64,000 bases of DNA, taken from Saccharopolyspora elongata (lineage in GTDB: Bacteria > Actinomycetota > Actinomycetes > Mycobacteriales > Pseudonocardiaceae). Position numbers and translations under genes: made by a program. Each line of letters starts with the position of its first letter. The first letter of the stretch is position 1. Under the pieces are notes generated by a model. That model was not told where the DNA came from and did not search any database. It saw nothing but the letters and a program-made list of their open reading frames with translations. The stretch is from assembly GCF_004348985.1 (NCBI RefSeq), contig NZ_SMKW01000001.1, forward strand, positions 62,001-126,000, given 5' to 3'. Below, piece after piece: positions 1 to 64,000 of this stretch.

Positions 1-563
1 GCCACCTCATTGGCGACCGCCGCGCCGTGGTCGCACCGGATCATGTGCAGGCACAGGTCGATCCCGGACGCCTCGCCCGCCGAGGTCAGCACGTCGCCGT
101 CGTCGGTGTAGAGGACGTCGGGATCCAGCCGGACCGCCGGGTAGAGCCGCCGGAACTGGTCGCAGGACCGCCAGTGCGTCGTCGCCCGGCGACCGTCGAG
201 CAGCCCGGCCGCGGCCAGCACGAACACCCCGGTGCAGATCGATGCGATGCGGGTACCCGGCCGGATCAGCGCGAACGCCGCGGCGAGCTCCGCGCCGAGC
301 CGGCCTTCGGTCTCGGTCTCGTCGAGCTCGTGCGTCGCCGGGACGATCACGGTGTCCGCCTCGGCCAGCGCTTCGGGGCCGTGCGCGACGTGGATCGGGA
401 AGTCCGCGTCGGTGCGCACCATCCCGGGGACGAGTGCGCAGGTCACGACCTCGTACAGGGGTTCTCCGGCGGGCGAGAGGGCCCGCCCGAACAGTTGGTG
501 CACCAGGCCCAGCTCCATCGGCATCACGCCGTGGCGGACCAGCACCGCTACGCGACCGGTCAT
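1..563 (-). CDS. GlxA-family (DJ-1/PfpI + AraC) transcriptional regulator, 3' end outside window
   Basis: About 187 residues of the N-terminal half are present; the gene runs off the left edge, so the C-terminal AraC helix-turn-helix is not seen. The visible part reads MTGRVAVLVRHGVMPMELGL and then a DJ-1/PfpI-like glutamine-amidotransferase fold with the nucleophile-elbow region SICTGVFVLAAAGLLDGR and a following THW segment, as in GlxA-type regulators. An alternative in-frame ATG lies nine codons upstream at 590; the one at 563 fits the family's usual first strand. It is divergent from the MFS gene at 634 with only 70 bp between them, so it probably controls that transporter. The fold is clear; ligand and target are inferred. 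Confidence 0.85.
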   Translation of the reverse strand, partial: MTGRVAVLVRHGVMPMELGLVHQLFGRALSPAGEPLYEVVTCALVPGMVRTDADFPIHVAHGPEALAEADTVIVPATHELDETETEGRLGAELAAAFALIRPGTRIASICTGVFVLAAAGLLDGRRATTHWRSCDQFRRLYPAVRLDPDVLYTDDGDVLTSAGEASGIDLCLHMIRCDHGAAVANEV

Positions 564-633
564 GGCCCGATTCTTGCACATGTTGGCCATCAGGCCACTC
601 GTTTCGCGGCGGGCGGCGGCGCAGGGTCGGGGC

Positions 634-1899
634 ATGACGATCGAAACAGCCACCCGGACGGGCATCCACCGCGCGTGGTGGGTCGCCGCGGTGACCGCGC
701 TGGTGGTCATCGGCGCGGGCGCCTGCGCCACCACCGCCGGTCTGCTCATCACCCCGCTGCACCACGAATTCGGCTGGTCGCGCGCCGCCATCGGCGTCGC
801 GGTCTCGGTGAACATGGCGCTCTACGGGCTGACCGCGCCGTTCTCCGCGGCGTTGATGGACCGCTTCGGCATCCGCCGGGTGGCCGTCGCCGCGCTGCTG
901 CTGATCGCCGCCGGCGCCGGGCTGACCACGGTCGTTTCCGATTCCTGGCAGCTGGTCGTGGGATGGGGGCTGCTCGTCGGCGTCGGGTGCGGTGCGCTGG
1001 CGATGGCGTTCGCCGCGACCGTGACGCACCGCTGGTTCGTGGCCCGGCGCGGCCTGGTGACCGGCCTGCTGACCGCGGCCAGCGTCTTCGGTCAGTTCGC
1101 GTTCCTGCCGGTGATGTCCTGGGTCATCGACCACTTCGCGTGGCGCTCGGCGACCGTGGGCCTCGCGCTGATCGCGCTGGCCACGGCACCGCTGGCGTGG
1201 TCGGTGCTGCGCGACCACCCCGCCGATCTCGGCCTGCGCCCCTACGGCGCAACGGTTTTCGAGGCGCAGCCGGAGCCGGAGCCGGGCGCGGCCCGGCGCG
1301 CGGTGCGACTGCTGTTCGACGCGGCGCGGACCGGCCCGTTCTGGTTGCTGGCTGGCACTTTCGCGATCTGCGGGGCGTCCACCAACGGGATCATGTGGAC
1401 CCACTTCGCCCCTGCCGCGCACGACCACGGCATGCCGTCCACGATGGCGGCCTCGCTGCTCGCGGTCATCGGCGTGGTGAACGTGGCCGGCACGATCGGT
1501 TCCGGCTGGCTCACCGACCGGTTCAGCCCGCAACTGCTCCTGGCCGCCTACTACGTGCTGCGCGGCCTCTCCCTGCTGGCGCTGCCCGCGCTGTTCGGGC
1601 CGACCGTGCAGCCGGCCATGATCGGCTTCGCCGTTCTGTTCGGGCTGCTCGACGTCGCCACCGTTCCGCCGACGATCGCCCTGTGCCGCCAGGTCTTCGG
1701 GGCGGGCGGAGCGATCGTCTTCGGCTGGGTGAGCGCTGCGCACCAGGTGGGCGCCGGGCTGATCGCCTACTTCGGCGCCGTGGCGCGGGACCTGCTCGGT
1801 TCCTACGACGCGGTCTGGATCGGGGCCGCCGCGCTGTGCGCCGCGGCCGCGCTGATGGCGGTCGCGATCAGGCGGTCGTCTGGTCCAGATCGGGCGTGA
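634..1899 (+). CDS. MFS transporter (OFA/OxlT-like), 421 aa
   Basis: A twelve-helix major facilitator protein of normal length. The first helix follows a short N-terminus (MTIETATRTGIHRAWW), and the loop between helices 2 and 3 carries the MFS signature-like DRFGIRR. The centre has a cytoplasmic linker with Pro-Glu repeats near residue 210. The reading frame is open far upstream, but ATG 634 is the start that matches the family and leaves a divergent intergenic region with the GlxA regulator. The 3' end overlaps the convergent SRPBCC gene by 32 bp. Substrate is unknown; the family moves organic anions or drugs. Regulation by the neighbour is inferred from the divergent layout. Confidence 0.85.
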   Translation: MTIETATRTGIHRAWWVAAVTALVVIGAGACATTAGLLITPLHHEFGWSRAAIGVAVSVNMALYGLTAPFSAALMDRFGIRRVAVAALLLIAAGAGLTTVVSDSWQLVVGWGLLVGVGCGALAMAFAATVTHRWFVARRGLVTGLLTAASVFGQFAFLPVMSWVIDHFAWRSATVGLALIALATAPLAWSVLRDHPADLGLRPYGATVFEAQPEPEPGAARRAVRLLFDAARTGPFWLLAGTFAICGASTNGIMWTHFAPAAHDHGMPSTMAASLLAVIGVVNVAGTIGSGWLTDRFSPQLLLAAYYVLRGLSLLALPALFGPTVQPAMIGFAVLFGLLDVATVPPTIALCRQVFGAGGAIVFGWVSAAHQVGAGLIAYFGAVARDLLGSYDAVWIGAAALCAAAALMAVAIRRSSGPDRA

Positions 1900-2482
1900 A
1901 CCGGGCGCTCGCCGCGGCCACTCCGTCGGCGATCTGGTCGCCGTCGGCCGTGCCGGAATCCGCGGTCGCGGCGGCCCACGCCTTGATGACCTGCCGGGAG
2001 AACTCCTGCACCGCAGCGGAGTTCTCCCACCCCGGCACGTGCTCGCCCCGGAGGTACCGGTCCAGGCCGAGCAGGTCGACGTCCCAACCCGGGCCGACGA
2101 ACAGTGCGCCCGCGCCGCTGCTGATCGGCTCCATCGGGACCGAATGCATCATCTCGAGCCCGGTGCCGTCGTCGGTCTCGGCGAGCCGCAGCTCCAGAAC
2201 ACTGTCGCCGAACGTGATCTTCACCAGGCGCGGCGCCGCGCAGCGCAGGATCTGGCCGCCGGCGTTTCCCTCGAACTGGTAGCGGCCGCCTTCCCGGAGT
2301 TCGCCGGTGATCGGCAGGAACCAGCGCCGCAACCGGTCCGGTTCGGTGAGGGCGCGCCAGAGTTCCTCGATCGGGGCGGCGTAGTTGCGGCGCAGCAGCA
2401 CGCTGACCTGCGCGCCACCGACGACCGAGTGCTGGCTGACCACGCGCTGCACGGAGGTGACCTGCCTGGTGATGTCGAACAT
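1868..2482 (-). CDS. SRPBCC/AHSA1-like ligand-binding protein, 204 aa
   Basis: The core is an activator-of-Hsp90-ATPase-like START fold: a first strand and helix with the typical APIEELWRALTEPDRLRRW (about residues 36-54), then the Gly-rich strand GGRYQFEGNAGGQIL, and a long C-terminal helix. Such proteins bind hydrophobic ligands, or act as small enzymes or partners of ArsR regulators, in the cytoplasm. The C-terminus, about 40 residues rich in Ala and Asp, overlaps the end of the convergent MFS gene. No ArsR gene is adjacent, unlike the second SRPBCC gene at 10,642. The function beyond the fold is unknown. Confidence 0.8.
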   Translation of the reverse strand: MFDITRQVTSVQRVVSQHSVVGGAQVSVLLRRNYAAPIEELWRALTEPDRLRRWFLPITGELREGGRYQFEGNAGGQILRCAAPRLVKITFGDSVLELRLAETDDGTGLEMMHSVPMEPISSGAGALFVGPGWDVDLLGLDRYLRGEHVPGWENSAAVQEFSRQVIKAWAAATADSGTADGDQIADGVAAASARFTPDLDQTTA

Positions 2483-2609
2483 GTGGTGCCTCCCAGTCCG
2501 GACTCCCGCGGGCCATCATCCGGCCTCGAACCGCGGTCCGCTCGCTCCCGACTCGACCGGGTCGCCCGTCCCCCCACACCGGCAGGCGGGTGCCGCTTAG
2601 GATGTGATC

Positions 2610-3698
2610 ATGAGTGCTCAGGAGGCGGAATTACGCCTTTTCACGGGCGATGCGAGCGCGTCGGAGCTTGGCGTGTCGGCGAAAGTCCGCTACGAGCACG
2701 CCGAAGAGCACGGCTTCCCGAACGAAGAAGACGCCTTCCGCCAGGCGGGCACGGCCGCCTACCGCGCCGCTCCCCTGCTGCGACTCATCGGCGCACGCGG
2801 ATCGCGCAAGCTGATCACGGGCCGAGTGCGCATCGCGGTGCGGCCGGACGCGCCGCCGTCGGTCACGATCCTGGTGACGGCGCTGTGGTCGGAGCGCGAC
2901 CGCTGGACGCAGGTGCAGGACGTGCGGTCGCAGCTGGACGACGCGTTGGGCGCTTCGCTGGCCGAGCCTGCGCATCCGGTGCACGGCGACGCGCAGGACG
3001 TGGCCGCCATCCTCGCCAAGGCGGTGGCCGAGTCCTCGCACAACGAGGTCACGAAGGTCCGCGCGCTGCGCTACGAGCTGGAACGACGCCTCGCCGACCA
3101 GCTGGCCAACCGCAAGCAGGAGCCGATGCGGCGGCTGCTGGCGGAGGTCATCGAGCTGTCGATCGCGTTCAACCGCGCCCGGGACGAGGCGCGCGCGGCG
3201 ATCCGCGACGACCTCTGGCGACGCGACGAATCGGCGCACCGGCACGGCGAGACCACCGAGCCACCGGGCCCGGAAACCCCGGTCCCGGACCGGATGCACT
3301 ACAACGCGATCCGGCACTGCCGTTCGATGAGCAGCCTGCTGGAGGAGGAAACCGCGCGCCTGCACTCGTTGCAGGACAGCATGTCGACGATCTCGGTAGC
3401 GCAGGACGCCGAAGCGCAGCAGAACTTCAACCTGTTCGCAGCCGCGGCGGCCGCGGGGCTGGGGCTACCGGCGCTGATCCTGTCGTTCTACGGAGCCCAG
3501 ACGTACCTGCCGCTCACGTCGTTCGACCGCGCGGCGCGGGCGCTGCTCCCGGTCGGCCTGACTGCGCTGGTGGCGGTGATGATCGTGCTCCGCCAGATGC
3601 CGTGGCGGGCGCGATTCCGTCATTACGCAGGAGGTTTCACGCTCGTCGTGTCCGTCCTCGCCGTGCTGTGGGTGGCGGGAGCGGTTGCTCCCCGCTGA
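2610..3698 (+). CDS. Hypothetical membrane protein with CorA-like architecture, 362 aa
   Basis: No family recognised with certainty. The first ~270 residues are soluble, charged and helical with a predicted coiled coil (for example the run of Arg/Glu around residues 150-230). The last ~95 residues hold two or three membrane helices, one rich in Ala/Gly (AAAAAAGLGLPALILSFYG) and two near the C-terminus. A large cytoplasmic domain followed by a C-terminal hairpin resembles CorA-like channels, but no GMN motif is visible. A TAGGAT -10 box at 2598-2603 lies six bases before ATG 2610, so the mRNA is probably leaderless; a GTG at 2604 is the alternative start. Confidence 0.75.
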   Translation: MSAQEAELRLFTGDASASELGVSAKVRYEHAEEHGFPNEEDAFRQAGTAAYRAAPLLRLIGARGSRKLITGRVRIAVRPDAPPSVTILVTALWSERDRWTQVQDVRSQLDDALGASLAEPAHPVHGDAQDVAAILAKAVAESSHNEVTKVRALRYELERRLADQLANRKQEPMRRLLAEVIELSIAFNRARDEARAAIRDDLWRRDESAHRHGETTEPPGPETPVPDRMHYNAIRHCRSMSSLLEEETARLHSLQDSMSTISVAQDAEAQQNFNLFAAAAAAGLGLPALILSFYGAQTYLPLTSFDRAARALLPVGLTALVAVMIVLRQMPWRARFRHYAGGFTLVVSVLAVLWVAGAVAPR

Positions 3699-3712
3699 TC
3701 GCTGGACGGTGC

Positions 3713-6394
3713 TCAACGCCGCTTCGCAGGCCGAGACTTGGCTTGCAGAATGGGTCTCAGGTGTTCCACGGTCTGACGCATTTGGTACGAATTCTCGCCG
3801 AAATTTCGCCGGTATCCTGCCATTACGGTATCGGCCACGCGGCGAGCCCGAGCAACCTTGCCCACCCGATAAAGTGCGATTGCCAGCCATGAGTAAGTCC
3901 GCATCACATCTGGATGATCAAAACCAAAGATCGCCCGTTGCCGCTCATGCACGTCAGCCAACAACGGCCGGGCCTGCGGACTTCGATTCGCTCTGATCAA
4001 GGCCACGCCCAAGTTAGCTTCAGCAAGCAACGCGTCAGGATGGCTCTCACCCAACACTCGGCGATACCTCTGCCACGCCTCCCGCCACAACCGGCAAGCC
4101 TCTTCGAAGTCACCAAGCTCCTCACACACATACGCAGAGTTAGCCATCAAATCCAAGACGTCCGGGTGTTCTTCACCGAGCATCTCTCGGCTCTTCTCCC
4201 AAGCTTCTTCACACAGTTCACGAGCACGCAAGACCTCGCCAGTACTGGCCAGGGCCCTCGCTAAGCTGTTCATCGCCCGCAGGACATACGGATGATCATC
4301 ACCCAATACATGCCGGTACTTGCCCCATGCCGTCTCGTGCAGCTCACGCGCGCGTAGTTCCTCATCACTACTGTTCAAAACGTTTGCCAAGTTCGTCATC
4401 GCGTACAGTGTTTCCGGGTGATCTTCGCCCAGAAGATACCGTCGCTTCTCCCACACGGCCTCTTGCGCTTCGCAGGCCAATGCGTATTGGCCCAGTTTGC
4501 CAAGGATCACAGCGAGGTCGTTCCAGGAGCGCAGCGTTCCGACGTGGTTGTCGCCAAAATTCTCCTGCCACCTGGGCAAGGTGTCCTCGATCAGTGCATG
4601 GGCCTCGTGGTACTCCCCTAGCTGGAAATGACTGTGGGCGACCTCATTCGCAGCCGTCAGTGTGTGGACGTCATCCGGGCCGATGCGGTCACGCCACCGC
4701 TCATAGAGGCGGCGCACGAACGGCATGGCCGACGTGACGTCCCCACGCCGCAACAGGTACAACGCGGCATCGCAAGCAAGAGAGCGCAACCGTTCGTTCT
4801 CGGTGGTCGCCGGGTCCACCTCGACCAGGTGCGGCAGCAACCGCGCCCATTCCGGCCACGCAGCCGGATCTTCCGTGCTTCCCGGAACGACCCCGGCGAG
4901 CAGGGCTTCCGCGCTGGTGTGCAACGCATTCCGCCGGTCGACGGACAGCTGGTCGCGGATGACCGACCGCACCAGGCGGTGGAGGCGGATGGTCGCGTTG
5001 CCGACGCGGGCCAGCCCGATGCGGCCAATCCGTGCGACCAGCTTGCCGAACGCGAGCGGATCCCCGGCGACCTTCGCCAGCTCGTCCGGCAACGCCTCGG
5101 GTTTGCTCAGCCAACCGGTCGGAATCGGCTCCGGCGCGAACATCGCGCACACCTGTAGCAACGCGACCGCAGCGGGCTCGTCCGCCGCCAGCCGCTCCAT
5201 CGACACTCGCACCGCAGCCGCCAGCGAGGTCGGGTAGGAACTCGGCGGCTTCTCGTTGAGCACGTCGTTCGTGCGGCTCTCCAGCAGCCGGAGGTACTCC
5301 GGCACTGACAGGCCGGTTTCCGCCAGCGTGCCGCCTGCCTGCGCCAACGCGAGCGGCAGGTCGCCGAGCTCGTCAGCGAGCCGGTCGGCTTCGGCGTCCG
5401 CGAGGGCGGGTTGGCGGGAGCGCAGCAACGCGATCGACTCCTGCCGCTGGAACTCCTGCACCTCGGTGCGCGTCCCGATCTCGTTCCAGGCCGGGTTCCG
5501 CGAGGTGATCAGCACGTGCCCGGCGGCCCCGGAAAGCCAGGGCCGCACGGCGTCCGGGTCCTCGGCGTTGTCGAAGACGAGCAACCAGCGGGAGTTCTCC
5601 CGGAAGTACTTGCGGACCGCGAGTTCCGCCGCGGTGTGGTCGGTGTTCGTGCCGACCAGGCCCGCCGCGACGGCCAGCGCCGCGAACTGCTCGCTGATCA
5701 GGCCGGTCCGCTCGGAGTCGATCCACCACACCAGGTCGTACCCGGCGGCGAAGCCGTGCGCGTACTCGATCGCCAGCTGCGTCTTGCCGACGCCGCCGAT
5801 CCCGTGCAGGACCTGCGTGTTCTTGCAGGAGAGCAACCGCTCCCGCAGCGGCACCAGCACGCCGTCCCGGCCGGTGAAGTCCGAGTTCCGCCCGGGCACG
5901 TTCCACACCGCCGGCGGGCTTCCCGGAACCCGCGGCCTGGACCCGGCCTCCTGACCGCGGGCCTGCGCGCTGGGCGGGAACTCCGGCCGCCCGTCCGGGC
6001 GCTTCGGGCCGCGAGCCGCGTCCAGCAACGCCTTGCGGGCCTGGTCCTCGTCCAGCCCGAAGAGCTTCTGCGCGATCAGCGGGCGCAGCAGCTGCGGCGG
6101 CTCGCACTCCTCCACCACCAGCGGCAACAGCCTGGGGCGCTGCTGCTCGTCGTGCACGAAGGCGCTGGCCCACTCGTCGGTCGTGTAGCGCTGCGGTTCG
6201 AAGTAAGCGGGCGAGAACAGGGCCACGACTCGTTCGGCGCCGTCGAGCGCGGCGGCCATCTTCGTGACGAAGTTGTCCCCCGCGGCCCAGTCCCAGGTGT
6301 CGAGCTCGACGGTGTAGCCGGCGTCGTGCAGGTGCCAGGCCACCCATTCCGCCCACGCCCGGTCCCGGCCCGCGTGGCTGATGAAGAAGTCCAC
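3713..6394 (-). CDS. TIR - NB-ARC - TPR STAND protein, FxsT-like, 893 aa
   Basis: Three parts are visible. Residues 1-130 form a TIR-like domain (VDFFISHAGRDRAWAEW...; candidate NADase-type acid Glu74 in TTDEWAS). Residues ~165-480 form an NB-ARC ATPase with P-loop GIGGVGKT at 198-205, Walker B-like LLVFDNAED and the sensor LITSRN. The C-terminal ~400 residues are repeated Kinesin-light-chain-type TPRs with LG-DHP-T repeats. This is the layout of actinobacterial FxsT-type STAND ATPases, which oligomerise on sensing a ligand. The frame extends upstream to 6652 but would then overlap the divergent DUF1707 gene, so GTG 6394 directly before the TIR strand is chosen. The usual Fxs partners (short FxSxx peptide, radical SAM protein) are not adjacent. 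Confidence 0.85.
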   Translation of the reverse strand: MDFFISHAGRDRAWAEWVAWHLHDAGYTVELDTWDWAAGDNFVTKMAAALDGAERVVALFSPAYFEPQRYTTDEWASAFVHDEQQRPRLLPLVVEECEPPQLLRPLIAQKLFGLDEDQARKALLDAARGPKRPDGRPEFPPSAQARGQEAGSRPRVPGSPPAVWNVPGRNSDFTGRDGVLVPLRERLLSCKNTQVLHGIGGVGKTQLAIEYAHGFAAGYDLVWWIDSERTGLISEQFAALAVAAGLVGTNTDHTAAELAVRKYFRENSRWLLVFDNAEDPDAVRPWLSGAAGHVLITSRNPAWNEIGTRTEVQEFQRQESIALLRSRQPALADAEADRLADELGDLPLALAQAGGTLAETGLSVPEYLRLLESRTNDVLNEKPPSSYPTSLAAAVRVSMERLAADEPAAVALLQVCAMFAPEPIPTGWLSKPEALPDELAKVAGDPLAFGKLVARIGRIGLARVGNATIRLHRLVRSVIRDQLSVDRRNALHTSAEALLAGVVPGSTEDPAAWPEWARLLPHLVEVDPATTENERLRSLACDAALYLLRRGDVTSAMPFVRRLYERWRDRIGPDDVHTLTAANEVAHSHFQLGEYHEAHALIEDTLPRWQENFGDNHVGTLRSWNDLAVILGKLGQYALACEAQEAVWEKRRYLLGEDHPETLYAMTNLANVLNSSDEELRARELHETAWGKYRHVLGDDHPYVLRAMNSLARALASTGEVLRARELCEEAWEKSREMLGEEHPDVLDLMANSAYVCEELGDFEEACRLWREAWQRYRRVLGESHPDALLAEANLGVALIRANRSPQARPLLADVHERQRAIFGFDHPDVMRTYSWLAIALYRVGKVARARRVADTVMAGYRRNFGENSYQMRQTVEHLRPILQAKSRPAKRR

Positions 6395-6577
6395 CCCAGG
6401 TAACCCCCAGCTGCCCGGTCGAAAACTGCGAAACGCGCCGGAACGAGATGCCGAACCAGCAGGGTACCGCGCCGTGATCGCCGGACGCCCCGGAGCAGCG
6501 ATGTCCACATTGGACTCGCACGTCAAAATGTCCGGTATTCGGACGTGGCGGAACCGCCCGAGCTCTAGACTGCTGGC

Positions 6578-7192
6578 ATGAGCAGCACAGACGGGGGCGA
6601 CGACCGATCCCTCCGCGCTTCGGACGACGAACGCGCCGAGACCGCGCAGCAACTCACCGAGGCGGTGGGGGCCGGACGACTGACCCTGGCCGAGTTCACC
6701 GACCGCGTCGACGCCGCCTACCAGGCCGTCACGCGGGGCGAGCTCGCCGAGCTGGTGACGGATCTACCCGCCGCGCCGTCGAACCTGCCCGCCGAACCCG
6801 CCGACGAGACCAAGCGCCGGTGGAAGATCGCGATCATGGGCGGCTCCGACTACAAGGGCCGCTGGCAGGTGCCCCGCAAGTCCGGCTACTTCGCGCTGAT
6901 GGGCGGCTCCACGATCGACCTGCGCGAGGCGACGCTGCCCGGTCAGGAGATCGAGATCGTGCTCGTGTCGATCATGGGCGGCAGCGACGTGATCGTGCCG
7001 CGCGGGGTGCGCGTGGTGGTCGACTCAACGGACTTCATGGGCGGCAACACGGTCAAGGTCGACGAGGACGCGGAGATGCCGAACGCCCCGGTCATCCGCA
7101 TCCGCACCTACTCGTTCATGGGCGGCAACGACATCAAGCACCCCAAGCCCAAGAAGAACTGGCTGGCCCACTTGCGTCGCGATCCACAGTAG
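6578..7192 (+). CDS. DUF1707 + LiaF-like C-terminal domain protein, 204 aa
   Basis: Residues ~8-62 are a DUF1707 domain (LRASDDERAETAQQLTEAVG... GRLTLAEFTDRVDAAYQAVT), a SHOCT-like module common in actinobacteria. The C-terminal half is a beta-rich LiaF/DUF2154-like fold with five MGG turns (IMGGSDY, LMGGSTI, IMGGSDV, FMGGNTV, FMGGNDI). The turns recur about every 20-30 residues, as in a small beta-solenoid. LiaF-type domains respond to cell-wall stress in other bacteria; the role here is inferred. No membrane helix is present. A TAGACT -10 box at 6566-6571, six bases before ATG 6578, predicts a leaderless transcript. It is divergent from the STAND gene. Confidence 0.85.
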   Translation: MSSTDGGDDRSLRASDDERAETAQQLTEAVGAGRLTLAEFTDRVDAAYQAVTRGELAELVTDLPAAPSNLPAEPADETKRRWKIAIMGGSDYKGRWQVPRKSGYFALMGGSTIDLREATLPGQEIEIVLVSIMGGSDVIVPRGVRVVVDSTDFMGGNTVKVDEDAEMPNAPVIRIRTYSFMGGNDIKHPKPKKNWLAHLRRDPQ

Positions 7193-7273
7193 ACACCGGG
7201 TCGGACCTGGCCAAGCGGTCGTTTCAGGAAGCCTTCGGAGCCCCATGCCGAAGGCCCCGAGTGCCTGGTACCG

Positions 7274-7336
7274 GTGGCGATTTCGCGCGAAATCACCACC
7301 CTGCCCTCGTGCGGAGTGGCGATTTCGCGCGAAATC
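7274..7336. repeat. Pair of TTTCGCGCGAAA palindromes, 42 bp centre to centre
   Basis: Two copies of the 16-bp perfect palindrome GATTTCGCGCGAAATC lie at 7279-7294 and 7321-7336. The first is extended by GGTGG/CCACC flanks with one mismatch. They sit between the convergent DUF1707 gene and the twin P-loop gene. The same core recurs in pairs with the same 42-bp spacing near 40,071 and 62,161. They could be bidirectional terminators, since a TTTC/GAAA stem closes a GCGC loop, or paired protein-binding sites. Confidence 0.85.
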
Positions 7337-7443
7337 GGCAGCCCCCACGTCCCACTCGTGCCCGCACATGAAGAGGTTCCCACCAGGTCGAACCGCCCCT
7401 CGGGGTCGTCGCCCACCCGAACTCGCAAGTTCCCGGCGAAGGA

Positions 7444-8568
7444 TTAGCGCAGATCGCGTTCTGGGGATCCGAGAGCGGGGCGCAGCATGTCGAGTAGCGC
7501 TGCGGAGGTCTCCTGGGGCGACTGGCCCGTGGTGTCGAGGACCATCCGGGGTTCCCCGGAACTTCGCAGCCGCTCCGCCTCCGCCGCCGCTCGGACCGCC
7601 ACCCGGTTCTGCACTTCCGGCGGCACGCCCCGGAGTTCGTCGCCCGCGAGCAGCGCCGACTCGCCATCGGCCCGACGTCGGATGCGGTCTTCCAGCGCAG
7701 CGGCGTCGGCGTCCAACCGGACGACGGTGACGAGTTCCTCCGCCAAGGCGCCCATGAGGTCCGCGCCCGGCTCGCGGGTCACGAGGATCAGCGACTGCGC
7801 CCCGGCCTGCCGGTAGCCGCGCCACAGCGCCGCGAGATTGGCCGCCTGGAGAACGGGATCCGGCCCGGGGTGGACGAATCCGAGCTGGTCGAGGTCGATG
7901 TACGCGGTCGGCGCGCCGCTCTCCCAGAGGTCGCGCAGCACGCTCCACGCGGCGGTCGACTTGCCCACCGCGGTCGCGCCCGTCACGACGACCACCGGCA
8001 TCGGCGGCAACCCGTCGCCCGCGGAGGCCAGCGGCTGCACCGGACCGGGCCGGACGACGCAATGCCCCATCAGGGCATCGACGGTGTCGTCGGGGCGATG
8101 GCCGGTCGTGTCCAGCGGGGTGCCGATCGCCGCGCGGTCGATCCGGTCGACCACCTCGAACAGCTCCCCCAGCATGTCCGCCGGCGAGCCGCGCCCGAGG
8201 AACCGGCTGCGCAGTTCCTCCCGGTCGCAATGCAGCCGCACGAGCGCGAGATCGATGTGGGCCGCCTCGGCGCTACCGGCGAAGAACGGTTCTACGCCCA
8301 GCTCCGGATCCACGACGCCGGACACGATCACCTGCTGCACGCCGCGCTGCCGCAACACTGCGATCACCCGCAGCAGGTTGGCGGCCTTGATCTCATGGCT
8401 CGCCGCGCCCCCGCCGGGTGGTGGCCCGATCAGGCCGAGCTGATCGATGTCGACGTACGCGACGCTGCCGCCCTGCCCGGAGATGCGCGTGAACAGCCCC
8501 CAGCCGGACGTCGACTTCCCCGCTCCAGGCGCACCTGTCACCCAGAGCACCGGAATCTTGCTCCCCAT
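7444..8568 (-). CDS. Tandem P-loop kinase-like ATP-binding protein, 374 aa
   Basis: The protein is an internal duplication of a small nucleotide-kinase-like P-loop domain. Copy one has Walker A GAPGAGKST at 12-20 followed by VAYVDIDQLGL; copy two has GATAVGKST at 197-205 followed by TAYIDLDQLGF. Each copy continues with a helix, an LRVIAVLRQRG/LAALWRGYRQAG region and a candidate lid with Arg residues. This resembles AAA_33/adenylylsulfate-kinase-like proteins often found beside resistance or metabolic genes in actinomycetes; no substrate can be assigned. ATG 8568 begins directly before the first beta strand. The gene ends beside the palindrome pair at 7.3 kb. Confidence 0.8.
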   Translation of the reverse strand: MGSKIPVLWVTGAPGAGKSTSGWGLFTRISGQGGSVAYVDIDQLGLIGPPPGGGAASHEIKAANLLRVIAVLRQRGVQQVIVSGVVDPELGVEPFFAGSAEAAHIDLALVRLHCDREELRSRFLGRGSPADMLGELFEVVDRIDRAAIGTPLDTTGHRPDDTVDALMGHCVVRPGPVQPLASAGDGLPPMPVVVVTGATAVGKSTAAWSVLRDLWESGAPTAYIDLDQLGFVHPGPDPVLQAANLAALWRGYRQAGAQSLILVTREPGADLMGALAEELVTVVRLDADAAALEDRIRRRADGESALLAGDELRGVPPEVQNRVAVRAAAEAERLRSSGEPRMVLDTTGQSPQETSAALLDMLRPALGSPERDLR

Positions 8569-8643
8569 ACCAAGTGAGCTTAGGAACCCCGGTCAACTGA
8601 AATTCCCCGAACGAAGCCAGGAACCACGAGGCGCGGAACGAGA

Positions 8644-9045
8644 TCACCCGCCGATCGCGACGCCGACGACGAACAGGACCAGCATCCCCGCGGCGGTGCC
8701 GAAGACCAGGAGCCGCTGCTTCGCGCTCCATTCGCCCACCGGTGCGCCGTCGACCGCCTGAGCAGCCCTGTCCCGCCGCCCCTGGGCCAGGCTCCGCGGC
8801 ACCAGGACGACCAGCGGCACGGCCAGCACCGCGGTCAGGACCGGCCAGCCGACCATCGCGACCAGCCAGAACCGCATGCCGTTGGCGAAACCACTCGCGT
8901 CGCTGTCCGGGGCGGCGACGACCAGGACCGCGGCCAGCGACAGCAGCGGGGCGAGGATCGCGGCGAGGCCGCACCCCACCACGACTTCCCGGCGCTGCAC
9001 CTCGGTGACGTATCCATCGGGCGTCGGTTCGGACTCCGCCTGCAT
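8644..9045 (-). CDS. Small membrane protein, 133 aa, unknown function
   Basis: Three hydrophobic stretches, approximately residues 20-45, 58-80 and 108-130, predict an integral membrane protein. The N-terminus is MQAESEPTPDGYVTEVQRRE. ATG 9045 is chosen because GGAGG lies about a dozen bases upstream on the minus strand; a longer start at 9093 would add a Cys-rich leader without supporting signal. A 75-bp gap separates its 3' end from the twin P-loop gene, so the two may or may not be cotranscribed. I do not recognise the family. Confidence 0.6.
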   Translation of the reverse strand: MQAESEPTPDGYVTEVQRREVVVGCGLAAILAPLLSLAAVLVVAAPDSDASGFANGMRFWLVAMVGWPVLTAVLAVPLVVLVPRSLAQGRRDRAAQAVDGAPVGEWSAKQRLLVFGTAAGMLVLFVVGVAIGG

Positions 9046-9129
9046 GGGCCAACCCTCCGTCCGGCTCGTGCCTCCTTTGCAGTAGACGCACAAGCGCGGA
9101 CGAGGTTGTTTCCGAAGCTCCGGACTCGC

Positions 9130-9477
9130 TCAGCGGAGCAGGGCCGCGTCCAGTTCCGCCAGCAGTTGCGCCTTCGGCCGGGCGCCGACGACCGCGTGCA
9201 CGGGCCGGCCGTCGCGGAAGAGCATCAGCGTCGGCAGGGACATGACCTGGTATTCCCTTGCGACGAGCGGGTTCTCGTCGGTGTTGACCTTGCGGATGGT
9301 CAGCGAGTCGGCGCGTTCGCGCGCGATCTCGTCGAGGACCGGCGCGATCATGTGGCAGGGCGGGCACCACTTCGCCCAGAAGTCCACCAGGACGGGCTTG
9401 TCGTGCCGGAGGACGTCCCGTTCGAAGGTTTCGTCCGTGACCGCGGAAACCGCGCCGGGAAGGCTGGTGGCCGGCAT
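9130..9477 (-). CDS. trxA: Thioredoxin with WCPPC active site, 115 aa
   Basis: This is a complete thioredoxin fold: strand VLVDFWAKWCPPCHMIAPVL with the redox pair Cys38/Cys41, the cis-Pro region SLPTLMLFRDG near residue 80, and normal length. The dipeptide between the cysteines is PP instead of the GP of classical thioredoxins, which should alter redox potential. Its ATG overlaps the TGA of the upstream MerR gene by one base (TGATG), so the two are translationally coupled. The likely role is cytoplasmic dithiol reduction controlled by the MerR protein. Substrates are unknown. Confidence 0.9.
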   Translation of the reverse strand: MPATSLPGAVSAVTDETFERDVLRHDKPVLVDFWAKWCPPCHMIAPVLDEIARERADSLTIRKVNTDENPLVAREYQVMSLPTLMLFRDGRPVHAVVGARPKAQLLAELDAALLR

Positions 9478-9893
9478 CAGTGCTCCTCTGATTCGTTCGC
9501 TCCATCGGCGTTCCGGTCGGCGACGCCGCACGTCCCGGGGTGCCTCGCCAGCGCCGTGCCGAGCTTGCGGAGCAGGCTCGTCCGCACCGCGTTGAGCTGT
9601 TCGAGGCAGGCATCGACCTCCGCAAGCTTCCGCTGGTAGACGTCGATCGAATCGGCGCACGAGTCCCCCGTCTCGTTGCCCGCGCGCAGGCATTCGACGA
9701 ACGGCCTGGTGTCGTCGAGGCTGAACCCGACGGCTTGCAGCGCCCGGATCTCGTTGACGAGCCGGGCGTCGTCCTCGCCGTACTCCCGGTAGCCGTTCGC
9801 CGAGCGCCGCGCTTCGAGCAGGCCCTGCGCCTCGTAGAACCGCAGCGCACGCGTCGTCGTTCCAACACGTCTGGCCAGCTCACCGATCCGCAT
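9477..9893 (-). CDS. MerR-family regulator, 138 aa
   Basis: The N-terminal winged helix is canonical: MRIGELARRVGTTTRALRFYEAQGLL, then the wing residues SANGYREYGEDD. The dimerisation helix follows, and a C-terminal tail contains Cys in ECLRAGNETGDSCADS and TCGVADRN. These cysteines are candidates for metal or thiol sensing, although the spacing is not that of SoxR. ATG 9893 is the family start; the open frame extends to 9926 only as a leader. It is the first gene of an operon with the thioredoxin, which suggests a redox or metal response. A dyad typical of MerR promoters lies directly upstream. Confidence 0.9.
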   Translation of the reverse strand: MRIGELARRVGTTTRALRFYEAQGLLEARRSANGYREYGEDDARLVNEIRALQAVGFSLDDTRPFVECLRAGNETGDSCADSIDVYQRKLAEVDACLEQLNAVRTSLLRKLGTALARHPGTCGVADRNADGANESEEH

Positions 9894-9908
9894 GGGATCG
9901 AAGTTAAA

Positions 9909-9928
9909 CCTTCCCCTCAGCGTCAAGG
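9909..9928 (-). promoter_or_regulatory. Candidate MerR operator/promoter
   Basis: On the minus strand CCTTGACGCTGAGGGGAAGG precedes the MerR start by 16 bases and is followed by TTTAACTT. It combines a -35-like TTGACG with CCTT/AAGG dyad ends, as in MerR-family promoters that the regulator untwists. It implies autoregulation of the merR-trx operon. No experimental support. Confidence 0.55.
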
Positions 9929-9985
9929 CAACGCTCCGATCCCGCGTCCCCGGCCTTCCGGCCGCGCCGAGCGGCCGGAAAGCAA

Positions 9986-10011
9986 GAATCCCCCGGCAAG
10001 AGGGGGTTTCT
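9986..10011 (-). terminator. Intrinsic terminator-like hairpin behind the SnoaL-like remnant
   Basis: AGAATCCCCC pairs imperfectly with GGGGGTTTCT around a GGCAAGA loop. The same hairpin plus the trailing GCTGTCTCGACCAG recurs at both ends of the AICE, beside the tRNA-Arg 3' end. Confidence 0.6.
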
Positions 10012-10056
10012 GCTGTCTCGACCAGCCACGCGCCCGACCCGAACCAGGCGCGCCCG

Positions 10057-10200
10057 TCAGCGGTAGTCGTTCTCGTTGAGCGGGATCACCCACGCGCGGC
10101 GCTCGCAGATCTTGCCGTCGCGCATGCGGAACACCTCGGCCATCGACATGCGCACCTCCCCACCCGCAGTGCGCTTCGCCGTGCCGTTGAAAGGAACGAG
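10057..10200 (-). pseudogene. C-terminal remnant of a SnoaL/NTF2-like protein
   Basis: Reading the minus strand, the frame ending at the TGA at 10057 gives VPFNGTAKRTAGGEVRMSMA followed by EVFRMRDGKICERRAWVIPL and NENDYR. This is typical of the last strands of SnoaL/NTF2-like polyketide-cyclase or epimerase-fold proteins, which usually have 110-140 residues. Only about 45 residues are present and no N-terminal half is found; the frame breaks near the divergent ArsR control region. I read it as a truncated, non-functional gene. Confidence 0.55.
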
Positions 10201-10205
10201 CTTCC

Positions 10206-10267
10206 TCAACCGCCCGGTTGACAACGGCGAGAAGGTGGCCTAGCTTGATATTCAACCGATTAGTTGA
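10206..10267 (+). promoter_or_regulatory. Two identical ArsR-type operators, 46 bp apart
   Basis: TCAAC-N6-GTTGA occurs twice, at 10206-10221 and 10252-10267. Both arms are identical and only the six-base centres differ (CGCCCG, CGATTA). The second ends nine bases before the GTG of the ArsR gene. Matching dyads upstream of an ArsR gene are strong candidates for its autoregulatory operators. Confidence 0.7.
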
Positions 10268-10276
10268 GGAAGACTG

Positions 10277-10645
10277 GTGAACGAGAGCACGGAGCGGCTC
10301 AACCGGGCGTTCGCGGCACTGGCCGACCCGACCCGGCGCGAACTGGTGGCCCGGCTGGCCGGCGCGGACGCGACCGTGGGCGAGCTGGCCGAGCCTTACG
10401 ACATGAGCCTCCAGGCGATCTCCAAGCACGTGAAGGTGCTCGAGGAGGCCGGCCTGGTGACCCGCAGCAAGGACGCCCAACGCCGACCGGTCCACCTGGA
10501 TGCGGAGGTGTTCGACCTGATGTCGAAGTGGATCGAGCGCTATCGCAGGGAGGCCGAGGAGCGCTACCAGCGCCTCGACGCCCTGCTGGGCCGGATGGCC
10601 GACGAAGAGAACCAGAAACCGAATCGCACGGAGGACGCATCATGA
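10277..10645 (+). CDS. ArsR/SmtB-family repressor, 122 aa
   Basis: A compact winged-helix repressor: LNRAFAALADPTRRELVARL, recognition region MSLQAISKHVKVLEEAGLV, and wing residues RSKDAQRRPVHLDAE. No Cys metal site is present, so it belongs to the non-metal ArsR group that usually travels with SRPBCC genes. GTG 10277 follows the second operator. Its TGA overlaps the ATG of the SRPBCC gene (ATGA), showing translational coupling. It likely represses the three-gene operon 10277-11716 through the two upstream dyads. The inducer is unknown. Confidence 0.9.
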   Translation: MNESTERLNRAFAALADPTRRELVARLAGADATVGELAEPYDMSLQAISKHVKVLEEAGLVTRSKDAQRRPVHLDAEVFDLMSKWIERYRREAEERYQRLDALLGRMADEENQKPNRTEDAS

Positions 10646-11124
10646 CCAAGCACGAGACCCAGATCCTGGCGGACGAGAAGGTTCCGACGATCGAGATCCT
10701 CCGGGAGTTCGACGCGGCGCCCGAGCAGGTGTACCGCGCCCACGTCGATCCCGAGCTCTACGCGCAATGGATCGGTCCGCGTTCGCTGACCACGAGGATC
10801 ATCCGGTGGGACGCTCGCACCGGCGGCTCGTGGGCCTTCGCCAACGATCGCGGCGGCGAGGAGGTCGCCTCCTTCTACGGCAGCTTCCACGAGGTGCGGC
10901 CGAACGAGCGGATCGTGTGGACCTTCACCTACGAAGGCCTGCCCGACGGGGTCGCGCTGGAGACGCTGACCTTCGAGGAACTCGAGGGCGGGCGCACGCG
11001 GCTGCGGACGCTGAGCGTGGTGCAGGACTTCGAGACCCGCGACGGCATCCTGTCCAGCGGCATGGACGTCGGGGTCAACGAGGGCTACGACAAGCTCGAC
11101 GAGCTGCTCGCGAAGAACGCCTGA
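10642..11124 (+). CDS. SRPBCC/AHSA1 domain protein, 160 aa
   Basis: An activator-of-Hsp90-ATPase-like fold: IEILREFDAAPEQVYRAHVD, then PELYAQWIGP (the conserved W-GP loop), the GGSW strand, and the terminal helix GVNEGYDKLDELLAKN. ATG 10642 overlaps the ArsR stop. ArsR-SRPBCC pairs are common in actinobacteria and often behave as a sensor/ligand-binding couple. The cavity ligand cannot be predicted from the sequence. Confidence 0.9.
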   Translation: MTKHETQILADEKVPTIEILREFDAAPEQVYRAHVDPELYAQWIGPRSLTTRIIRWDARTGGSWAFANDRGGEEVASFYGSFHEVRPNERIVWTFTYEGLPDGVALETLTFEELEGGRTRLRTLSVVQDFETRDGILSSGMDVGVNEGYDKLDELLAKNA

Positions 11125-11125
11125 G

Positions 11126-11716
11126 ATGACGACCGCACCCCGAGGCCCGGCCCAGCAGCACGCGTACGACGCCGGCCGGTTCACCGAGCTGGTCGAGTCC
11201 GCCTCGGCCGCCGACTGGGCGCGGCCCAGCCCGGTCGCGGAGTGGACGGCCCTCGACATCGTGAAGCACCTGGTCGAGTGGTCCCGCGGCTTCCTGGCGG
11301 GAGCCGGGATCGAGCTCCCGCCCCTGGACGTCGAGGCCGACCCGGTCGCCGCCTGGAAGCAGCACGTCGCCGACATCCAGGCGATCCTCAACGATCCCGC
11401 CGGGCGGGTGCTCAGCAACCCGCACATCGGCGACGAACCGGTGGACGAGGCGATCGACCGGTTCTACACCGCAGACGTCTGGATGCACACCTGGGATCTC
11501 GCCAAGGCTCTCGGTCGCGAGCCCGCCCTGGGCCAGGAGCGTTGCCGCGTCGCGCTGGCGGCCATGAAGCCCGTGGAGCAGATGCTGCGCGACAGCGGGC
11601 AGTTCGGGGCCGCTGTGCCCATCGCCGACGGGGCCTCCGCGCAGGACGAGCTGATGGCCTTCATCGGCCGCGATCCGGCCTGGCCGTCCACCGGTCGAAC
11701 CGTCGCGAACGACTAG
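11126..11716 (+). CDS. TIGR03086-family DinB-like metal-binding protein, 196 aa
   Basis: The fold is the four-helix DinB/mycothiol-dependent maleylpyruvate isomerase type. Helix 2 carries VAEWTALDIVKHLVEW with a candidate metal His, and a later helix carries FYTADVWMHTWDLAKALG with a second His pair and Asp. The TIGR03086 family is frequent in mycothiol-producing actinobacteria. The gene begins one base after the SRPBCC stop and is therefore the third gene of the ArsR operon. Mycothiol-linked chemistry is plausible but not proven. Confidence 0.85.
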   Translation: MTTAPRGPAQQHAYDAGRFTELVESASAADWARPSPVAEWTALDIVKHLVEWSRGFLAGAGIELPPLDVEADPVAAWKQHVADIQAILNDPAGRVLSNPHIGDEPVDEAIDRFYTADVWMHTWDLAKALGREPALGQERCRVALAAMKPVEQMLRDSGQFGAAVPIADGASAQDELMAFIGRDPAWPSTGRTVAND

Positions 11717-11726
11717 CTCGCTCCCG

Positions 11727-11786
11727 TTGACATATACCCCCTAGAGGTATATAAATCCTCCCGGCATGAATACCCCCTCGGGGTAT
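11727..11786 (+). promoter_or_regulatory. Consensus sigma-70 promoter overlapped by CsoR-like dyads
   Basis: TTGACA (11727-11732) and TATAAA (11750-11755) are 17 bp apart, an ideal housekeeping promoter. The spacer holds the near-palindrome ATATACC...GGTATAT (11732-11752), and ATACCCCCTCGGGGTAT (11770-11786) lies just downstream of the expected start. TACCCC/GGGGTA dyads are typical of CsoR/DUF156 regulators of copper or reactive sulfur. No CsoR gene lies in this window. Confidence 0.7.
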
Positions 11787-11822
11787 GCAGCGGTGACTGC
11801 GGTCGCCCGGGAGGAGACGGAC

Positions 11823-13334
11823 ATGGGACTGTTCGCGATTCGCGACTACCGGCGGCTGTTCAGCGCTCAAGTCATCGCGCTGTTCGGCACCGGCCTGGCC
11901 ACCGTCGCGCTGGGCCTGCTCGCGTACGAGCTCGCAGGCCCGCGGGCCGGCGCGGTTCTCGCCACCGCGCTGACGATCAAGATGGTCGCGTACGTGGTCG
12001 TCGCACCTCTAGCGGCCGCGTACGTCGACCGGCTGCCCAGGCGTTGGTTCCTCACGCTCCTCGACGTGGTGCGCGCTCTGGTGGTGATCGCGCTGCCGTT
12101 CGTCACCGAGGTGTGGCACATCTACGTCCTGATCGGGGTCCTCCAGACCGCGTCAGCGGCGTTCACGCCGACGTTCCAGGCGGTCATCCCCGACATCGTG
12201 ACCGAGGAGGCCGACTACACCCGCGCGCTGTCCGCATCGCAGGTGGCCTCCACCATGGAGAGCCTGCTGAGCCCTGTGCTCGCGGCGGTGGCGCTCACCT
12301 TCATGTCGTTCAACCTGCTGTTCCTCGGCACCTCCGCCGGGTTCGCCGTGTCCGCGCTGCTGGTCCTGTCCACGCGCATCCCCAACGCGCGCCCCAGCTC
12401 GCACGCGAACGCCTGGGACCGGGCCGTGGCGGGGATCCGCACCTTCGCGGCCACCCCGAGCCTGCGCGGCGTCATGGCGCTGAACCTCGTGGTCGCCGCC
12501 GCCGGCTCCATCGTGGTCGTCAACACCGTGAACTACGTCCGCGACGTCCTCGGCGGAACCCAATCCGACGTGGCCTGGATGCTCGCCGCGTCCGGAACGG
12601 GGACGCTGCTGGTAGCCCTCGTCCTCCCGCGCGTCCTGGACCGGGTGGCGGACCGGTTCGTGATGCTGATCGGTGCCGCGGTGCTGGTGCTCGCGGTCGG
12701 CGCGGCGGTCACGACATCCGCGGCGAGCGTCGCCGCAGCACTGCCGACCGGGGTGATCTGGGTGGCGATCGGCGGCGGGATGGCGCTGATCATCACGCCG
12801 ACCGGGCGGGTGCTCCGCCGGGCGGTCGATCCCACCGGAATTCCCGAGGTCTTCGCCGCCCAGTTCTCGCTGTCCCACCTGGCCTGGCTGGTGACCTACC
12901 CCATCGCCGGATGGGTCGCCACGCAAGCGGGCTTCACGATCACCTGGACCGTGCTGGCGGGCCTGGCGGTAATCGGAGCCATCACGGCACTGGCGGCCTG
13001 GCCGCGCAACGAGAAGGCCGAAGCCGAAGAGCGTGCGGCAGTGGCGGTCACGCAGCACGGCGAGACAGTTGAAGCCGAAGGGCGTGCGGCAGTGGGTGTG
13101 CCGCGCGACGAGACAGTTGAGACCGGAGGACGTACGGCAGTGGGTGTGCCGCGCGACGAGACAGTTGAGACCGGAGGACGTACGGCAGTGGCGGTCCAGC
13201 CGCGCATCCGGAAGGCCGAGGCCCAAGCCCACGTCGCGGTGGCGGTCGCGACCGAGGTCGCCACCCGGGAAGCCGCAGAAGCCGCGGAGGGCACGCTCGC
13301 GGCATCCCAGTGCGCCTGCGTCCGCACCATCTGA
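11823..13334 (+). CDS. MFS exporter (EntS-like) with repetitive C-terminal tail, 503 aa
   Basis: The first ~400 residues form twelve membrane helices of the enterobactin-exporter-like MFS branch (MGLFAIRDYRRLFSAQVIAL, then helix 2 and YVDRLPRRWF in the 2-3 loop). From about residue 400 the protein continues into a hydrophilic tail of ~100 residues. It contains an Ala/Val/Glu repeat, two copies encoded by identical 48-bp units. ATG 11823 is preferred over 11766 because GGAGGA precedes it and the second operator lies upstream of it. A promoter with CsoR-like dyads suggests induction by copper or sulfur stress. Substrate unknown. Confidence 0.85.
   Translation: MGLFAIRDYRRLFSAQVIALFGTGLATVALGLLAYELAGPRAGAVLATALTIKMVAYVVVAPLAAAYVDRLPRRWFLTLLDVVRALVVIALPFVTEVWHIYVLIGVLQTASAAFTPTFQAVIPDIVTEEADYTRALSASQVASTMESLLSPVLAAVALTFMSFNLLFLGTSAGFAVSALLVLSTRIPNARPSSHANAWDRAVAGIRTFAATPSLRGVMALNLVVAAAGSIVVVNTVNYVRDVLGGTQSDVAWMLAASGTGTLLVALVLPRVLDRVADRFVMLIGAAVLVLAVGAAVTTSAASVAAALPTGVIWVAIGGGMALIITPTGRVLRRAVDPTGIPEVFAAQFSLSHLAWLVTYPIAGWVATQAGFTITWTVLAGLAVIGAITALAAWPRNEKAEAEERAAVAVTQHGETVEAEGRAAVGVPRDETVETGGRTAVGVPRDETVETGGRTAVAVQPRIRKAEAQAHVAVAVATEVATREAAEAAEGTLAASQCACVRTI
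13092..13187 (+). repeat. Two identical 48-bp in-frame tandem units in the MFS tail
   Basis: Units 13092-13139 and 13140-13187 match base for base and encode VGVPRDETVETGGRTA twice; a degenerate related unit precedes them. Perfect identity implies a recent duplication, and the 16-codon unit keeps the frame, so copy number may vary between strains. Confidence 0.9.
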
Positions 13335-13368
13335 GGCCGCCGGCCAACACCGCGTAGAACTCCGTTGA

Positions 13369-13419
13369 GGACGAGCACTTCTCGCCCACCGGTCAGCCGG
13401 GAGCGAGAAGTGCTCGTCC
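13369..13419 (+). terminator. Terminator hairpin after the MFS exporter
   Basis: Seventeen-base perfect arms (13369-13385 GGACGAGCACTTCTCGC and 13403-13419) enclose a 17-base loop, 34 bp after the MFS stop codon. Confidence 0.8.
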
Positions 13420-13546
13420 ATCGGTTTGCGCACAACACGAGTGATCGGGCTGCCGAACCGAACGGCATTCATCCCGCCCGGGCGCACATCGATGAACGAC
13501 TGAGAGAGGCATCACACCACGCGCGCCGAAAAGACCCGAGACAGCA

Positions 13547-13574
13547 AGAAGCCCCCTGCAAGAGGGGGCTCCTA
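13547..13574 (-). terminator. Hairpin beside attL, left over from the tRNA-Arg locus
   Basis: AGCCCCCT and AGGGGGCT pair around a short loop. Directly to the right lies the displaced tRNA-Arg 3' half (attL), so this was the native terminator of the tRNA gene before integration. Confidence 0.6.
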
Positions 13575-13629
13575 GCTGTCTCGACCAGACGTGCGCCCGA
13601 AGGGATTCGAACCCCTAACCTTCTGATCC
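13575..13629. repeat. attL: attL, 55-bp direct repeat
   Basis: Identical over 55 bp to 26122-26176. It contains the 3' half of tRNA-Arg (T arm and acceptor) plus the flanking GCTGTCTCGACCAGACG. The match ends at 13629, inside the anticodon region, which marks the crossover limit. It is the left boundary of the integrated element. Confidence 0.92.
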
Positions 13630-13746
13630 CGTTTCCAAGGTCGTCAACGCTTTGCGTTGTTTGCCAACACCTTTGGTTACCAGCACAAACACAGCTTGCT
13701 GCTTTCACCTTGCCTGCCAACGTTTACCGTGGTTTGCGGTTGATTC

Positions 13747-13766
13747 TTGGCAATTGATTGGCAACC
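13747..13766. repeat. Candidate integrase arm-type site, left
   Basis: TTGGCAATTGATTGGCAACC matches the right-end copy at 26025-26044 in 18 of 20 positions. Both lie inside the element near its ends. Related TGCCAA words at 13660-13730 suggest more integrase or Xis contacts. Confidence 0.55.
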
Positions 13767-13807
13767 TCTGCCCCACTCCCGCCCCCGCAACGGTACCTTG
13801 AATCCTC

Positions 13808-14089
13808 GTGGAGATCGGTGATCTTGCGGCATGGTTCGCTGTGGCGGTGTCGGCGTCGGCAATGACTGTGGCCGTCTGGCAGGCGCGCATAAGCAGGCGT
13901 CAGGCTCGGTCAACCAGCGAGCAAGCCGCGGCGGCACTTAACCAGGCAGTTGAAGCCAAGCGCCAGGCGGACATCAGTGAACAGCTTCTCGAGGTCACCA
14001 GGGCACAGCTCTCGGTCATGAGGGATCAGGTGGAGCTAGGAGAGATCGACACGATGCTCAAGCTGCGGGAGCGGAACGAGAACTCCTAA
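13808..14089 (+). CDS. Small membrane-anchored coiled-coil protein, 93 aa
   Basis: An N-terminal hydrophobic helix (LAAWFAVAVSASAMTVAVW, residues ~6-24) is followed by a highly charged helical region rich in Gln, Arg and Glu to the end, a likely coiled coil. GTG 13808 starts directly before the hydrophobic segment. It is the first gene inside attL. No family is recognised; many AICEs carry unrelated small membrane proteins here. Confidence 0.55.
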   Translation: MEIGDLAAWFAVAVSASAMTVAVWQARISRRQARSTSEQAAAALNQAVEAKRQADISEQLLEVTRAQLSVMRDQVELGEIDTMLKLRERNENS

Positions 14090-14527
14090 GATCCGTACCC
14101 GCTCCGCATTTCCGGGCCACAAGCAGGCACCCCGTTCGGCGGGCGACCGCTCGGCATCCCGCTGGAGTGGCAAGGCGACCAGCTCGGCGACGTGCCCAGC
14201 ACCGTATCTCAATGGCTCGCCCAGCCGACCAGATGCAGTCGGGACATTTGCGGTCTAAACGCTCTACTTCTGCGGTTCCTGCGGGGCCGCCTGCCTTCCG
14301 CTCGCGCCCGGACGACGCCGCCGCCCCTTCCGCTCGCGCCCGGCCGCCGGCCGCCGGAGCGGACCGAAGGGAGCATCCGGCGGTCCGGCTTGGCCGGGCT
14401 CGCATACAGCGGGTCTGCGGCCTCGGCCGGGCTCGCATACAGTAGGCAGGCGGCCCCGCAGGGGCCGCCCTTGATGAAGTAGAGAAAGTTTAGACACACG
14501 TGGACTGAGGCCACAGGTCGTGCCGAG
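14090..14527. other. 438-bp stretch without a supported gene
   Basis: Contains repeated words (CTTCCGCTCGCGCCCGG twice; GGCCGGGCTCGCATACAG twice) and one strong hairpin (14449-14469). Short ORFs in several frames have no start signal or homology I recognise. The first ~110 bp read like a decayed coding fragment (GIPLEWQGDQLGDVPS), but no full gene remains. Confidence 0.5.
14449..14469 (-). terminator. GGCGGCCCC/GGGGCCGCC hairpin
   Basis: Nine-base perfect arms with a GCA loop. It stands 59 bp beyond the end of the minus-strand HTH gene and could terminate that transcript. Confidence 0.6.
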
Positions 14528-14734
14528 CTAGTCACGCTCCTGACGACGCGCCTTGGCAAGTTCGCGCATCTCGGCAACGACATCCTCATACCGCCACCGG
14601 TATTGACCACCAGGCGTCACTAGGGCGGGCGTAATCAAGCCCTCCTTGGCGTAGTGCGAGATCGTTCGCCGCGCCAGGCCTAGCTTCTTGGCCAGCTCGG
14701 TACTCGAAATCAGCGGCGACGCATCCTCGGTCAC
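14528..14734 (-). CDS. Small MerR-type winged-HTH protein, 68 aa
   Basis: The whole protein is one DNA-binding domain: ISSTELAKKLGLARRTISHY then AKEGLITPALVTPGGQYRWR, the helix-turn-helix and wing of MerR/excisionase-type proteins. A short charged tail follows (ELAKARRQERD). It lacks any effector domain. It is divergent from the small-ORF group beginning at 14833 and may regulate it; it could also be an accessory directionality factor, although a dedicated Xis is present at 24645. Confidence 0.75.
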   Translation of the reverse strand: MTEDASPLISSTELAKKLGLARRTISHYAKEGLITPALVTPGGQYRWRYEDVVAEMRELAKARRQERD

Positions 14735-14832
14735 CAGCTCATCGTCAATGCCCCGAACGGTTGCCGCTGCCTTGCTTGCCTCGATATGCAGGTCTTACCC
14801 TGATTGCCTACTTTGCCTTGTTGGAGGTGGGC

Positions 14833-15024
14833 ATGGCATCCGATATGCGGCTTGCAGTGCTGGCGCGTTCGACTCAGTGGGAACTTGACGAGGCGGCGTT
14901 CGAGCTGGGTGGAGGCCGGTATACGCGAGAGCAGCGCCACGAGCTTGCCGACCGGCTGACCGCTCTTGCTTCAGAGCTCCGCGCCGATGCGGACGAGCCG
15001 CTGATCATCGATGCGACGGATTGA
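14833..15024 (+). CDS. Hypothetical AICE protein, 63 aa
   Basis: Short acidic helical protein (MASDMRLAVLARSTQWELDE... ELADRLTALASELRADADEP). ATG 14833 is preceded by GGAGGTGG at ideal distance, which decides against the longer start at 14761. The next gene starts two bases after its stop. No recognised family; the amphipathic helices suggest a protein-protein module. Confidence 0.6.
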   Translation: MASDMRLAVLARSTQWELDEAAFELGGGRYTREQRHELADRLTALASELRADADEPLIIDATD

Positions 15025-15026
15025 GC

Positions 15027-15248
15027 ATGACGGATAGCGAAGCGTGGAGGTTCGCTGTCGGCGGGTGGACGTACCTCTGGCCACGCGGTCGGCTAGTTCA
15101 GGTCTTCGATTCCGTGGCTTATGCCCGGCGACTCGCTGGCCAGACCGTCGACGCTCGGCCGTTCAAGGCAGAGTTCGTTCCAGGCGGCGGTTTCGAGTCC
15201 ATCGAGGCCTTCGAGGACTGGTGCCGCAAGGACCGGTACCGCCGATAG
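15027..15248 (+). CDS. Hypothetical AICE protein, 73 aa
   Basis: The compact sequence MTDSEAWRFAVGGWTYLWPR... FESIEAFEDWCRKDRYRR is rich in aromatic residues. ATG 15027 begins two bases after the stop of the preceding ORF, so the two are likely cotranslated. No signal peptide or membrane segment. Family and function unknown. Confidence 0.55.
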   Translation: MTDSEAWRFAVGGWTYLWPRGRLVQVFDSVAYARRLAGQTVDARPFKAEFVPGGGFESIEAFEDWCRKDRYRR

Positions 15249-15341
15249 AGAACCGGCGCTGCCTGGCTTCGATCAACCCGAGCCGATCCTTTGGAGTTTG
15301 AGCGAGCAGACCCGGCGCCGTCCGGTGCAGAATGCCGGTTG

Positions 15342-15854
15342 ATGGCAGACACAGACGATCTCGGCCAACGCGGCGGTCATGCCGATGGTCACCACCATGC
15401 GTTGGACCATCCAGCGGAGCGCCACCGATGGCCTGATGGCGTGGACGCGGCCACCGTCGATGCCGCTAGCAAGGTGACCGAAGCGCTGGAAACTGTCGAG
15501 CGGGCACGCGGCCACCTCTACGATTGGCACCAGCTGATCGGCTCAGCCAACGATAAGCTCAACGCGGCCGTGCAGGCCCTACGCAGCACCGGTCACCCCG
15601 AGCTCGCCGGCGCCATCGAACGCGACCTTGTAGGCCGAAACGTGCTTCCCGGACGCTGGACGTTCCAAGCAATCGAGGAGTTTGACGAGGGCTATTACGA
15701 AGCCTTTCGCAGTCACGAGAACCAGGTTCGCCATGCGTTGCTCGGCGGTCGACGGCATGTGTACGAGGCTGCGATGAAGGAGGCCGCGCGTAGCGTTGAC
15801 GAGTCCGGCGCACCCTTGCCGTGGCATGCGGCAACGCCAGAGTCAGGAACCTGA
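15342..15854 (+). CDS. Hypothetical AICE protein with His-rich N-terminus, 170 aa
   Basis: ATG 15342 is chosen over the in-frame start at 15291 because the sequence becomes protein-like there. Residues ~10-30 are His-rich (GGHADGHHHALDHPAERHRW), and the rest is helical with LETVERARGHLYDWHQLIGS and EEFDEGYYEAFRSHENQVRH. The His cluster could bind metal. The helical core resembles small AICE accessory proteins of unknown role. It ends convergent to the glycosyltransferase gene. Confidence 0.6.
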   Translation: MADTDDLGQRGGHADGHHHALDHPAERHRWPDGVDAATVDAASKVTEALETVERARGHLYDWHQLIGSANDKLNAAVQALRSTGHPELAGAIERDLVGRNVLPGRWTFQAIEEFDEGYYEAFRSHENQVRHALLGGRRHVYEAAMKEAARSVDESGAPLPWHAATPESGT

Positions 15855-15917
15855 CCCATAACGATCGGCGCTGCCTGGTTGTAGCCAAGCAGCGCCGTCG
15901 TCTTACATCGCCTTCAG

Positions 15918-16679
15918 CTAGTTCATCTCGGTGTTGCTCGCTGTCCAGCGCCATCCGAGTTCGTGGAGTGCGTCGGCGCGGGAGAGGATCGCTGCGTTCC
16001 TCAAGTGGCCCTCGTCGGGCCGGTAGTCGGCAGGCTGAGCCGTGGTCGCTCCGGGCCACTTGCGGTAGTGCAGTCCGGGATCGGGCAGCATCATGCCGGG
16101 CGCGACGGCTTCGACTGCCAGCATCAGCGCTACGTCTTCGTCGGCGAACAGTGCCGGCCACCCGCCAAGAGCGCGGACCAACGCGGTATAGGTGCACATC
16201 GTCGTACCGACAACCTGAAGGTGACCGGCTGCCTGGCCTTCGTAGAGCACACCGGGTGGTAGCGGTCCCGGCTCCGGGTCGCATGGGCCAGGCAGTAGCG
16301 AGCCGTCCGGCATGAGATCGAGAGTCGGGGACACGCACCAGCCGAATTCCGGGGAACCCGTCAGTGCTTTGACGTCCTGGGCGAGTGCCCCCGCAGGAAG
16401 GATGTCGTCGGCGTCGAGCGTGCGCATGAGTTCGCCCTCGGCGCGATTCAGACCGATCGTGCGTGCCATCGAGGCCCGGCCGTGCTGACTGGCGCCGGGC
16501 GAGATGCGCGGGTCTTTGGGTAGGAGATCGTCAAGGAGGCCGGTTTGGCCGTCCTCCTGAACAATCCACTGCCAGTCCCACCCGTCCGGAAGTTCCTGCG
16601 AGGCAAGGGATTCATAGGTGTCGAACAGGTGTTGATGCTTGCCGCGTACCACAGCCGTCACGATCGAGATCTTGTGCAT
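15918..16679 (-). CDS. Family 2 glycosyltransferase (GT-A fold), 253 aa
   Basis: The N-terminus KISIVTAVVRGKHQHLFDTY is a classic GT2 first strand. It is followed by DWQWIVQEDG, the nucleotide-binding region, and LMRTLDADDILP with the DAD metal site near residue 90. Acceptor-side residues follow (GGWPALFADEDVALMLAVEA). No membrane helix, so the enzyme is soluble. It starts 3 bp after the GntR gene ends on the same strand, so the two form one operon. A glycosyltransferase in this place recurs in AICEs as I remember them; its acceptor is unknown. Confidence 0.85.
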   Translation of the reverse strand: MHKISIVTAVVRGKHQHLFDTYESLASQELPDGWDWQWIVQEDGQTGLLDDLLPKDPRISPGASQHGRASMARTIGLNRAEGELMRTLDADDILPAGALAQDVKALTGSPEFGWCVSPTLDLMPDGSLLPGPCDPEPGPLPPGVLYEGQAAGHLQVVGTTMCTYTALVRALGGWPALFADEDVALMLAVEAVAPGMMLPDPGLHYRKWPGATTAQPADYRPDEGHLRNAAILSRADALHELGWRWTASNTEMN

Positions 16680-16682
16680 GCG

Positions 16683-17495
16683 TCACCACCTGTCCAGGCG
16701 CTCGACGTAGCACACCTCGGTCCGATCGGCGGGGTAGACAGCTTCGGAGAGCTCGACTACTCGCCCCTCGATGTCGATGGACTTCGAGCGGCCGTGAAGC
16801 AGCGGAACGCCTTCGTCCATCCCCCATTGCTGGCGTTCAATGGTCGTCGGGGCGACAGCCCAAAGAGTCGTTTCGAAGCGGTCCAGTTCAATACCGACGG
16901 TGTACAGCTGGTGCTGGTGTCCGCCGGGCCAGGGCTCGTTCTTCTCGTCGAGAAGCGCAGGGTTCGACTCGATCAGAGCACGCGGGATGTAGCTGACAGA
17001 CCATGACGTGTAGGTGCCGCTGCGCTTGTCGACCATCGAGTACTCACGCCTGATCAGGGACGATCCGACGTCGATGCCGAACTCAAGCGCAAGTTCCTCG
17101 GCTGCCTCGATCTCGGTGTACTTGGCCGAGAACGTCACGCTGTCGACGCTTTCGCCTGTCGTCATCTCAAGAGCACCGTTCGCTGCCCGCACTTCTTCGG
17201 GCTCGCGAACAAGGTTCTTCATCGCTTGACCCATTTCGGCCGGCAACTTGATGCGCTTGGGCTGCTGCCGCACTTGAGATTGCCGCCCTCGGCCCCCGGC
17301 CGTGATGAGCCCTTCTTCGCGCAGGACGCCAAACGCCGCGTTCGCGGTCGCCCTTGCGACGTCCCATTCGTCCATGATGGCGCTGAGGCTCGGCAGGCTG
17401 TCGCCAGGCTTGAGCTCGCCCGCCTGGATGGCGGCTCGCAGGTGGTCGGCTATCCGGTCGCGCATGGGGACAAAACCGCTGGTCTGACTGGTCAT
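16683..17495 (-). CDS. korSA: GntR/HutC-type repressor, KorSA-like, 270 aa
   Basis: Residues ~8-75 are a GntR winged helix (MRDRIADHLRAAIQAGELKP... LPSLSAIMDEWDVARATANAAF). The C-terminal half is a UTRA/HutC-type ligand domain, ending CYVERLDRW. This is the domain order of pSAM2 KorSA, which keeps the element silent by repressing its replication-transfer switch. ATG 17495 has GGAGG upstream; an extra in-frame ATG at 17512 is possible. Inverted copies of a TTTCCAGTT-TCTAGAC motif lie between it and the divergent SCO3933-family gene, consistent with control of both. Confidence 0.88.
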   Translation of the reverse strand: MTSQTSGFVPMRDRIADHLRAAIQAGELKPGDSLPSLSAIMDEWDVARATANAAFGVLREEGLITAGGRGRQSQVRQQPKRIKLPAEMGQAMKNLVREPEEVRAANGALEMTTGESVDSVTFSAKYTEIEAAEELALEFGIDVGSSLIRREYSMVDKRSGTYTSWSVSYIPRALIESNPALLDEKNEPWPGGHQHQLYTVGIELDRFETTLWAVAPTTIERQQWGMDEGVPLLHGRSKSIDIEGRVVELSEAVYPADRTEVCYVERLDRW

Positions 17496-17512
17496 GGAGA
17501 CATCCTCCCACA

Positions 17513-17608
17513 TAGATTTCCAGTTTTCTAGACATCTAGCTTGACTCAGCCAGGTGACCGTGCATATGATCAGCAACGTAAGCAGATTGCTAGACAACTG
17601 GAAATCTA
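17513..17608. promoter_or_regulatory. Divergent control region with inverted KorSA-type operators
   Basis: TAGATTTCCAGTTTTCTAGAC (17513-17533, split here as TAGATTTCCAG + TTTTCTAGAC) has an inverted near-copy at 17589-17608 that reads TAGATTTCCAGTTGTCTAGC on the other strand. Between them a rightward promoter TTGACT (17541-17546) - 18 bp - TATGAT (17565-17570) drives the SCO3933-family gene. Operators on both sides of one promoter fit repression by the GntR protein. Confidence 0.75.
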
Positions 17609-17621
17609 GACGGAGACGAAC

Positions 17622-17984
17622 ATGGCGCTGATGAACATCCCGGTGAACATGCAGGGTTACAAGCTGATGATCACGGAGGCCCCGGCGATGAAGATGAAGG
17701 AGAACGAGAAGACGGGCGAGATGGAGCCCGTGACGGATCGCAAGACCGGGGCGCAGCAGTTCGTGGTGTCGTTGTTCGCGAAGAAGCGGCCGCAGCCGGG
17801 GGAGTTCGCGGGGAAGGGCGAGGAGATCAAGGTGACCCTGACCGTCGACCCCGGCGAGGGCTTCGAGGAGGGCACCTACGTTCAGCTGGTGGATGCGACG
17901 ACGAGCCCGTGGCAGAACGAGAAGAACGGCCGGTACTCGTCGGGGATCTCGTTCAAGGCCGACGGCCTGACCCCCCTCGGCTGA
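17622..17984 (+). CDS. SCO3933-family AICE regulatory protein, 120 aa
   Basis: MALMNIPVNMQGYKLMITEA starts the conserved family sequence. It is followed by a Lys/Glu-rich linker and TGAQQFVVSLFAKKRPQPGE, then a beta-rich end (GTYVQLVDATTSPWQNEKNG). The protein is small, soluble and found in this position in AICEs next to the KorSA gene. It is probably an early transfer or replication regulator. ATG 17622 lies in the expected place after a strong promoter flanked by the putative operators. The biochemical role is not established. Confidence 0.8.
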   Translation: MALMNIPVNMQGYKLMITEAPAMKMKENEKTGEMEPVTDRKTGAQQFVVSLFAKKRPQPGEFAGKGEEIKVTLTVDPGEGFEEGTYVQLVDATTSPWQNEKNGRYSSGISFKADGLTPLG

Positions 17985-17985
17985 C

Positions 17986-18141
17986 ATGCTGCAACAGCAC
18001 ATGCCGTGGTGGCCTGATCCACTGCCCGATGATTGCCCTGATCACTGGGGGCCGGACTGCGAGATCTGCGAGGGCGACGGCTGGGTGTTCAGTTCCGCCG
18101 TCGAGTTCGCCCCCAATCCATACGAAAGCGATTCTGACTAA
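17986..18141 (+). CDS. Cys-containing mini-protein, 51 aa
   Basis: MLQQHMPWWPDPLPDDCPDH is followed by CEICEGDGW and a polar end. It starts one base after the SCO3933-family stop. The three Cys (PDDC, CEIC) could form part of a zinc knuckle. It is too short for the usual ORF cutoff, but spacing and composition look genuine. Such CxxC mini-proteins are common in AICE early operons; function unknown. Confidence 0.5.
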   Translation: MLQQHMPWWPDPLPDDCPDHWGPDCEICEGDGWVFSSAVEFAPNPYESDSD

Positions 18142-18239
18142 ATTCGCTTGAGCCATTCGGCTAGTTGTTCTTTGAGAATTACATAGTGGGCCGAGCTATG
18201 CCTTCTTTCGGCGCGAATTCGCGTCGGGGAGGCCATATT

Positions 18240-18282
18240 GACCCCCGGCTTGTGCCGCACATTGATGCGCCGGGGGTCTTTA
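18240..18282 (+). terminator. Intrinsic terminator after the early operon
   Basis: GACCCCCGGC (18240-18249) pairs with GCCGGGGGTC (18269-18278) and is followed by TTTAT. It ends the SCO3933-family transcript before the next small-ORF group. Confidence 0.75.
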
Positions 18283-18312
18283 TGACCTTCAGGATGAAAA
18301 GGGAAGGTGGCG

Positions 18313-18549
18313 ATGGTGATCGAACGCGAGGCGAATCCTGGCGAGTTGTGTACGTGCGGCCGCGATGCGGTGACGGTGTACAGCTTCTCCGGTCGCGGCG
18401 AGATGGGCTGGTGTGGTTTGAGTTCGGCGTTGCCGCCGGTTGTGCCGTGCCGGTTCTGCGGTTCGGACGAGGCTCACCGGACCGCGTGGGGTGATCTGGA
18501 GAAGTGTCCTCGGTACCAGCTGGTTCCGGCTGGGGAAATGGAGAAGTGA
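18313..18549 (+). CDS. Small zinc-ribbon-like protein, 78 aa
   Basis: Two Cys pairs are visible: CTCGRDAVTVYSFSGRG near residue 13 and CRFCGSDEAHRT near residue 44, a likely zinc ribbon. ATG 18313 has GGAAGG upstream; a GTG at 18307 is possible. Its stop overlaps the next ATG (TGATG), so the next ORF is coupled. No homologue recognised; probably a DNA- or protein-binding accessory factor of the element. Confidence 0.6.
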   Translation: MVIEREANPGELCTCGRDAVTVYSFSGRGEMGWCGLSSALPPVVPCRFCGSDEAHRTAWGDLEKCPRYQLVPAGEMEK

Positions 18550-18662
18550 TGTCGCTGAAGTACTGCCCGGCCTGTGATTGCGACAAATGGCTTTACTCGC
18601 ACTCGCGGGACGCGCACTGCAGGAAGTTCGCGAAGAAGTTCGTGGTCAGGCTCGGGAGCTGA
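18549..18662 (+). CDS. Cys/His-rich mini-protein, 37 aa
   Basis: MSLKYCPACDCDKWLYSHSR then DAHCRKFAKKFVVRLGS. CPAC plus a downstream H-x-x-x-H/C group resembles a single zinc finger. It starts inside the preceding stop and its own stop overlaps the next ATG, so it sits in a chain of overlapping mini-ORFs. Real translation is likely but unproven. Confidence 0.45.
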   Translation: MSLKYCPACDCDKWLYSHSRDAHCRKFAKKFVVRLGS

Positions 18663-18739
18663 TGATGTTCGGATCTTGCGGTTGTGGTTTTCACGGTTCG
18701 GGATGCATCGCAGTGATGGGGGAAGGTGGGATTAAGTGA
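18662..18739 (+). CDS. Possible 25-aa Cys/Gly-rich mini-ORF
   Basis: ATGATG at 18662 opens MMFGSCGCGFHGSGCIAVMG and stops at 18739, overlapping the GTG of the next ORF by four bases (GTGA). Only its position between two overlapping genes supports it; it may simply be a coupling device. Confidence 0.3.
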   Translation: MMFGSCGCGFHGSGCIAVMGEGGIK

Positions 18740-18927
18740 GGATCAACGCGAACACGGGTGCTGCGGAGTTCGGCGGCCGGTCCAGCAAGCGCCGGAAGCG
18801 GTGGTCGCAGCCCGGTTCGGCCAGGCCCCAGGGCGAGACGCCGGGCGTGGTCAACCTGAACTTCGGCCAGGTGGAGACGCGCGTGGTGATCCAGGGCGAC
18901 ATCCACGGGGACCTGAACTTCTCGTAG
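18736..18927 (+). CDS. Small basic protein with GDIHGDLNF motif, 63 aa
   Basis: GTG 18736 overlaps the previous stop. The N-terminal half is very basic (GGRSSKRRKRWSQPGSARP), and the C-terminal half is NFGQVETRVVIQGDIHGDLN. The last segment resembles the short V-x-I-x-G-D-I-H-G-D-L/V repeat appended to many actinobacterial ATPase and protease-associated proteins, which may be a peptide-interaction motif. No complete domain. Confidence 0.5.
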   Translation: MRINANTGAAEFGGRSSKRRKRWSQPGSARPQGETPGVVNLNFGQVETRVVIQGDIHGDLNFS

Positions 18928-18973
18928 CCCGAAAGCGGGCACGAAACGACTACCGAGAAAGGGGAATTGGTTC

Positions 18974-19228
18974 GTGAATGCGAATTTGCCGGTCGGGATG
19001 CAGCGGAACACGCCTGCGGTGGCCCGGTTGAAGAAGCTCGGGGAGACGCTCGACCAGTTGTACAAGGAATTGATCCGGGTCGAGTTCTTGGAAGATGACA
19101 TCATGCAGAAGAAGGATTTCGAGGAGGCCGTGGATTTGGCTGAGGCGGCTTGTTCTGCGGTGTTCGGGGTTCGGGATGCGGTCGCCAAGAGGGGCGGCCC
19201 GAATGTGGCGAAGGGATACCAGAAGTAA
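18974..19228 (+). CDS. Hypothetical helical AICE protein, 84 aa
   Basis: An all-helical acidic protein (VARLKKLGETLDQLYKELIR... EAVDLAEAACSAVFGVRDAV), with GTG 18974 preceded by GAAAGGGG. Its TAA overlaps the next ATG (TAATG), so the pair is coupled. It is probably a small partner of the transfer apparatus, judging by its position before traSA; no family recognised. Confidence 0.55.
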   Translation: MNANLPVGMQRNTPAVARLKKLGETLDQLYKELIRVEFLEDDIMQKKDFEEAVDLAEAACSAVFGVRDAVAKRGGPNVAKGYQK

Positions 19229-19407
19229 TGGCCAAGGGCGATGAGGTACACGCGACGGTCCGGCGCATCGACGCGACGATGCTGACGCTGGTGAAGATCA
19301 TGAAGAAGTTCGGTGTCCCGAAGGGGATGGGGACCTCGCTGAACAAGATGCGGGGTTCGGTGGGCGACTTGGTCGCGAAGTTGGAGATGACCCAGCGCCG
19401 GAACTGA
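19228..19407 (+). CDS. Hypothetical basic AICE protein, 59 aa
   Basis: MAKGDEVHATVRRIDATMLT then a Lys/Met-rich helix to QRRN. Coupled to the preceding ORF through TAATG and ended by a strong terminator 20 bp later, so these two close the small-ORF operon. Function unknown. Confidence 0.55.
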   Translation: MAKGDEVHATVRRIDATMLTLVKIMKKFGVPKGMGTSLNKMRGSVGDLVAKLEMTQRRN

Positions 19408-19426
19408 TACCGGCTCGACTCGGCAC

Positions 19427-19466
19427 GGGGGCGTTGATCTCTGCGGAGAATCAGCGCCCCCTTTTC
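19427..19466 (+). terminator. Strong intrinsic terminator before traSA
   Basis: GGGGGCGTTGAT pairs with ATCAGCGCCCCC around a CTCTGCGGAGA loop and is followed by CTTTTCTTCT. It separates the small-ORF group from the transfer gene. Confidence 0.85.
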
Positions 19467-19493
19467 TTCTGCTCGTAGAAAGGTAAGGCGGCA

Positions 19494-20990
19494 ATGCGGG
19501 ACACGCGAGTGGACACGGAAAGGACCCCGGTTCGGGCGGCGGCACGGTTCGTCGCGCGGCATCCGCGTTCGGTGGGCTCGGCGGTGGTGCTGGACGTCGC
19601 GGTGCTGTGGGTGGGGTATCAGACCGTGCTCATGGCGGCCGGGATTGCCGTGGTGGCCGGCGCTTCCTGGCGGCTGCTGGACCGGCCGACCTTCGATCGG
19701 TTCGCCGGTCGGCTGCTGCGGGCGTGGTGGAGACGGTGGTGGTCCTACCGGCGGCAGTGGCTTCGGATCATGACCGCCTGCAACCTGACCACCATCGATC
19801 ACAAGGGAAACACCCTGACACCGCGTGTGACCTGGGTGAAGAGCACGTTCGCCTGGGACACGGTGACCGTTCGGATGGCCAAGGGCCAGGAACCGGAGGA
19901 CTTCGAGAAAGTGATCAATCGGCTAGCGAATTCGTTCAAGACTCGGGCGGCCAACGTGCGGCAGCTCAAGCCCGGAAAGGTCGCGCTGGACTTCCAGCGG
20001 CGGGAACCGTTCGATGACATGTTCGTGCCCCTGCCGCCGCTGGCGGAGTCGGTCGAGGCGGTGAATCTGCGGCGGCTGGTGATCGGCCGGGACGAATACG
20101 GCAGGGATTTCACCGTTGACCTGCTGGGCCGGGACCTGCACATCCTTCTGGGTGGAGCGACCGGGGCGGGGAAGGGCTCGTTCATGTGGGCGCTTCTGCG
20201 CGCTCTGGCCCCGTTGATCCGGGACGGCTTGGTGCGGCTGTGGGTGATCGACCCCAAGGGCGGCATGGAGTTCGGCATCGGCGAGGAGATGTTCCACGAG
20301 TTCGCCGAAAGCGACAAGGCGGGGCAGAAGCTGATCAGGAAGTACACCAGCGTTCTCGACGCCCGGAAGCTGGAGCTCGGGCGCCAGGGCGTGCGGACGT
20401 TCACGCCGTCGCTAGAAACGCCGCTGGAGTTGCTGATCTGCGATGAACTCGCCGCGATGACCGCCTACGCGGACAAGGCGATCCGGGCTCCCTTCGAGCT
20501 GGATCTGAGCAAGGCGCTCACCCAGTACCGGGCGGTGGGTGGCCGGACCGTTGGCGCGTCGCAGGAGCCGACCAAGGACGTCATCCCGATGCGGGGGTTG
20601 TTCCCGACGAAGATCGCGTTGCGGCTGGATTCCGCGTCGTATGTGGACATGTGCCTCGGTGAGGGCATGCGCGATATGGGCGCGTTCGCCGACAAGATCC
20701 CCGAGTACCTCGCGGGCGTCGCCTACGTGAAGAAAGACGGCCGCCGGGAACCCCTGCGAGTCCGTGCCGCCTACACCACCGACGACGACATCACCGAGCT
20801 CGTGCGGTTCTGCACCGACCGGGGCGCAACAGTCACCCCGATCCGCCGCGAAGCCGACGACGAACACGTCGGGCAGACCGAAGAGGACATCTACAGCACC
20901 GACTTCGAAAAGCTCGAAGTCGACGACGAGACCGACGAGGTCGACGAGACCGACTACTACGAAGGCGACGAGGACGAAGAGATCGCCTGA
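19494..20990 (+). CDS. traSA: TraSA-type FtsK/SpoIIIE conjugal DNA translocase, 498 aa
   Basis: Two N-terminal membrane helices (residues ~30-62) precede an FtsK-like motor: Walker A GATGAGKGS at 221-229, a RecA-type core with LWVIDPKGGMEFGIG, and Walker B LLICDELAAM with Asp317. The C-terminus is highly acidic (DDETDEVDETDYYEGDEDEE). In pSAM2-type elements this single hexameric pump moves double-stranded DNA from donor to recipient hypha, with no relaxase. Length matches the family. The following genes form the spread module. Confidence 0.92.
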   Translation: MRDTRVDTERTPVRAAARFVARHPRSVGSAVVLDVAVLWVGYQTVLMAAGIAVVAGASWRLLDRPTFDRFAGRLLRAWWRRWWSYRRQWLRIMTACNLTTIDHKGNTLTPRVTWVKSTFAWDTVTVRMAKGQEPEDFEKVINRLANSFKTRAANVRQLKPGKVALDFQRREPFDDMFVPLPPLAESVEAVNLRRLVIGRDEYGRDFTVDLLGRDLHILLGGATGAGKGSFMWALLRALAPLIRDGLVRLWVIDPKGGMEFGIGEEMFHEFAESDKAGQKLIRKYTSVLDARKLELGRQGVRTFTPSLETPLELLICDELAAMTAYADKAIRAPFELDLSKALTQYRAVGGRTVGASQEPTKDVIPMRGLFPTKIALRLDSASYVDMCLGEGMRDMGAFADKIPEYLAGVAYVKKDGRREPLRVRAAYTTDDDITELVRFCTDRGATVTPIRREADDEHVGQTEEDIYSTDFEKLEVDDETDEVDETDYYEGDEDEEIA

Positions 20991-21070
20991 CCAATCCCCC
21001 TGTTCATGCGGCCCGCCCGGCACCGGCGAAGTGACCCGGGCGGGCCTACCCCTGCAGAGAGGCAGGACCC

Positions 21071-21643
21071 ATGTTGGCAAATTTCGCGTTGGGTGTCACC
21101 AGCGCTACCACCGTGGCCGCCGGAACGTGTGCCTACCGGCTGTTCCGGCAGACCCGCACCGACCCGCTGACCGGGCTGGGCAACCGGGCCGCGCTGGTGG
21201 CCGCGTTCAACCGCGCTCGCCGGTTCAGCCGGGGCCAGCTCGCTGTAGCGCTGGGCGACATGAACGGCTTCAAAGCGTTCAACGACACCCACGGCCACCG
21301 CTTCGGAGACCGGGTGCTGATCGAGGTCGGCGCGGTGCTGAAGCACATGGCGTTCCGCGGTGAGGTCCCGGTCCGGCTGCACGGCGACGAGTTCGCGGTC
21401 CTCATCCCGTGGGTGGTCAGCGCCGACGACGCCGAACGCCGCACCCGGGAATTCCAGGCGGCCGTGTCCACCATCGACGAGATCGACGGACAGCCGGTGG
21501 AGGTGTCCATGGCGCTCGGAGTGATGACCGCCCCAGCCGACACCGCCCAGCTCTCCGCGCTCCTGGGCTCGGCGGATGACCGCATGTACGGCGACAAGCA
21601 CACCACCAAACACCACACCGACCGCGTCGGCGTGGTGGCCTGA
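21071..21643 (+). CDS. GGDEF-domain protein with HGDEF signature, 190 aa
   Basis: One N-terminal hydrophobic stretch (about residues 5-22) leads into a complete GGDEF domain: RTDPLTGLGNRAALV, the metal/substrate segment GDMNGFKAFNDTHGHRFGD (Asp63), and the signature HGDEF at 104-108 where the first Gly is replaced by His. No EAL or sensor domain. It could be a diguanylate cyclase using c-di-GMP, or a degenerate receptor. A possible inhibitory RxxD site five residues upstream is not evident. It lies 81 bp behind traSA and 22 bp before the next ORF, so it belongs to the transfer operon. Confidence 0.85.
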   Translation: MLANFALGVTSATTVAAGTCAYRLFRQTRTDPLTGLGNRAALVAAFNRARRFSRGQLAVALGDMNGFKAFNDTHGHRFGDRVLIEVGAVLKHMAFRGEVPVRLHGDEFAVLIPWVVSADDAERRTREFQAAVSTIDEIDGQPVEVSMALGVMTAPADTAQLSALLGSADDRMYGDKHTTKHHTDRVGVVA

Positions 21644-21664
21644 CCATCCAGAGAGGACAGGGCA

Positions 21665-21916
21665 ATGGGACTGGGCAAGGACTACTTCTACGACTGCTTG
21701 GGACCCGAGTTGTTCGAGATCAACCCCCGGCGACGCGGGGTGGAGATCACGATCACCGAGATTTCCCAGGGCGGTCAGAAGCGCTCGGTGATGCTCACCA
21801 GCACGGCTTTCCGGCGACTGATCGCCGAGGGATACGACATCTTGCAGGAAGTCGACGCGCTGCGAGACGAAGCGATGAAGCTGCGGGGATCCGCGCTCAA
21901 GAAGGGGAATCAGTGA
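21665..21916 (+). CDS. Hypothetical AICE protein, 83 aa
   Basis: Beta-rich N-terminus (LFEINPRRRGVEITITEISQ) then LTSTAFRRLIAEGYDILQEV and a charged helix. The layout, strands followed by a helix, resembles the PC4/ssDNA-binding-type small proteins of actinomycete elements, but I cannot confirm it. Its TGA overlaps the next ATG. Unknown function. Confidence 0.55.
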   Translation: MGLGKDYFYDCLGPELFEINPRRRGVEITITEISQGGQKRSVMLTSTAFRRLIAEGYDILQEVDALRDEAMKLRGSALKKGNQ

Positions 21917-22104
21917 TGCAGAACATTCATGTGGAGCTCACGGGCAAGGGCGTGGTGACGCTCCTTTTCACCGTGGCACTCGTGCTCGGGGTCTTGGCGC
22001 TGGTGTGGCTGCTGGCCTCTCCGGCGTGGGCGATCGGGATCGGTGCCGGCCTCGTGCTGCTCGTGCGGGGCGTGTTCTGGCTGTTCAAGCCCCACAGCGA
22101 GTAG
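21916..22104 (+). CDS. Small two-helix membrane protein (spread-associated), 62 aa
   Basis: Residues ~12-33 and ~36-55 are hydrophobic (VVTLLFTVALVLGVLALVWL; AIGIGAGLVLLVRGVFWLF). ATG 21916 overlaps the previous stop. Position directly before the SpdB-like gene fits the small Spd proteins that help plasmid or AICE spread through septal cross-walls. Confidence 0.6.
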   Translation: MQNIHVELTGKGVVTLLFTVALVLGVLALVWLLASPAWAIGIGAGLVLLVRGVFWLFKPHSE

Positions 22105-22116
22105 AAGAGGTGAACG

Positions 22117-23043
22117 ATGGGCCTGCTGCGTCGCAAGCACAAGCAGGACGCCCCGGGTAAGACGGGGAAGACACGGCGGGTCCGCAAGCTCGGGCACCGG
22201 ATCTCCGAAGCGCGGGAACTACGGGGCCTGGTGCGAGACCCCGACCTACGGGCCGTCGAGATGGAGCGCCAGACCCGGCGCACGCTGATCGGTCTGTGGT
22301 TCTTCCTCTCGCTGGGTCTGGTGTTCACCACCGCCGGTGTCCAAAAGTTCCTGGCCGGTGATGCACCCCGGACGGATCCGCTGTGGTGGGCCGCCTGGAC
22401 GGTGGAACCGATGTTCGCGGGCCTGTTGATCACGGTCCTGAACTTCGAGGCCATCGTGTTGTCCTACGGCCGCGAGCCGGAGCACGAATGGTGGTACCGG
22501 CTGAAGAAAGTGCTGCTGGCGTCGACCCTGGCCATGAACGTCATCCCGCAGATCACGCCGCTACTGCGGTTGCAGTGGGAGAAGTTCAACCTGGGCTCGG
22601 CGGCGGTGCACGTGATCATCCCCGTCATCGTCTACGGCATCGCCGAGATCATCCCCGTCATCCAGGCCAAACGACGCGAGATCATGCTCCTGATCTACGA
22701 CACCGCCGACCAGGCCCCGGCCGACGACGACGGCCCGGAACCCGAGCCGGAAAGGCCGGCCGAACCAGCCCCGGCACCGACTCCGGTAGCGGTCCCCGAG
22801 CCAGCTCCCGAACCGGCTCCGAGTCCAGCTCCGAGTCCGGCTTCGGTGATGCCTGCGATCCGGCGAGCTCCACGGCTCCCGGCACCGATCGTCCACACGC
22901 TCCAGGACGCCCGTTCCCGGGCCCTGGCGGAAGGGCGGGAGTTCACCGCCGCCGACGTGCAGCGGGTCGCGAAACTGCCCGCTGAGATCGCCGAACAGGT
23001 CGCGGCCGATTTCGCCACCCACAACGGACACGCCTTCGCCTGA
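22117..23043 (+). CDS. spdB: SpdB-like (DUF2637-related) intramycelial spread protein, 308 aa
   Basis: A basic N-terminus (residues 1-55) precedes four hydrophobic segments between ~58 and ~205 (TLIGLWFFLSLGLVFTTAG; MFAGLLITVLNFEAIVLS; further helices to VHVIIPVIVYGIAEIIPVI). A Pro/Ala/Glu-rich spacer (about 230-265) and a soluble C-terminal domain (FTAADVQRVAKLPAEIAEQV) follow. This matches SpdB/septal DNA-transfer proteins that act with TraSA. The Pro-rich stretch is low complexity and may vary in length. Confidence 0.8.
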   Translation: MGLLRRKHKQDAPGKTGKTRRVRKLGHRISEARELRGLVRDPDLRAVEMERQTRRTLIGLWFFLSLGLVFTTAGVQKFLAGDAPRTDPLWWAAWTVEPMFAGLLITVLNFEAIVLSYGREPEHEWWYRLKKVLLASTLAMNVIPQITPLLRLQWEKFNLGSAAVHVIIPVIVYGIAEIIPVIQAKRREIMLLIYDTADQAPADDDGPEPEPERPAEPAPAPTPVAVPEPAPEPAPSPAPSPASVMPAIRRAPRLPAPIVHTLQDARSRALAEGREFTAADVQRVAKLPAEIAEQVAADFATHNGHAFA

Positions 23044-23088
23044 AAACCGTTGCGGGACAACTGAATACCGATACAGCACAACCACGCT

Positions 23089-23138
23089 CGGCGGGCATGA
23101 CCACGCGGGGCGATAGGGCCTGGTGGTCATGCCCGCCG
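23089..23138. repeat. 16-bp inverted repeat between spdB and repSA
   Basis: CGGCGGGCATGACCAC (23089-23104) and its complement (23123-23138) enclose an 18-base loop. It may terminate the transfer operon, but its place directly before a rolling-circle initiator also makes it a candidate double-strand origin. Confidence 0.7.
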
Positions 23139-23163
23139 GGCTCCATCCCCCGGAGGTCACCAC

Positions 23164-24642
23164 ATGGTGCTGCCCGCTCTTCCGAATGTCGACCGCATGA
23201 AGCGGCGCATCCAATCCCCCGACTACCGCGACTGGCGGCGCAAGGTCGAAGACGTCTACGGCTGCCTGCACCCGGTCCGCCTGTCCGGGCTGTGGCAGAT
23301 CACCGACAAGACCACCGGCCAGGTCCTCACCCGCTCCGATGGCCGTCCGGCCGAGACCAGCGGGCACATCCTGTCCCCGTGCGGCAACCGCCGCGAATCG
23401 GTCTGCCCGGCCTGCTCCGACCGCTACGCCGCCGACGCCTTCCAGCTCATGCGCGCGGGCCTGTCCGGTGGCTCCAAGGGCGTGCCTGTGACGGTGTCCG
23501 ACAAGCCGCGTCTGTTCGTCACCCTCACGGCCCCGAGCTTCGGGCCGGTGCACAACCGCCGCCCCAACAACGGCAAGGCCCTGCCGTGCCGCTGCGGCCG
23601 CTACCACCACGAACACGACCCCCTGATCGGACAGCCCGTCGACCCCAGCACCTACGACTACACCGGGCACGTCCTGTGGCAGGCCCACTCCGGGAAGCTG
23701 TGGAACCGCTTCACTCAGAAGCTTCGTCGGTACCTCGCCCGCGCGGCCGGGCTCACCGACCGGAACTTCAAGGACCACGCCCGGCTGAGCTACGCCAAGG
23801 TCGCCGAGTTCCAGCGACGGGGGATCATCCACTTCCACGCCGTGATCCGCCTCGACGGCCCAGACGGCGCGGTCGACACCACCCCGGCATGGGGCACCGT
23901 TGAGCTCCTGGCCGACGCCGTGCGGGCCGCTCACGCCGACACCACGGTCGACTCGCCGGAGCTCGATGACGGCCAGGTGCTCACCTTCGCGTGGGGTGAT
24001 CAGGTCGACGTCCGCCCGATCCGCCCGGCCGACGCGCGCCGGTTCGAAGACGAGCACGGCACGATCAGTGATGACCGGATCTCTTCCTACGTGGCGAAGT
24101 ACGCCACCAAGGGCACTGGGAAGTCCGAAGCCGCTGACCGGCCGATCCGCTCCCGCACGCAGATCGAGTACCTGCGCACGACCGAGCACCACAAACAGAT
24201 CATGCGCACCGCGTGGGACCTCGGCGCCCCGGTGGCCTGCCCGGACTGCCACCCCGACGGCGAGCACCAGGCCGGCGGATGCGCCTGCGCCACGATCGAC
24301 CACTGCGCCCGCTGCGACAACGGCGGCTTGATCCCCGGGCCGTTCGATGAGCTCAACCTCCGGCGCTGGACCCACATGCTCGCCTTCCGGGGGCACTTCC
24401 TCTCGAAGTCGCGGGCCTACTCGACCACGTTCAAGCAGCTCCGCGAGGACCGGCAGATCTGGCGCTTTGAGCAGAACCTCGCCGAACTCGGTGTCGACGC
24501 CGATTCCGTGGCCGTGGTCAACCACTGGGACATGACCAGCGTCGGCCACCGCACCGCCGAGGAACGCGAGCTCGCCGCCGCCATCGCCGAACGCACCCGC
24601 CAAGCACGCAAGCAGAAGTACGCCAACGAAAGGACGGATTGA
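23164..24642 (+). CDS. repSA: RepSA-type rolling-circle replication initiator, 492 aa
   Basis: The catalytic HUH motif GIIHFHAV places His223 and His225. The downstream SSYVAKYATK gives Tyr309 with Lys312, the nicking motif of pSAM2/pIJ101-class Rep proteins. Cys-rich zinc regions flank it (ESVCPACSDRY near residue 78; PCRCGRYHHEH near 140; ACPDCHPDG, GGCACA and CARCDNG near 360-385). The enzyme nicks the dso of the excised circle and drives rolling-circle copying. ATG 23164 follows GGAGG. The gene ends 2 bp before xis. Confidence 0.9.
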   Translation: MVLPALPNVDRMKRRIQSPDYRDWRRKVEDVYGCLHPVRLSGLWQITDKTTGQVLTRSDGRPAETSGHILSPCGNRRESVCPACSDRYAADAFQLMRAGLSGGSKGVPVTVSDKPRLFVTLTAPSFGPVHNRRPNNGKALPCRCGRYHHEHDPLIGQPVDPSTYDYTGHVLWQAHSGKLWNRFTQKLRRYLARAAGLTDRNFKDHARLSYAKVAEFQRRGIIHFHAVIRLDGPDGAVDTTPAWGTVELLADAVRAAHADTTVDSPELDDGQVLTFAWGDQVDVRPIRPADARRFEDEHGTISDDRISSYVAKYATKGTGKSEAADRPIRSRTQIEYLRTTEHHKQIMRTAWDLGAPVACPDCHPDGEHQAGGCACATIDHCARCDNGGLIPGPFDELNLRRWTHMLAFRGHFLSKSRAYSTTFKQLREDRQIWRFEQNLAELGVDADSVAVVNHWDMTSVGHRTAEERELAAAIAERTRQARKQKYANERTD

Positions 24643-24644
24643 CC

Positions 24645-24824
24645 ATGAGCAAGCTGTGGGGAATCGACGACGTCTCCAACTATCTCGGTGTCCCGGTCGG
24701 CACCCTGTACCAGTGGCGCTCTCGGGGCTACGGCCCGGTCGGCCGAAAGATCGGCAAGTACGTCCGGTTCAAGCCTGACGACGTCGAGCGCTGGTTCGAC
24801 GCTCAGACTGAGGGGGTGGCCTGA
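24645..24824 (+). CDS. xis: Excisionase (MerR/AlpA-like winged helix), 59 aa
   Basis: The protein is a single small winged helix: WGIDDVSNYLGVPVGTLYQW, wing RSRGYGPVGRKIGKYVRF, ending DDVERWFDAQTEGVA. It follows repSA with two bases between and overlaps int by TGATG, the normal rep-xis-int order. Xis bends att DNA so that Int excises the element. Confidence 0.9.
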   Translation: MSKLWGIDDVSNYLGVPVGTLYQWRSRGYGPVGRKIGKYVRFKPDDVERWFDAQTEGVA

Positions 24825-26014
24825 TGGCAGGTCGGCTCCCGCTGCCGCTGGGTGGCATGGGTGAGATCTCGGTGAAGAAGGTCGGCAAGTCGTGGGCGGC
24901 TCGCGCCTGGTACCGGCGTGAGGACGGCACGTACGCCGATGTTCGCCGCCGGGGCAGGACCAAGGAACTGGCCAGGCAGGCGGTCCGGGACGCGGTCAAG
25001 AACCTGGCTCCGACGGTGTCCGCTGGTGCGGAAGTGACGGCGATGTCGTTGTTTGACGACGTCGCGCAGCTGTGGCTGAGCCAGTTCCGGACCGATGCCG
25101 AGGACGGGATCTTCTCGTTGGCGTCGTTGGACACCTACAGCGACGCCTACCGCAATCACGTCAAGCCCGCGCTGGGTCGCCTGCGGCTGTTCGAGGTGAA
25201 GACGTCGGTGGTCAACAAGCTGTGCCAGGCGAAGCTGAAGGCGCATAGCGTGAGTCTCGCCAAGCACGTCAAGGCCGTGGTCAGCCACATCATGATCTTC
25301 GCTATCAACGCGGAGGCGGTGGAGACGAACCCGGTCAAGGGGATCGCTCCGCTGACCGAGCGGCGAGCGAAGACCAAGCGCAAGAAGCCGCGGTCTCTGA
25401 CCCGGGAGAACGTGCTCGATCTGCTCGCGAAGCTGGACACCGACGAGGAGGCCCAGCGCCGGGACCTGCCTGACCTGGTGCGGTTCTTCATCGCCACCGG
25501 TGAGCGGTCCGGGGAAGCGCTCGGAGCCCGATGGGAGGATTTCGATCCCAAGGGCAAGAAGCTCCGCATGAGCGGCAACATCTTCCAGGCTCGCGGCAAG
25601 GGGACGGTCCGCAACGATGGCAAGTCCGAGACCGCGAAGCGTGACATCCCGTTGGCAGACTGGTGCGTGCAGATGCTCACGGAACGCCGCGCTGGGCTTG
25701 GCGCCGTCGCCCCGGACAGGCCGATCTTCACCAACACGAAGGGCGGCTACCTCAACGCCGCCAACGTGATCAACCGGACCTGGGTGCCGTTCCGCACGCG
25801 AGCCGGATACGAGTGGGTGACCTTCCACACACTCCGCAAGACGTTCGCCACCCTACTCGAAGAGGCCGGGCTGACCGCGCGTCAGGTGGCGGACCTGCTG
25901 GGGCACTCGCACGTGTCGATGACGCAGGACACCTACTTCGGCCGGGGGCAGGAGTCCCGCGCCGGAGCCGAGGCCCTGGCATTCCTGGACGACCCCGAGG
26001 AGCCCGCCTCGTAG
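24824..26014 (+). CDS. int: Tyrosine-type site-specific integrase, 396 aa
   Basis: An AP2-like arm-binding N-terminus (KSWAARAWYRREDGTYADVR) and a SAM-like core-binding domain (~75-170) precede the catalytic domain. It has Arg228 (ATGERSGEALGARW), His335 and Arg338 (HTLRKTF), His361 (LGHSHVS) and nucleophile Tyr371 (DTYFGRG). All catalytic residues are present. It lies 108 bp from attR in tRNA-Arg and should catalyse attP x attB recombination. The start overlaps the xis stop. Confidence 0.95.
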   Translation: MAGRLPLPLGGMGEISVKKVGKSWAARAWYRREDGTYADVRRRGRTKELARQAVRDAVKNLAPTVSAGAEVTAMSLFDDVAQLWLSQFRTDAEDGIFSLASLDTYSDAYRNHVKPALGRLRLFEVKTSVVNKLCQAKLKAHSVSLAKHVKAVVSHIMIFAINAEAVETNPVKGIAPLTERRAKTKRKKPRSLTRENVLDLLAKLDTDEEAQRRDLPDLVRFFIATGERSGEALGARWEDFDPKGKKLRMSGNIFQARGKGTVRNDGKSETAKRDIPLADWCVQMLTERRAGLGAVAPDRPIFTNTKGGYLNAANVINRTWVPFRTRAGYEWVTFHTLRKTFATLLEEAGLTARQVADLLGHSHVSMTQDTYFGRGQESRAGAEALAFLDDPEEPAS

Positions 26015-26024
26015 TCGAGGAAAG

Positions 26025-26044
26025 TTGGCAATTTATCGGCAACC
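26025..26044. repeat. Candidate integrase arm-type site, right
   Basis: TTGGCAATTTATCGGCAACC, 18/20 identical to 13747-13766, 11 bp after the int stop codon and 77 bp from attR. Confidence 0.55.
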
Positions 26045-26092
26045 TGGCCCCCGGGCGGCACGCGGCGGCCCAGCCATTCGACCCCTGAAAAA

Positions 26093-26122
26093 CAAGAAAC
26101 CCCCAGTTCAGGGGGTTTCTTG
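26093..26122 (-). terminator. Terminator of tRNA-Arg
   Basis: CAAGAAACCCCC pairs perfectly with GGGGGTTTCTTG around AGTTCA. On the minus strand the stem is followed by a T-run, a classic intrinsic terminator brought in by the element for the rebuilt tRNA gene. Confidence 0.85.
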
Positions 26123-26176
26123 CTGTCTCGACCAGACGTGCGCCCGAAGGGATTCGAACCCCTAACCTTCTGATCC
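26122..26176. repeat. attR: attR, 55-bp direct repeat
   Basis: Copy of attL. Here it forms the functional 3' half of tRNA-Arg, so integration replaced the native 3' end with the element's own copy. The native terminator copy lies outside at 13.55 kb. Confidence 0.92.
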
Positions 26177-26211
26177 GTAGTCAGATGCTCTATCCGTTGA
26201 GCTACGGGCGC
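26139..26211 (-). tRNA. tRNA-Arg(ACG)
   Basis: 73-nt cloverleaf without encoded CCA: acceptor GCGCCCG/CGGGCGC, anticodon stem TCTGA-(CTACGGA)-TCAGA with anticodon ACG, T-arm with TTCGAAT. It is the AICE attachment gene, still complete because attR supplies the 3' half. Confidence 0.95.
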
Positions 26212-26253
26212 GTCTTCAGTTTTGTGATCTCCACCTGACGGTGGAGGCCACAG

Positions 26254-26343
26254 CGGAGGCTCCGGGATTTGAACCCGGGAGGGGGCGTAACCCCCAACCG
26301 CATTAGCAGTGCGGCGCCATAGACCAGACTAGGCGAAGCCTCC
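26254..26343 (-). tRNA. tRNA-Ser(GCT)
   Basis: 90-nt class II tRNA: acceptor GGAGGCT/AGCCTCC with discriminator G, anticodon stem-loop CCGCA-(CTGCTAA)-TGCGG with GCT, and a long variable arm. It lies 42 bp upstream of tRNA-Arg on the same strand, so both may be cotranscribed. Confidence 0.95.
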
Positions 26344-26423
26344 CGGTAACCCTCGCGGCCACCGGAGAAAAGATTACACACCCCTCCGAACGGCCGAAAC
26401 AGGGGGGTCGGTTTTTCCGTCCG

Positions 26424-28418
26424 TCACCCGTTCAGGTCGGCACTGAGCTGCACGAACGGGTCCAGGGACGCCGGGTTCTGCAGGGCGTCGCGGCTGACCG
26501 CCCGCTCCGGCGGCGTGCCGGCGAGGATCTTCTTCACCGGAACCTCCAGCTTCTTGCCGTTGAGGGTGCGCGGCACCTCGTCGACGACGATGAACCGGTT
26601 CGGCACGTGTCGCGGCGAGAGCTCCGCGCGCAGCGCCGCCTTGAGCCGCGGCTTGACCTCGCCCAGCTCGGCGCGCTCGGCCAGCACCAGGAAGCACAGC
26701 AGCTCCCCCTCGGCCTCCCCTACACCCGAGGTGTCGATCACCAGCGAGTCGACGATCTCCTCGAAGCCCTCCACCACCCGGTAGAACTCCGCGGTGCCCA
26801 TCCGGACGCCGCCGCGGTTGAGGGTCGAGTCGCTGCGGCCGTAGATCACGAAGGTGCCGCGGTCGGTGAGCCGCACCCAGTCGCCGTGCCGCCACACCCC
26901 TGGGAACACGTCGAAGTACGCCTCGCGCAGCCGGGAGCCATCCGGGTCGTTCCAGAAGAACACCGGCATCGTCGGCATCGGCTTGGTCAGCACCAGCTCG
27001 CCGACCTCGTCGTGCAGCTCCCGGCCGTGCTCGTCGTAGGAGGCGACCGCCGCGCCGAGCAGCGCGCAGGAGATCTCGCCCAGCCACACCGGCACATCCG
27101 GCGCGGCGCCCACGAACGCGGTGCACAGGTCGGTGCCGCCGGAGACGCTGGCGATCTGCACGTCCTCGCCGACCGCGTCGGCCACCCAGCGGAAGCCGTC
27201 GGTGGTCAGCGGCGCCCCGGTCGAGCCGACCGTGCGCAGCGCGGACAGGTCGAAGGCGTCCCCCGGGCGCAGGCCGCGCTTCAGGCAGCTCTGGATGAAC
27301 GGCGCCGACGTGCCGAAGTAGTCCACCCGGTGCCGGGCCGCCAGTTCCCACAGCGCCGACAGCGACGGGTAGCCCGGGCTGCCGTCGTACAGCACCAGGG
27401 TCGCGCCGTTCAGCAGGCCGCCGACCAGGAAGTTCCACATCATCCAGCCGGTCGTGGTAAACCAGAAGAACCGGTCGCCCGGGCCGAGGTCGCAGTGCAG
27501 GCCGATGGCCTTGAGGTGCTCCAGCACCATGCCGCCGTGGCCGTGCACGATGCCCTTCGGCAGGCCGGTGGTGCCCGAGGAGTACAGCACCCACAGCGGG
27601 TGGTCGAACGGCACCGGGTCGAACTCCAGCGGCGCGCCGCGGTGCCGCGCGAGCAGGTCGTCCCAGCCGATGGCGCCTGGTAGTCCGGCCGCCTCGCCGA
27701 GGTAGTCGACCAGCACCGTGTCGACCAGTCCCGGCATCGCCTCGCGCAGTCGATCCACAGTGGATCGAATATCGAAAGTCCTTCCGCCGTAGCAATATCC
27801 GTCGACCCCGATCAGCACCTTGGGCTCGATCTGCACGAAGCGGTCCGCGATCGCCCGCGCGCCGAAGTCCGGCGAGCACGACGACCAGGTCGCGCCGAGG
27901 CTCGCCGCGGCGAGGAAGGCCACCAGCGTCTCGGGGCAGTTCGGCGCCAACGCCACGACGCGGTCGCCGGCCTGCACGCCCAGCTCCGCGAGGCCCGCCC
28001 GCGCGGCGGCCACCCGTGCCCTCAGCTCGCCGTAGGTGATCTCCTCGCCGCGGCCGTCCTCGCGGGCGAAGATCACCGCCAGGTCGTCGTCCGCCTTGCC
28101 CGCGCCGTCGCGGAGAGCGTGCTCGGCGTAGTTCAGGGTGGCGCCGGGGAACCACTGCGCGCCGGGCATGACCTCGGCGACCAGGACCTGCTCGGCGCGG
28201 TCGTGGAAGCGGACGTCGAAGAACTCCGCCACCGCCGACCAGAAGGCGGTCAGATCCGACACCGACCACTGCCACAGCGCCCGGTAGTCGGCCAGGTCGA
28301 TGCCGCGTTCGGTGTGCAACCACTCGCGGAACGCGGTCATCCGGCTCGCGGCCACGCGTTCCGGGCTGGGCCGCCACAACAGCTCGGGAACCTGCTCGGG
28401 ATCGGTGCTCGGTGCCAT
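26424..28418 (-). CDS. aacS: Acetoacetyl-CoA synthetase, 664 aa
   Basis: An ANL-superfamily adenylating enzyme of the expected length. Visible features are LLWRPSPERVAASRMTAFRE at the N-terminus, the ATP-binding loop LYSSGTTGLPKGIVHGHGG, a hinge with YGRSDSTLNRGGVRMGTAEF, and the C-terminal lysine region RTLNGKKLEVPVKKIL. The acetoacetate branch is suggested by the N-terminal W-P-E-R extension and overall similarity. It activates acetoacetate with CoA and ATP for isoprenoid, lipid or polyhydroxyalkanoate use. ATG 28418. A terminator hairpin separates it from the upstream DLH gene, so it has its own promoter. Confidence 0.92.
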   Translation of the reverse strand: MAPSTDPEQVPELLWRPSPERVAASRMTAFREWLHTERGIDLADYRALWQWSVSDLTAFWSAVAEFFDVRFHDRAEQVLVAEVMPGAQWFPGATLNYAEHALRDGAGKADDDLAVIFAREDGRGEEITYGELRARVAAARAGLAELGVQAGDRVVALAPNCPETLVAFLAAASLGATWSSCSPDFGARAIADRFVQIEPKVLIGVDGYCYGGRTFDIRSTVDRLREAMPGLVDTVLVDYLGEAAGLPGAIGWDDLLARHRGAPLEFDPVPFDHPLWVLYSSGTTGLPKGIVHGHGGMVLEHLKAIGLHCDLGPGDRFFWFTTTGWMMWNFLVGGLLNGATLVLYDGSPGYPSLSALWELAARHRVDYFGTSAPFIQSCLKRGLRPGDAFDLSALRTVGSTGAPLTTDGFRWVADAVGEDVQIASVSGGTDLCTAFVGAAPDVPVWLGEISCALLGAAVASYDEHGRELHDEVGELVLTKPMPTMPVFFWNDPDGSRLREAYFDVFPGVWRHGDWVRLTDRGTFVIYGRSDSTLNRGGVRMGTAEFYRVVEGFEEIVDSLVIDTSGVGEAEGELLCFLVLAERAELGEVKPRLKAALRAELSPRHVPNRFIVVDEVPRTLNGKKLEVPVKKILAGTPPERAVSRDALQNPASLDPFVQLSADLNG

Positions 28419-28470
28419 GGCCTTTCATAACCCACCGAGGCCGGGTTCAGCCAGCCGTCGACGCCGCTGA

Positions 28471-28492
28471 GCTGCCGGTTCGCACCGGCAGC
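28471..28492 (-). terminator. GCTGCCGGT/ACCGGCAGC hairpin
   Basis: Perfect nine-base arms with a TCGC loop, 18 bp past the end of the minus-strand DLH-like gene. Confidence 0.75.
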
Positions 28493-28509
28493 CCCAGGCG
28501 TCACCAGCG

Positions 28510-29211
28510 TCACCGCAGGTGGAGGTCCAGCCAGTTGCGGGCCCGGCGCCACGCCTCCGCCGCCGCTTCCGCGTCGCGGTCGAAGCGGTGCCCGGCGCCC
28601 TCGTAGCGGACCACGTCGCTCACCGCCGGCGCGGCATCGGTGACCTCGCGGAGCTTCTCGACCTCGCCGGCCTCGATCTCGTCGTTGTCGCCGTACAGGC
28701 CCAGCCACGGACAGGAAAGCTCGCCGGCGATCTCCACCAGCGGCGGCAGCCCGGCCGACAGCGGTTCGAGGATGCCGTGCCCGCCAACGCTCACCGCAGC
28801 ACCCACGGTGCGGCTGGCCGCCACCACCAGCGCCGCCGAACCGCCGATGTCGAACCCGATGACGCCCTGCCGGTCGGCCGGCACGCCGCGGTCGGAGAGC
28901 CAGAGGAACGACGCGTCGGTGTCGGCCAAGATCGTGTCACCGGAGAGGCGTTGCACCTGGTCAAGCACGTGTTCGTCCGGGTGGTGGTCGTGGAACTCGT
29001 CGGTGCCGTCGCGGTGGTAGAGGTGCGGCACGACGGTGAGCCAGCCTTCCTCGGCGAGGGCGCTGCTCAACCGGCGCACCCGCTCCGTGACACCACGGGC
29101 CTCGTGCAGGACGACGAGCCCGCCGCGTACCACGGTGTCCGGTTCAGCGATGGTGAGCCGGAGTTGCGTGCCGTCGGTGAGCGCAAGCGTCTCGGTCCGG
29201 GTTTGGGTCAT
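28510..29211 (-). CDS. Dienelactone hydrolase-family protein with Asp at the nucleophile, 233 aa
   Basis: An alpha/beta-hydrolase of DLH length. The strand GLVVLHEARGVTERVRRLSS carries the Glu37 of the DLH fold, and the C-terminal EGAGHRFDRDAEAAAEAWRR supplies the His. At the nucleophile elbow the sequence is IGFDIGGSAALV, with Asp121 where active dienelactone hydrolases have Cys (GFCxGG). The triad is therefore altered; the protein may be a non-enzyme or use Asp like haloalkane dehalogenases. ATG 29211 is the family start. It is transcribed toward aacS but separated by a hairpin. Confidence 0.82.
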   Translation of the reverse strand: MTQTRTETLALTDGTQLRLTIAEPDTVVRGGLVVLHEARGVTERVRRLSSALAEEGWLTVVPHLYHRDGTDEFHDHHPDEHVLDQVQRLSGDTILADTDASFLWLSDRGVPADRQGVIGFDIGGSAALVVAASRTVGAAVSVGGHGILEPLSAGLPPLVEIAGELSCPWLGLYGDNDEIEAGEVEKLREVTDAAPAVSDVVRYEGAGHRFDRDAEAAAEAWRRARNWLDLHLR

Positions 29212-29474
29212 GCCGTGCAGGTAATCACGCCGAAGTGAACATGAGTCAACGACTTCAACCGGTCGGACGAGTGAATTCAACGGATGGTCACCAATATGAG
29301 GCACCCGATTGGGCCATCCGCAGCACACCCCCATCCGTGAACCTCGTCACGCGCACAACTTGCACAGTCCCCAGCGCTCATCGGCCACTCCCGCTGCACA
29401 AAATGACCCGTGCCGCCAAATCCTCGCTCAGGAGCGTTAACGTCCAGGTGACCGACCTGAGCTAGGAGTCGTAA

Positions 29475-30536
29475 ATGACCGTGCGCACTCGTGCCGACCT
29501 CGACAAGTTGCCCGCTTATGTCGCGGGTCGCACCATCCCCGGCTCGATCAAGCTCGCCAGCAACGAGGTTTCCGAGGGCCCGCTGCCCAGCGCGGTGGCG
29601 GCGATCAACCAGGCCGCCGGCGAGGTGCACCGCTACCCGGACATGGGCGTCGGGCTGCTGACCGAAGCGCTGGCCGCGCGGTTCGACGTGGATCCGGAGC
29701 GGATCGCCGTCGGCTGCGGTTCCGTCGCGCTGTGCGAGCAGCTGGTGCAGGCCACCTGCACCGCCGAGGACGAGGTCATCTTCCCGTGGCGGTCGTTCGA
29801 GGCCTACCCGATCATCACGCACGTCGTGGGCGCCAAGCAGGTGCGGGTGCCGCTGACCGCCGGGCACGCGCTGGACCTGGAGGCGATGCTCGCCGCGATC
29901 ACCCCGGCCACCCGGCTGATGTTCGTGTGCACGCCGAACAACCCGACCGGCACGCTGCTGCGGCGGGCCGAGCTGGAGGCGTTCCTGGACCGGGTGCCAT
30001 CGGACGTGCTGGTGGTGCTCGACGAGGCGTACTTCGAGTTCGTCAGCGACCCGGACGGCCCGGACGGCGTCGAGATCGCGAAGCAGCGCGAGAACGTCGC
30101 GTCGATGCGGACCTTCTCCAAGGCCTACGGCCTCGCCGGGCTGCGCGTCGGCTACACCGTCGCGCCGCCGGAGGTCGCGGCCGCGCTGCGGAAGGTGTCC
30201 ATCCCGTTCAGCGTCAACGCGCTCGCCCAGGTCGCGGCGATCGCTTCGCTGGAGGCGCAGGACGAGCTGCGGAAGCGGTGCGCGAACGTGATCGCCGAGC
30301 GGGAGAGGGTGCACCGCGAGCTGGTGGCCATCGGTTACGAGGTGCCCGAAACGCAGGCGAACTTCGTGTGGCTGCCGCTGGGCGAGCGCACCACCGAGTT
30401 CAACGAGCACTGCCTGGAGAACCGGGTCGTGGTCCGCGCCTTCGTCGGGGAGGGTGCGCGGGTCACCATCGGTCAGCCGGAGGAGAACGACGCGTTCCTG
30501 GCCGCGGCCCGCTCGTTCGGCCGGATCGGCGGCTGA
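29475..30536 (+). CDS. pat: Class I/II aminotransferase, HisC/Pat type, 353 aa
   Basis: Fold-type I PLP enzyme. It has the N-terminal LASNEVSEGPLPSAVAAINQ, CTPNNPTGT around 152-160, PLP contact VLDEAYFEF near 182-190, and the Schiff-base Lys216 in MRTFSKAYGLAGLRVGY. Length and the LASNE start fit histidinol-phosphate or aromatic aminotransferases. Lack of other his genes nearby favours the putative phenylalanine aminotransferase (Pat) branch. It transfers an amino group between aromatic or imidazole keto acids and glutamate. A perfect hairpin follows, so it is monocistronic. Confidence 0.88.
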   Translation: MTVRTRADLDKLPAYVAGRTIPGSIKLASNEVSEGPLPSAVAAINQAAGEVHRYPDMGVGLLTEALAARFDVDPERIAVGCGSVALCEQLVQATCTAEDEVIFPWRSFEAYPIITHVVGAKQVRVPLTAGHALDLEAMLAAITPATRLMFVCTPNNPTGTLLRRAELEAFLDRVPSDVLVVLDEAYFEFVSDPDGPDGVEIAKQRENVASMRTFSKAYGLAGLRVGYTVAPPEVAAALRKVSIPFSVNALAQVAAIASLEAQDELRKRCANVIAERERVHRELVAIGYEVPETQANFVWLPLGERTTEFNEHCLENRVVVRAFVGEGARVTIGQPEENDAFLAAARSFGRIGG

Positions 30537-30568
30537 CCGGAACTTCCCGGTACGGCTGGAAGAACAGC

Positions 30569-30614
30569 GGTGGTGCCCGACGAAGAGAGGGGGAGTACTT
30601 CGTCGGGCACCACC
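30569..30614 (+). terminator. Strong hairpin after the aminotransferase
   Basis: Seventeen-base perfect arms (30569-30585 GGTGGTGCCCGACGAAG; 30598-30614) around a 12-base loop, 32 bp after the stop codon. Confidence 0.85.
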
Positions 30615-30767
30615 ACCGGGGGTGTGATCGTTTGAGCCGAAACGACCACGTGGAGTGCGTAGTGATCTACGCAGCACCGGAATCTAGTGCTGATCAACCG
30701 GAACGGGCCAGCCGACGACTTAGGCATGTACCCATTCGAGTGAAATAAACCAATCGGTCGGATGATC

Positions 30768-31250
30768 TCAGCCCGTAACGGCGTGGTGCCCGCGGACGGC
30801 GACGGGGGTCGGTGCGGTCGGCAGGGGCTTGGCCGTCGGCACCCTCTCGATCGGCCGCGGGGTCGACCCGCCGGGGTCGCAGCCGAGTCCGCCACCGGGG
30901 CCACCGGGGTTGCGGACGCCAGGAGAGCCGTTCCCGCCGGGCCCGCCGGGAACGCCCGGCGGGCAGGGCTCAGGGGTGGGGGTGTGCGGCTTCGGCTGCT
31001 CGGGGACGGTCGGGTGGTCCACGATCGGCGCGTTGACGCAGTCGTTGGCCTGCGGCGACAGGATCGGCACCACGGCGCCGAGCACCGCGATGTTGTTGCC
31101 GCACAGCTGGATCGGCAGCACGCTCAGGTTGTTGTCGTTGCCGATGTTGATGCCGTCGTTGTCGGCGCTGTCCGCGAAGGCCGGCGCGGTGCCGGCCAGG
31201 ATCCCGGTGCCGGCGGCGAAAATCCCGGCGAGGCAAGCCGTCTTGCGCAT
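30768..31250 (-). CDS. Chaplin-like secreted protein with collagen-like tail, 160 aa
   Basis: A Sec signal peptide (MRKTACLAGIFAAGTGILAG, ending APAFA near residue 26) leads into a chaplin/rodlin-type domain: DNDGINIGNDNNLSVLPIQL then Cys50, GNNIAVLGAVVPILSPQAND and Cys71-VN. The spacing of the two Cys and the Asn/Val-rich strands are those of chaplins, amyloid-forming proteins that coat aerial hyphae. Unusually, ~85 further residues follow, first Pro/Thr-rich, then Gly-Pro repeats (GVPGGPGGNGSPG). No sortase LAXTG signal. RBS AGGAAG precedes ATG 31250. Confidence 0.8.
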   Translation of the reverse strand: MRKTACLAGIFAAGTGILAGTAPAFADSADNDGINIGNDNNLSVLPIQLCGNNIAVLGAVVPILSPQANDCVNAPIVDHPTVPEQPKPHTPTPEPCPPGVPGGPGGNGSPGVRNPGGPGGGLGCDPGGSTPRPIERVPTAKPLPTAPTPVAVRGHHAVTG

Positions 31251-31300
31251 ACTTCGCACTTCCTTTTCTGTCGTACTTCGGGGGATTCCACCCGCGGCGA

Positions 31301-32095
31301 TCACCGCAGGTGGACGATGGTGCCCAACGGCAGGGTCATGAGCAGCCGAAGCGCGTCGTCGGGGACCCGGACGCATCCATCGCTGCCGGCCTGGCCGAAC
31401 ACCGAGGGGTCGGGCCAGCCGTGCAGCGCGACGGTTCCGGGGCCACCGCCGTAGGTGCTGAAGGTTTCCGAGTGGGTGCCGAGCGGCAGGATGATCGGGC
31501 TGAACCGGGTCACCGTCTCCTCGATCGCCGCCATGATGAAGGTCCGGCCGCGCGGCGTCTGGGTGTTCGGCGCGCCGACGCCGACGATCCACTCCCCGAC
31601 CGGCGCGCCGTCCTTGCGGACCACGAGCCGCCGCGCGTCGATGTCGACGTCCACGACGTAGGGCGACCGCGCCCGCTCGACCTCGCCGCCGGTGCGCACC
31701 CAGCCGACCGAACCGTTGGGCCGAGACGGGAGCAGGACCTGCAGCCACGGCCCGCGTTCCGCGATCACCGGCACCCAGGTGGGGTTTTCCAGCTGCGTCG
31801 CGGGGAGCTTGGCGAACACGGGACCGCCGGGCGCGGTGTGCACGGCGACGTCCTGCTTGACGCGCAGCACGACGCCCTCGGTTTCCGCGTTCGGCGCGGG
31901 ATCCTGCGGCGCCTTGGGGAAATCGGCGAAGGTCGTCGCGGCCGCCTCCATGCCGAGGTCGGCCCGCGCCATCGCGGTGGCCGGCTCGATCGGCGACGCG
32001 CCGGAGCAACCGGCGAGGCCGAGGCAGAGCGCGCCGAGCGTGGCCGCCGTGGCGACGCGTGCGCGGCGTCTGGTACTTGTTGTGCGCAGCCTCAT
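31301..32095 (-). CDS. YkuD-family L,D-transpeptidase lipoprotein, 264 aa
   Basis: A basic N-terminus and lipobox LAGC (Cys30) anchor the protein outside the membrane. An SH3-like part (~75-140, LRVKQDVAVHTAPGGPVFAK) precedes the catalytic domain: YVVDVDIDARRLVVRKDGAP, His225 in ALHGWPDP, and SDGCVRVPDDALRLL with Cys241. It forms 3-3 peptidoglycan cross-links or attaches proteins to peptidoglycan. It lies 51 bp upstream of the chaplin gene on the same strand, so the two surface genes may be cotranscribed. Confidence 0.9.
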   Translation of the reverse strand: MRLRTTSTRRRARVATAATLGALCLGLAGCSGASPIEPATAMARADLGMEAAATTFADFPKAPQDPAPNAETEGVVLRVKQDVAVHTAPGGPVFAKLPATQLENPTWVPVIAERGPWLQVLLPSRPNGSVGWVRTGGEVERARSPYVVDVDIDARRLVVRKDGAPVGEWIVGVGAPNTQTPRGRTFIMAAIEETVTRFSPIILPLGTHSETFSTYGGGPGTVALHGWPDPSVFGQAGSDGCVRVPDDALRLLMTLPLGTIVHLR

Positions 32096-32365
32096 GATCA
32101 GCTCCTGGCCCGTTGGCGTACCTGTTGTCGGCAGCGTCCGGCGATGGCCGGGAAGCCTGCGGCAGCAACCTGATCCGAGAGATCAAGTGCCGCCGGGACG
32201 CTAACGTGAGCACCGGGAGCGCCGACGCGGGCTGACAGGTGTCCGATCACCGGCGCGCATAGCCTGATCAGTACAAACGGGCCAGCGCGATCATCAGGTG
32301 CGGAGCGTTACTGAAACCAGATCGCACGATCGTGTCCGGTTTTTACCTCTACTGAGCGACAAAAA
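32096..32365. other. 270-bp stretch without a supported gene
   Basis: Likely leader of the L,D-transpeptidase plus spacer. I see no ORF with a start signal and no repeat apart from the terminator at its right end. Confidence 0.5.
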
Positions 32366-32408
32366 GGCCGGGTTGTCCGCGTCGAGGGGCGACTCGGACA
32401 ACCCGGCC
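32366..32408 (-). terminator. Intrinsic terminator with T5 tail
   Basis: GGCCGGGTTGTCCG pairs with CGGACAACCCGGCC. On the minus strand the stem is followed by TTTTTGTCG. It ends the lipoprotein transcript. Confidence 0.9.
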
Positions 32409-32425
32409 CAGGGGGCCTCGCGGCG

Positions 32426-32989
32426 TCACTTCCAGGTGGCGAGCATGCCCAGCGGCTTGCTGTCGACGTCGGTCGGCGAGTACTCGACCTTCAGGCCGGT
32501 GGCGTCTGCCGGCACGTCGTAGATGATCTGGCCGGTCTCGGCCTTGCCCTTGTCGGTGAGCAGCTTGATGAACGAACCGGAGATCTCCATCGAGGCGATG
32601 GCCGGCTCGTACCGGTTGCCGTTGGCGTCGACGAGGACGAACTCGTCCTCGCTGACGTTGCCCGCGACGCCCTTGGCCAGTTCCGCCGACGCGTCGATGA
32701 CGACGTACTTGCCCTTCTCCGGCTCGAAGTCCGCCTTGCCGGTGAAGTCGGTCGGCGCACCGATGGTCAGCTTCAGCTGGGTGCCCTTGTCGGTGGAAAC
32801 CGTGGCCGCCTGCCCGAAGGAAACGCTCTGCGGACCAGTGGATTCGGACTCGCCGCCGCTCTCGGTGCTGCTGCTCGACGAGGAGGACTTGGTGTCCCCT
32901 CCGTCGGACGTGCTCGGCTTCGAACCGATACCGCAACCGGACAGGGTGATCAACAGCGCCACGGATAACGGCGCAATCAGCCTCTTCAA
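32426..32989 (-). CDS. DUF4352-like secreted lipoprotein, 187 aa
   Basis: Signal peptide MKRLIAPLSVALLITLSGC with lipobox Cys19, a Ser/Thr/Gly-rich spacer (residues ~25-55) and a beta-sandwich domain (GTQLKLTIGAPTDFTGKADF, GKYVVIDASAELAKG, SEDEFVLVDANGNRYEPAIA). DUF4352 domains are telokin/immunoglobulin-like and usually sit on the outer face of the membrane. A paralogue of the same architecture lies at 38777. A 14-bp perfect palindrome 92 bp upstream may control it. Confidence 0.8.
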   Translation of the reverse strand: MKRLIAPLSVALLITLSGCGIGSKPSTSDGGDTKSSSSSSSTESGGESESTGPQSVSFGQAATVSTDKGTQLKLTIGAPTDFTGKADFEPEKGKYVVIDASAELAKGVAGNVSEDEFVLVDANGNRYEPAIASMEISGSFIKLLTDKGKAETGQIIYDVPADATGLKVEYSPTDVDSKPLGMLATWK

Positions 32990-33080
32990 TTTTCCTCGCT
33001 AGCACGAAAAGTACTTCAGGCCTACTCCAACGCGCGGAACCTTCCCACAAGCACCCAGACGGAACAATCGGAATGACAAA

Positions 33081-33094
33081 TGTCCTATAGGACA
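33081..33094. promoter_or_regulatory. TGTCCTATAGGACA palindrome
   Basis: Perfect 14-bp palindrome in the region 92 bp upstream of the DUF4352 lipoprotein; AT-rich surroundings. Candidate operator, regulator unknown. Confidence 0.4.
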
Positions 33095-33450
33095 CTTGGG
33101 CTGAACTCCGGATCCGTTGCCCGGAGCGCCCCGAAAGCACCGCCATGACCAGGGTCTACGCCGCCGAGTCCGGCCACCACGGGCCGGGCGATATCGATCC
33201 CCGTATCTGAACTGTGGCCTACCTCATGCGACTGTCGTGAGTGCGCAACCAAGCCAGAACCCGCTTTACCACTCACGACCACACCTGGGGCGCGGTCGAA
33301 GGCATCGAGCCGGATTCGGATGGCTGCAGGACGCACCGCTCCACGACATCGGCCACGGCGCTCCCGACGACCCGCCAGCCGTCTATCCGGAGTACGCCGG
33401 TGGCGGTTCGCGGGTGGAGAATGTGAGCGACGTTAAACAATTTCGCGGAC
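33095..33450. other. 356-bp stretch without a supported gene
   Basis: DUF397 genes normally follow an XRE-type regulator, but no HTH can be read here in any frame. A stretch ending near 33425 looks like eroded coding sequence (LHDIGHGAPDDPPAVYPEYA). I report nothing firm. Confidence 0.45.
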
Positions 33451-33534
33451 ATGTTCGCCGAGATCGCTGGATCGGCGCTCAGCGCCGAGAAGCCGGCCGA
33501 ACTGATCCGCGCACAGGCGAAGGCATGGGGATGA
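33451..33534 (+). CDS. 27-aa ORF overlapping the DUF397 start
   Basis: ATG 33451 opens MFAEIAGSALSAEKPAELIR plus AQAKAWG and ends in TGA at 33534, sharing ATGA with the DUF397 start at 33531. The overlap suggests coupled translation, and the helical sequence may be a residue of the missing regulator. Low confidence as a functional gene. Confidence 0.35.
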   Translation: MFAEIAGSALSAEKPAELIRAQAKAWG

Positions 33535-33716
33535 ACAACCTGAAGTGGCGCAAGAGCAGGGGAAGCGGCACGAACAACTGCGTCGAGTTGGCCATCGGCG
33601 AGTCAGCGACGCACATCCGCGACACCAAGGACCGCGACGGCGGCACGCTGCGCGTGCACCAGCACGCCTGGGCCGGGTTCCTCGGCGACGTCAAGGCCGG
33701 CCGCTTCGACCGGTGA
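33531..33716 (+). CDS. DUF397 protein, 61 aa
   Basis: A whole DUF397 domain: NNLKWRKSRGSGTNNCVELA, then IRDTKDRDGGTLRVHQHAWA and GFLGDVKAGRFD. These small proteins usually pair with Scr1-type XRE regulators (bldB/whiJ-like systems that influence development). The partner regulator is missing here; only a 27-codon ORF overlaps the start. ATG 33531 is favoured over 33525 by that overlap. Confidence 0.85.
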   Translation: MNNLKWRKSRGSGTNNCVELAIGESATHIRDTKDRDGGTLRVHQHAWAGFLGDVKAGRFDR

Positions 33717-33721
33717 TGGGT

Positions 33722-33774
33722 GGAGTGAACGGCCTGTTCACCTCGCCTATCGAGGCAAACAGGCCGTTCACTCC
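33722..33774. terminator. Bidirectional terminator between DUF397 and the ABC exporter
   Basis: Seventeen-base perfect arms (33722-33738 GGAGTGAACGGCCTGTT; 33758-33774) between convergent genes; inner GCCTCGATAGGC-type pairing in the loop. Confidence 0.85.
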
Positions 33775-33796
33775 ACACCGCCCCCACCCGCAGCCG

Positions 33797-34567
33797 TCAG
33801 TCCAGGGCTCGGCGGAGGAAGAACTTGATGCCGAGGGCCCCGAAGAGCGCCGTGGCGATCAGCAGAGCCAGGACGCAGACCCACAGCGGCATGTGCGGCA
33901 CCTCCGGGAGGAGGGCTCCTCGCATGCCTTCGCTGACGTAGGTAAGCGGGTTGATCGCGCACAGGACCTGGAACCAGCGCAGGTGTTCCAGCTGCGCCCA
34001 CGGGAACTGCGTCGCCCCGGTGAACATCAGCGGCGCCAGGATCACCGCGAACATGATGTTGATGCGCCGCGGCGGCACCGCCGCGCCGACCGTCAGGCCG
34101 ACCGCCGCGCCGGCGAGCGAGCCCAGCACCATGCACAGCAGCGCGAACGCCAGGCCGGCCAGGTTCCAGCCGATCTCGCCCAGCATCACCATGCCGATCG
34201 GCACCATCAGCACCGCCGCGAACAGCCCGCGCAGCGCGCCGAAGAGCATCTTCTCCACCGCCACCCAGCTGATCGGCAGCGGCGCGAGCAGCCGGTCCTC
34301 GATCTCCCGGGAGAACGAGAAGTCCAGCACCAGCGGGAAGGACGTGTTCTGCAGCGACACCAGGAACGCGTTGAGCGCGATCATGCCCGGCAGCAGGATC
34401 TGCGCGTAGCCGGGCTGGGCGTAGCCGAGCTCGCTGAGCACCTTGCCGAAGATGAACAGCAGCGCCACCGGCTGCACCAGCACCTGCGCCAGGAAGCTCG
34501 GCAGCTCCCGACCGGTCACGAAGACGTCGCGGCCCAGGACCGCCGTGAACGCGCGAACCGGACTCAT
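33797..34567 (-). CDS. ABC-2 type exporter permease, 256 aa
   Basis: Six hydrophobic segments of the DrrB/ABC-2 family: RELPSFLAQVLVQPVALLFI, LPGMIALNAFLVSLQ, then LRGLFAAVLMVPIGMVML, GLAFALLCMVLGSLAGAAVG, an amphipathic PRRINIMF loop, and a final helix ending in FFLRRALD. The conserved extracellular NPLTYVSEGMRGALL is present. Its ATG overlaps the stop of the ATPase gene by 4 bp, so they form one transporter. Substrate unknown; drug or lipid export is usual. Confidence 0.9.
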   Translation of the reverse strand: MSPVRAFTAVLGRDVFVTGRELPSFLAQVLVQPVALLFIFGKVLSELGYAQPGYAQILLPGMIALNAFLVSLQNTSFPLVLDFSFSREIEDRLLAPLPISWVAVEKMLFGALRGLFAAVLMVPIGMVMLGEIGWNLAGLAFALLCMVLGSLAGAAVGLTVGAAVPPRRINIMFAVILAPLMFTGATQFPWAQLEHLRWFQVLCAINPLTYVSEGMRGALLPEVPHMPLWVCVLALLIATALFGALGIKFFLRRALD

Positions 34568-35547
34568 CGCAGCTCCCTCCCGGTCAGATCGATGAACACG
34601 TCCTCCAGCGTCGCCGAACCCAGCGACAGGTCGCTGACCGAAACCCGCTGCTCGTGCAGGGTTTGCGCGACCGGCCCGAGCAGCGCCGCGGGCTCCTCGC
34701 CCACGTAGAGCCGCAGCCGCAGCTCCGCCGCCCCGTCCGCGGCGGTGCCGGCGCCGACCTGCTCGACCCGCTGCACTCCATCCACATTGGACAGCAGCTC
34801 GGCGACCCCGGCCGGATCGTGGCCGTCGGACCGCAGCGTGGCGTCCACCGTGCCGCTGCCGGGGAGTGACTTGATCAGCGCCTCCGGGGTGTCCAGCGTC
34901 AGCAGCTTGCCGTGGTCGACCACGCCGACCCGGTCCGACAGCTTCTCCGCCTCGTCCATGTCGTGCGTGGTGAGCACCACCGTCACGCCCTCGGCGCGCA
35001 GGTCGTTGATCCGGTCGTGGACGAACAGCCGGGCCTGCGGGTCGAGTCCGGTGGACGGCTCGTCCAGGAACAGCACCTCCGGCTTGTGGATCAGCGCGCG
35101 GGCGATCATCAGCCGCTGCGCCTGCCCGCCGGAGAGGTCGTCGACGCGGGCCTTCGCCTTCTCCGCCAAGCCCATCCGGTCGAGCAGCTCGTCGGCGAGC
35201 CGCTTCCGCTCACCGCGGGAGACCCCGTGGTACGCGGCGTGCCAGATGAGGTTCTGCCGGGCGTTGAGCGACCGGTCCAGGTTCACCCGCTGCGGCACGA
35301 CCGCGACCTTGCTGCGGGCCGCGACCGGGTCGGCCGCCACGTCGACGCCCGCGACGCGCGCCGTCCCGCTGGTCAGCAGCACCCTGGTGGTCAGGATGCC
35401 GACGGTGGTCGTCTTGCCCGCGCCGTTCGGGCCCAGCAGCCCGAAGATCTCGCCCGCCTCCACCTCGAAGCTGAGCCCGTCCACCGCATTGCCCTTGGCC
35501 TTCGGATACCGCTTGACCAGGTCGGTCACTTCAACCGCTGTGGTCAC
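34564..35547 (-). CDS. ABC transporter ATP-binding protein, DrrA-like, 327 aa
   Basis: Walker A GLLGPNGAGKTTTVGIL near residue 37, signature LSGGQAQRLMIARALIHKPE, Walker B VLFLDEPSTGLDPQ and the H-loop LTTHDMDEAEKLSD. The ~90-residue C-terminal extension is that of DrrA-type drug-export ATPases. GTG 35547 overlaps the stop of the upstream MarR gene by 17 bp, so regulator, ATPase and permease are one operon. Confidence 0.93.
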   Translation of the reverse strand: MTTAVEVTDLVKRYPKAKGNAVDGLSFEVEAGEIFGLLGPNGAGKTTTVGILTTRVLLTSGTARVAGVDVAADPVAARSKVAVVPQRVNLDRSLNARQNLIWHAAYHGVSRGERKRLADELLDRMGLAEKAKARVDDLSGGQAQRLMIARALIHKPEVLFLDEPSTGLDPQARLFVHDRINDLRAEGVTVVLTTHDMDEAEKLSDRVGVVDHGKLLTLDTPEALIKSLPGSGTVDATLRSDGHDPAGVAELLSNVDGVQRVEQVGAGTAADGAAELRLRLYVGEEPAALLGPVAQTLHEQRVSVSDLSLGSATLEDVFIDLTGRELR

Positions 35548-36022
35548 ATCCGCCTTCTTCCTCGCTCAGTTCGCCGAGGATCGCGAGCAGGTACTTCCGG
35601 ACCACCGCCGCTTCCGCCGGGTCGGTCCTCGGCTCGATCCGCCGGAACTCCGCGCTGACGCCCCGCCACGCGGCATCCAGCGCCGCCCGCCCCGCCGGCG
35701 TGATGCGCAGCCGGACCACGCGCCGGTCGGCCGTGTCTCGCCGCCGGGTCAGCAGCCCGTCGGACTCCAGGGCGTCGATGACCGGCGTCAGCGTCGCCGG
35801 TCGCACCCAGCAGCGCTGGGCGACCTCGCGATGCGTCGGTTCGTCCTGCTCGTCGATCGTGGTCAGCGCCATCAGCGCCGTCTTGCTCAGGTCGGTGCTC
35901 TGGGCCACGGCTCGCTCCCAGTGGTGCGCCAGCCGCCGGCCGGCCAGGCCCACCAGCCGGGTCAGCGGCATGCGCTGCGGATCTTGTTCCAGGAAGCCGG
36001 GCACGGATTCGATCGTACTCAC
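35531..36022 (-). CDS. MarR-family regulator of the ABC exporter, 163 aa
   Basis: Typical MarR fold: helices QRMPLTRLVGLAGRRLAHHW, LSKTALMALTTIDEQDEPTH, recognition helix VRPATLTPVIDALESDGLLT, wing RRRDTADRRVVRLRITPAGR, and a C-terminal helix. GTG 36022 is chosen because the longer frame to 36562 is antisense to the second MarR gene. First gene of the exporter operon, hence likely local repressor of it. An 81-bp divergent region with the next MarR gene may hold shared operators. Confidence 0.88.
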   Translation of the reverse strand: MSTIESVPGFLEQDPQRMPLTRLVGLAGRRLAHHWERAVAQSTDLSKTALMALTTIDEQDEPTHREVAQRCWVRPATLTPVIDALESDGLLTRRRDTADRRVVRLRITPAGRAALDAAWRGVSAEFRRIEPRTDPAEAAVVRKYLLAILGELSEEEGGCDHSG

Positions 36023-36103
36023 GCCGAATGGTTCGGAAGCAAATTGTTTTTTCTCGACCCGAATCACCTCCGCCGACCACGAACCTCCCGGTAGCCTTGC
36101 CGC

Positions 36104-36580
36104 GTGACCGAGATGACCGAGCAGCGCACCAAGTGGCTGGACGACTGCGAGATGGCATCCTGGCGGTCCTACATCGTCGGCAGCGCGCTGCTGGACTACC
36201 GCCTCAACCGCGAGCTGCAGCTCACGCACGGGCTCTCGATCGCGGACTACGAGATCCTGGTCTGCCTGTCCGAACAGCCCGACCTGCGAATGCGGATGAG
36301 CGAGCTGGCCATGGAGGTCGCGCACTCCAAGAGCCGGATCTCGCACCAGATCCGCCGCCTGGAAGCGGCCGAGCTGGTGCGCCGCGACGAATGCCCCAAC
36401 GACGGCCGCGGTGTGCTCGCGGTGCTCACCGACAAGGGCATGACGAAACTGCGCGAAGCGGCACCAGCGCACGTCGAGGGCGTCCGGGAGCACATGATCG
36501 ACCTGCTGGAGCCCCACGAGCTGAAGGTCCTGGCGGGGGTTTTCCAGCGTCTGACGGCACACCTGAGAACCCTCGACTGA
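36104..36580 (+). CDS. MarR-family regulator, 158 aa
   Basis: MarR helices are readable: DCEMASWRSYIVGSALLDYR, GLSIADYEILVCLSEQPD, recognition helix AHSKSRISHQIRRLEAAELV, wing RRDECPNDGRGVLAVLTDKG, and a C-terminal dimerisation helix. GTG 36104 has a -10-like TAGCCT about ten bases before it. It is divergent from the exporter's own MarR gene, so one intergenic region serves two regulators of the same family. Cys in the wing (DECPNDG) might be redox-sensitive, by analogy with other MarR proteins. Confidence 0.88.
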   Translation: MTEMTEQRTKWLDDCEMASWRSYIVGSALLDYRLNRELQLTHGLSIADYEILVCLSEQPDLRMRMSELAMEVAHSKSRISHQIRRLEAAELVRRDECPNDGRGVLAVLTDKGMTKLREAAPAHVEGVREHMIDLLEPHELKVLAGVFQRLTAHLRTLD

Positions 36581-36629
36581 CCCGGACCGGCTGTAGGAAG
36601 ATCACGTCCGGTTGGCTACGCTGCGGCGT

Positions 36630-36714
36630 GGAAGCGTGGCAGAGCGGCCGAATGCACTCGCCTTGAAAGCGAGCGTCGCGAGAGCGACCGGGGGTTCGAA
36701 TCCCCCCGCTTCCG
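36630..36714 (+). tRNA. tRNA-Ser(TGA)
   Basis: 85-nt class II tRNA: acceptor GGAAGCG/CGCTTCC with discriminator G, anticodon stem-loop CTCGC-(CTTGAAA)-GCGAG with TGA, long variable arm (GCGTCGCGAGAGCGACC) and TTCGAAT T-loop. Confidence 0.95.
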
Positions 36715-36721
36715 CTCCTCT

Positions 36722-36779
36722 GACCAGCACGAACAGAGCCCGGTGAGGATCTCTCTGCCGGGCTCTGTTCGTGCTGGTC
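36722..36779 (+). terminator. Terminator of tRNA-Ser(TGA)
   Basis: Perfect 22-base arms (36722-36743 and 36758-36779, beginning GACCAGCACGAACAGAGCCC) around a 14-base loop; starts eight bases after the tRNA. Confidence 0.85.
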
Positions 36780-36860
36780 TCATTCTTGGTCTCAACCGTC
36801 GGCCATGGGACTTGCCGGATGACTGACAGCGGGCGGCTGCTGCGGGCATCATCCTCGGCC

Positions 36861-37187
36861 ATGGAGGTCCAAGAGTTCGACGACAGGCGCGTGTGCCGCG
36901 ACAATGATCGTCCCACCTACATGGTCGAGCTGTGGTCGTGGGAAGTGCGGGACGACGCTTCCCGCCGCGGCCTGGTGTGCGATACCCGCGTGCTGATCGG
37001 GTGTGACGCGCTGGAGGCGCTGTCGTGGTGCCGCGAAAACCAGCCGAACCCCGGTTGCTTCGTGCTCTACGCCGGCACCTGGACGAACACCGGCCACCTG
37101 GAACGGCTGCGGCTCACGGGCCGGGCCCCGCAGTCGACGACGGGAGATCCGCGAAGCGGTGCCGTCAGCTACCTCGCCGCCGAGTGA
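36861..37187 (+). CDS. Hypothetical protein, 108 aa
   Basis: Short protein beginning MEVQEFDDRRVCRDNDRPTY, with a Trp-rich WSWEVRDD segment, a Cys-containing LIGCDALEALSWC helix and a polar end. An in-frame ATG at 36819 would add 14 residues; neither has a clear RBS. No membrane segments and no family recognised. Composition (codon third position GC-rich) supports coding. Confidence 0.5.
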   Translation: MEVQEFDDRRVCRDNDRPTYMVELWSWEVRDDASRRGLVCDTRVLIGCDALEALSWCRENQPNPGCFVLYAGTWTNTGHLERLRLTGRAPQSTTGDPRSGAVSYLAAE

Positions 37188-37211
37188 GCGAGAGCCGCCT
37201 TGGACCGGCTG

Positions 37212-37556
37212 CTAGGAGCGGTGGGCGAGTTTTCGGGCGTCGGCCAATGTCGAGCTGCTGTACGAGCCCGCGGCGAGGCGGTGTTGGAGGCTGCGCAGCC
37301 AGGCTTCCGCCGTCTGACGGCTGCCGCCCGCGCTGGATGTCGCTATCAACGCGGGGAAGGCGACGCAGAAGCAGGCCTGTTGCCAGAACTGGATCGTCTC
37401 CGGCGCTAGCTGCGCGAACAGTCCTCCGATCGTCACCGCGAACCAGGCTGCTCCGGCCAGCAGCGCCGCGGCCATCCCGATCCACAGCCAGCGGCGGGCT
37501 TTGAGGTAAGCGCGGGCGGCTTCTCCCAGGGCCGCCTCGGCGTTGTTGATCGACAT
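37212..37556 (-). CDS. Small membrane protein, 114 aa
   Basis: MSINNAEAALGEAARAYLKA precedes a hydrophobic helix (WIGMAAALLAGAAWFAVTIG, ~24-43) and a second one (ACFCVAFPALIATS, ~62-76). The C-terminus is polar with Ser repeats. ATG 37556 has a weak RBS. Convergent to the preceding hypothetical gene. Function unknown. Confidence 0.55.
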   Translation of the reverse strand: MSINNAEAALGEAARAYLKARRWLWIGMAAALLAGAAWFAVTIGGLFAQLAPETIQFWQQACFCVAFPALIATSSAGGSRQTAEAWLRSLQHRLAAGSYSSSTLADARKLAHRS

Positions 37557-37768
37557 CCGGCGAGTCTGGCACGCCGGATGCCCGCGTGTACCCGGATCGC
37601 ACGGATGCGCCCCAGAAGTCCTTTGTGGACTATCCGGCCGGTTCGGTGCGACGACGTGTGGGCCCCAAAGTGGCATCTCAGATGAGTTGTTGAATGGCTC
37701 TTTGGAGAGGCCACTTCTTGCGGCAGGCTGGGGATCGGTCGTCCGCACGCCGAAAGGAAACGTCCGCC

Positions 37769-38653
37769 ATGTTCACCGGCCTGAGCGCCTTCCCACTCAC
37801 CCCCACCAGCGAAGACGGCATCGACGAACGCGGCTTCGCGAACCTCGTCGCCCGGCTTTCCGCGGCGGGCGTCGACTCGATCGGCGCGCTCGGCTCGACC
37901 GGCGGCTACGCCTACCTCACTCGCGAGGAGCGCGCCCGCGCCGCGCGGATCGCCGTCGACGCCGCTGGTGGCGTGCCCGTCATGGTCGGCATCGGCGCGC
38001 TGCGCACCTCCCAGGTCCGCGCGCACGCCGAGGACGCCCAGAACGCCGGAGCGTCCGCGGTGCTGCTCGCGCCGGCGTCCTACCAGCCGCTCAACGACGA
38101 CGAGGTCTTCGGACTCTTCGAGGACGTCAGCCGCGAGCTGAGCGTTCCGCTGTGCGTGTACGACAACCCCGGCACCACGCACTTCACGTTCAGCGACGAG
38201 CTGCACGGGCGCATCGCCGCGCTGCCGAACGTCGCCGCGGTGAAGATCCCGGGCATCCCCGCCGACCAGGCGCGCGAGCGGATCGCCACGCTCCGCGGCA
38301 AGCTCCCCCGGGACGTCGCCGTCGGCGTCAGCGGCGACCAGTTCGCCGCCGGCGGCCTGAACGGGGGCGCCGACCTGTGGTTCAGCGTCCTCGGCGGGCT
38401 GCTGCCCGAGCACTGCCTCGCCATCACCCGCGCCGCGGCCGACGGCGACAGCGGCAAGGCCACCGCGCTGTCCGACCAACTGAGTCCTTTGTGGACCTTG
38501 TTCCGGCAGTACGGCAGCATTCGCGTGGTCTCCGCCGCAGCGGAACACCTCGGCCTCATCACCGGCCCGAACCTGCCCCGGCCGCTGCGCGGGCTCGACC
38601 CGGCCGCCCGGAAAGAGGTCGCCGCGGTGCTCGATCAGATCCTCGCCGAATAG
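37769..38653 (+). CDS. DapA/NAL-superfamily aldolase, 294 aa
   Basis: TIM-barrel Schiff-base aldolase of full length. Catalytic Lys159 (AAVKIPG) and Tyr131 (VYDNPGTT) are both present. The pyruvate-binding loop reads GSTGGY at 42-47 instead of the GTTGE of dihydrodipicolinate synthases, with Ser for the first Thr and Gly for the Glu. Hence probably not DapA itself, but another 2-keto acid lyase or synthase that uses pyruvate. ATG 37769 follows AAAGGAAA. No partner catabolic genes adjoin it. Confidence 0.85.
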   Translation: MFTGLSAFPLTPTSEDGIDERGFANLVARLSAAGVDSIGALGSTGGYAYLTREERARAARIAVDAAGGVPVMVGIGALRTSQVRAHAEDAQNAGASAVLLAPASYQPLNDDEVFGLFEDVSRELSVPLCVYDNPGTTHFTFSDELHGRIAALPNVAAVKIPGIPADQARERIATLRGKLPRDVAVGVSGDQFAAGGLNGGADLWFSVLGGLLPEHCLAITRAAADGDSGKATALSDQLSPLWTLFRQYGSIRVVSAAAEHLGLITGPNLPRPLRGLDPAARKEVAAVLDQILAE

Positions 38654-38776
38654 CGCGAACGGGCATCTCCGGTTCAGTTCAAATGAATTCCGGATCAGTT
38701 AGTTGATCTTGTTGTTGCGGGTGCCCGCGACTGGCACCATGCCAACGTTCGCATTCGTTCGAACTGATGAGGAAAA

Positions 38777-39313
38777 GTGCAGAAACTGATCGCCCCGCTT
38801 TCCGCTTTGCTGCTGATGGGCCTGGTCGGCTGCGGAAGCGGGGAGGCCCCCGACGCGGCGGCGCCCGCGGAAGGCACCCTCGAGGCGGCCGCAGAGCCCC
38901 AGCAACCCGCGGAACAACTGCCATCGGAGGCCGCTTTCGGGGAAAAGGCCGGCGCGACCAACGACGGCAGCCAATTCGCGATCACCGCTAGCGCGCCGAA
39001 GGACTTCACCGAATTCTCGGAAGCGCCGGTGGAAGGCAAGTACGTCGTCGTCGACGTCCAGTCGGAACTCCTCGGCGGCGACGGCGGGGCTGTGGCGGCG
39101 ACGTCGTTCATGCTGGCCGACGCCTCCGGCACCGAGTACCCCAACGCCGCGCCCAACGGCACCGACATGGCCGGGATGCTGTTCGCGACGCTGCTGTCCA
39201 AGGGCGACACCGGAAGCGGCAAGGTCGTGTTCGACGTCCCCGCCGACGCAACCGGATTCGTGCTGAAGTACCAGCCGATCGGGGCGACCGAGGCCATCGC
39301 CACCTGGCGCTGA
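38777..39313 (+). CDS. DUF4352-like secreted lipoprotein, paralogue, 178 aa
   Basis: A GTG start, signal MQKLIAPLSALLLMGLVGC with lipobox Cys19, an Ala/Pro/Glu spacer (~22-50), then the same beta-sandwich as the protein at 32426: GSQFAITASAPKDFTEF, GKYVVVDVQSELLGG, FMLADASGTEYPNAAP, and VVFDVPADATGFVLKYQPIG. The two proteins share the start KLIAPLS, both motifs and their ending ATWR/ATWK, so they are recent paralogues 5.8 kb apart. Function unknown; surface sensing or binding is plausible. Confidence 0.82.
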   Translation: MQKLIAPLSALLLMGLVGCGSGEAPDAAAPAEGTLEAAAEPQQPAEQLPSEAAFGEKAGATNDGSQFAITASAPKDFTEFSEAPVEGKYVVVDVQSELLGGDGGAVAATSFMLADASGTEYPNAAPNGTDMAGMLFATLLSKGDTGSGKVVFDVPADATGFVLKYQPIGATEAIATWR

Positions 39314-39331
39314 CGCACCAGCGGCGATCGG

Positions 39332-39369
39332 AGCGGGCGTCGGTTTTAGTCCCGGGACCGACGCCCGCT
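39332..39369. terminator. Bidirectional terminator
   Basis: AGCGGGCGTCGGT pairs with ACCGACGCCCGCT between the convergent lipoprotein and FMN-reductase genes. Confidence 0.85.
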
Positions 39370-39374
39370 TTCGG

Positions 39375-39908
39375 TCACCCCACCACGTGCTTCGCGATCG
39401 TGCGGAGCACATCCCGCAGCCCCTCGCGGACCTGCGGATCCTCGATCGTCTCGTCGGACCCGACGGCGCCGCGCGGAACGGTCAGGCGGACGCAGGCCGC
39501 ATCGATGATGTCGGTGCTCAGGTAGCCCAGGACCGTCCTGAGCGTCTCGGACGCGCCGTTCCCGCGCCCCTCCGGAGCGACGTTGACCCAGGCCACCGGC
39601 TTCTCGTGCATCTCCGAGCCGCCGACGGTCCAGTCGAGCAGGTTCTTGAAGCTGCCGGGCAGCGTGCCCGCGTATTCCGGCGTGCAGAACAGCAACGCGT
39701 CCGCCGAAGCGATCCGGCCGCGCAGATCAGCGGCAGGTGCGGGCAGCGAATCGGTGTCCTGGTCGGGGTTGAACGCCGGAAGCTCGGCCAGCCCCTCGTA
39801 GAGCGCGACCGTCACGCCGTCCGGCGCGGCCTCCAGCGCGGTGCGCAGCGCAGCGGTGTTCGTCGAACCGCTCCGCGTGCTGCCCGTGACCAGCAAGATC
39901 TCGACCAC
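39375..39908 (-). CDS. NADPH-dependent FMN reductase-family flavoprotein, 177 aa
   Basis: Flavodoxin-like fold: EILLVTGSTRSGSTNTAALR with the FMN phosphate loop, LLFCTPEYAGTLPGSFKNLL, typical of the family, and DWTVGGSEMHEKPVAWVNVA. It would reduce FMN, quinones, chromate or azo dyes with NAD(P)H. GTG 39908 has GGAGAGG seven bases upstream. A cluster of palindromes lies between it and the hydrolase gene. Confidence 0.88.
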   Translation of the reverse strand: MVEILLVTGSTRSGSTNTAALRTALEAAPDGVTVALYEGLAELPAFNPDQDTDSLPAPAADLRGRIASADALLFCTPEYAGTLPGSFKNLLDWTVGGSEMHEKPVAWVNVAPEGRGNGASETLRTVLGYLSTDIIDAACVRLTVPRGAVGSDETIEDPQVREGLRDVLRTIAKHVVG

Positions 39909-39946
39909 TGCCCCACCTCTCCCGGCCCGGCATTCGCCGTGCAACA

Positions 39947-40216
39947 TCCCGATTTTGCCTAAAATCGGGAGCCTTCGACGGGCCCCGGTGCTCCTCCCGG
40001 CTTTCCCTGCAGGGGCGTTCCAGAACGGCGGGCAAGACGTGACCGCCTGGAACGCGGAGCGCCGGTTTCGCGCGAAACCGGCGCTCCACGTGAGGGCGGG
40101 GCGCCGGTTTCGCGCGAAAACGTCACCGGCGCCGGGCACCCGGCGACCTGGGCAGGGAGCCTTCGGCGCGCGTCGAGGACTCCGTGGAGGCCTCCCGATT
40201 TTGCCTAAAATTGGGA
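39947..40216. repeat. Palindromic island: two TCCCGATTTT hairpins around a TTTCGCGCGAAA pair
   Basis: Four palindromes in 270 bp. TCCCGATTTT-GCCT-AAAATCGGGA at 39947-39970 and a one-mismatch copy at 40193-40216 enclose two TTTCGCGCGAAA cores centred at 40071.5 and 40113.5. The first core is the centre of a perfect 32-bp palindrome (40056-40087, starting GGAGCGCCGG). The whole gap between the FMN reductase and the hydrolase is otherwise empty. Confidence 0.85.
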
Positions 40217-40238
40217 AGGTCCTCTGGAACCCGGGCCG

Positions 40239-41312
40239 TCACGGGTTCTCGAAGCGGACTTCCGGGTAGCGCGGGGACGGGCCGTCCAGCAGGTGCTGCG
40301 GCCGGCCCCGCAGGTGCAGGTCCACGAACGCGGCGACGTAGTCCCTGGTGATCCGGGCCGTGCGATCGCCGGTCATCGGCTCGTCTCCCACGTCGATCCC
40401 CATCTGCTCCGCCAGGATCGAGTAGTCCGTGAACGACGAATGTGCTGTGCCCGCAACGGAAAGCCAGCGCTTCCAGCCCGTCAGGTGCGGCCAGCTGGCG
40501 TCCCAGGTTTCGTCCGCGCCCGGCCGACCGTGCTTGTCCGCGCCCAGCATCAGGAACGGGCGGTCGAGGTCCTCGGTCAACTCCGGCCGGAAGGTCCCGT
40601 CCATGTTGACCCCGGCGCGGATCCGCGGGTCTTCCCGCACCGCGTGCGCCGCGGCCGCGCCGCCCAGGGAATGGCCGGCCATCGCGATGCGGTCCGCGTC
40701 GATCAGGCCCGATCCGGTCAGCTCGTCGATCACGAACGAGACGTCGATCGCACGGTTCCGCGCGATGGTCGGCCCGTCCGGTTTCGTTTCGCAGATGAGG
40801 CATTCGGTGATCCGGCCATCCGGGAACGTGATCGCGCTCGCCTCGTAGGTGTGGTCCACGGCCGCGACGGCGTAGCCGCGGCTGGCGAGGTCCTCGGCCA
40901 GCCCGGTCAGCGACGAGCGCGAGAAGCTGTGTCCGGGCGAGAGCACCACCAGCGGCAATTTCCGGTCCAGCGGCTCCGCATCCGCCACCGCATGGGTGCG
41001 GGTCGTGCTCAGGATCTCCTCGGGAACCCCGGTCACCCGCAGGCCCGCCAGGATCAGGCGCGACTCCTCGGGCGTGACGTACTCGGCGCGCGGCCCGTCG
41101 CGGTCCTCGGTCGGGTAGAACAGCGACACCATCAGCTCGCGGTTCTCCTGCGGCACCCACGGATCGGGGCGGTCGTGGTCGACCAGGTGCAGCGTGGTCT
41201 TGCCGACCGCGAGCGGGCCGGTCGGTTCGGGGAGTGCGAGGCGCGCGGGCTCGGCCACCGCCGCCGGGGCCAGCAGGACGCCTGCCGCTACCGCGGCTAT
41301 CAGAGTTTTCAT
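40239..41312 (-). CDS. Secreted alpha/beta hydrolase, PAF-acetylhydrolase-like, 357 aa
   Basis: A signal peptide (MKTLIAAVAAGVLLAPAAVA, cleavage after residue ~20) and an alpha/beta hydrolase with nucleophile Ser215 in GHSLGG, acid Asp in VNMDGTF and His in GTAHSSFTD near residue 300. The LVVLSPGHSFSR oxyanion segment and the W/P-rich N-terminal part resemble plasma PAF-acetylhydrolase or large bacterial lipases. It probably acts on esters outside the cell. It is transcribed into the palindrome island. Confidence 0.85.
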   Translation of the reverse strand: MKTLIAAVAAGVLLAPAAVAEPARLALPEPTGPLAVGKTTLHLVDHDRPDPWVPQENRELMVSLFYPTEDRDGPRAEYVTPEESRLILAGLRVTGVPEEILSTTRTHAVADAEPLDRKLPLVVLSPGHSFSRSSLTGLAEDLASRGYAVAAVDHTYEASAITFPDGRITECLICETKPDGPTIARNRAIDVSFVIDELTGSGLIDADRIAMAGHSLGGAAAAHAVREDPRIRAGVNMDGTFRPELTEDLDRPFLMLGADKHGRPGADETWDASWPHLTGWKRWLSVAGTAHSSFTDYSILAEQMGIDVGDEPMTGDRTARITRDYVAAFVDLHLRGRPQHLLDGPSPRYPEVRFENP

Positions 41313-41375
41313 GCCGCCAAGCGTCGAACGGCGGCCATGCCGGGCGAATCCGGTGATTCCCTGATTCGCCCCCGA

Positions 41376-42536
41376 TCAGCCCAGCAGGTCGGCCCAGACG
41401 AGGTGGTGGTCCGAGGCGTCGTTGAGGCGGGCGAGCTCGTCGTTCGACGCCGGCCAGAAGACCCCGGCGCGCAACGGGATCAGCGTCGCCGACGGCAGGA
41501 CGTAGTCCACCCGGAGGTTGCCGGGCGCCTTGTCGTTGAAGTCGCCGGTGTCGAAGTACGGGTTGCCGCGCTGATCCGCGTTCGCCCCGCCCTGGGTCAG
41601 GCTCGCCTCGACCGCTCCGGCGCTGCCCGGCAGCGGGTCGATGACGCGCGGGGCGCGCAGGATCTGGCGGGCGCCGTTGCTGTCGCCGTCGACCGGATCG
41701 GAGTTCTGGTCGCCCGCGATGACGAACCGGGCGCCGGGCGCGAGACCGCCGGCGGCGCCAGCGTCGTCGTAGATGTAGCCGCCCCGGCCCGGGCTGACGT
41801 AGTCCGCCCAGAAGCGGATCTCGTCGTGGTTGCGCAGGGCGTTGCGCTTCTCCGGACCGTCGAACGCCGGCGGCGTCGGGTGCGAGGTCAGGAAGTGCAC
41901 GGTCCGCCCGCCGACCTCGATCGGCAGGTCCCAGTGCGACTTCGACGACAGCCGCAGGGCCGCCAGCTCCTCCGGCGAGTACCAGTCGCCGGGCTGCGGC
42001 GTCGCCGGGTCGTCGGGCAGCTGCGCGCCCGGCATGTCCACCCACCGGAACTGCTGGAACGTACGGGCCTCGCCGATCGGGTACTTCGACAGCACCACCA
42101 TGCCGTACTGGCCGGGGAACGCGCCGAAGCCGTGGGCGTCGCCCGGGCCGCCGACGGTGCCGTCCTCGTCCAGGTCCATGCCGGTCTGCACGCCCGTGTT
42201 CACCGGGGCGGTGTAGGCGTACGGGTAGTCGATCGGGTCGGCGCCGCCCTGGCCGTGCGCCAGGTAGTTGGCGCGGAAGGCGTCGACCGCCGCGCCGCCC
42301 TCGACGTAGTCGAACTCGTTGAGCAGCAGCACGTCCGGGCGGGCCCGCTGCACCACTTCTGCCACCTCGCGGGCCTGCGGATCGTCCGGTGTGGACAGAT
42401 CCGCGAGCAGCTCGCCCTCGGCGGCGCGGTTGAGGGAGGCGTTGAACGTCGCGAAGCGCACCGGCTGCGCCGCGTCGGCGGCGGGCGCCACCAGAGCTGC
42501 GGCGACCGCGGTGACCGCAAGAACGGCACGTTTCAC
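41376..42536 (-). CDS. Secreted endonuclease/exonuclease/phosphatase-family protein, 386 aa
   Basis: A GTG start, signal MKRAVLAVTAVAAALVAPAA and an EEP fold: RFATFNASLNR (Asn), LLNEFDYVEGG (Glu for metal), TSHPTPP (His), GDQNSDPVDG (Asp/Asn) and the terminal SDHHLVWADLL (catalytic His). All residues of this metal-dependent phosphodiesterase fold are in place. Secreted members act as DNases, phospholipases C or phytase-like enzymes. It begins 51 bp after a repeat hairpin and lies 63 bp upstream of the hydrolase gene. Confidence 0.87.
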   Translation of the reverse strand: MKRAVLAVTAVAAALVAPAADAAQPVRFATFNASLNRAAEGELLADLSTPDDPQAREVAEVVQRARPDVLLLNEFDYVEGGAAVDAFRANYLAHGQGGADPIDYPYAYTAPVNTGVQTGMDLDEDGTVGGPGDAHGFGAFPGQYGMVVLSKYPIGEARTFQQFRWVDMPGAQLPDDPATPQPGDWYSPEELAALRLSSKSHWDLPIEVGGRTVHFLTSHPTPPAFDGPEKRNALRNHDEIRFWADYVSPGRGGYIYDDAGAAGGLAPGARFVIAGDQNSDPVDGDSNGARQILRAPRVIDPLPGSAGAVEASLTQGGANADQRGNPYFDTGDFNDKAPGNLRVDYVLPSATLIPLRAGVFWPASNDELARLNDASDHHLVWADLLG

Positions 42537-42586
42537 GACATCCCCTTCGATCGGACTACGACAACCACCCCACCCGGTGAGTTCTT

Positions 42587-42634
42587 CCGCAATTTCAATG
42601 GAAATCGGACCTCTGATTTCCATTGAAATTGCGG
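42587..42634. repeat. 48-bp double TTTC-N4-GAAA hairpin, copy 1
   Basis: Arms CCGCAATTTCAATGGAAATC (42587-42606) and the exact complement (42615-42634) around an 8-base loop. Each arm contains one TTTC-N4-GAAA core, centres 24 bp apart. Same element at 45537 and 55132. Confidence 0.88.
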
Positions 42635-42719
42635 ACCACCGGGAAGCGGCGGGGCACTTCCGGGCCGGCTAGTGGCCGGAAGGGCCCCGCGCGCTGTTCG
42701 AACCTTTCCCAGGTGTCGA

Positions 42720-44234
42720 TCAGGCCAGGTTGTGGTGACCGGCCTTGGTCAGCACCGGGGCGTCGTGCTGCGCCATCATCGTGACCTGCGCGGCACGCAG
42801 CTGCGCGCGCTGGGCACGGCTCTGCATCCCGTTCACCGCCTCGGTGCTCTTCGAGTAGCCGTCGATCACCGCGGCCAGCGCCTTGGCGTTCCGCTCCAGC
42901 GCGATCCGGTCCACATTGGACAGGTTATCGCCCGGCGCGTGGTAGTTCGGGTCGAAGGCGACGCCCGCGGTGCCGCCCCACTTCGCCGCCTGCTCCTCGG
43001 TCTTGAGCTCCTCGACGCCGGTGTTCAGGCCGCCCGCCGGGATCCCCACCGCGATGAACTCGCCGTAGTCGGAACGCCCGTCGAACTCGTCGCCCTCCAC
43101 CTCGACGCCCTGCTTGGCCATCGCGGCGGCGAAGTCCTGCTCGATCTGCGCCGAGCCCTGCGGGCCCGTCGGGCCACCGGTGGAGCCGTCGCCGTCGTAG
43201 ACGAAGTAGCCGGCGTTCGGCGAACCGATCATGTCGAAGTTCAGGTACAGCGCGATGTCGAGCTGCTGCTCGAAGCTCAGGCCCTGCACGTACTGCGTCG
43301 ACCCGACCAGGCCGGATTCCTCCGCGCCCCAGAACGCGAACCGCACGGCGTTGTTGACCTTCGGGCTGCCGCCCAGCTTCAGCGCCGCCTCCAGCAGGCC
43401 CGCGCTGCCGGTGCCGTTGTCGTTGATGCCCGGGCCCTCGGGAACGCTGTCCAGGTGCGCGCCGGCCATCACGACGTTGTCGGTGCGACCGGTACGGGTC
43501 TGCGCCACGATGTTGCGGGTGGTGACGGTCTCCAGGCGAGCCTGGACGTCCAGCTTCACCTCGGCGCCGGCCTGCCCGGCGAGCGCCTCGCCGACCTCCT
43601 TGGTGACGCCGGCGGCCGGGATCTTCGAGATGTCCGGGTCGCCGAGCGTGCCGTTGAGCGCACCGTCCACGTTGTTGTAGATGATCGCGCCCGCCGCCCC
43701 GCGCTCGCCGGCGAACTTCGCCTTCTCACCGAAAGTGCACGCGCCGCGCTGGATCAGCACGACCTTGCCGGTGACGTCCTGCCCGTCGTAGTCGCTGGCG
43801 GAGCAGCCTGGTGTGTCGTCGACCGGGGCGACGGCCAGCGGCGCGGTGATGCCGCCCTGCGGGGTGGCCGGCGAGTACTCGAGCGCGTCACCCTCGACCG
43901 GCTGACCGGCCACCGCAAGGCTGAACGAGTCCAGGAAGTACGCCTGGTAGGTGAACTCCGGCGTGGTGACGTCAAAACCCGCGCCGCGGAGCTTGCCCGC
44001 CACGTAGTCGACGCTGGCCTCGTAGCCGGGCTGGCCGGACGCGCGGTTTCCGCCGTTCTGGTCGGCGATCCGCTGGAACGCGATCAGGTGACGGTTCACG
44101 GCGTTGGCGTTGATGGTCGAGCCGAGGTCGGCCGGCGCCGCGCTGGCCGGGGTGACGGTCAGCAACGCGGCGGCGCACGTCGCGGCCAAGGCCGCCGCCG
44201 AGCGCTTGGGTGTGATGGTTCGCGAACTCATCAT
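42720..44234 (-). CDS. Secreted M28 aminopeptidase with PA domain, 504 aa
   Basis: A signal peptide (~residues 1-32), then an M28 zinc peptidase interrupted by a protease-associated insert (~125-235). Metal ligands and catalytic residues are visible: His260 and Asp272 (GAHLDSV, GINDNGTG), the Glu305-Glu306 pair (WGAEESG), Asp334 (NFDMIG) and a C-terminal His in NYHAPGD. It resembles the Streptomyces-type and mycobacterial LpqL-type aminopeptidases that trim peptides at the cell surface. ATG 44234 (MMSS) has an adjacent second Met; either is possible. Confidence 0.9.
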   Translation of the reverse strand: MMSSRTITPKRSAAALAATCAAALLTVTPASAAPADLGSTINANAVNRHLIAFQRIADQNGGNRASGQPGYEASVDYVAGKLRGAGFDVTTPEFTYQAYFLDSFSLAVAGQPVEGDALEYSPATPQGGITAPLAVAPVDDTPGCSASDYDGQDVTGKVVLIQRGACTFGEKAKFAGERGAAGAIIYNNVDGALNGTLGDPDISKIPAAGVTKEVGEALAGQAGAEVKLDVQARLETVTTRNIVAQTRTGRTDNVVMAGAHLDSVPEGPGINDNGTGSAGLLEAALKLGGSPKVNNAVRFAFWGAEESGLVGSTQYVQGLSFEQQLDIALYLNFDMIGSPNAGYFVYDGDGSTGGPTGPQGSAQIEQDFAAAMAKQGVEVEGDEFDGRSDYGEFIAVGIPAGGLNTGVEELKTEEQAAKWGGTAGVAFDPNYHAPGDNLSNVDRIALERNAKALAAVIDGYSKSTEAVNGMQSRAQRAQLRAAQVTMMAQHDAPVLTKAGHHNLA

Positions 44235-44417
44235 GCTCCCCGCTTCGGGTGGACTTTGTGCTGGCTAGCCTTGAGAGGATCACTCAACGAAGTCAAGACC
44301 GCTCAGGGAAGCGTTAAGAAGCAGGGACTATTTCCCATTTTTACCGAGTTGTCCGGTCGACTTCGGACTCCCGCACCACGCGCTGCGAACCCTCCGTCGC
44401 TGACTACCGTCCAGGGC

Positions 44418-45395
44418 ATGTACGCGATTTCGATCCGCGAGCCGGGCGAACCGGACGTGCTGGAATGGACCGAACACCCCGACCCGCGGCCAGGTCCGGG
44501 TGAAGTGCTCATCGACGTCGTCGCGAGCGCGGTCAACCGCGCCGACCTGAGCCAGCGGCAGGGCAACTACCCGCCGCCGAAGGGCGCCAGCACCATCCTC
44601 GGGCTGGAATGCTCCGGAACCATCGCCGAAATCGGCGAAGGCGTCACCGGATGGCAGGTGGGCGACGAGGTTTGCGCACTGCTCGCCGGCGGCGGCTACG
44701 CCGAACGGGTCGTGGTGCCCGCCGCGCAGGTGCTGCCCAAGCCCGCCGGCGTGGACCTCGTCGAGGCCGCCGGATTGCCCGAGGTCAACTGCACCGTGTG
44801 GTCGAACGTGGTGCTGGAGGCCGGGCTCCGGAGCGGACAGCTGCTGCTCGTGCACGGCGGCGCCGGCGGCATCGGCACCAGCGCGATCCAGATCGCCAAG
44901 GCGATCGGCGCGCGCGTGGCGGCGACCGCCGGATCGGCCGCGAGCCGGCAGCTGTGCGCCGATCTGGGCGCGGACCCGGTCATCGACTACCGCAACGAGG
45001 ACTTCGTCGCGATCGTCAAGGAGCTCGGCGGCGCGGACGTCATCCTGGACAACATGGGAGCGTCCTACTTGGACCGCAACCTGTCCGCGCTGGCGCCCGA
45101 CGGGCACCTGGCCGTTATCGGCATGCAGGGCGGCCGAAAGGCCGAGCTGGACCTGGGGAAGATGCTGGTCAAGCGGCTGCACCTGTCGGTGCTCGGGCTC
45201 CGCGGGCGGCCGGTGGACGGGCCGCAGGGCAAGGCGGCGATCGTCGCCGACGTGCGGGAGCGGCTGTGGCCGCTGGTCGAGGCCGGCGAGGTGCGGACGC
45301 TGGTGCACGAGCGAGTGCCGCTGCCGGAGGCGGCGCGAGCGCACGCGATGCTGGAGGCGGGCGACGTCCGCGGCAAGATCCTCCTCGTCCGCTGA
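44418..45395 (+). CDS. NAD(P)H-quinone oxidoreductase (zeta-crystallin type), 325 aa
   Basis: Medium-chain dehydrogenase without catalytic zinc: N-terminal GroES-like part with EVLIDVVASAVNRADLSQRQ and GNYPPPKGASTILGLECSG, then the NADPH loop LVHGGAGGIGTSAIQIAK near 150. ATG 44418 gives full family length. In M. tuberculosis, Rv3777 stands in the same place next to Rv3778c as I remember, supporting orthology. Converts quinones or enones to reduced products; exact substrate unknown. It is followed by two hairpins shared with the convergent gene. Confidence 0.88.
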   Translation: MYAISIREPGEPDVLEWTEHPDPRPGPGEVLIDVVASAVNRADLSQRQGNYPPPKGASTILGLECSGTIAEIGEGVTGWQVGDEVCALLAGGGYAERVVVPAAQVLPKPAGVDLVEAAGLPEVNCTVWSNVVLEAGLRSGQLLLVHGGAGGIGTSAIQIAKAIGARVAATAGSAASRQLCADLGADPVIDYRNEDFVAIVKELGGADVILDNMGASYLDRNLSALAPDGHLAVIGMQGGRKAELDLGKMLVKRLHLSVLGLRGRPVDGPQGKAAIVADVRERLWPLVEAGEVRTLVHERVPLPEAARAHAMLEAGDVRGKILLVR

Positions 45396-45406
45396 CGGTC
45401 CGACGA

Positions 45407-45424
45407 CAGTTTCAATTGAAACTG
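45407..45424. repeat. CAGTTTCAATTGAAACTG palindrome
   Basis: Perfect 18-bp palindrome 12 bp after the oxidoreductase stop codon, with the TTTC-N4-GAAA core shared by the other repeats. Confidence 0.8.
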
Positions 45425-45448
45425 CACTCCCAGGACTGGCGAACTGCG

Positions 45449-45496
45449 GCTCGTGAGTGGCTGTTCCGGCAAGAACCGGAAGGACCACTCACGAGC
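45449..45496. terminator. Nested terminator hairpin
   Basis: GCTCGTGAGTGG pairs with CCACTCACGAGC; an inner TTCCGG/CCGGAA stem closes the loop. Lies between convergent genes. Confidence 0.8.
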
Positions 45497-45536
45497 GGCA
45501 TGCTGTGGACAACTCGGCCTGGGCTGTGGACAACTC

Positions 45537-45584
45537 CCGCAATTTCAATGGAAATCGGACCTTCGATTTCCATTGAAATTGCGG
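45537..45584. repeat. 48-bp double TTTC-N4-GAAA hairpin, copy 2
   Basis: Same arms as copy 1, loop GGACCTTC; preceded, like copy 3, by TGTGGACAACTC, so homology extends beyond the stem. Just 12 bp past the end of the aminotransferase-like gene. Confidence 0.88.
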
Positions 45585-45596
45585 TGGCGCCCCGGC

Positions 45597-46796
45597 TCAG
45601 CCGAGTTCGCCGACGGCCCGGACCAGCTGGTCCACCTCGGAGGCGTTCGTGTAGTGCGCCAGGCCCACCCGGACCGCGCCGCCGACCTCGCCGACGCCCA
45701 GCACCGCGAACACCCCGTGCGTGCCCGGATCCGCGAACGCGCAGACCCCACGCTCCGCGAGGTGCTCCACCGCGTCCTCCGCCTTGACCCCGTTCACCGT
45801 GAACGCCATCGACGGCACCCGGCGCATCGCGTCGCCGATCACCATCACGTGCCGCATCTTCCGCAGCCCGTTGGTCAGGTTCGCCAGCAGGCCCGCCTGG
45901 TACGACTTCACCGAACCCAGCGACGTCAGCAGGCGCTCCCGACGCGGCCCGACCGCCGAATCGTCCAGCTCCGCCAGGTAGTCCACCGAGGCCACCAGCC
46001 CGGCCAGCAGCGGATGGGCGTGCGGGCCGAGCTCCAGCCGCTCCGGGCCGCGCGCGCCGGGCTCCAGCGCCACCGACGGCAACTGGTCGAGCATCGCCGG
46101 GTTCTTGAACACCAGCGCGCCGACCGGCGGCCCGCCCCACGCCGAGGCGTTCACCGCCACCACGTCCGCGCCCATCGCGGTGATGTCCAGCGGCACGAAC
46201 GGCGCCGCCGCGGACGCGTCGACCACCACCAGCGCGCCCTGCTCGGCCGCGGCGTCCGCGGCCTGCCGCACGTCCGGCCGGGTGCCGACCGCACCCGACG
46301 CAGCCGTGATCGCGACGACCTTCGTGCGCGGGGTGACCAGTTCCTGGTACTGCCAGGTGGGCAGTTCGCAGGTCTCGATGTCGACCTCGGCCCACCGGAC
46401 CGTGGTGCCGGAGCGCTGCGCAGCGCGCTGCCACGGCGCGACGTTGGCCGGGTGGTCCAGCCGGGAGACGACGACGTCATCGCCGATCATCCAGCCGTCG
46501 CCGAGCGCATCGGCGAGCCGCTGCAGCAGAACGGCGGAGTTCGGCCCGAGCACCACCCCGGCGGGGTTGGCACCGATCAGGTCCGCAAAAGCGCGACGGG
46601 CGGCCTCCACGATCGCCTCGGCGCGCTGCGATGCGGGGAAGATCCCGCCCGGACCGGATACCGGGGCCCGCAGCGCGGTGGACGCCGCGGTCGCCACTTG
46701 TTCAGGAACCTGCATGCCCGCCGGGGCGTCCAGGTGCACCCACCCGTCGCCCAGCGCGGGGAAGAGCCCGCGAACAGCCGCGACGTCGAACGCCAT
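45597..46796 (-). CDS. Class-V aminotransferase-fold protein lacking the PLP lysine, 399 aa
   Basis: Sequence and length are those of cysteine desulfurase-like proteins: MAFDVAAVRGLFPALGDGWV, LDAPAGMQVPEQV, VVSRLDHPANVAPWQRAAQR. At the cofactor site the expected Lys segment (S-A-Y/H-K-x-x-G-P) reads NASAWGGPPVG with Ala219 at the Lys position. The usual DGAQ-P-H reads DASAAAPF, losing Gln and His. Asp193 is kept. It therefore looks like a pseudoenzyme with a conserved fold. Synteny with Rv3778c (from memory) suggests an old actinobacterial family next to the quinone oxidoreductase. Confidence 0.8.
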   Translation of the reverse strand: MAFDVAAVRGLFPALGDGWVHLDAPAGMQVPEQVATAASTALRAPVSGPGGIFPASQRAEAIVEAARRAFADLIGANPAGVVLGPNSAVLLQRLADALGDGWMIGDDVVVSRLDHPANVAPWQRAAQRSGTTVRWAEVDIETCELPTWQYQELVTPRTKVVAITAASGAVGTRPDVRQAADAAAEQGALVVVDASAAAPFVPLDITAMGADVVAVNASAWGGPPVGALVFKNPAMLDQLPSVALEPGARGPERLELGPHAHPLLAGLVASVDYLAELDDSAVGPRRERLLTSLGSVKSYQAGLLANLTNGLRKMRHVMVIGDAMRRVPSMAFTVNGVKAEDAVEHLAERGVCAFADPGTHGVFAVLGVGEVGGAVRVGLAHYTNASEVDQLVRAVGELG

Positions 46797-47157
46797 GGGG
46801 AACACGTTACGTACGGGGCGCGGCGTTCTCGCTGCCGGGTGGCAGATATCGCATCACTCGCGCAAAGACGGTTTCCAGGCTCACCCTGAGTAGCGGTGCG
46901 GGTGGCGGAACCTCAGACGCCGCCTGGCTGTGGGAGCCCCGACTTACGTATGACCAATACGCGGCATCGGGGACTGGCCTCGCCCAGTAGCCCAGAAGGG
47001 CGGGCACAGTCTGAGAACCCGCGGCGGTGCAAGCTGCGAGGGTGGGCTAAGCAGCTGCGCCGCTTCAAAGACAAAAGCAATCTCAAGGGCTGCGCCAGTG
47101 GGCACGCAGCGCTGCCCCGGAATTTCGAATCTTGTAGCGACCCGCCAGGATGGAGAC
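46797..47157. other. 361-bp region upstream of bpa without a supported gene
   Basis: Should hold promoters for the divergent aminotransferase-like gene and bpa. A GGAAC sequence at 46913 could be an ECF-type -35 box, but I could not match a -10. No clear repeat. Confidence 0.4.
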
Positions 47158-47688
47158 ATGACCCACGATCCGAGTGAGGGCCGGCCGCAGGTGTTCGTCG
47201 TCGGCGAGGACGGCAAGCCGGTCGGGGCCGCCCTGAGCCCCGACGAACAGCCGGAGCGCGGCGAGGACATCAACGACCTGGTCGAACAGCCCGCCAAGGT
47301 GATGCGCATCGGCACCATGATCAAGCAGCTGCTGGAGGAGGTCCGGGCGGCACCGCTGGACGAGGCCAGCCGCACCCGCCTCAAGGAGATCCACCAGTCG
47401 TCGATCCGCGAGCTGGAGCAGGGCCTCGCCCCGGAGCTCATCGAGGAGCTGGAGCGCCTGTCGCTGCCGTTCGCCCAGGAGTCGACGCCGTCCGAGTCGG
47501 AGCTGCGGATCGCCCAGGCCCAGCTGGTCGGCTGGCTGGAGGGCCTGTTCCACGGCCTGCAGACGGCGCTGTTCGCGCAGCAGATGGCCGCCCGCGCCCA
47601 GCTGGAGCAGATGCGCCGCGGCCTGCCGGCGGGCAGCACCGGCGACGTCGAACCCGGCCACCAGCGAGGCACCGGCCAGTACCTGTGA
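47158..47688 (+). CDS. bpa: Bacterial proteasome activator Bpa (PafE), 176 aa
   Basis: Helical protein MTHDPSEGRPQVFVVGEDGK... with long charged helices (EDINDLVEQPAKVMRIGTMI; SSIRELEQGLAPELIEELER) and the C-terminal GQYL that docks into the 20S proteasome alpha ring (HbYX-like). Length and ending match mycobacterial Bpa (Rv3780). It forms a dodecameric ring that opens the 20S core without ATP, degrading unfolded or heat-shock proteins. ATG 47158 follows GGAGA; the longer start at 47098 has no RBS. It precedes the cell-wall genes, as in mycobacteria. Confidence 0.92.
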   Translation: MTHDPSEGRPQVFVVGEDGKPVGAALSPDEQPERGEDINDLVEQPAKVMRIGTMIKQLLEEVRAAPLDEASRTRLKEIHQSSIRELEQGLAPELIEELERLSLPFAQESTPSESELRIAQAQLVGWLEGLFHGLQTALFAQQMAARAQLEQMRRGLPAGSTGDVEPGHQRGTGQYL

Positions 47689-47788
47689 CGCTCCGTGGAG
47701 GCTGCGCGCCCGACTCCAGGCGGGCGCTACGCCTTCGAGTGATGCCCACGCCGGAGGGGCACACCCGAGGTCGGTACTCTGACGCACT

Positions 47789-48649
47789 GTGCAGTCCACG
47801 AGCACGGTAGACAGCCCCCCCGCGCCCCCCGAAACGTCGTCGCGGACTTGGCGCAAGGCGTTCAAGGACATCAACGACGGGCTCCAACAGCGACAGCTGT
47901 GGGCGCACCTCGGATGGCAGGACATCAAGCAGCGCTACCGGCGCTCGGTCATCGGCCCGCTATGGATCACCATCGGCATGGGCATGACCGCGACGGCGCT
48001 CGGCCTGCTCTACTCCCAGCTGTTCAGCCAGGAAATCCGGACGTTCCTGCCGTACCTGACGGTCGGCTTCATCGTCTGGAACTTCATCCTCGGCTGCCTG
48101 ACCGAGGGCACCGAGGTCTTCATCGCCAACGAAGGCCTGATGAAGCAGCTGCCCTCGCCGATCAGCGTGCACGTCCTGCGCCTCGTCTGGCGGCAGTCGC
48201 TGCTGTTCGCGCACAACATGATCGTCTACCTGGTGGTGCTGGCGGTCTTCCAGATGCCGATCAGCTGGACGGTGATCGCGGCCATCCCGGCCTTCATGCT
48301 GCTGATGCTCAACGGCGGCTGGGTCGCGCTGGTGTTCGGCATCATCGCGACCCGGTTCCGGGACATCCCGCCGGTCATCAACAGCCTCTCCACGCTGCTG
48401 TTCTTCATGACCCCGATCGTCTGGAACGCCGACATCCTGAAGTCGAAGGCACCGGAACTTGGCTGGCGCGCGAACCTCGCGGACCTGAACCCGCTATACC
48501 ACTACATCGAAATCATCCGCGACCCGCTGATCGGGCAGGATCAGTTGCTGTACCACTGGATCGTGGTCCTCGCCTGCACGATCGTGGGATGGGCGCTCGC
48601 ATTGGTCGTCCTGCGCAACTACCGCGCGCGCATCACCTACTGGGTCTGA
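47789..48649 (+). CDS. wzm: Galactan exporter permease Wzm, 286 aa
   Basis: ABC-2 polysaccharide-export permease: an N-terminal amphipathic part and six transmembrane helices, including GLLYSQLFSQEIRTFLPYLT, VGFIVWNFILGCLTEGTEVF and PAFMLLMLNGGWVALVFGI. The cytoplasmic WQDIKQRYRRSVIGPLW motif is typical of Wzm/TagG proteins. With the next gene it should flip decaprenyl-linked galactan across the membrane (Rv3783/Rv3781 system). GTG 47789 lies eight bases after a TACTCT -10 box, implying a leaderless mRNA. Confidence 0.9.
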   Translation: MQSTSTVDSPPAPPETSSRTWRKAFKDINDGLQQRQLWAHLGWQDIKQRYRRSVIGPLWITIGMGMTATALGLLYSQLFSQEIRTFLPYLTVGFIVWNFILGCLTEGTEVFIANEGLMKQLPSPISVHVLRLVWRQSLLFAHNMIVYLVVLAVFQMPISWTVIAAIPAFMLLMLNGGWVALVFGIIATRFRDIPPVINSLSTLLFFMTPIVWNADILKSKAPELGWRANLADLNPLYHYIEIIRDPLIGQDQLLYHWIVVLACTIVGWALALVVLRNYRARITYWV

Positions 48650-48666
48650 TCGGGAGCTGAGGAACT

Positions 48667-49485
48667 GTGGTCAGCATCGACGTCTGGAACGCAGCGGTCG
48701 ACTTCCCGATCTTCGACGCGAAGTCCCGCTCGCTGAAGAAGGCCGTGCTCGGCAAGGCCGGCGGCAAGATCGGCACCGACAGCCGGGTCCCGATCATCGA
48801 GGCGCTGCACGACATCAACCTGTCGCTGCGGCACGGCGACCGCGTCGCCCTGGTGGGCCACAACGGCGCGGGCAAGTCGACGCTGCTGCGCCTGCTCAGC
48901 GGCATCTACGAGCCCACCCGGGGCAGCGCGCGGGTGGTCGGCAAGGTCGCGCCCGTGTTCGACCTCGGCGTCGGCATGGACCCGGAGATCTCCGGGTACG
49001 AGAACATCATCATCCGCGGCCTCTTCCTCGGCATGAACCGCAAGGAGATGGAGAAGCGGATCGACGAGATCGCCGAGTTCACCGAGCTCGGTGACTACCT
49101 GGCGATGCCGCTGCGCACCTACTCCACCGGCATGCGCGTGCGGCTCGCGCTGGGCGTCGTGACCTCCATCGACCCCGAGATCCTGATCCTGGACGAGGGC
49201 ATCGGCGCCGTCGACGCCGAGTTCCTGGAGAAGGCGCGGGACCGGCTCAACGACCTCGTGAAGCGATCGGGCATCCTGGTCTTCGCCTCGCACTCCGACG
49301 AGTTCCTGATCGAGCTGTGCAGCACCGCGATCTGGATGGACAAGGGCGGAATGCGGGAGCAGGGGTCGCTGCGCGAAGTGCTGACGCACTACAAGGGCTA
49401 CGACCCCTTCGAGCACCTCAGCGAGGAAACCCTGGCCCGGATCGGCGAATCCGCGGCCACGATCGGGAGCAAAGAAGGCTCATGA
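48667..49485 (+). CDS. wzt: Galactan exporter ATPase Wzt, 272 aa
   Basis: ABC ATPase of the O-antigen/teichoic acid export type: Walker A GHNGAGKST at 64-72, Q-loop region, signature YSTGMRVRLAL, Walker B LILDEGIGAVDAEF, H-loop FASHSDEFL. It is short, with no carbohydrate-binding C-terminal domain, so it does not recognise a capped chain end. GTG 48667 follows the Wzm gene by 17 bp; the stop overlaps the GlfT1 ATG. It powers Wzm. Confidence 0.93.
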   Translation: MVSIDVWNAAVDFPIFDAKSRSLKKAVLGKAGGKIGTDSRVPIIEALHDINLSLRHGDRVALVGHNGAGKSTLLRLLSGIYEPTRGSARVVGKVAPVFDLGVGMDPEISGYENIIIRGLFLGMNRKEMEKRIDEIAEFTELGDYLAMPLRTYSTGMRVRLALGVVTSIDPEILILDEGIGAVDAEFLEKARDRLNDLVKRSGILVFASHSDEFLIELCSTAIWMDKGGMREQGSLREVLTHYKGYDPFEHLSEETLARIGESAATIGSKEGS

Positions 49486-50396
49486 GCACCGACTCCGCAC
49501 AGCAGCTGCCCGCCGGATCCGTAGTCGCGGTGATCGTCACCAGGCACCGTCGCGAGCTGCTGGCCGAGTCCCTGAAAGTGATCGCGAGCCAGACCAGACT
49601 CCCGGACCACCTGGTGGTGGTCGACAACGGACCGGATCAGCCCGCGCAGGACGTGGTGGCGGACTGCCCGATCCCGTCGACCTACCTGGTCTCGCAGCGC
49701 AACCTCGGCGGTGCCGGCGGCTTCGCGCTCGGCATGCTGCACGCGCTGTCGCTCGGCGCGGAGTGGGTGTGGCTGGGCGACGACGACGGCCGGCCCGCCG
49801 ACGAGCACGCGCTCTCGACGCTGCTGGACGTCGCGAAGAAGCGGCGGCTCGCCGCGGTGTCACCCGTGGTGGTGAACATCGACACCCCGGACAAGCTGGC
49901 GTTCCCGCTGCGCCGCGGCCTGACCTGGAAGCGCCGGGTCAGCGAGCTCGGCGGCGACGACTTCCTGCCGGGCATCGCGTCGCTGTTCAACGGCGCGCTG
50001 TTTCGGGCCTCGACGCTGGACGTGGTGGGCGTGCCGGACTACCGGCTGTTCTTCCGCGGCGACGAGGTGGAGGTGCACCGCAGGGTGGTCCGCTCCGGGC
50101 TGCCGTTCGGCACCACGCTGAAGACCCGGTTCCTGCACCCGGACGGCTCGGCGGAGTTCAAGCCGATGCTGGGCGGCCGGTTCCACGCCCAGGACCCGTC
50201 GGACGCGGCGAAGCGCTACTACACGTACCGCAACCGCGGCTACCTCCTGTCGCAGCCGGGGATGCGGAAGATCGGCGCGCTGGAGGTGCTCCGCTTCGGC
50301 CTGTACTTCGTCGGCCAGAAGCGCGACCCGAAGGCGTTCAAGGAGTGGCTGCGCCTGCTCCGCCAGGGCCGGCAGGAGAAGTTCTACCGCCGCTGA
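49482..50396 (+). CDS. glfT1: Galactofuranosyltransferase GlfT1, 304 aa
   Basis: GT2 GT-A fold: SVVAVIVTRHRRELLAESLK, the DDD metal motif WLGDDDGRPAD at 100-102, and RNLGGAGGFALGM near 73-85. Length and neighbours match mycobacterial GlfT1 (Rv3782), which adds the first two Galf residues to the Rha-GlcNAc-P-P-decaprenyl linker. ATG 49482 overlaps the wzt stop (ATGA). Here the order is wzm-wzt-glfT1, whereas in M. tuberculosis glfT1 lies between the two transporter genes. Confidence 0.92.
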   Translation: MSTDSAQQLPAGSVVAVIVTRHRRELLAESLKVIASQTRLPDHLVVVDNGPDQPAQDVVADCPIPSTYLVSQRNLGGAGGFALGMLHALSLGAEWVWLGDDDGRPADEHALSTLLDVAKKRRLAAVSPVVVNIDTPDKLAFPLRRGLTWKRRVSELGGDDFLPGIASLFNGALFRASTLDVVGVPDYRLFFRGDEVEVHRRVVRSGLPFGTTLKTRFLHPDGSAEFKPMLGGRFHAQDPSDAAKRYYTYRNRGYLLSQPGMRKIGALEVLRFGLYFVGQKRDPKAFKEWLRLLRQGRQEKFYRR

Positions 50397-50397
50397 C

Positions 50398-50427
50398 CCG
50401 TGTCGGTTCCGATCGGGACCGACACGG
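50398..50427 (+). terminator. Terminator after glfT1
   Basis: CCGTGTCGGTTCC pairs with GGGACCGACACGG around GATC, one G-T wobble. It ends the wzm-wzt-glfT1 operon. Confidence 0.8.
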
Positions 50428-50566
50428 TCACCGAACGGTCACGGGACGCTGAGACTGGCCTGAGAGCTACCTGAGACCGCAGCTCACGGCACCGGCCCGA
50501 GTGGTGATTTGCACACCGGCCGAATGCCGCGAAGGGGCTCGGACCAGCGGCTACTATCCTCCACCC

Positions 50567-53500
50567 GTGCTCAGTGGCCAGGAAGAAAGCCGCCGAACGG
50601 ACGATGCTTCGGCGCAATCCGAGACCGAACGCCGGCAACCCTCCGCCAAGCGGCTGAAGCTGTTCGCGTCGATCTTCGGGCTGCTCGGCACGGTGCTCGC
50701 ACTGGCGGTGCCGTTCCTCCCCGTCGACTACAACATCACGACGCTGAAGTGGCCGACGGCGGAAGGCACCAAGTCGGTGTCGGCGCCGCTGGTGAGCTAC
50801 TCGCCGGTGTGGCTGAACGCCGAGGTGCCGTGCGCCGCCGTGCGCAGCCTGGACGCCCGCACCAACGGTCCGGCCACGGTGCTGAGCACGAACCCGCCGA
50901 CGTCGGACTACGGCAAGCTGACCGGCCTGACGCTGCAGGTCGACAACGGTCACCTGACGATGCTGACCAAGGGCCAGCAGGTGGGCACGGTGCCGCTGCC
51001 CGCGGGCGACTGCTCGTTCTCGCTGCACTCCGACGCGTACGGCACCACCGCCGGCGTCGGCGACGAGTCGCTGGCGAACCTGCGCGGCGACCAGCGCCCG
51101 CAGATGACCGGCATCTACTCCGGGCTCAACGACGGCATCGACGACGTGCGCGGCCTGTCCTTCGAGGCCCGCGTGGACAACCGCTACGAGAGCCAGGCGA
51201 CCACGATCAAGGGCGTCGCGATGGCGCTCGCGGTGCTGGCGTTCATCGGCTCCGTGATCTGCCTGCGGCGGCTGGACGTGCGCGCCGGCCGGCGCCCGCC
51301 GAAGTGGGCCCCCGCCGGTTGGTGGAAGCCGACGTTCCGCGACGCCTCGGTGATCGGCGCGCTGGTCGTCTGGTGGGTCATCGGCGCGATGACCTCGGAC
51401 GACGGCTACATCCTGACCATCGCGCGGGCACGCGAGAGCTTCGGCTACGTCAGCAACTACTTCCGCTGGTTCGGCGTCCCCGAGGCGCCGTTCGGCTGGT
51501 TCTACGAGCTGTACTCGCTGTGGGTGCAGGTCTCGACGGCGACGCCGTGGGTGCGGCTGCCCGCGCTGCTGATGGGCATCGTCAGCTGGTTGCTGATCAG
51601 CCGCGAGGTGCTGCCGCGGCTCGGCCAGCAGGTGCGGCGCAGCAACGCCGCAGGCTGGGCCGCCGCCGCGGTGTTCCTGGCGTTCTGGCTGCCCTACAAC
51701 AACGGCCTGCGGCCCGAGCCGGTCGTGGTGCTGTTCTCGCTGCTGGCGCTGTGCTCGGTCGAGCGCGCCGTGGCGACCGGCCGGCTGATGCCCGCCGCGC
51801 TGGGCTTGGTCGTCGCGGCCCTGTCGGTCGGGGCGAACCCGCACGGCATGGTGTCCGTGCTGCCGTTCGTGGCGGCGCTGAAGCCGCTGTTCCGGCTGGT
51901 CCGCAAGCGGGCCCAGGAGTTCGGCTGGTTGCCGGTGCTGGCTCCGATCGCGGCCTCCGGGTTCGTGATCCTGACGCTGGTGTTCTCCGACCAGACCTGG
52001 CAGTCGGTCATGGACGCCACGAAGCTGCGCACCGAACTCGGCCCGAGCCAGAGCTGGTACGAGGAGCTCAGCCGCTACAACCTGCTGTTCAGCCAGACTC
52101 CGGACGGCTCTCTGACCCGCCGGTTCCCGGTGCTGCTGGTGATGCTCTGCCTGGCCACCTGCGCCGTGGTGCTGCTGCGGCGCGGCCGCATCCGGGGCGC
52201 GGCGCTCGGCCCTAGCCGGCGACTCCTCGCGGTCACCGCGCTGTCCTTCGTGGTGCTGGTCCTGACCCCCACCAAGTGGTCCCACCACTTCGGCATCTTC
52301 GCCGCCTTCGGCGGTGCCCTGGCGGCGCTGACCGCGCTGGCCACCAGCAGCACCGTGCTGCGCTCCCGGCGCAACCGGGCGGGCTTCCTCGCGATGCTCA
52401 TGGTGATCCTGGCGTTCACGGCCACCGGCCCGAACGCCTGGTGGTACGTCTCGGGCTGGGGCGTTCCGTGGTTCAACATGCCGCCGGAGATCAGCGACTA
52501 CAAGCTGAGCACGATCTTCCTCGTCGTCGCCGGGATCGCGCTGATCGTGGCGTTCATCGAGCACCTGCGCATCGACGAGAACAACCCGAAGGTCGTCGAC
52601 GAGCGCTTCGGGCGCGAGGAGAAGCGCAGCCGCGCTCTGCGGCTGGGCACCGCGCCGCTGTCGATCCTGTGCGCGCTGCTGGTGCTGTTCGAGCTCGCCA
52701 ACTTCGGCAAGGTCATCCAGAAGCAGTGGGGCAGCTACAGCCTCGGCTCGGACAACATCAAGCAGATCGTCGGCTCCAGCTGCGGCCTGTCCGACTACGT
52801 CTACGTGGAGACCAACCCGCAGTCCGGCATGCTGCGGGTGTCCGGCGAGCAGCCGGGCACCGCGGCGCCGTCCGAGGACCAGGACATCGGCATCCCGCCG
52901 AAGCGGCTGGAGGGCAAGGAGGACGCCGACCAGTACATGCGGGCCAAGATGGTCGGCTTCAACCGGCCCGGCCTGCCGCCCGGCGACGGCTCCGACATGC
53001 AGGAAACCGACTGGAAGCCGCCGCACCAGTTCGGCAACGACAACGCGCCGGTGTGGGGCAGCTACGACGCGGCCGGCCTCGGCACCGGCGAGCTGCGCAC
53101 CCAGTGGTACGACCTGCCGGAACGGGCGAAGACCGGCCAGGTGCCGGTGGTGCTCTCGCTGGCGGGCGCGGAGCTGGGCGCGAACTCGGTGGCGCTGGAG
53201 TTCGGCCACGACACCGACGCCGGTTTCCTGATCACCGAGCGCAAGTACGTGGTGCAGCAGCCCGGCCCGGCGTGGCGGGACTTCCGGTTCACCGTCGGCG
53301 GCAAGTCCGATGGCGCCACCAAGATGCGCGTGGTGGCCACCGACAACTCGCTGGGCCCGAACGGCTGGGTCGCGGTGAGCGCGCCGCGGGCGCCGCAGCT
53401 GGTGAACATGACCGACTTCGTCCGGGACCAGCCGACGTTCGTGGAGTGGACGGCCGCGCTGGTGCACCCGTGCCTGCAGCTGCCGGGCGTGCACAACGGC

Positions 53501-53869
53501 ATCGCCGAGATCCCGAAGTTCCGGGTGGCGGCCGGGGCCGAGGTGCGCGACATCGGGCAGGGCTGGTCGTCGCCGGACGCGGGCGGGCCGTTCGGCTGGC
53601 TCAACGTGTCGACCAGCATGCGCGAGCTGCCGACGTACCTGAAGAACAACATCCACCGGGACTGGGGCTCGCTGTACGCAGTCGACCCGTACGAGCCGGA
53701 CGCGCTGCCCGCGCAGGCGGCGATGGACGTGCACCAGGAAACCCATTGGGGCACCTGGACGCCGGGCCCGCTGTCGAAGACGGTCCACCTGCCGGGCGAC
53801 GTCCCGAGCAGCGACGACCGCAACGACGTGAAGGCCTTCGAGCCCCCGGAGGAAGAACCCGAGCAGTGA
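50567..53869 (+). CDS. embC: Arabinofuranosyltransferase, Emb family, 1100 aa
   Basis: Full-length Emb GT-C enzyme. An N-terminal helix (LFASIFGLLGTVLALAVPF) and a jelly-roll domain precede many membrane helices, with the catalytic loop MTSDDGYILTIAR (Asp278, Asp279) and then GYVSNYFRWFGVPEAPFGWF. The soluble C-terminal domain ends near 1090. It builds the alpha-1,5 arabinan of arabinogalactan (EmbA/B) or lipoarabinomannan (EmbC); only one copy is in this window. GTG 50567 lies nine bases after TACTAT, implying a leaderless mRNA. Ile285 stands where M. tuberculosis EmbB has Met306. Confidence 0.93.
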   Translation: MLSGQEESRRTDDASAQSETERRQPSAKRLKLFASIFGLLGTVLALAVPFLPVDYNITTLKWPTAEGTKSVSAPLVSYSPVWLNAEVPCAAVRSLDARTNGPATVLSTNPPTSDYGKLTGLTLQVDNGHLTMLTKGQQVGTVPLPAGDCSFSLHSDAYGTTAGVGDESLANLRGDQRPQMTGIYSGLNDGIDDVRGLSFEARVDNRYESQATTIKGVAMALAVLAFIGSVICLRRLDVRAGRRPPKWAPAGWWKPTFRDASVIGALVVWWVIGAMTSDDGYILTIARARESFGYVSNYFRWFGVPEAPFGWFYELYSLWVQVSTATPWVRLPALLMGIVSWLLISREVLPRLGQQVRRSNAAGWAAAAVFLAFWLPYNNGLRPEPVVVLFSLLALCSVERAVATGRLMPAALGLVVAALSVGANPHGMVSVLPFVAALKPLFRLVRKRAQEFGWLPVLAPIAASGFVILTLVFSDQTWQSVMDATKLRTELGPSQSWYEELSRYNLLFSQTPDGSLTRRFPVLLVMLCLATCAVVLLRRGRIRGAALGPSRRLLAVTALSFVVLVLTPTKWSHHFGIFAAFGGALAALTALATSSTVLRSRRNRAGFLAMLMVILAFTATGPNAWWYVSGWGVPWFNMPPEISDYKLSTIFLVVAGIALIVAFIEHLRIDENNPKVVDERFGREEKRSRALRLGTAPLSILCALLVLFELANFGKVIQKQWGSYSLGSDNIKQIVGSSCGLSDYVYVETNPQSGMLRVSGEQPGTAAPSEDQDIGIPPKRLEGKEDADQYMRAKMVGFNRPGLPPGDGSDMQETDWKPPHQFGNDNAPVWGSYDAAGLGTGELRTQWYDLPERAKTGQVPVVLSLAGAELGANSVALEFGHDTDAGFLITERKYVVQQPGPAWRDFRFTVGGKSDGATKMRVVATDNSLGPNGWVAVSAPRAPQLVNMTDFVRDQPTFVEWTAALVHPCLQLPGVHNGIAEIPKFRVAAGAEVRDIGQGWSSPDAGGPFGWLNVSTSMRELPTYLKNNIHRDWGSLYAVDPYEPDALPAQAAMDVHQETHWGTWTPGPLSKTVHLPGDVPSSDDRNDVKAFEPPEEEPEQ

Positions 53870-53898
53870 GGGCTTCCCGTGCGGAGGTCCTTGGAGCG

Positions 53899-53936
53899 AA
53901 GCACCAGCCTTCGGCCGCGCGCCGAAGCTGGTGCTT
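53899..53936. terminator. Bidirectional terminator after emb
   Basis: AAGCACCAGC-TTCGGC pairs with GCCGAA-GCTGGTGCTT with one bulged C. Lies between convergent emb and the lipoprotein gene. Confidence 0.8.
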
Positions 53937-53975
53937 TCCGGTTCCGGGGTGAACCGACCGGCTCAGCCCGGGTGA

Positions 53976-54509
53976 TCAGTAATCACCGGGGTAGTTCGGT
54001 TCGAAGCCGACCGGCGGCTGGGCGTCGAGCTGCCCGTTCTGCACCGTGATCGTGTGCTGCGTCGGCGTGCCGCTCGGGCAGCAGCCCGGATCGCCGGCGG
54101 CGTACACCGGGAACTCCACCCGCACCGCCTTGCCGTCCTGAGACAGGATTTTCACCAGGCCGACGTCCACCCGGTGCACCAACTGCTGCCCGTCGAAGAA
54201 GAAGACCGCCTGGCAGCGACCGTTGGCGCTGCCCGTGCAGGTCGCGTGGATCGCCCGGATCGGCCCGCTGAGCCGGCCTTCCGGCGGATCCGGGGTGAGC
54301 CCCTGCCCCTCGATCAGCGCCAGCGCCGCGGCGAGGTCGAAGGGGTCGGGCACCGGGGCGGGCTGCGCTGTCGTCCGGGGCGACGACGCGGTCGGTGCGG
54401 GCTGCTCGGCCGGTGCGGGCTGCTCGGCCGGAGCCGACGGCGGCGCACCGCACCCGACGAGCAGAGCGGCGAGCAGGGGCAACGCCCCGACGAGATGACG
54501 ACGACGCAT
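53976..54509 (-). CDS. LppP/LprE-family lipoprotein, 177 aa
   Basis: Lipobox signal MRRRHLVGALPLLAALLVGC (Cys20), a Pro/Ala/Thr-rich spacer with PAPAEQ repeats (~25-50), then a compact domain with several Cys (AIHATCTGSANGRC, AGDPGCCPSG), ending PVGFEPNYPGDY. The double-Cys and the GFEPNYPG ending are typical of the family. Anchored on the outer face of the membrane; role unknown but associated with the envelope. Its position beside emb fits. Confidence 0.8.
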   Translation of the reverse strand: MRRRHLVGALPLLAALLVGCGAPPSAPAEQPAPAEQPAPTASSPRTTAQPAPVPDPFDLAAALALIEGQGLTPDPPEGRLSGPIRAIHATCTGSANGRCQAVFFFDGQQLVHRVDVGLVKILSQDGKAVRVEFPVYAAGDPGCCPSGTPTQHTITVQNGQLDAQPPVGFEPNYPGDY

Positions 54510-54770
54510 CAGAAGAACCTCCACGTTCGCAGGCGAACGACCGCCCACGCCTATCCCGTTCGACGCAGGCACCGGAAATCGGTTCCGCCAGGCCGAAGCG
54601 GGTACGCCGTGAGCGAAAAGCGCCGGTGGGACCGGGTTCTCCGGTCCGCTCAGGGTGAAACCGGGTGTTCGGGCACGGGGATTCGTGGTCAGCTGAGGCG
54701 TGGAAGCCCTCGCGCTGCGGGGAAACTCCGCCTCGGCGGGTCGTCGGGGCGGCTGCGATTGGGAGATCCG

Positions 54771-55031
54771 ATGCCCGAGACACGCCCAGGACTCGTGCTG
54801 CACCTCGCCGGAGCCAGCCAGCCGCTGCACATCGCGCTCGACCCGGCCGAGGCCGACGAGCTCCGCGACGTGCTCGCCGACTCGATGGCCAACGGCAGCA
54901 CGAAGTCGCTCATCACCGCCGACGGCGGCCGCTTCGCGGTGAACTTCGCGCACGTGGCCACGGCGCACTTCGAAGCGACCCGCTCCGACGCCTACGGCGC
55001 GCCGGCCCGCGGCACCGGCTTCCGCAACTGA
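54771..55031 (+). CDS. Hypothetical protein, 86 aa
   Basis: Begins MPETRPGLVLHLAGASQPLH, followed by EADELRDVLADSMANGSTKS and ITADGGRFAVNFAHVATAHF. Beta-alpha-beta-like alternation without membrane segment. ATG 54771 with GGGAG upstream. No family recognised; divergent from the lipoprotein gene. Confidence 0.55.
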   Translation: MPETRPGLVLHLAGASQPLHIALDPAEADELRDVLADSMANGSTKSLITADGGRFAVNFAHVATAHFEATRSDAYGAPARGTGFRN

Positions 55032-55059
55032 CACCGCCGCTGGGCTCTGGCTGCTCGCT

Positions 55060-55084
55060 CCGCAGTTTCCAATGGAAACTGCGG
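55060..55084. repeat. CCGCAGTTTCCA-A-TGGAAACTGCGG palindrome
   Basis: Twelve-base perfect arms around one A, 28 bp after the stop of the 86-aa gene. It has the TTTC...GAAA pattern of the other repeats, with a 5-base centre. Confidence 0.8.
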
Positions 55085-55131
55085 AACATCGGCGTGTCGC
55101 ACCCCGACACGCTGGCGCCTGTGGACAACTC

Positions 55132-55179
55132 CCGCAATTTCAATGGAAATCGAACCTCTGATTTCCATTGAAATTGCGG
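55132..55179. repeat. 48-bp double TTTC-N4-GAAA hairpin, copy 3
   Basis: Same arms as copies 1 and 2, loop GAACCTCT; flanks CTGTGGACAACTCC on the left (as copy 2) and GGACCACCGGGAA on the right (as copy 1). Between convergent genes. Confidence 0.88.
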
Positions 55180-55215
55180 ACCACCGGGAAACCGGGGCCG
55201 TGCCGTGACGTGACG

Positions 55216-55653
55216 TCAGTCGCGGAAGACGACCCACTTGAGCATCACGAAGTTGATCAGGGTGCCCAGACCCTGCGCGACGATCCAGCACACCGCATAG
55301 CGGAGCTGGTCGTTGAAGTCGGGCAGCGTTTGGTACAGCAGCTCGTTGGTGCCCACGTTGACGAAGAAGGTCACGGTGTAGACGACCGCGAACCCGACCG
55401 CCTTCGCCTTGGCGTTGCCCGTGCTCGCGCCGCTGAACGTGAACTTCCGGTTGATCAGGTAGGAAGCCGTGGTGCCGAGGATGAACGACACGGCCTTGGA
55501 AGCCCAGTTCGGCAAGCCCAGCGAAAGCAGGAGCGCGTAGACCCCGGCATCGATGATGGCGCAGAAACCGCCGATGGCCACGAAGCGGAAGAGCTGGTTG
55601 AAGACGCCTAGGCGCTTCTGTTCGGTCTGGGCTGCGGGTTCGGCCACGGCCAC
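55216..55653 (-). CDS. GtrA-family membrane protein, 145 aa
   Basis: Four helices of the GtrA fold: LFRFVAIGGFCAIIDAGVYA, KAVSFILGTTASYLINRKFT (with the conserved NRKFTF), VGFAVVYTVTFFVNVGTNEL and YAVCWIVAQGLGTLINFVML. The closest known relative by context is mycobacterial Rv3789, which is linked to decaprenyl-phospho-arabinose use or AftA anchoring. GTG 55653 has GAGGTGA upstream, deciding against the 184-residue start. Divergent from dprE1, with 184 bp between. Confidence 0.85.
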   Translation of the reverse strand: MAVAEPAAQTEQKRLGVFNQLFRFVAIGGFCAIIDAGVYALLLSLGLPNWASKAVSFILGTTASYLINRKFTFSGASTGNAKAKAVGFAVVYTVTFFVNVGTNELLYQTLPDFNDQLRYAVCWIVAQGLGTLINFVMLKWVVFRD

Positions 55654-55837
55654 TGGTTCACCTCGGGATCCGACGACAGGGCATTCGGTACCTGGGGCAC
55701 CCGGCTGGACGCCGAAGACGTGGGAGATCGAACTCCGCGAACGTCCCAGAAGAGTGTAGCGATGACGCATCGCACACCGCCGGGGACCGGATGTACCCGC
55801 CCGTATCGGCCGCTCCAGCGCGGATAGACTCGGCTGG

Positions 55838-57202
55838 GTGGGATCGGTAAAGGACGAGCTTCAGACGCTGACCGGCTGGGGGCGCACCGCGCCCACCAGG
55901 GCGCACGTCGTCAGCACCCCGGACGTCGAGGCGATCGCCAAGGCGGTCCGCGAGGCCGGTGAGCGCGGCGTCATCGCGCGCGGCCTGGGCCGCAGCTACG
56001 GCGACCCGTCGCAGAACGCGGGCGGCACCGTCATCGACATGACCGCCCTCGACCGGGTGCACCAGATCGACGTCGACAACGCGACCGTCGTCGTCGACGC
56101 GGGCGTGTCGTTGGACACGCTGATGCGCCAGCTGCTGCCGCACGGCCTGTGGATCCCGGTGCTGCCGGGCACCCGCCAGGTCACCATCGGCGGCGCCATC
56201 GGCTCGGACATCCACGGCAAGAACCACCACTCGCAGGGCTCGTTCGGCAGTCACGTGCTGTCGCTGGACCTGCTCACCGCCGACGGCGAGGTCCGCACGC
56301 TGACCCCGGACGGCGAGGGCGCCGAGCTGTTCTGGGCCACGGTCGGCGGCATGGGCCTGACCGGCATCATCACCAGGGCGACGATCAAGCTCAAGCGCGT
56401 CGAGACCGCGTACTTCCTGGTCGACAACGTGCAGACGAAGAACCTCGACGAGCTGATCGAGCACTTCACCGACGGCTCGGACGACAACTACGTCTACTCG
56501 GTCGCCTGGTTCGACTCGCTGGCCCGCGGCGACAAGCTGGGCCGCGCGCTGCTGACCCGCGGCAACTCGGCCCGGATCGAGGACCTGCCGAAGAAGCTGC
56601 GCAAGGATCCGCTGAAGTTCAACGCGCCGCAGCTGATGACCGCCCCGCCGATCTTCCCCAACGGCCTGGTCAACAAGTTCACCATCACCGCGTTCAACGA
56701 GGTCTGGTACCGCAAGGCACCGACGAAGTTCGGCCTCGTGCAGAACATCACCCAGTTCTTCCACCCGCTGGACCTCGTCGGCGAGTGGAACCGGGTGTAC
56801 GGCTCGAACGGCTTCCTGCAGTACCAGTTCATGGTGCCCTTCGGGCAGGAGGCGATGTTCCGCCGCTCGATCGACAAGATCAGCTCGTCCGGCCACGTGT
56901 CGTTCCTGAACGTGCTCAAGACCTTCGGCGAGGGCAACCAGGCGCCGATGTCGTTCCCGCGCAAGGGCTGGACGCTGACCGTCGACATCCCGATCACGCC
57001 GGGCCTGGACCGGTTGTGCCGGGAGCTCGACGAGATGGTGCTGAACGCGGGCGGCCGGTTGTACCTGGCCAAGGAGTCCCGCACGTCGGCCGAGATGATC
57101 GAGCAGATGTACCCGCGGATCGAGGAGTGGCGGAAGATCCGCGCCTCGGTCGACCCGGAGGGCATCTTCCGCTCCGACCTCTCCCGGAGGCTCAGTCTCT
57201 GA
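55838..57202 (+). CDS. DprE1-like FAD oxidase, first paralogue, 454 aa
   Basis: Two-domain FAD-linked oxidase: [31 protein letters not shown] with [15 protein letters not shown] for FAD binding, and ALO-type C-terminal half. The equivalent of the benzothiazinone-target Cys (C387 in M. tuberculosis) is Thr381 in [10 protein letters not shown], while the catalytic Lys is kept (Lys412, [10 protein letters not shown]). About two thirds identical by eye to the next gene. TAGACT at 55825-55830 seven bases before GTG 55838 predicts a leaderless transcript. TGA overlaps the next ATG. Confidence 0.85.
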
Positions 57203-58563
57203 TGACCGCGTTCGAAACCAAGGAACTCTTCGGCTGGGGCCGCACCGCGCCGACTCAGGCGCGCGTGCTGAGCACCACCGACGTCGGGAAGATCGCCGAG
57301 GCGGTGCGCACGGCCGATGAGCGCGGCGTCCTCGCCCGCGGCCTGGGCCGCAGCTACGGCGACGTCGCGCAGAACGCCGGCGGCGTGGTCGTCGACATGA
57401 CCCGGCTGAACCGGATCCACGACATCGACCCGGACACCGCGATCGTGGACGTGGACGCCGGCGTCAGCCTGGACCAGCTGATGAGGGCGGCGCTGCCGCA
57501 CGGCCTGTGGGTCCCGGTGCTGCCGGGCACCCGGCAGGTGACCATCGGCGGCGCGATCGCCAACGACATCCACGGCAAGAACCACCACAGCGCGGGCAGC
57601 TTCGGCAACCACGTGCTGTCGATGGACCTGATCACCGCGGACGGACAGGTCCGGACGGTGACGCCGGACGGCGACGAGTCGGACCTGTTCTGGGCGACCG
57701 TGGCGGGCATCGGCCTCACCGGCATCATCATCCGGGCCAAGATCAAGATGACCCGGACCGAGACCGCGTACTTCGTGGCCGACCTCGAGCGCACCGACAA
57801 CCTCGACGAGACGTTGGAGCTGGTCAGCAACGGTTCCGAGGACAGGTACACGTACTCCTCGGGCTGGTTCGACGCCATCTCCACCGGCCCCAAGCTGGGC
57901 CGCGCCGCGTTCAGCCGCGGCTCGCTGGCCAAGCTGGACGAGCTGCCGCCGAAGCTGCGCGCGGACCCGCTGAAGTTCGACGCGCCCAAGCTGGCGACGC
58001 TGCCCGACGTATTCCCCAACGGGCTGGCCAACAAGCTGACCTTCAGCGCGCTCGGCGAGGCGTGGTTCCGCAAGTCGCCCAAGCGCAAGCTCGGCGTGGT
58101 GGAGAACCTGACCGCCTTCTACCACCCGCTGGACATGTTCGGCGAGTGGAACCGGGCCTACGGCTCCAAGGGCTTCCTCCAGTACCAGTTCAGCACGCCG
58201 CTGAACGCGCACGAGGACCTGCGCCGGATCCTGCTGCGGATCGCGCACTCCGGGCACTACTCGTTCCTCAACGTCTTCAAGCAGATGGGCGAGGGCAACC
58301 GGGCGCCGCTGTCGTTCCCGCACCCCGGCTGGATGGTCTGCGTCGACTTCCCGATCAAGCCGGGCCTCTCCCGGCTGTGCTCCGATCTCGACGAGATGGT
58401 GCTCGGCATCGGCGGCCGGCTCTACACCGCGAAGGACTCGCGGACCACGGCGGAGACGTTCCACCAGATGTATCCGCGAGTCGACGAGTTCCGCAAGATT
58501 CGCCAATCCGTTGACCCCGAAGGCATTTTCGCTTCAGACATGAGCCGGAGGCTTGAGCTGTGA
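57202..58563 (+). CDS. dprE1: Decaprenylphosphoryl-ribose 2'-oxidase DprE1, 453 aa
   Basis: Closest of the pair to mycobacterial DprE1: [29 protein letters not shown] with Cys380 at the benzothiazinone-reactive position, and [20 protein letters not shown] with Lys411. It oxidises decaprenyl-phospho-ribose to the 2-keto intermediate using FAD. ATG 57202 overlaps the preceding stop, and the stop overlaps the dprE2 GTG, so the three are one translationally coupled operon making DPA, the sole arabinan donor. Confidence 0.92.
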
Positions 58564-59321
58564 TCGACGCCGTTGGAAACCCCCAGTCCCTGCTCGTCCT
58601 CGGCGGGACCTCCGACATCGCCTTGGCGACGGCGCAGAAGTACGCCGACCAGCGCCCGTTGCGCATCATCCTCGCGGACCGCCCGGAGGAGCAGGAGCGC
58701 TTGGACGCGGCCGCCGAGCGGCTGCGCAAGACCGGCAGCACGGTGTCGATCCTGACGTTCGACGCCCGCAAGCCGGAGACGCACGCCGAGGTCATCGACA
58801 AGGCCTTCGCCGACGGAGACGTCGACGTCACGCTGATCGCCTTCGGCATCCAGGGCGACAACGAGAAGGGCTGGACCGACGTCGAGGCGGCCCGTGCGGT
58901 GGCCGACATCAACTACCTGGCCCCGGTGTCGCTGGGCGTGCTGCTGGCCGAGAAGCTGCGCAAGCAGGGCCACGGCAACGTCGCGGTGATGTCCTCCCCC
59001 GCCGGTGAGCGCGCGCGGCGGTCGAACTTCGTCTACGGCTCCTCGAAGGCCGGCCTGGACGTGTTCTTCTCCGGCCTGGGCTACGCGCTGGAGGAGCACG
59101 GCGTCAAGGTGACCGTCGTGCGGCCGAACTTCACCCACACCAAGCTCACCGAGGGCATGAAGGCCGCGCCGATGGCGAACACCCCGGAAAGCGTCGCCGA
59201 GGTGATCGTGAACGGCGTTCGCAAGGGCAGCCCGCTGGTGTACGCCCCCGCGCAGTTCCGGTTCGTGATGTCGATCCTGCGGCACGTGCCGCGCGCCATC
59301 TTCCGCCGCCTGCCGATCTGA
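58560..59321 (+). CDS. dprE2: Decaprenylphosphoryl-2-keto-ribose reductase DprE2, 253 aa
   Basis: SDR fold: [20 protein letters not shown] with the NAD(P) glycine loop, [20 protein letters not shown] and the catalytic Tyr-x3-Lys in [14 protein letters not shown]. It reduces the DprE1 product to decaprenyl-phospho-arabinose. GTG 58560 overlaps the dprE1 stop. Homologous to Rv3791. A hairpin follows. Confidence 0.93.
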
Positions 59322-59334
59322 TCGGTTTTCCGCG

Positions 59335-59363
59335 GGGCCGCCGGGGCAACGCCTCGGCGGCCC
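59335..59363 (+). terminator. Terminator of the dprE operon
   Basis: GGGCCGCCG pairs with CGGCGGCCC, beginning 14 bp after the dprE2 stop codon. Confidence 0.8.
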
Positions 59364-59592
59364 TTCGACGTTGCGGGAGCGTTGGGCGGCACGGGGATTC
59401 GGCTTCCGCAGTGGGCCGTCCGCGTGAAACCGCAGCATTCGGGGGAAGGGATACCCCTGCGATTCCGAGGGTTATCCCGCGCGTTCCCCGTTCTGCACGA
59501 AAACAGGGCGGTCGTCGTGAAGAATCGGGAAGCAGCACGGGTGCGCACCACGATGGCACCGCCAACCCGATTCCGCGCCGCGCGAGGGCCAG

Positions 59593-60423
59593 ATGTCCGC
59601 CGAACAACCGAAACGCTCCCGCGAGATCAAGCCCGATCACGTGATCCTGGCGTTCCGCGTGATCGCGCACCTGGTCTTCCCGTGGCTCGCCGCCAGGTTC
59701 GTGTACAAACCGCGCGTCGGACGGCAACGGCGGGACCGGGTGCTGGATCGGCTGGCGTTCTGGCGGTCGGCGGTCGGCCTGCTCGCGGTGCTGGCGGCGA
59801 CCAACGCCTACCTCTCGCCGTTCATGGTCTTGGGCGACAACTACGCCAAGGCGTTGCGCACCGCGGCATTCGCCATGCTGGCCGCGCCGCTGCCGTTCCT
59901 GGTACTGCTCGCCGTGACCCGATCCGGGTACCGCTACGAACTCCTCCCGGGCGGTCGGCGCATGTTGGGTCGAGGGGCGCTCGCACTGGCAGCGTTCGCG
60001 CTGCCGCTGGCCTTGCTCTTCGCCACCGACGGCGGCAGCTACGAGGTCACCACGCTGGCAGGGCTGCTCGTCGCGTTGATCGTGGTGGCCGTGATCGGCT
60101 GGTACGCGGCCTTCTGCCTCTGCACGCTTTACTGGGCCGCTCGCACCAGCTTCTGGATCAGCGAGATCCACCCGCTGCTAGCACCGGTCGCCTCGTCGTT
60201 CTTCGTGCTGCTGATCACCGGGCAGGAGATCATCAGCCTCGACACCAAGGGCGTGCCCGCTCCGCTGTGGCTCGGACTGAACCTCTGCGGGGTGGCCTCG
60301 ACGTTGGTGCTCGCCGTCTTCGAGTACCGGCACGCCTGGTTGACCGGTTACCGGTTCCGCGGTGGACCGCGGCCGGTGGCCGCGCCAGCGCACCGGGATG
60401 GAACGGAGCCGACCGGGCGGTAA
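59593..60423 (+). CDS. Multi-pass membrane protein, unknown, 276 aa
   Basis: Six or seven hydrophobic segments (LAFWRSAVGLLAVLAATNAY, AFAMLAAPLPFLVLLAV, GALALAAFALPLALLFAT, LLVALIVVAVIGWYAAFCLC, HPLLAPVASSFFVLLIT, LCGVASTLVLAVFE). The basic N-terminus (RFVYKPRVGRQRRDRVLDRL) is cytoplasmic. ATG 59593. No family recognised. Position after dprE2 suggests an envelope role, but the terminator between them argues for a separate transcript. Confidence 0.6.
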   Translation: MSAEQPKRSREIKPDHVILAFRVIAHLVFPWLAARFVYKPRVGRQRRDRVLDRLAFWRSAVGLLAVLAATNAYLSPFMVLGDNYAKALRTAAFAMLAAPLPFLVLLAVTRSGYRYELLPGGRRMLGRGALALAAFALPLALLFATDGGSYEVTTLAGLLVALIVVAVIGWYAAFCLCTLYWAARTSFWISEIHPLLAPVASSFFVLLITGQEIISLDTKGVPAPLWLGLNLCGVASTLVLAVFEYRHAWLTGYRFRGGPRPVAAPAHRDGTEPTGR

Positions 60424-60589
60424 CGATAGGCGCAGAAATTTCGCTCCGGAGGCAACGTTTCGAGGCGCTCCGGCGATCATCGATGTGACGGCGCTGTTAA
60501 GGCGTTCCGTCCGATATGTGACTTCCCGACGCGCTTCGCGCAGAGGAAGCGCGGATGCCCGGCGAAGTGGGGTTCATCGGGTGCCCGTG

Positions 60590-60634
60590 TCCGTGGGTCC
60601 TCCACCTGCCCATAACGTCTGGAGGACCCACGGA
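60590..60634 (+). terminator. Hairpin upstream of the LGFP gene
   Basis: Fifteen-base perfect arms, TCCGTGGGTCCTCCA (60590-60604) and complement (60620-60634). It may end the membrane-protein transcript or lie in the LGFP leader. Confidence 0.7.
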
Positions 60635-60740
60635 ACGCACCGATTCTGCCCGTCGGTCCGTTCGGGGGAAAACCGCGAATCCGGGCAACCTGCGGGGGTC
60701 TTTCGGCGATCACCGGATGACCTGACCGAAAGGGTTGCGA

Positions 60741-62042
60741 GTGAACGTCAAACGACTCGTGGCGGCCGTGGCCGCCACCGCAGCGATCACCGGGCTGGCC
60801 ACCGCCGCACCGGCGGTCGCGCAGACCGAACCGACGACCTCGGCGCCGAGCACGTCCGCCGAGGTCCCGAGCGAGCCGACCACGTCGGCGCCCGTCGAAC
60901 CGACCACGTCGGCACCTGGCGAGCCGACGACTTCCGCGCCGTCCGAGCCGACGACATCGGCTCGTGCTGAGCCGACGACATCGGCGCCGGGCGAAGCCGA
61001 TCCGGGCGAGGGCGCGATCCAGCAGCGCTACGAATCGATGTCCGCCGAGGAGAAGGCGCAGGTCGGCGCGCCCGCCGGGCACGAGGTCGTCGAGGACGAG
61101 GGCCTGCGCTGGCAGGACTTCGAGAACGCCCGCTTCTACTGGACTCCCGACACCGACGTGACGGTCGTGCGCGGGATGATCTACCTGGGGTTCCTGGAGC
61201 GCGGCGGGCACGACGCGCTGGGCGTGCCGATCACCGACGAGCTGGCCAGCAGCGGCGGCGGCCGGTACAGCGACTTCCTGACCCGCGACGGCGTGATCCA
61301 CTCGGCCATCTACTGGTCGACGCGCACCGGCGGGCACCTGGTCGTGGGCCCGATCCTGGAGCACTTCCGCGAGCTCGGCGAGGACGCCCGCTTCGGCTAC
61401 CCGGCGACCGACACGCGGCTCACGCCGGACGGTTTCGGCGCCTACAACCACTTCCTGACGCCGAACGCCCAGCACGAGGACGCGTCGATCTACTGGACGC
61501 AGCCGTCCGGGCCGAACGCGGTGCAGGGCGCGATCCGGGAGAAGTGGGCGGCCACCGGCTGGGAACGCGGCCCGCTGGGCTTCCCGGTCACCGACGAACT
61601 GTCCACACCGGACGGTGTGGGGCGCTACAACCGGTTCAACGGCGACGGCAGCTTCCCGGCCGGGATCGTGTGGAGCCCGCAGACCGGCGCGCACTCGGTG
61701 CAGGGCGTGATCGCGCAGCGCTACATCGAGCTGAGCGGCCCGGCGGGCGTGCTCGGCTACCCGACCACCGATGAGCTCGGCACGCCCGACGGGCGGGGCC
61801 GCTTCAACCACTTCACCGGCACCGGCGGGGCGTCGATCTACTGGACGCCGCAGACCGGCGCGCACGAGGTGTACGGCGGCATCCGCGCCCGCTGGTCGCA
61901 GCTCGGCTGGGAGCGCTCCTACCTGGGCTATCCGGTGACGGGCGAGCACGACGTCCCGCAGGGCCGGGCGAGCGAGTTCGAGCACGGCTCCATCGAGTGG
62001 CACCGCGAAGGCGGCCAGGTGGTCGACGTCCCGAAGGGCTGA
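60741..62042 (+). CDS. Secreted LGFP-repeat surface protein, 433 aa
   Basis: Signal peptide (cleaved after APAVAQ, residue ~28), then a low-complexity stalk of EPTTSAP repeats (residues ~30-85). Six or more LGFP-type repeats of ~50 residues follow (GVPITDEL, GYPATDTR, GFPVTDEL, GYPTTDEL, GYPVTGEH). LGFP repeats anchor proteins to the mycolate/arabinogalactan layer in corynebacteria. No enzyme domain is attached, so it is probably structural. GTG 60741 with AAAGGG upstream. Confidence 0.88.
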   Translation: MNVKRLVAAVAATAAITGLATAAPAVAQTEPTTSAPSTSAEVPSEPTTSAPVEPTTSAPGEPTTSAPSEPTTSARAEPTTSAPGEADPGEGAIQQRYESMSAEEKAQVGAPAGHEVVEDEGLRWQDFENARFYWTPDTDVTVVRGMIYLGFLERGGHDALGVPITDELASSGGGRYSDFLTRDGVIHSAIYWSTRTGGHLVVGPILEHFRELGEDARFGYPATDTRLTPDGFGAYNHFLTPNAQHEDASIYWTQPSGPNAVQGAIREKWAATGWERGPLGFPVTDELSTPDGVGRYNRFNGDGSFPAGIVWSPQTGAHSVQGVIAQRYIELSGPAGVLGYPTTDELGTPDGRGRFNHFTGTGGASIYWTPQTGAHEVYGGIRARWSQLGWERSYLGYPVTGEHDVPQGRASEFEHGSIEWHREGGQVVDVPKG

Positions 62043-62148
62043 GCAGGGGCGGGCAACCGGAGATCGGCGGGGCGATTTCCGGTTGCCCGCGTGCGTGGCG
62101 TCGAATTCATGGCGGACTTCGAGACCGCCATTTCGACGTGCCGTGCGG

Positions 62149-62218
62149 GTGGCGATTTCGCGCGAAATCGCCACTTCTCAGGCGTGGCGAACGGCGATTT
62201 CGCGCGAAATCGCCGTTC
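62149..62218. repeat. Pair of TTTCGCGCGAAA palindromes, 42 bp centre to centre
   Basis: Perfect palindromes of 26 bp (62149-62174, arms GTGGCGATTTCGC) and 30 bp (62189-62218, arms beginning GAACGGCGATTTC) around the same core, centres 61.5 and 203.5, exactly 42 bp apart. Between the convergent LGFP and GT-C genes. The flanks differ between the two but stay self-complementary. Confidence 0.9.
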
Positions 62219-62241
62219 TGGCGCGGACGACGTGACCGGCG

Positions 62242-63717
62242 TCAGCGGGGTTCGAGGACCAGGTGGGCGTGTTCCGCCCAGGTCGAGCCGATGTCCCAGC
62301 GCGGGTCCGGTCCCGGGCCGGGTTCGCGGCGGAGGACCACGTCGATCGGGCGAGGTTCGGTCGGGGTGAAGTGGCGGTAGTTGAACTCCAGCAGCGCGCG
62401 GACGAACGGCGTCGCGTCGGCCAGCCGCTGCTCGATCTGGGGCGCCAGGTAGCCGCGGTCGGAGAAGGTGTCGACGATCGCGCAGTCGCAGAAGTACGCG
62501 AGGGCGCCGATCTCGCCCGGGCTGGTGACCGTGCGGTCGCCGACGAGGCGTCCGAGGTCGGTGCCGATCCGCTCGTACTCGGCCGCCGTCGCCCAGTTCG
62601 TCATGATCGCCGCCTCGCGCCACGGCAGGCCGTGCTGAGCGGCGAACCAGACCTGCGCCACGAGCACCGCGCACCCGGCCAACCCCGCCAACGACCACCG
62701 GGCCGCGACCGCGCCGATGCCTCCGGCCAGCAACAACGACAGCCCGATCAGGCTCGGCGCGTAGTACCAGTGGTACGGCGGAACGCCCATGAGCGTGTAG
62801 ACGTAGTAGTGCGCGATCGCGCCGAGCCCGATCAGCGCCCACGGCCACAGCGGCACGGCGCGGCGGAACGCCCTCAGCACGCACGCGATCGGCAAGCACA
62901 CCAGGCCGAGCACGGCCGGGATCAGCGAAACCACCACGGCCGTCGGGAAAACCCCGTGGTAGAGCTCCAGGCCGTTGCTGAAGTCCCAGTCGCCCCAGGA
63001 CTTCTGCAGCTGCTTGATCACCAGCGTGTCCGGCACGGCCGAGCCGAAGTACAGCCAGCTGAACGCGAACCACGGCACCACGATCGCCGCGGCCGCCGAT
63101 AACCAGCGCCACCAGCCGCGCCACAGGCCCGGCCGGCCGATCAGCACCACCAGGACGAACACGCCGAGGTCCAGCCGCGTCAGGGCGAGCAGCCCGGCGG
63201 CGACGCCGAACAGCACCGGCCGGCGTTGCACCGCCGCCAGCAGCAGCACGCCGAGCAGCGCCGAGGCGAGCGTCATCTCCAGGCCCACCGTCGAGAGCAC
63301 CAGCGGGTTCGCCGCCACCAGCAGCGCCCCCACAGCGCCCGTCCAACCAGGGAAACCGCTGGTCCGCGCCGCGCTGCGGAGCGACACCGCGAGCAGGACG
63401 TTGGCCAGCACGAACACCACGCCCAGCGCCACGACCGGCTGCCGCACCACCGCCGTGACCGCGGCGAGCACCAGCACGTTCAGCGGCGCGGTCGCGGAGT
63501 TCGAGACTTCGGCGCCGATCAGCCCCCAGTGGCCGTGGAACGCCAGGTTCCGGGCATAGCTCAACGTGATGTAGCTGTCGTCGATGAGTGCGCTGTGGAC
63601 GACCCAGAACAGCGCGCCGGCCACGACGCCGACCACCAGCGGCATCCAGAACGAGCCCGCGGACCGAGTCCGCTCCCGCTGCTCCTCCGCGACCGCAACT
63701 TCCGCAACGCCCACCAT
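62242..63717 (-). CDS. GT-C membrane glycosyltransferase, AftB-like candidate, 491 aa
   Basis: About ten to eleven membrane helices with the GT-C Asp pair at residues 46-47 in ALIDDSYITLSYARNL, the loop that binds polyprenyl-phospho sugars. The DD-S/A-YI-x-x-RYARNL signature is shared with arabinosyltransferase AftB and related lipid-sugar enzymes, and the C-terminus is a small soluble part (YLAPQIEQRLADATPFVRAL). AftB would cap arabinan with beta-1,2 Araf, which fits the neighbourhood, but the protein is shorter than AftB (~630). ATG 63717 with AGGAGCG upstream. Confidence 0.7.
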   Translation of the reverse strand: MVGVAEVAVAEEQRERTRSAGSFWMPLVVGVVAGALFWVVHSALIDDSYITLSYARNLAFHGHWGLIGAEVSNSATAPLNVLVLAAVTAVVRQPVVALGVVFVLANVLLAVSLRSAARTSGFPGWTGAVGALLVAANPLVLSTVGLEMTLASALLGVLLLAAVQRRPVLFGVAAGLLALTRLDLGVFVLVVLIGRPGLWRGWWRWLSAAAAIVVPWFAFSWLYFGSAVPDTLVIKQLQKSWGDWDFSNGLELYHGVFPTAVVVSLIPAVLGLVCLPIACVLRAFRRAVPLWPWALIGLGAIAHYYVYTLMGVPPYHWYYAPSLIGLSLLLAGGIGAVAARWSLAGLAGCAVLVAQVWFAAQHGLPWREAAIMTNWATAAEYERIGTDLGRLVGDRTVTSPGEIGALAYFCDCAIVDTFSDRGYLAPQIEQRLADATPFVRALLEFNYRHFTPTEPRPIDVVLRREPGPGPDPRWDIGSTWAEHAHLVLEPR

Positions 63718-63904
63718 GTGCCCGCTCCTGTCTGTCCGACACGTGCACGCCGGAGCGGTGCGGCGGGTTGCCCGCCGCGGGCAACCTGCGCGGCGCCCCG
63801 ATCGTCAATCGGCTGGACGAATTCGGCGCGCCGCCGCCGTGCGTCGCGCGCAGCGTTGGCCAGGATTGAGCAGGCGAGGAAAAGTCCGATCTGCGAGGAG
63901 CGCG

Positions 63905-64000
63905 GTGAAGTACTTGAGCAGTCCGGCACAGCTCGATCCGCCGGCCGAGCCGCAGACCGACGGAACCGGTGCCGACCGCCCGCGGCGATCCCGCGCAGGC
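63905..64000 (+). CDS. Start of a gene cut by the right edge
   Basis: GTG 63905 preceded by GAGGAG opens MKYLSSPAQLDPPAEPQTDG and remains open to the window edge (32 codons). The Pro-rich polar start gives no family. Divergent from the GT-C gene. Confidence 0.45.
   Translation, partial: MKYLSSPAQLDPPAEPQTDGTGADRPRRSRAG

What the first reader, a model, noticed from the sequence alone, without database searches (positions are those of the whole stretch)
7274..62218. Dispersed TTTCGCGCGAAA palindromes always in pairs exactly 42 bp apart
Cores centred at 7286.5/7328.5, 40071.5/40113.5 and 62161.5/62203.5 give the same 42.0-bp spacing at three unrelated loci 20-30 kb apart. Forty-two bp is four helical turns. 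Flanks differ between copies but stay self-complementary in most (up to a perfect 32-bp palindrome at 40056-40087), so palindromicity itself seems to be selected. Two loci lie between convergent gene ends; the third lies behind a minus-strand gene. Simple terminators would not need a fixed pair spacing. Paired dimer binding on one DNA face, or a duplicated REP/RAYT-type element, would explain it.
Basis: seen in the sequence. Interest (0 to 1): 0.85.

Follow-up and report, generated by a model that had tools for sequence, protein, structure and literature searches.

The report
Selected palindrome doublets in Saccharopolyspora genomes
The window holds three of some 150 copies of a short double palindrome scattered between the genes of a soil actinomycete; the copies come and go like tiny mobile repeats, yet those that stay keep 18 of 22 letters almost unchanged, as if a still unknown protein reads them.

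Summary
The six TTTCGCGCGAAA cores are real. The own genome (genus Saccharopolyspora) holds 341, control 0. In 942,572 sampled bases, 33 of 40 clusters hold two or more copies, and all 39 neighbour distances within 75 bp are 40-42 bp. "Always in pairs, exactly 42" is therefore nearly right.

None of 38 clusters lies in a gene; 16 of 104 convergent, 19 of 285 tandem and 1 of 136 divergent gaps carry one. The full unit is GNCGNTTTCGCGCGAAANCGNC: of 85 copies with at most 3 mismatches, 70 match all 18 fixed positions. In 15 copies aligned with a close species, fixed positions differ at 2 of 270 sites while flanks differ by 8.1%; a second palindrome family in the same regions shows no constraint, 24 of 180. 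Yet 6 of 16 comparable loci have no copy in that species.

Doublets with other centres and spacings fill other genomes of the genus and family. No RAYT link and no second ParB was found.

Best reading: REPIN-like mobile doublets whose palindrome is a two-fold site kept by selection, reader unknown. Spacing is family-specific (24-60 bp), so "four helical turns" is not general.

The parts
7276..7297 (.). palindrome 1a, GGCGATTTCGCGCGAAATCACC (22-bp unit; one fixed position differs)
7298..7317 (.). linker of doublet 1, CCTCG type; centre-to-centre 42 bp
7318..7339 (.). palindrome 1b
7218..7232 (.). remnant of the left terminal repeat GTCGTTTCAGAATGG of the ~178-bp carrier element (weak; right end not recognised)
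   Evidence: by alignment only; not among the six intact carriers
40061..40082 (.). palindrome 2a; perfect symmetry extends to 40056-40087 (32 bp)
40083..40102 (.). linker of doublet 2, CACGTGAGGG type
40103..40124 (.). palindrome 2b (position 1 mismatched, G.A)
40014..40028 (.). remnant of a carrier terminal repeat (3 mismatches to GTCGTTTCAGAATGG, counted by eye)
62151..62172 (.). palindrome 3a
62173..62192 (.). linker of doublet 3, CAGGCGTGG type
62193..62214 (.). palindrome 3b

Best explanation
A family of extragenic palindrome doublets that behaves like a REPIN or BIME population without a RAYT. The unit is a 22-bp two-fold site GNCGNTTTCGCGCGAAANCGNC; two units 40-42 bp apart are the copied element, which explains the fixed distance. 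Some doublets ride in a terminal-repeat carrier of 170-179 bp. Copies are gained, lost and tandemly multiplied between close species (shown). While a copy stays, 18 of its 22 positions are held and two positions per half drift (shown by ortholog comparison). Inferred: the held positions are read by a sequence-specific dimeric factor, each subunit reading CGCGAAANCGNC on double-stranded DNA; copies settle or survive behind gene ends because they do least harm, or some good, there. The factor's identity, and whether it moves the element or uses it, are unknown.
For: Copy number, extragenic place, doublets. Fixed versus free positions in 158 half-sites: pos2 C 157, pos3 G 152, pos5 C 154; pos1 C60/A48/T46/G4; pos4 G67/C62/T22/A7. 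Scan not conditioned on the core: 70 copies perfect at 18 positions, 7 with one mismatch, 5 with two, 3 with three, Markov control 0/0/0/1, whereas the AATG/CATT family shows a decay tail. Orthologs: fixed positions 2/270, pos1 8/30, pos4 3/30, flanks 8.1% of 4433 columns; AATG/CATT 24/180. Turnover: of 16 loci with both flanks placed, 10 have at least one copy in G018 and 6 none; 3- versus 4-unit array at C110:2304. Carriers: six elements bounded by GTCGTTTCAGAATGG-type ends, 170, 177, 178, 179, 179 and 128 bp. Pairing is not obligatory: about 45% of palindromes are mispaired at position 1 (36 of 79) or 4 (35 of 79).
Against: No binding protein was found. Position 4 keeps an excess of equal halves (42 of 59 without T, shuffled mean 26.1), and so does position 1 in G018 (14 of 19, mean 9.2), so some pressure towards symmetry or pairing exists (only position 1 in G000 looks random, 23 of 53, mean 22.8). 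Ortholog copies were chosen for an intact TTTCNNNNGAAA in G000, and gapped alignments were dropped; at half the flank divergence the expectation is 11.0 and P is 0.001 instead of 3e-8. Homogenisation among copies could mimic selection. At position 1 changes are mostly A-C exchanges, odd for free drift.
Confidence: 0.45

Rival explanations
1. Purely selfish REPIN or MITE population: the palindromes are ends recognised as hairpins by an unidentified transposase in trans, with no use to the host; their uniformity reflects recent copying from a master.
For: Species-specific masters and copy numbers from 0 to 178 pairs in the genus; homogeneous families in G006 and G009; a clean 44-bp insertion of the sister AATG/CATT element in G000; terminal-repeat carriers; strong folding of all three window doublets, z -5.6 to -6.4.
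Against: Resident orthologous copies should decay at the flank rate; GCGC copies do not, AATG/CATT copies do. Positions 1 and 4 are nearly saturated, so the GCGC family is not young.
Confidence: 0.25
2. Tandem RNA hairpins at gene ends: bidirectional transcription terminators or mRNA 3'-end protectors.
For: Convergent and tandem gaps preferred; in tandem gaps 16 of 19 lie nearer the upstream gene end; stable folds.
Against: No run of T follows the stems (sequence; the scan of 39900-40300 found no terminator-like site). About 45% of copies are mispaired at position 1 or 4 while neighbouring letters are fixed, which a pure pairing constraint does not predict. The unconstrained AATG/CATT family has the same placement, so placement may only mean that promoters are avoided.
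Confidence: 0.17
3. Homogenisation: gene conversion or hairpin template switching among about 340 copies keeps the core identical and swaps the variable positions.
For: Symmetric switches at aligned loci: C110:102066 and C44:81143 carry differently composed but each symmetric palindromes in the two species, the latter 36 bp and perfect in G018; position 1 changes mostly between letters already in the pool.
Against: Linkers and flanks of shared loci stay locus-specific, so tracts would have to be only about 22 bp; the AATG/CATT family with the same architecture is not homogenised.
Confidence: 0.08
4. Sites of a ParB/Noc-like protein for chromosome organisation (parS and the Noc site also have TTTC-N4-GAAA).
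For: Shared TTTC....GAAA frame (consensus sites in PMC7383237, passages). All palindrome families pooled are rare in the region opposite parB: 1 versus 19 clusters in 200 kb each of G006, with 116 versus 130 gaps; in G001, 26 of 34 loci lie within a quarter chromosome of parB, assuming 8.2 Mb.
Against: Only one ParB match in G000, G018, G013, G009, G007 and G005; extra weak ones in G001, G004, G006 and G019 do not follow the element. The depletion is carried mostly by the unconstrained AATG/CATT family; the GCGC family alone has 2 clusters against 0 there, so it more likely mirrors old versus fast-changing chromosome regions.
Confidence: 0.05

Closest known systems
REPINs (REP doublets forming hairpins; PMC3116915, passages)
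   Same: Extragenic, high copy, inverted doublets with a family-specific fixed distance (71 and 110 bp in P. fluorescens SBW25), ends more conserved than the spacer, tandem clusters, species-specific.
   Different: Each unit here is itself symmetric, no RAYT is associated, and orthologous copies show constraint with two drifting positions per half.
GTAG- and CGTC-tagged REPs (PMC3733652, abstract and passages)
   Same: Dimers with spacers of similar length, preference for convergent and unidirectional gaps; CGTC REPs also lack a known transposase.
   Different: No GTAG or CGTC tag; symmetric palindrome with conserved GAAANCGNC halves; the word Actinobacteria does not occur in that paper's main text.
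Bacterial MITEs
   Same: Some doublets lie in 170-179 bp carriers with 15-bp terminal inverted repeats.
   Different: Most sampled doublets show no such ends; target-site duplication not established.
parS and Noc-binding sites
   Same: TTTC-N4-GAAA two-fold site.
   Different: Outer positions NCGNC, hundreds of copies in doublets, no second ParB; the four true parS sites of the genome are distinct, near parB.

Membership tests
REPIN / REP (RAYT-dependent) | extragenic palindromes in high copy | tested here: met
   341 copies; 0 of 38 clusters in genes
REPIN / REP (RAYT-dependent) | doublet with fixed distance as main form | tested here: met
   33 of 40 clusters multiple; 39 of 39 distances 40-42
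REPIN / REP (RAYT-dependent) | GTAG or CGTC tag beside the palindrome | tested here: not met
   flanks are NCGNC on both sides
REPIN / REP (RAYT-dependent) | RAYT (Y1 transposase) in the genome, near repeats | tested here: not met
   9 of 22 genomes have Y1_Tnp, without matching element presence; own copies fragmentary or with stops; no palindrome in 17 regions with 19 of 35 matches
MITE | terminal inverted repeats bounding a constant length | tested here: inconclusive
   met for six carriers in the sample, not seen for most doublets
MITE | target-site duplication and empty site | tested here: inconclusive
   no clean empty site for GCGC doublets; one clean 44-bp insertion for the AATG/CATT sister family, duplication ambiguous
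ParB/Noc site | cognate ParB-family paralogue | tested here: not met
   one match in the own genome
intrinsic terminator | GC-rich stem followed by a T run | tested here: not met
   sequence of all three loci; scan run on one locus only
intrinsic terminator | RNA 3' ends at the site | not testable with these tools
   no transcript data for this species

The most novel reading that the evidence does not exclude
Pseudonocardiaceae carry a superfamily of two-fold DNA sites with halves of the form GAAA-N-YG-N-C around a species-specific four-base centre, spread as mobile doublets and then held by selection behind gene ends across a genome, read by an undescribed dimeric protein: a RAYT-free, domesticated REPIN-like system in which site centre and reader would co-evolve from species to species.
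Probability: 0.3. Interest if true: 0.85.

Novelty: new variant of a known kind. Interest (0 to 1): 0.6.

Why it matters
Why bacteria tolerate hundreds of extragenic palindromes is an old question. Here one family in a genome is constrained in place while a look-alike family beside it is not, so use and mere tolerance can be compared in the same cells. The motif is sharp enough for a direct bait experiment to find its reader.

Tried and rejected
RAYT link: rejected on distribution and neighbourhood; 16 of 35 Y1 matches (15 in G006, 1 in G020) were not looked at.

Second ParB or Noc: rejected.

Kissing loops or one obligatory long stem between the two palindromes: attractive for G005 and G006, where left and right centres are complementary, but genomes of genus g38 mix non-complementary centres in one doublet.

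Compensatory pairing as proof of an RNA hairpin: the excess of paired letters at position 1 in G000 comes from a T-type subfamily; without T it equals chance. At position 4, and at position 1 in G018, an excess remains, so this was left open.

Origin-side enrichment as sign of a nucleoid function: real for all families pooled, but shared by the unconstrained family, so not used as support.

Larger carrier of about 230 bp (first reading): corrected to 170-179 bp. A palindrome near C1:12237 of G006 turned out to lie in an overlapping-ORF stretch that is repeated at C1:50196; a plasmid search with it found nothing: dead end.

Literature: searches found no description of these repeats in the held open-access library; the 12-mer appears there in one paper only, on mammalian E2F sites (listing only). 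Papers: PMC3733652 seen as abstract, section list and passages; PMC3116915, PMC8049555, PMC7383237 and PMC3610266 as passages; all others as listings.
Full report
What was checked. The six copies and their coordinates are exact. The window is contig C110:62001-126000 of a 10.3-Mb draft genome, which holds 341 copies of the 12-mer against 0 for the backwards pattern, and 150 pairs spaced 30-60 bp. The genus is Saccharopolyspora: a doublet pattern found 19 stretches in named genomes, all Saccharopolyspora (S. shandongensis, S. indica, S. soli, S. kobensis). Relative G018 shares two contig lengths (203,800 and 159,442) with S. shandongensis CGMCC 4.3530, so I take it to be that species.

Anatomy. 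From 942,572 bases of the own genome: 79 copies, 40 clusters (7 single, 30 double, 2 triple, 1 sixfold), distances 40:1, 41:13, 42:25. In 540,000 bases of G018: 27 copies, distances 40:1, 41:5, 42:5, 43:1. Outside the 12-mer each half continues N-C-G-N-C: positions 2, 3 and 5 are nearly fixed, positions 1 and 4 nearly free. Scanning for the 18 fixed positions without demanding the core gives 70 perfect copies, 7 with one mismatch, 5 with two and 3 with three, with Markov controls 0, 0, 0 and 1. The linker falls into two broad types by motif (16 and 21 of 37 pairs with full flanks). Six first-type copies lie in a carrier with 15-bp terminal inverted repeats, five of 170-179 bp and one of 128 bp.

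Place. My gene caller gives 713 genes in 816,739 bases. Of 38 clusters 16 are in convergent gaps, 19 in tandem, 1 in divergent, 2 at sequence ends, 0 in genes. By gaps: 16 of 104 convergent, 19 of 285 tandem, 1 of 136 divergent (Fisher, convergent against divergent, p 8e-6); in gaps of 100-600 bp 12 of 63, 16 of 173 and 1 of 101; in tandem gaps 16 of 19 are nearer the upstream gene's end. The sister family AATG/CATT has the same placement.

Relatives. In the genus, 11 of 22 genomes have GCGC doublets. With any four-base centre, 67 of 297 genomes of the family have at least one pair; 26 have five or more, 14 of 22 in the genus and 12 of 275 outside it. Many of the listed single pairs are true parS (TTTCACGTGAAA); the listing is capped. 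Centres and spacings differ: GCGC at 38 in G004, AATT at 41 in G013, several centres at 54-56 in G005 and G010, GCGA/TCGC at 38 in G006 and GTAC at 38 in G009, 59-60 in G001, ACGT at 33 and 41 in G290, GCGC at about 43 in G091, G179 and G210. By eye the halves in these families mostly fit GAAA-N-YG-N-C; G004, with GAAATTCGA, does not fit well. A scan for perfect or near-perfect palindromes without a chosen sequence puts GAAA at positions 3-6 first in all six genomes sampled, 185 of 1526 halves in the own genome, next best 58. A strict pattern built on the own genome found nothing in 395 other genomes of the phylum, none of them from the same family, so this shows only that the strict form is not widespread.

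Orthologs. G018 shares long syntenic stretches at about 92-98% identity. Of 20 GCGC clusters on C110 and C44, 16 have both flanks placed: 5 have as many or more exact cores in G018, 5 have fewer but at least one, and 6 have none; of the other four, two are present, one is absent within 700 bp of its only flank, and one has no flank hit. Of all 104 TTTCNNNNGAAA sites examined, 37 could be aligned without gaps, 62 were absent or gapped and 5 had no flank. In the 15 GCGC palindromes aligned, the 18 fixed positions differ at 2 of 270 sites, position 1 at 8 of 30 and position 4 at 3 of 30, flanks by 8.1% of 4433 columns; both fixed-position changes are in one decaying array copy. AATG/CATT: 24 of 180, expected 14.7. 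AATT: 2 of 144, expected 5.7, not decisive. parS: 1 of 72. Because copies were chosen intact in one species, half the divergence is the fair yardstick (expected 11.0, P 0.001). Gapped alignments hide one more single-mismatch copy (C44:51129) and three loci with one intact palindrome in place of two.

Mechanism. Shown: the doublet is the repeated unit, it turns over between close species, and resident palindromes are constrained at 18 of 22 positions. Inferred: recognition of double-stranded DNA by a dimer, because letters rather than pairing are held: 36 of 79 palindromes are mispaired at position 1 and 35 of 79 at position 4. Against this, equal halves are in excess at position 4 and, in G018, at position 1, and the doublets fold well as RNA (z -5.6, -6.4, -6.1). 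Two loci carry differently composed but symmetric palindromes in the two species, which hints at hairpin-templated rewriting.

Chromosome distribution. In G006 none of the 50 listed pairs (of 71) lies between 0.92 and 3.03 Mb of a 9.44-Mb contig whose parB is at 6.51 Mb. Samples of 200 kb gave 1 cluster there and 19 near parB, with 116 and 130 gaps; the single one and at least one of the 19 look like chance, and most of the 19 belong to the unconstrained family. I read this as old against fast-changing chromosome regions, not as function.

Verdict. Observation sound; interpretation partly right. A new variant of the REP/REPIN kind with unusual in-place constraint and an unknown reader.

Noticed in passing
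window 42593, 45543, 55138: Three copies of a 44-48 bp element CCGCAATTTCAATGGAAATCG...CGATTTCCATTGAAATTGCGG (centres AATG/CATT, 24 bp apart); genome-wide it behaves as an unconstrained miniature element with a clean insertion polymorphism at C44:121739.
   Followed up: partly
window 39947-39970 and 40193-40216: Two copies of TCCCGATTTTGCCTAAAATYGGGA lie one on each side of the second GCGC doublet; this is a further palindrome family (ATTTT-GCCT-AAAAT).
   Followed up: no
L054 855-1489 and L055 (G005): Large inverted repeats with nested palindromes (177-bp arms, inner GACAGTTTTCATGAAAACTGTC copies, 62-bp direct repeats outside); the paired double hairpins lie about 329 bp apart.
   Followed up: partly
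G018 c58/c94/c74, several intergenic loci: Where G000 has a small AATG/CATT element, G018 often has an insertion of roughly 230-300 bp, in places inside or beside AATTTCAATG...CATTGAAATT ends: a larger, unclassified repeat that may be a longer relative.
   Followed up: no
G000 C110:296215-299135: Four true parS sites (TTTCACGTGAAA) around parB at 298206, conserved in G018.
   Followed up: partly
window 13001-13195: Four imperfect 48-bp tandem copies.
   Followed up: no
G290, G279 (genus g16): Doublets whose core TTTCACGTGAAA equals the parS core but with outer base C/G instead of G/C; 71 pairs in G290, so its ParB may face many near-sites.
   Followed up: no
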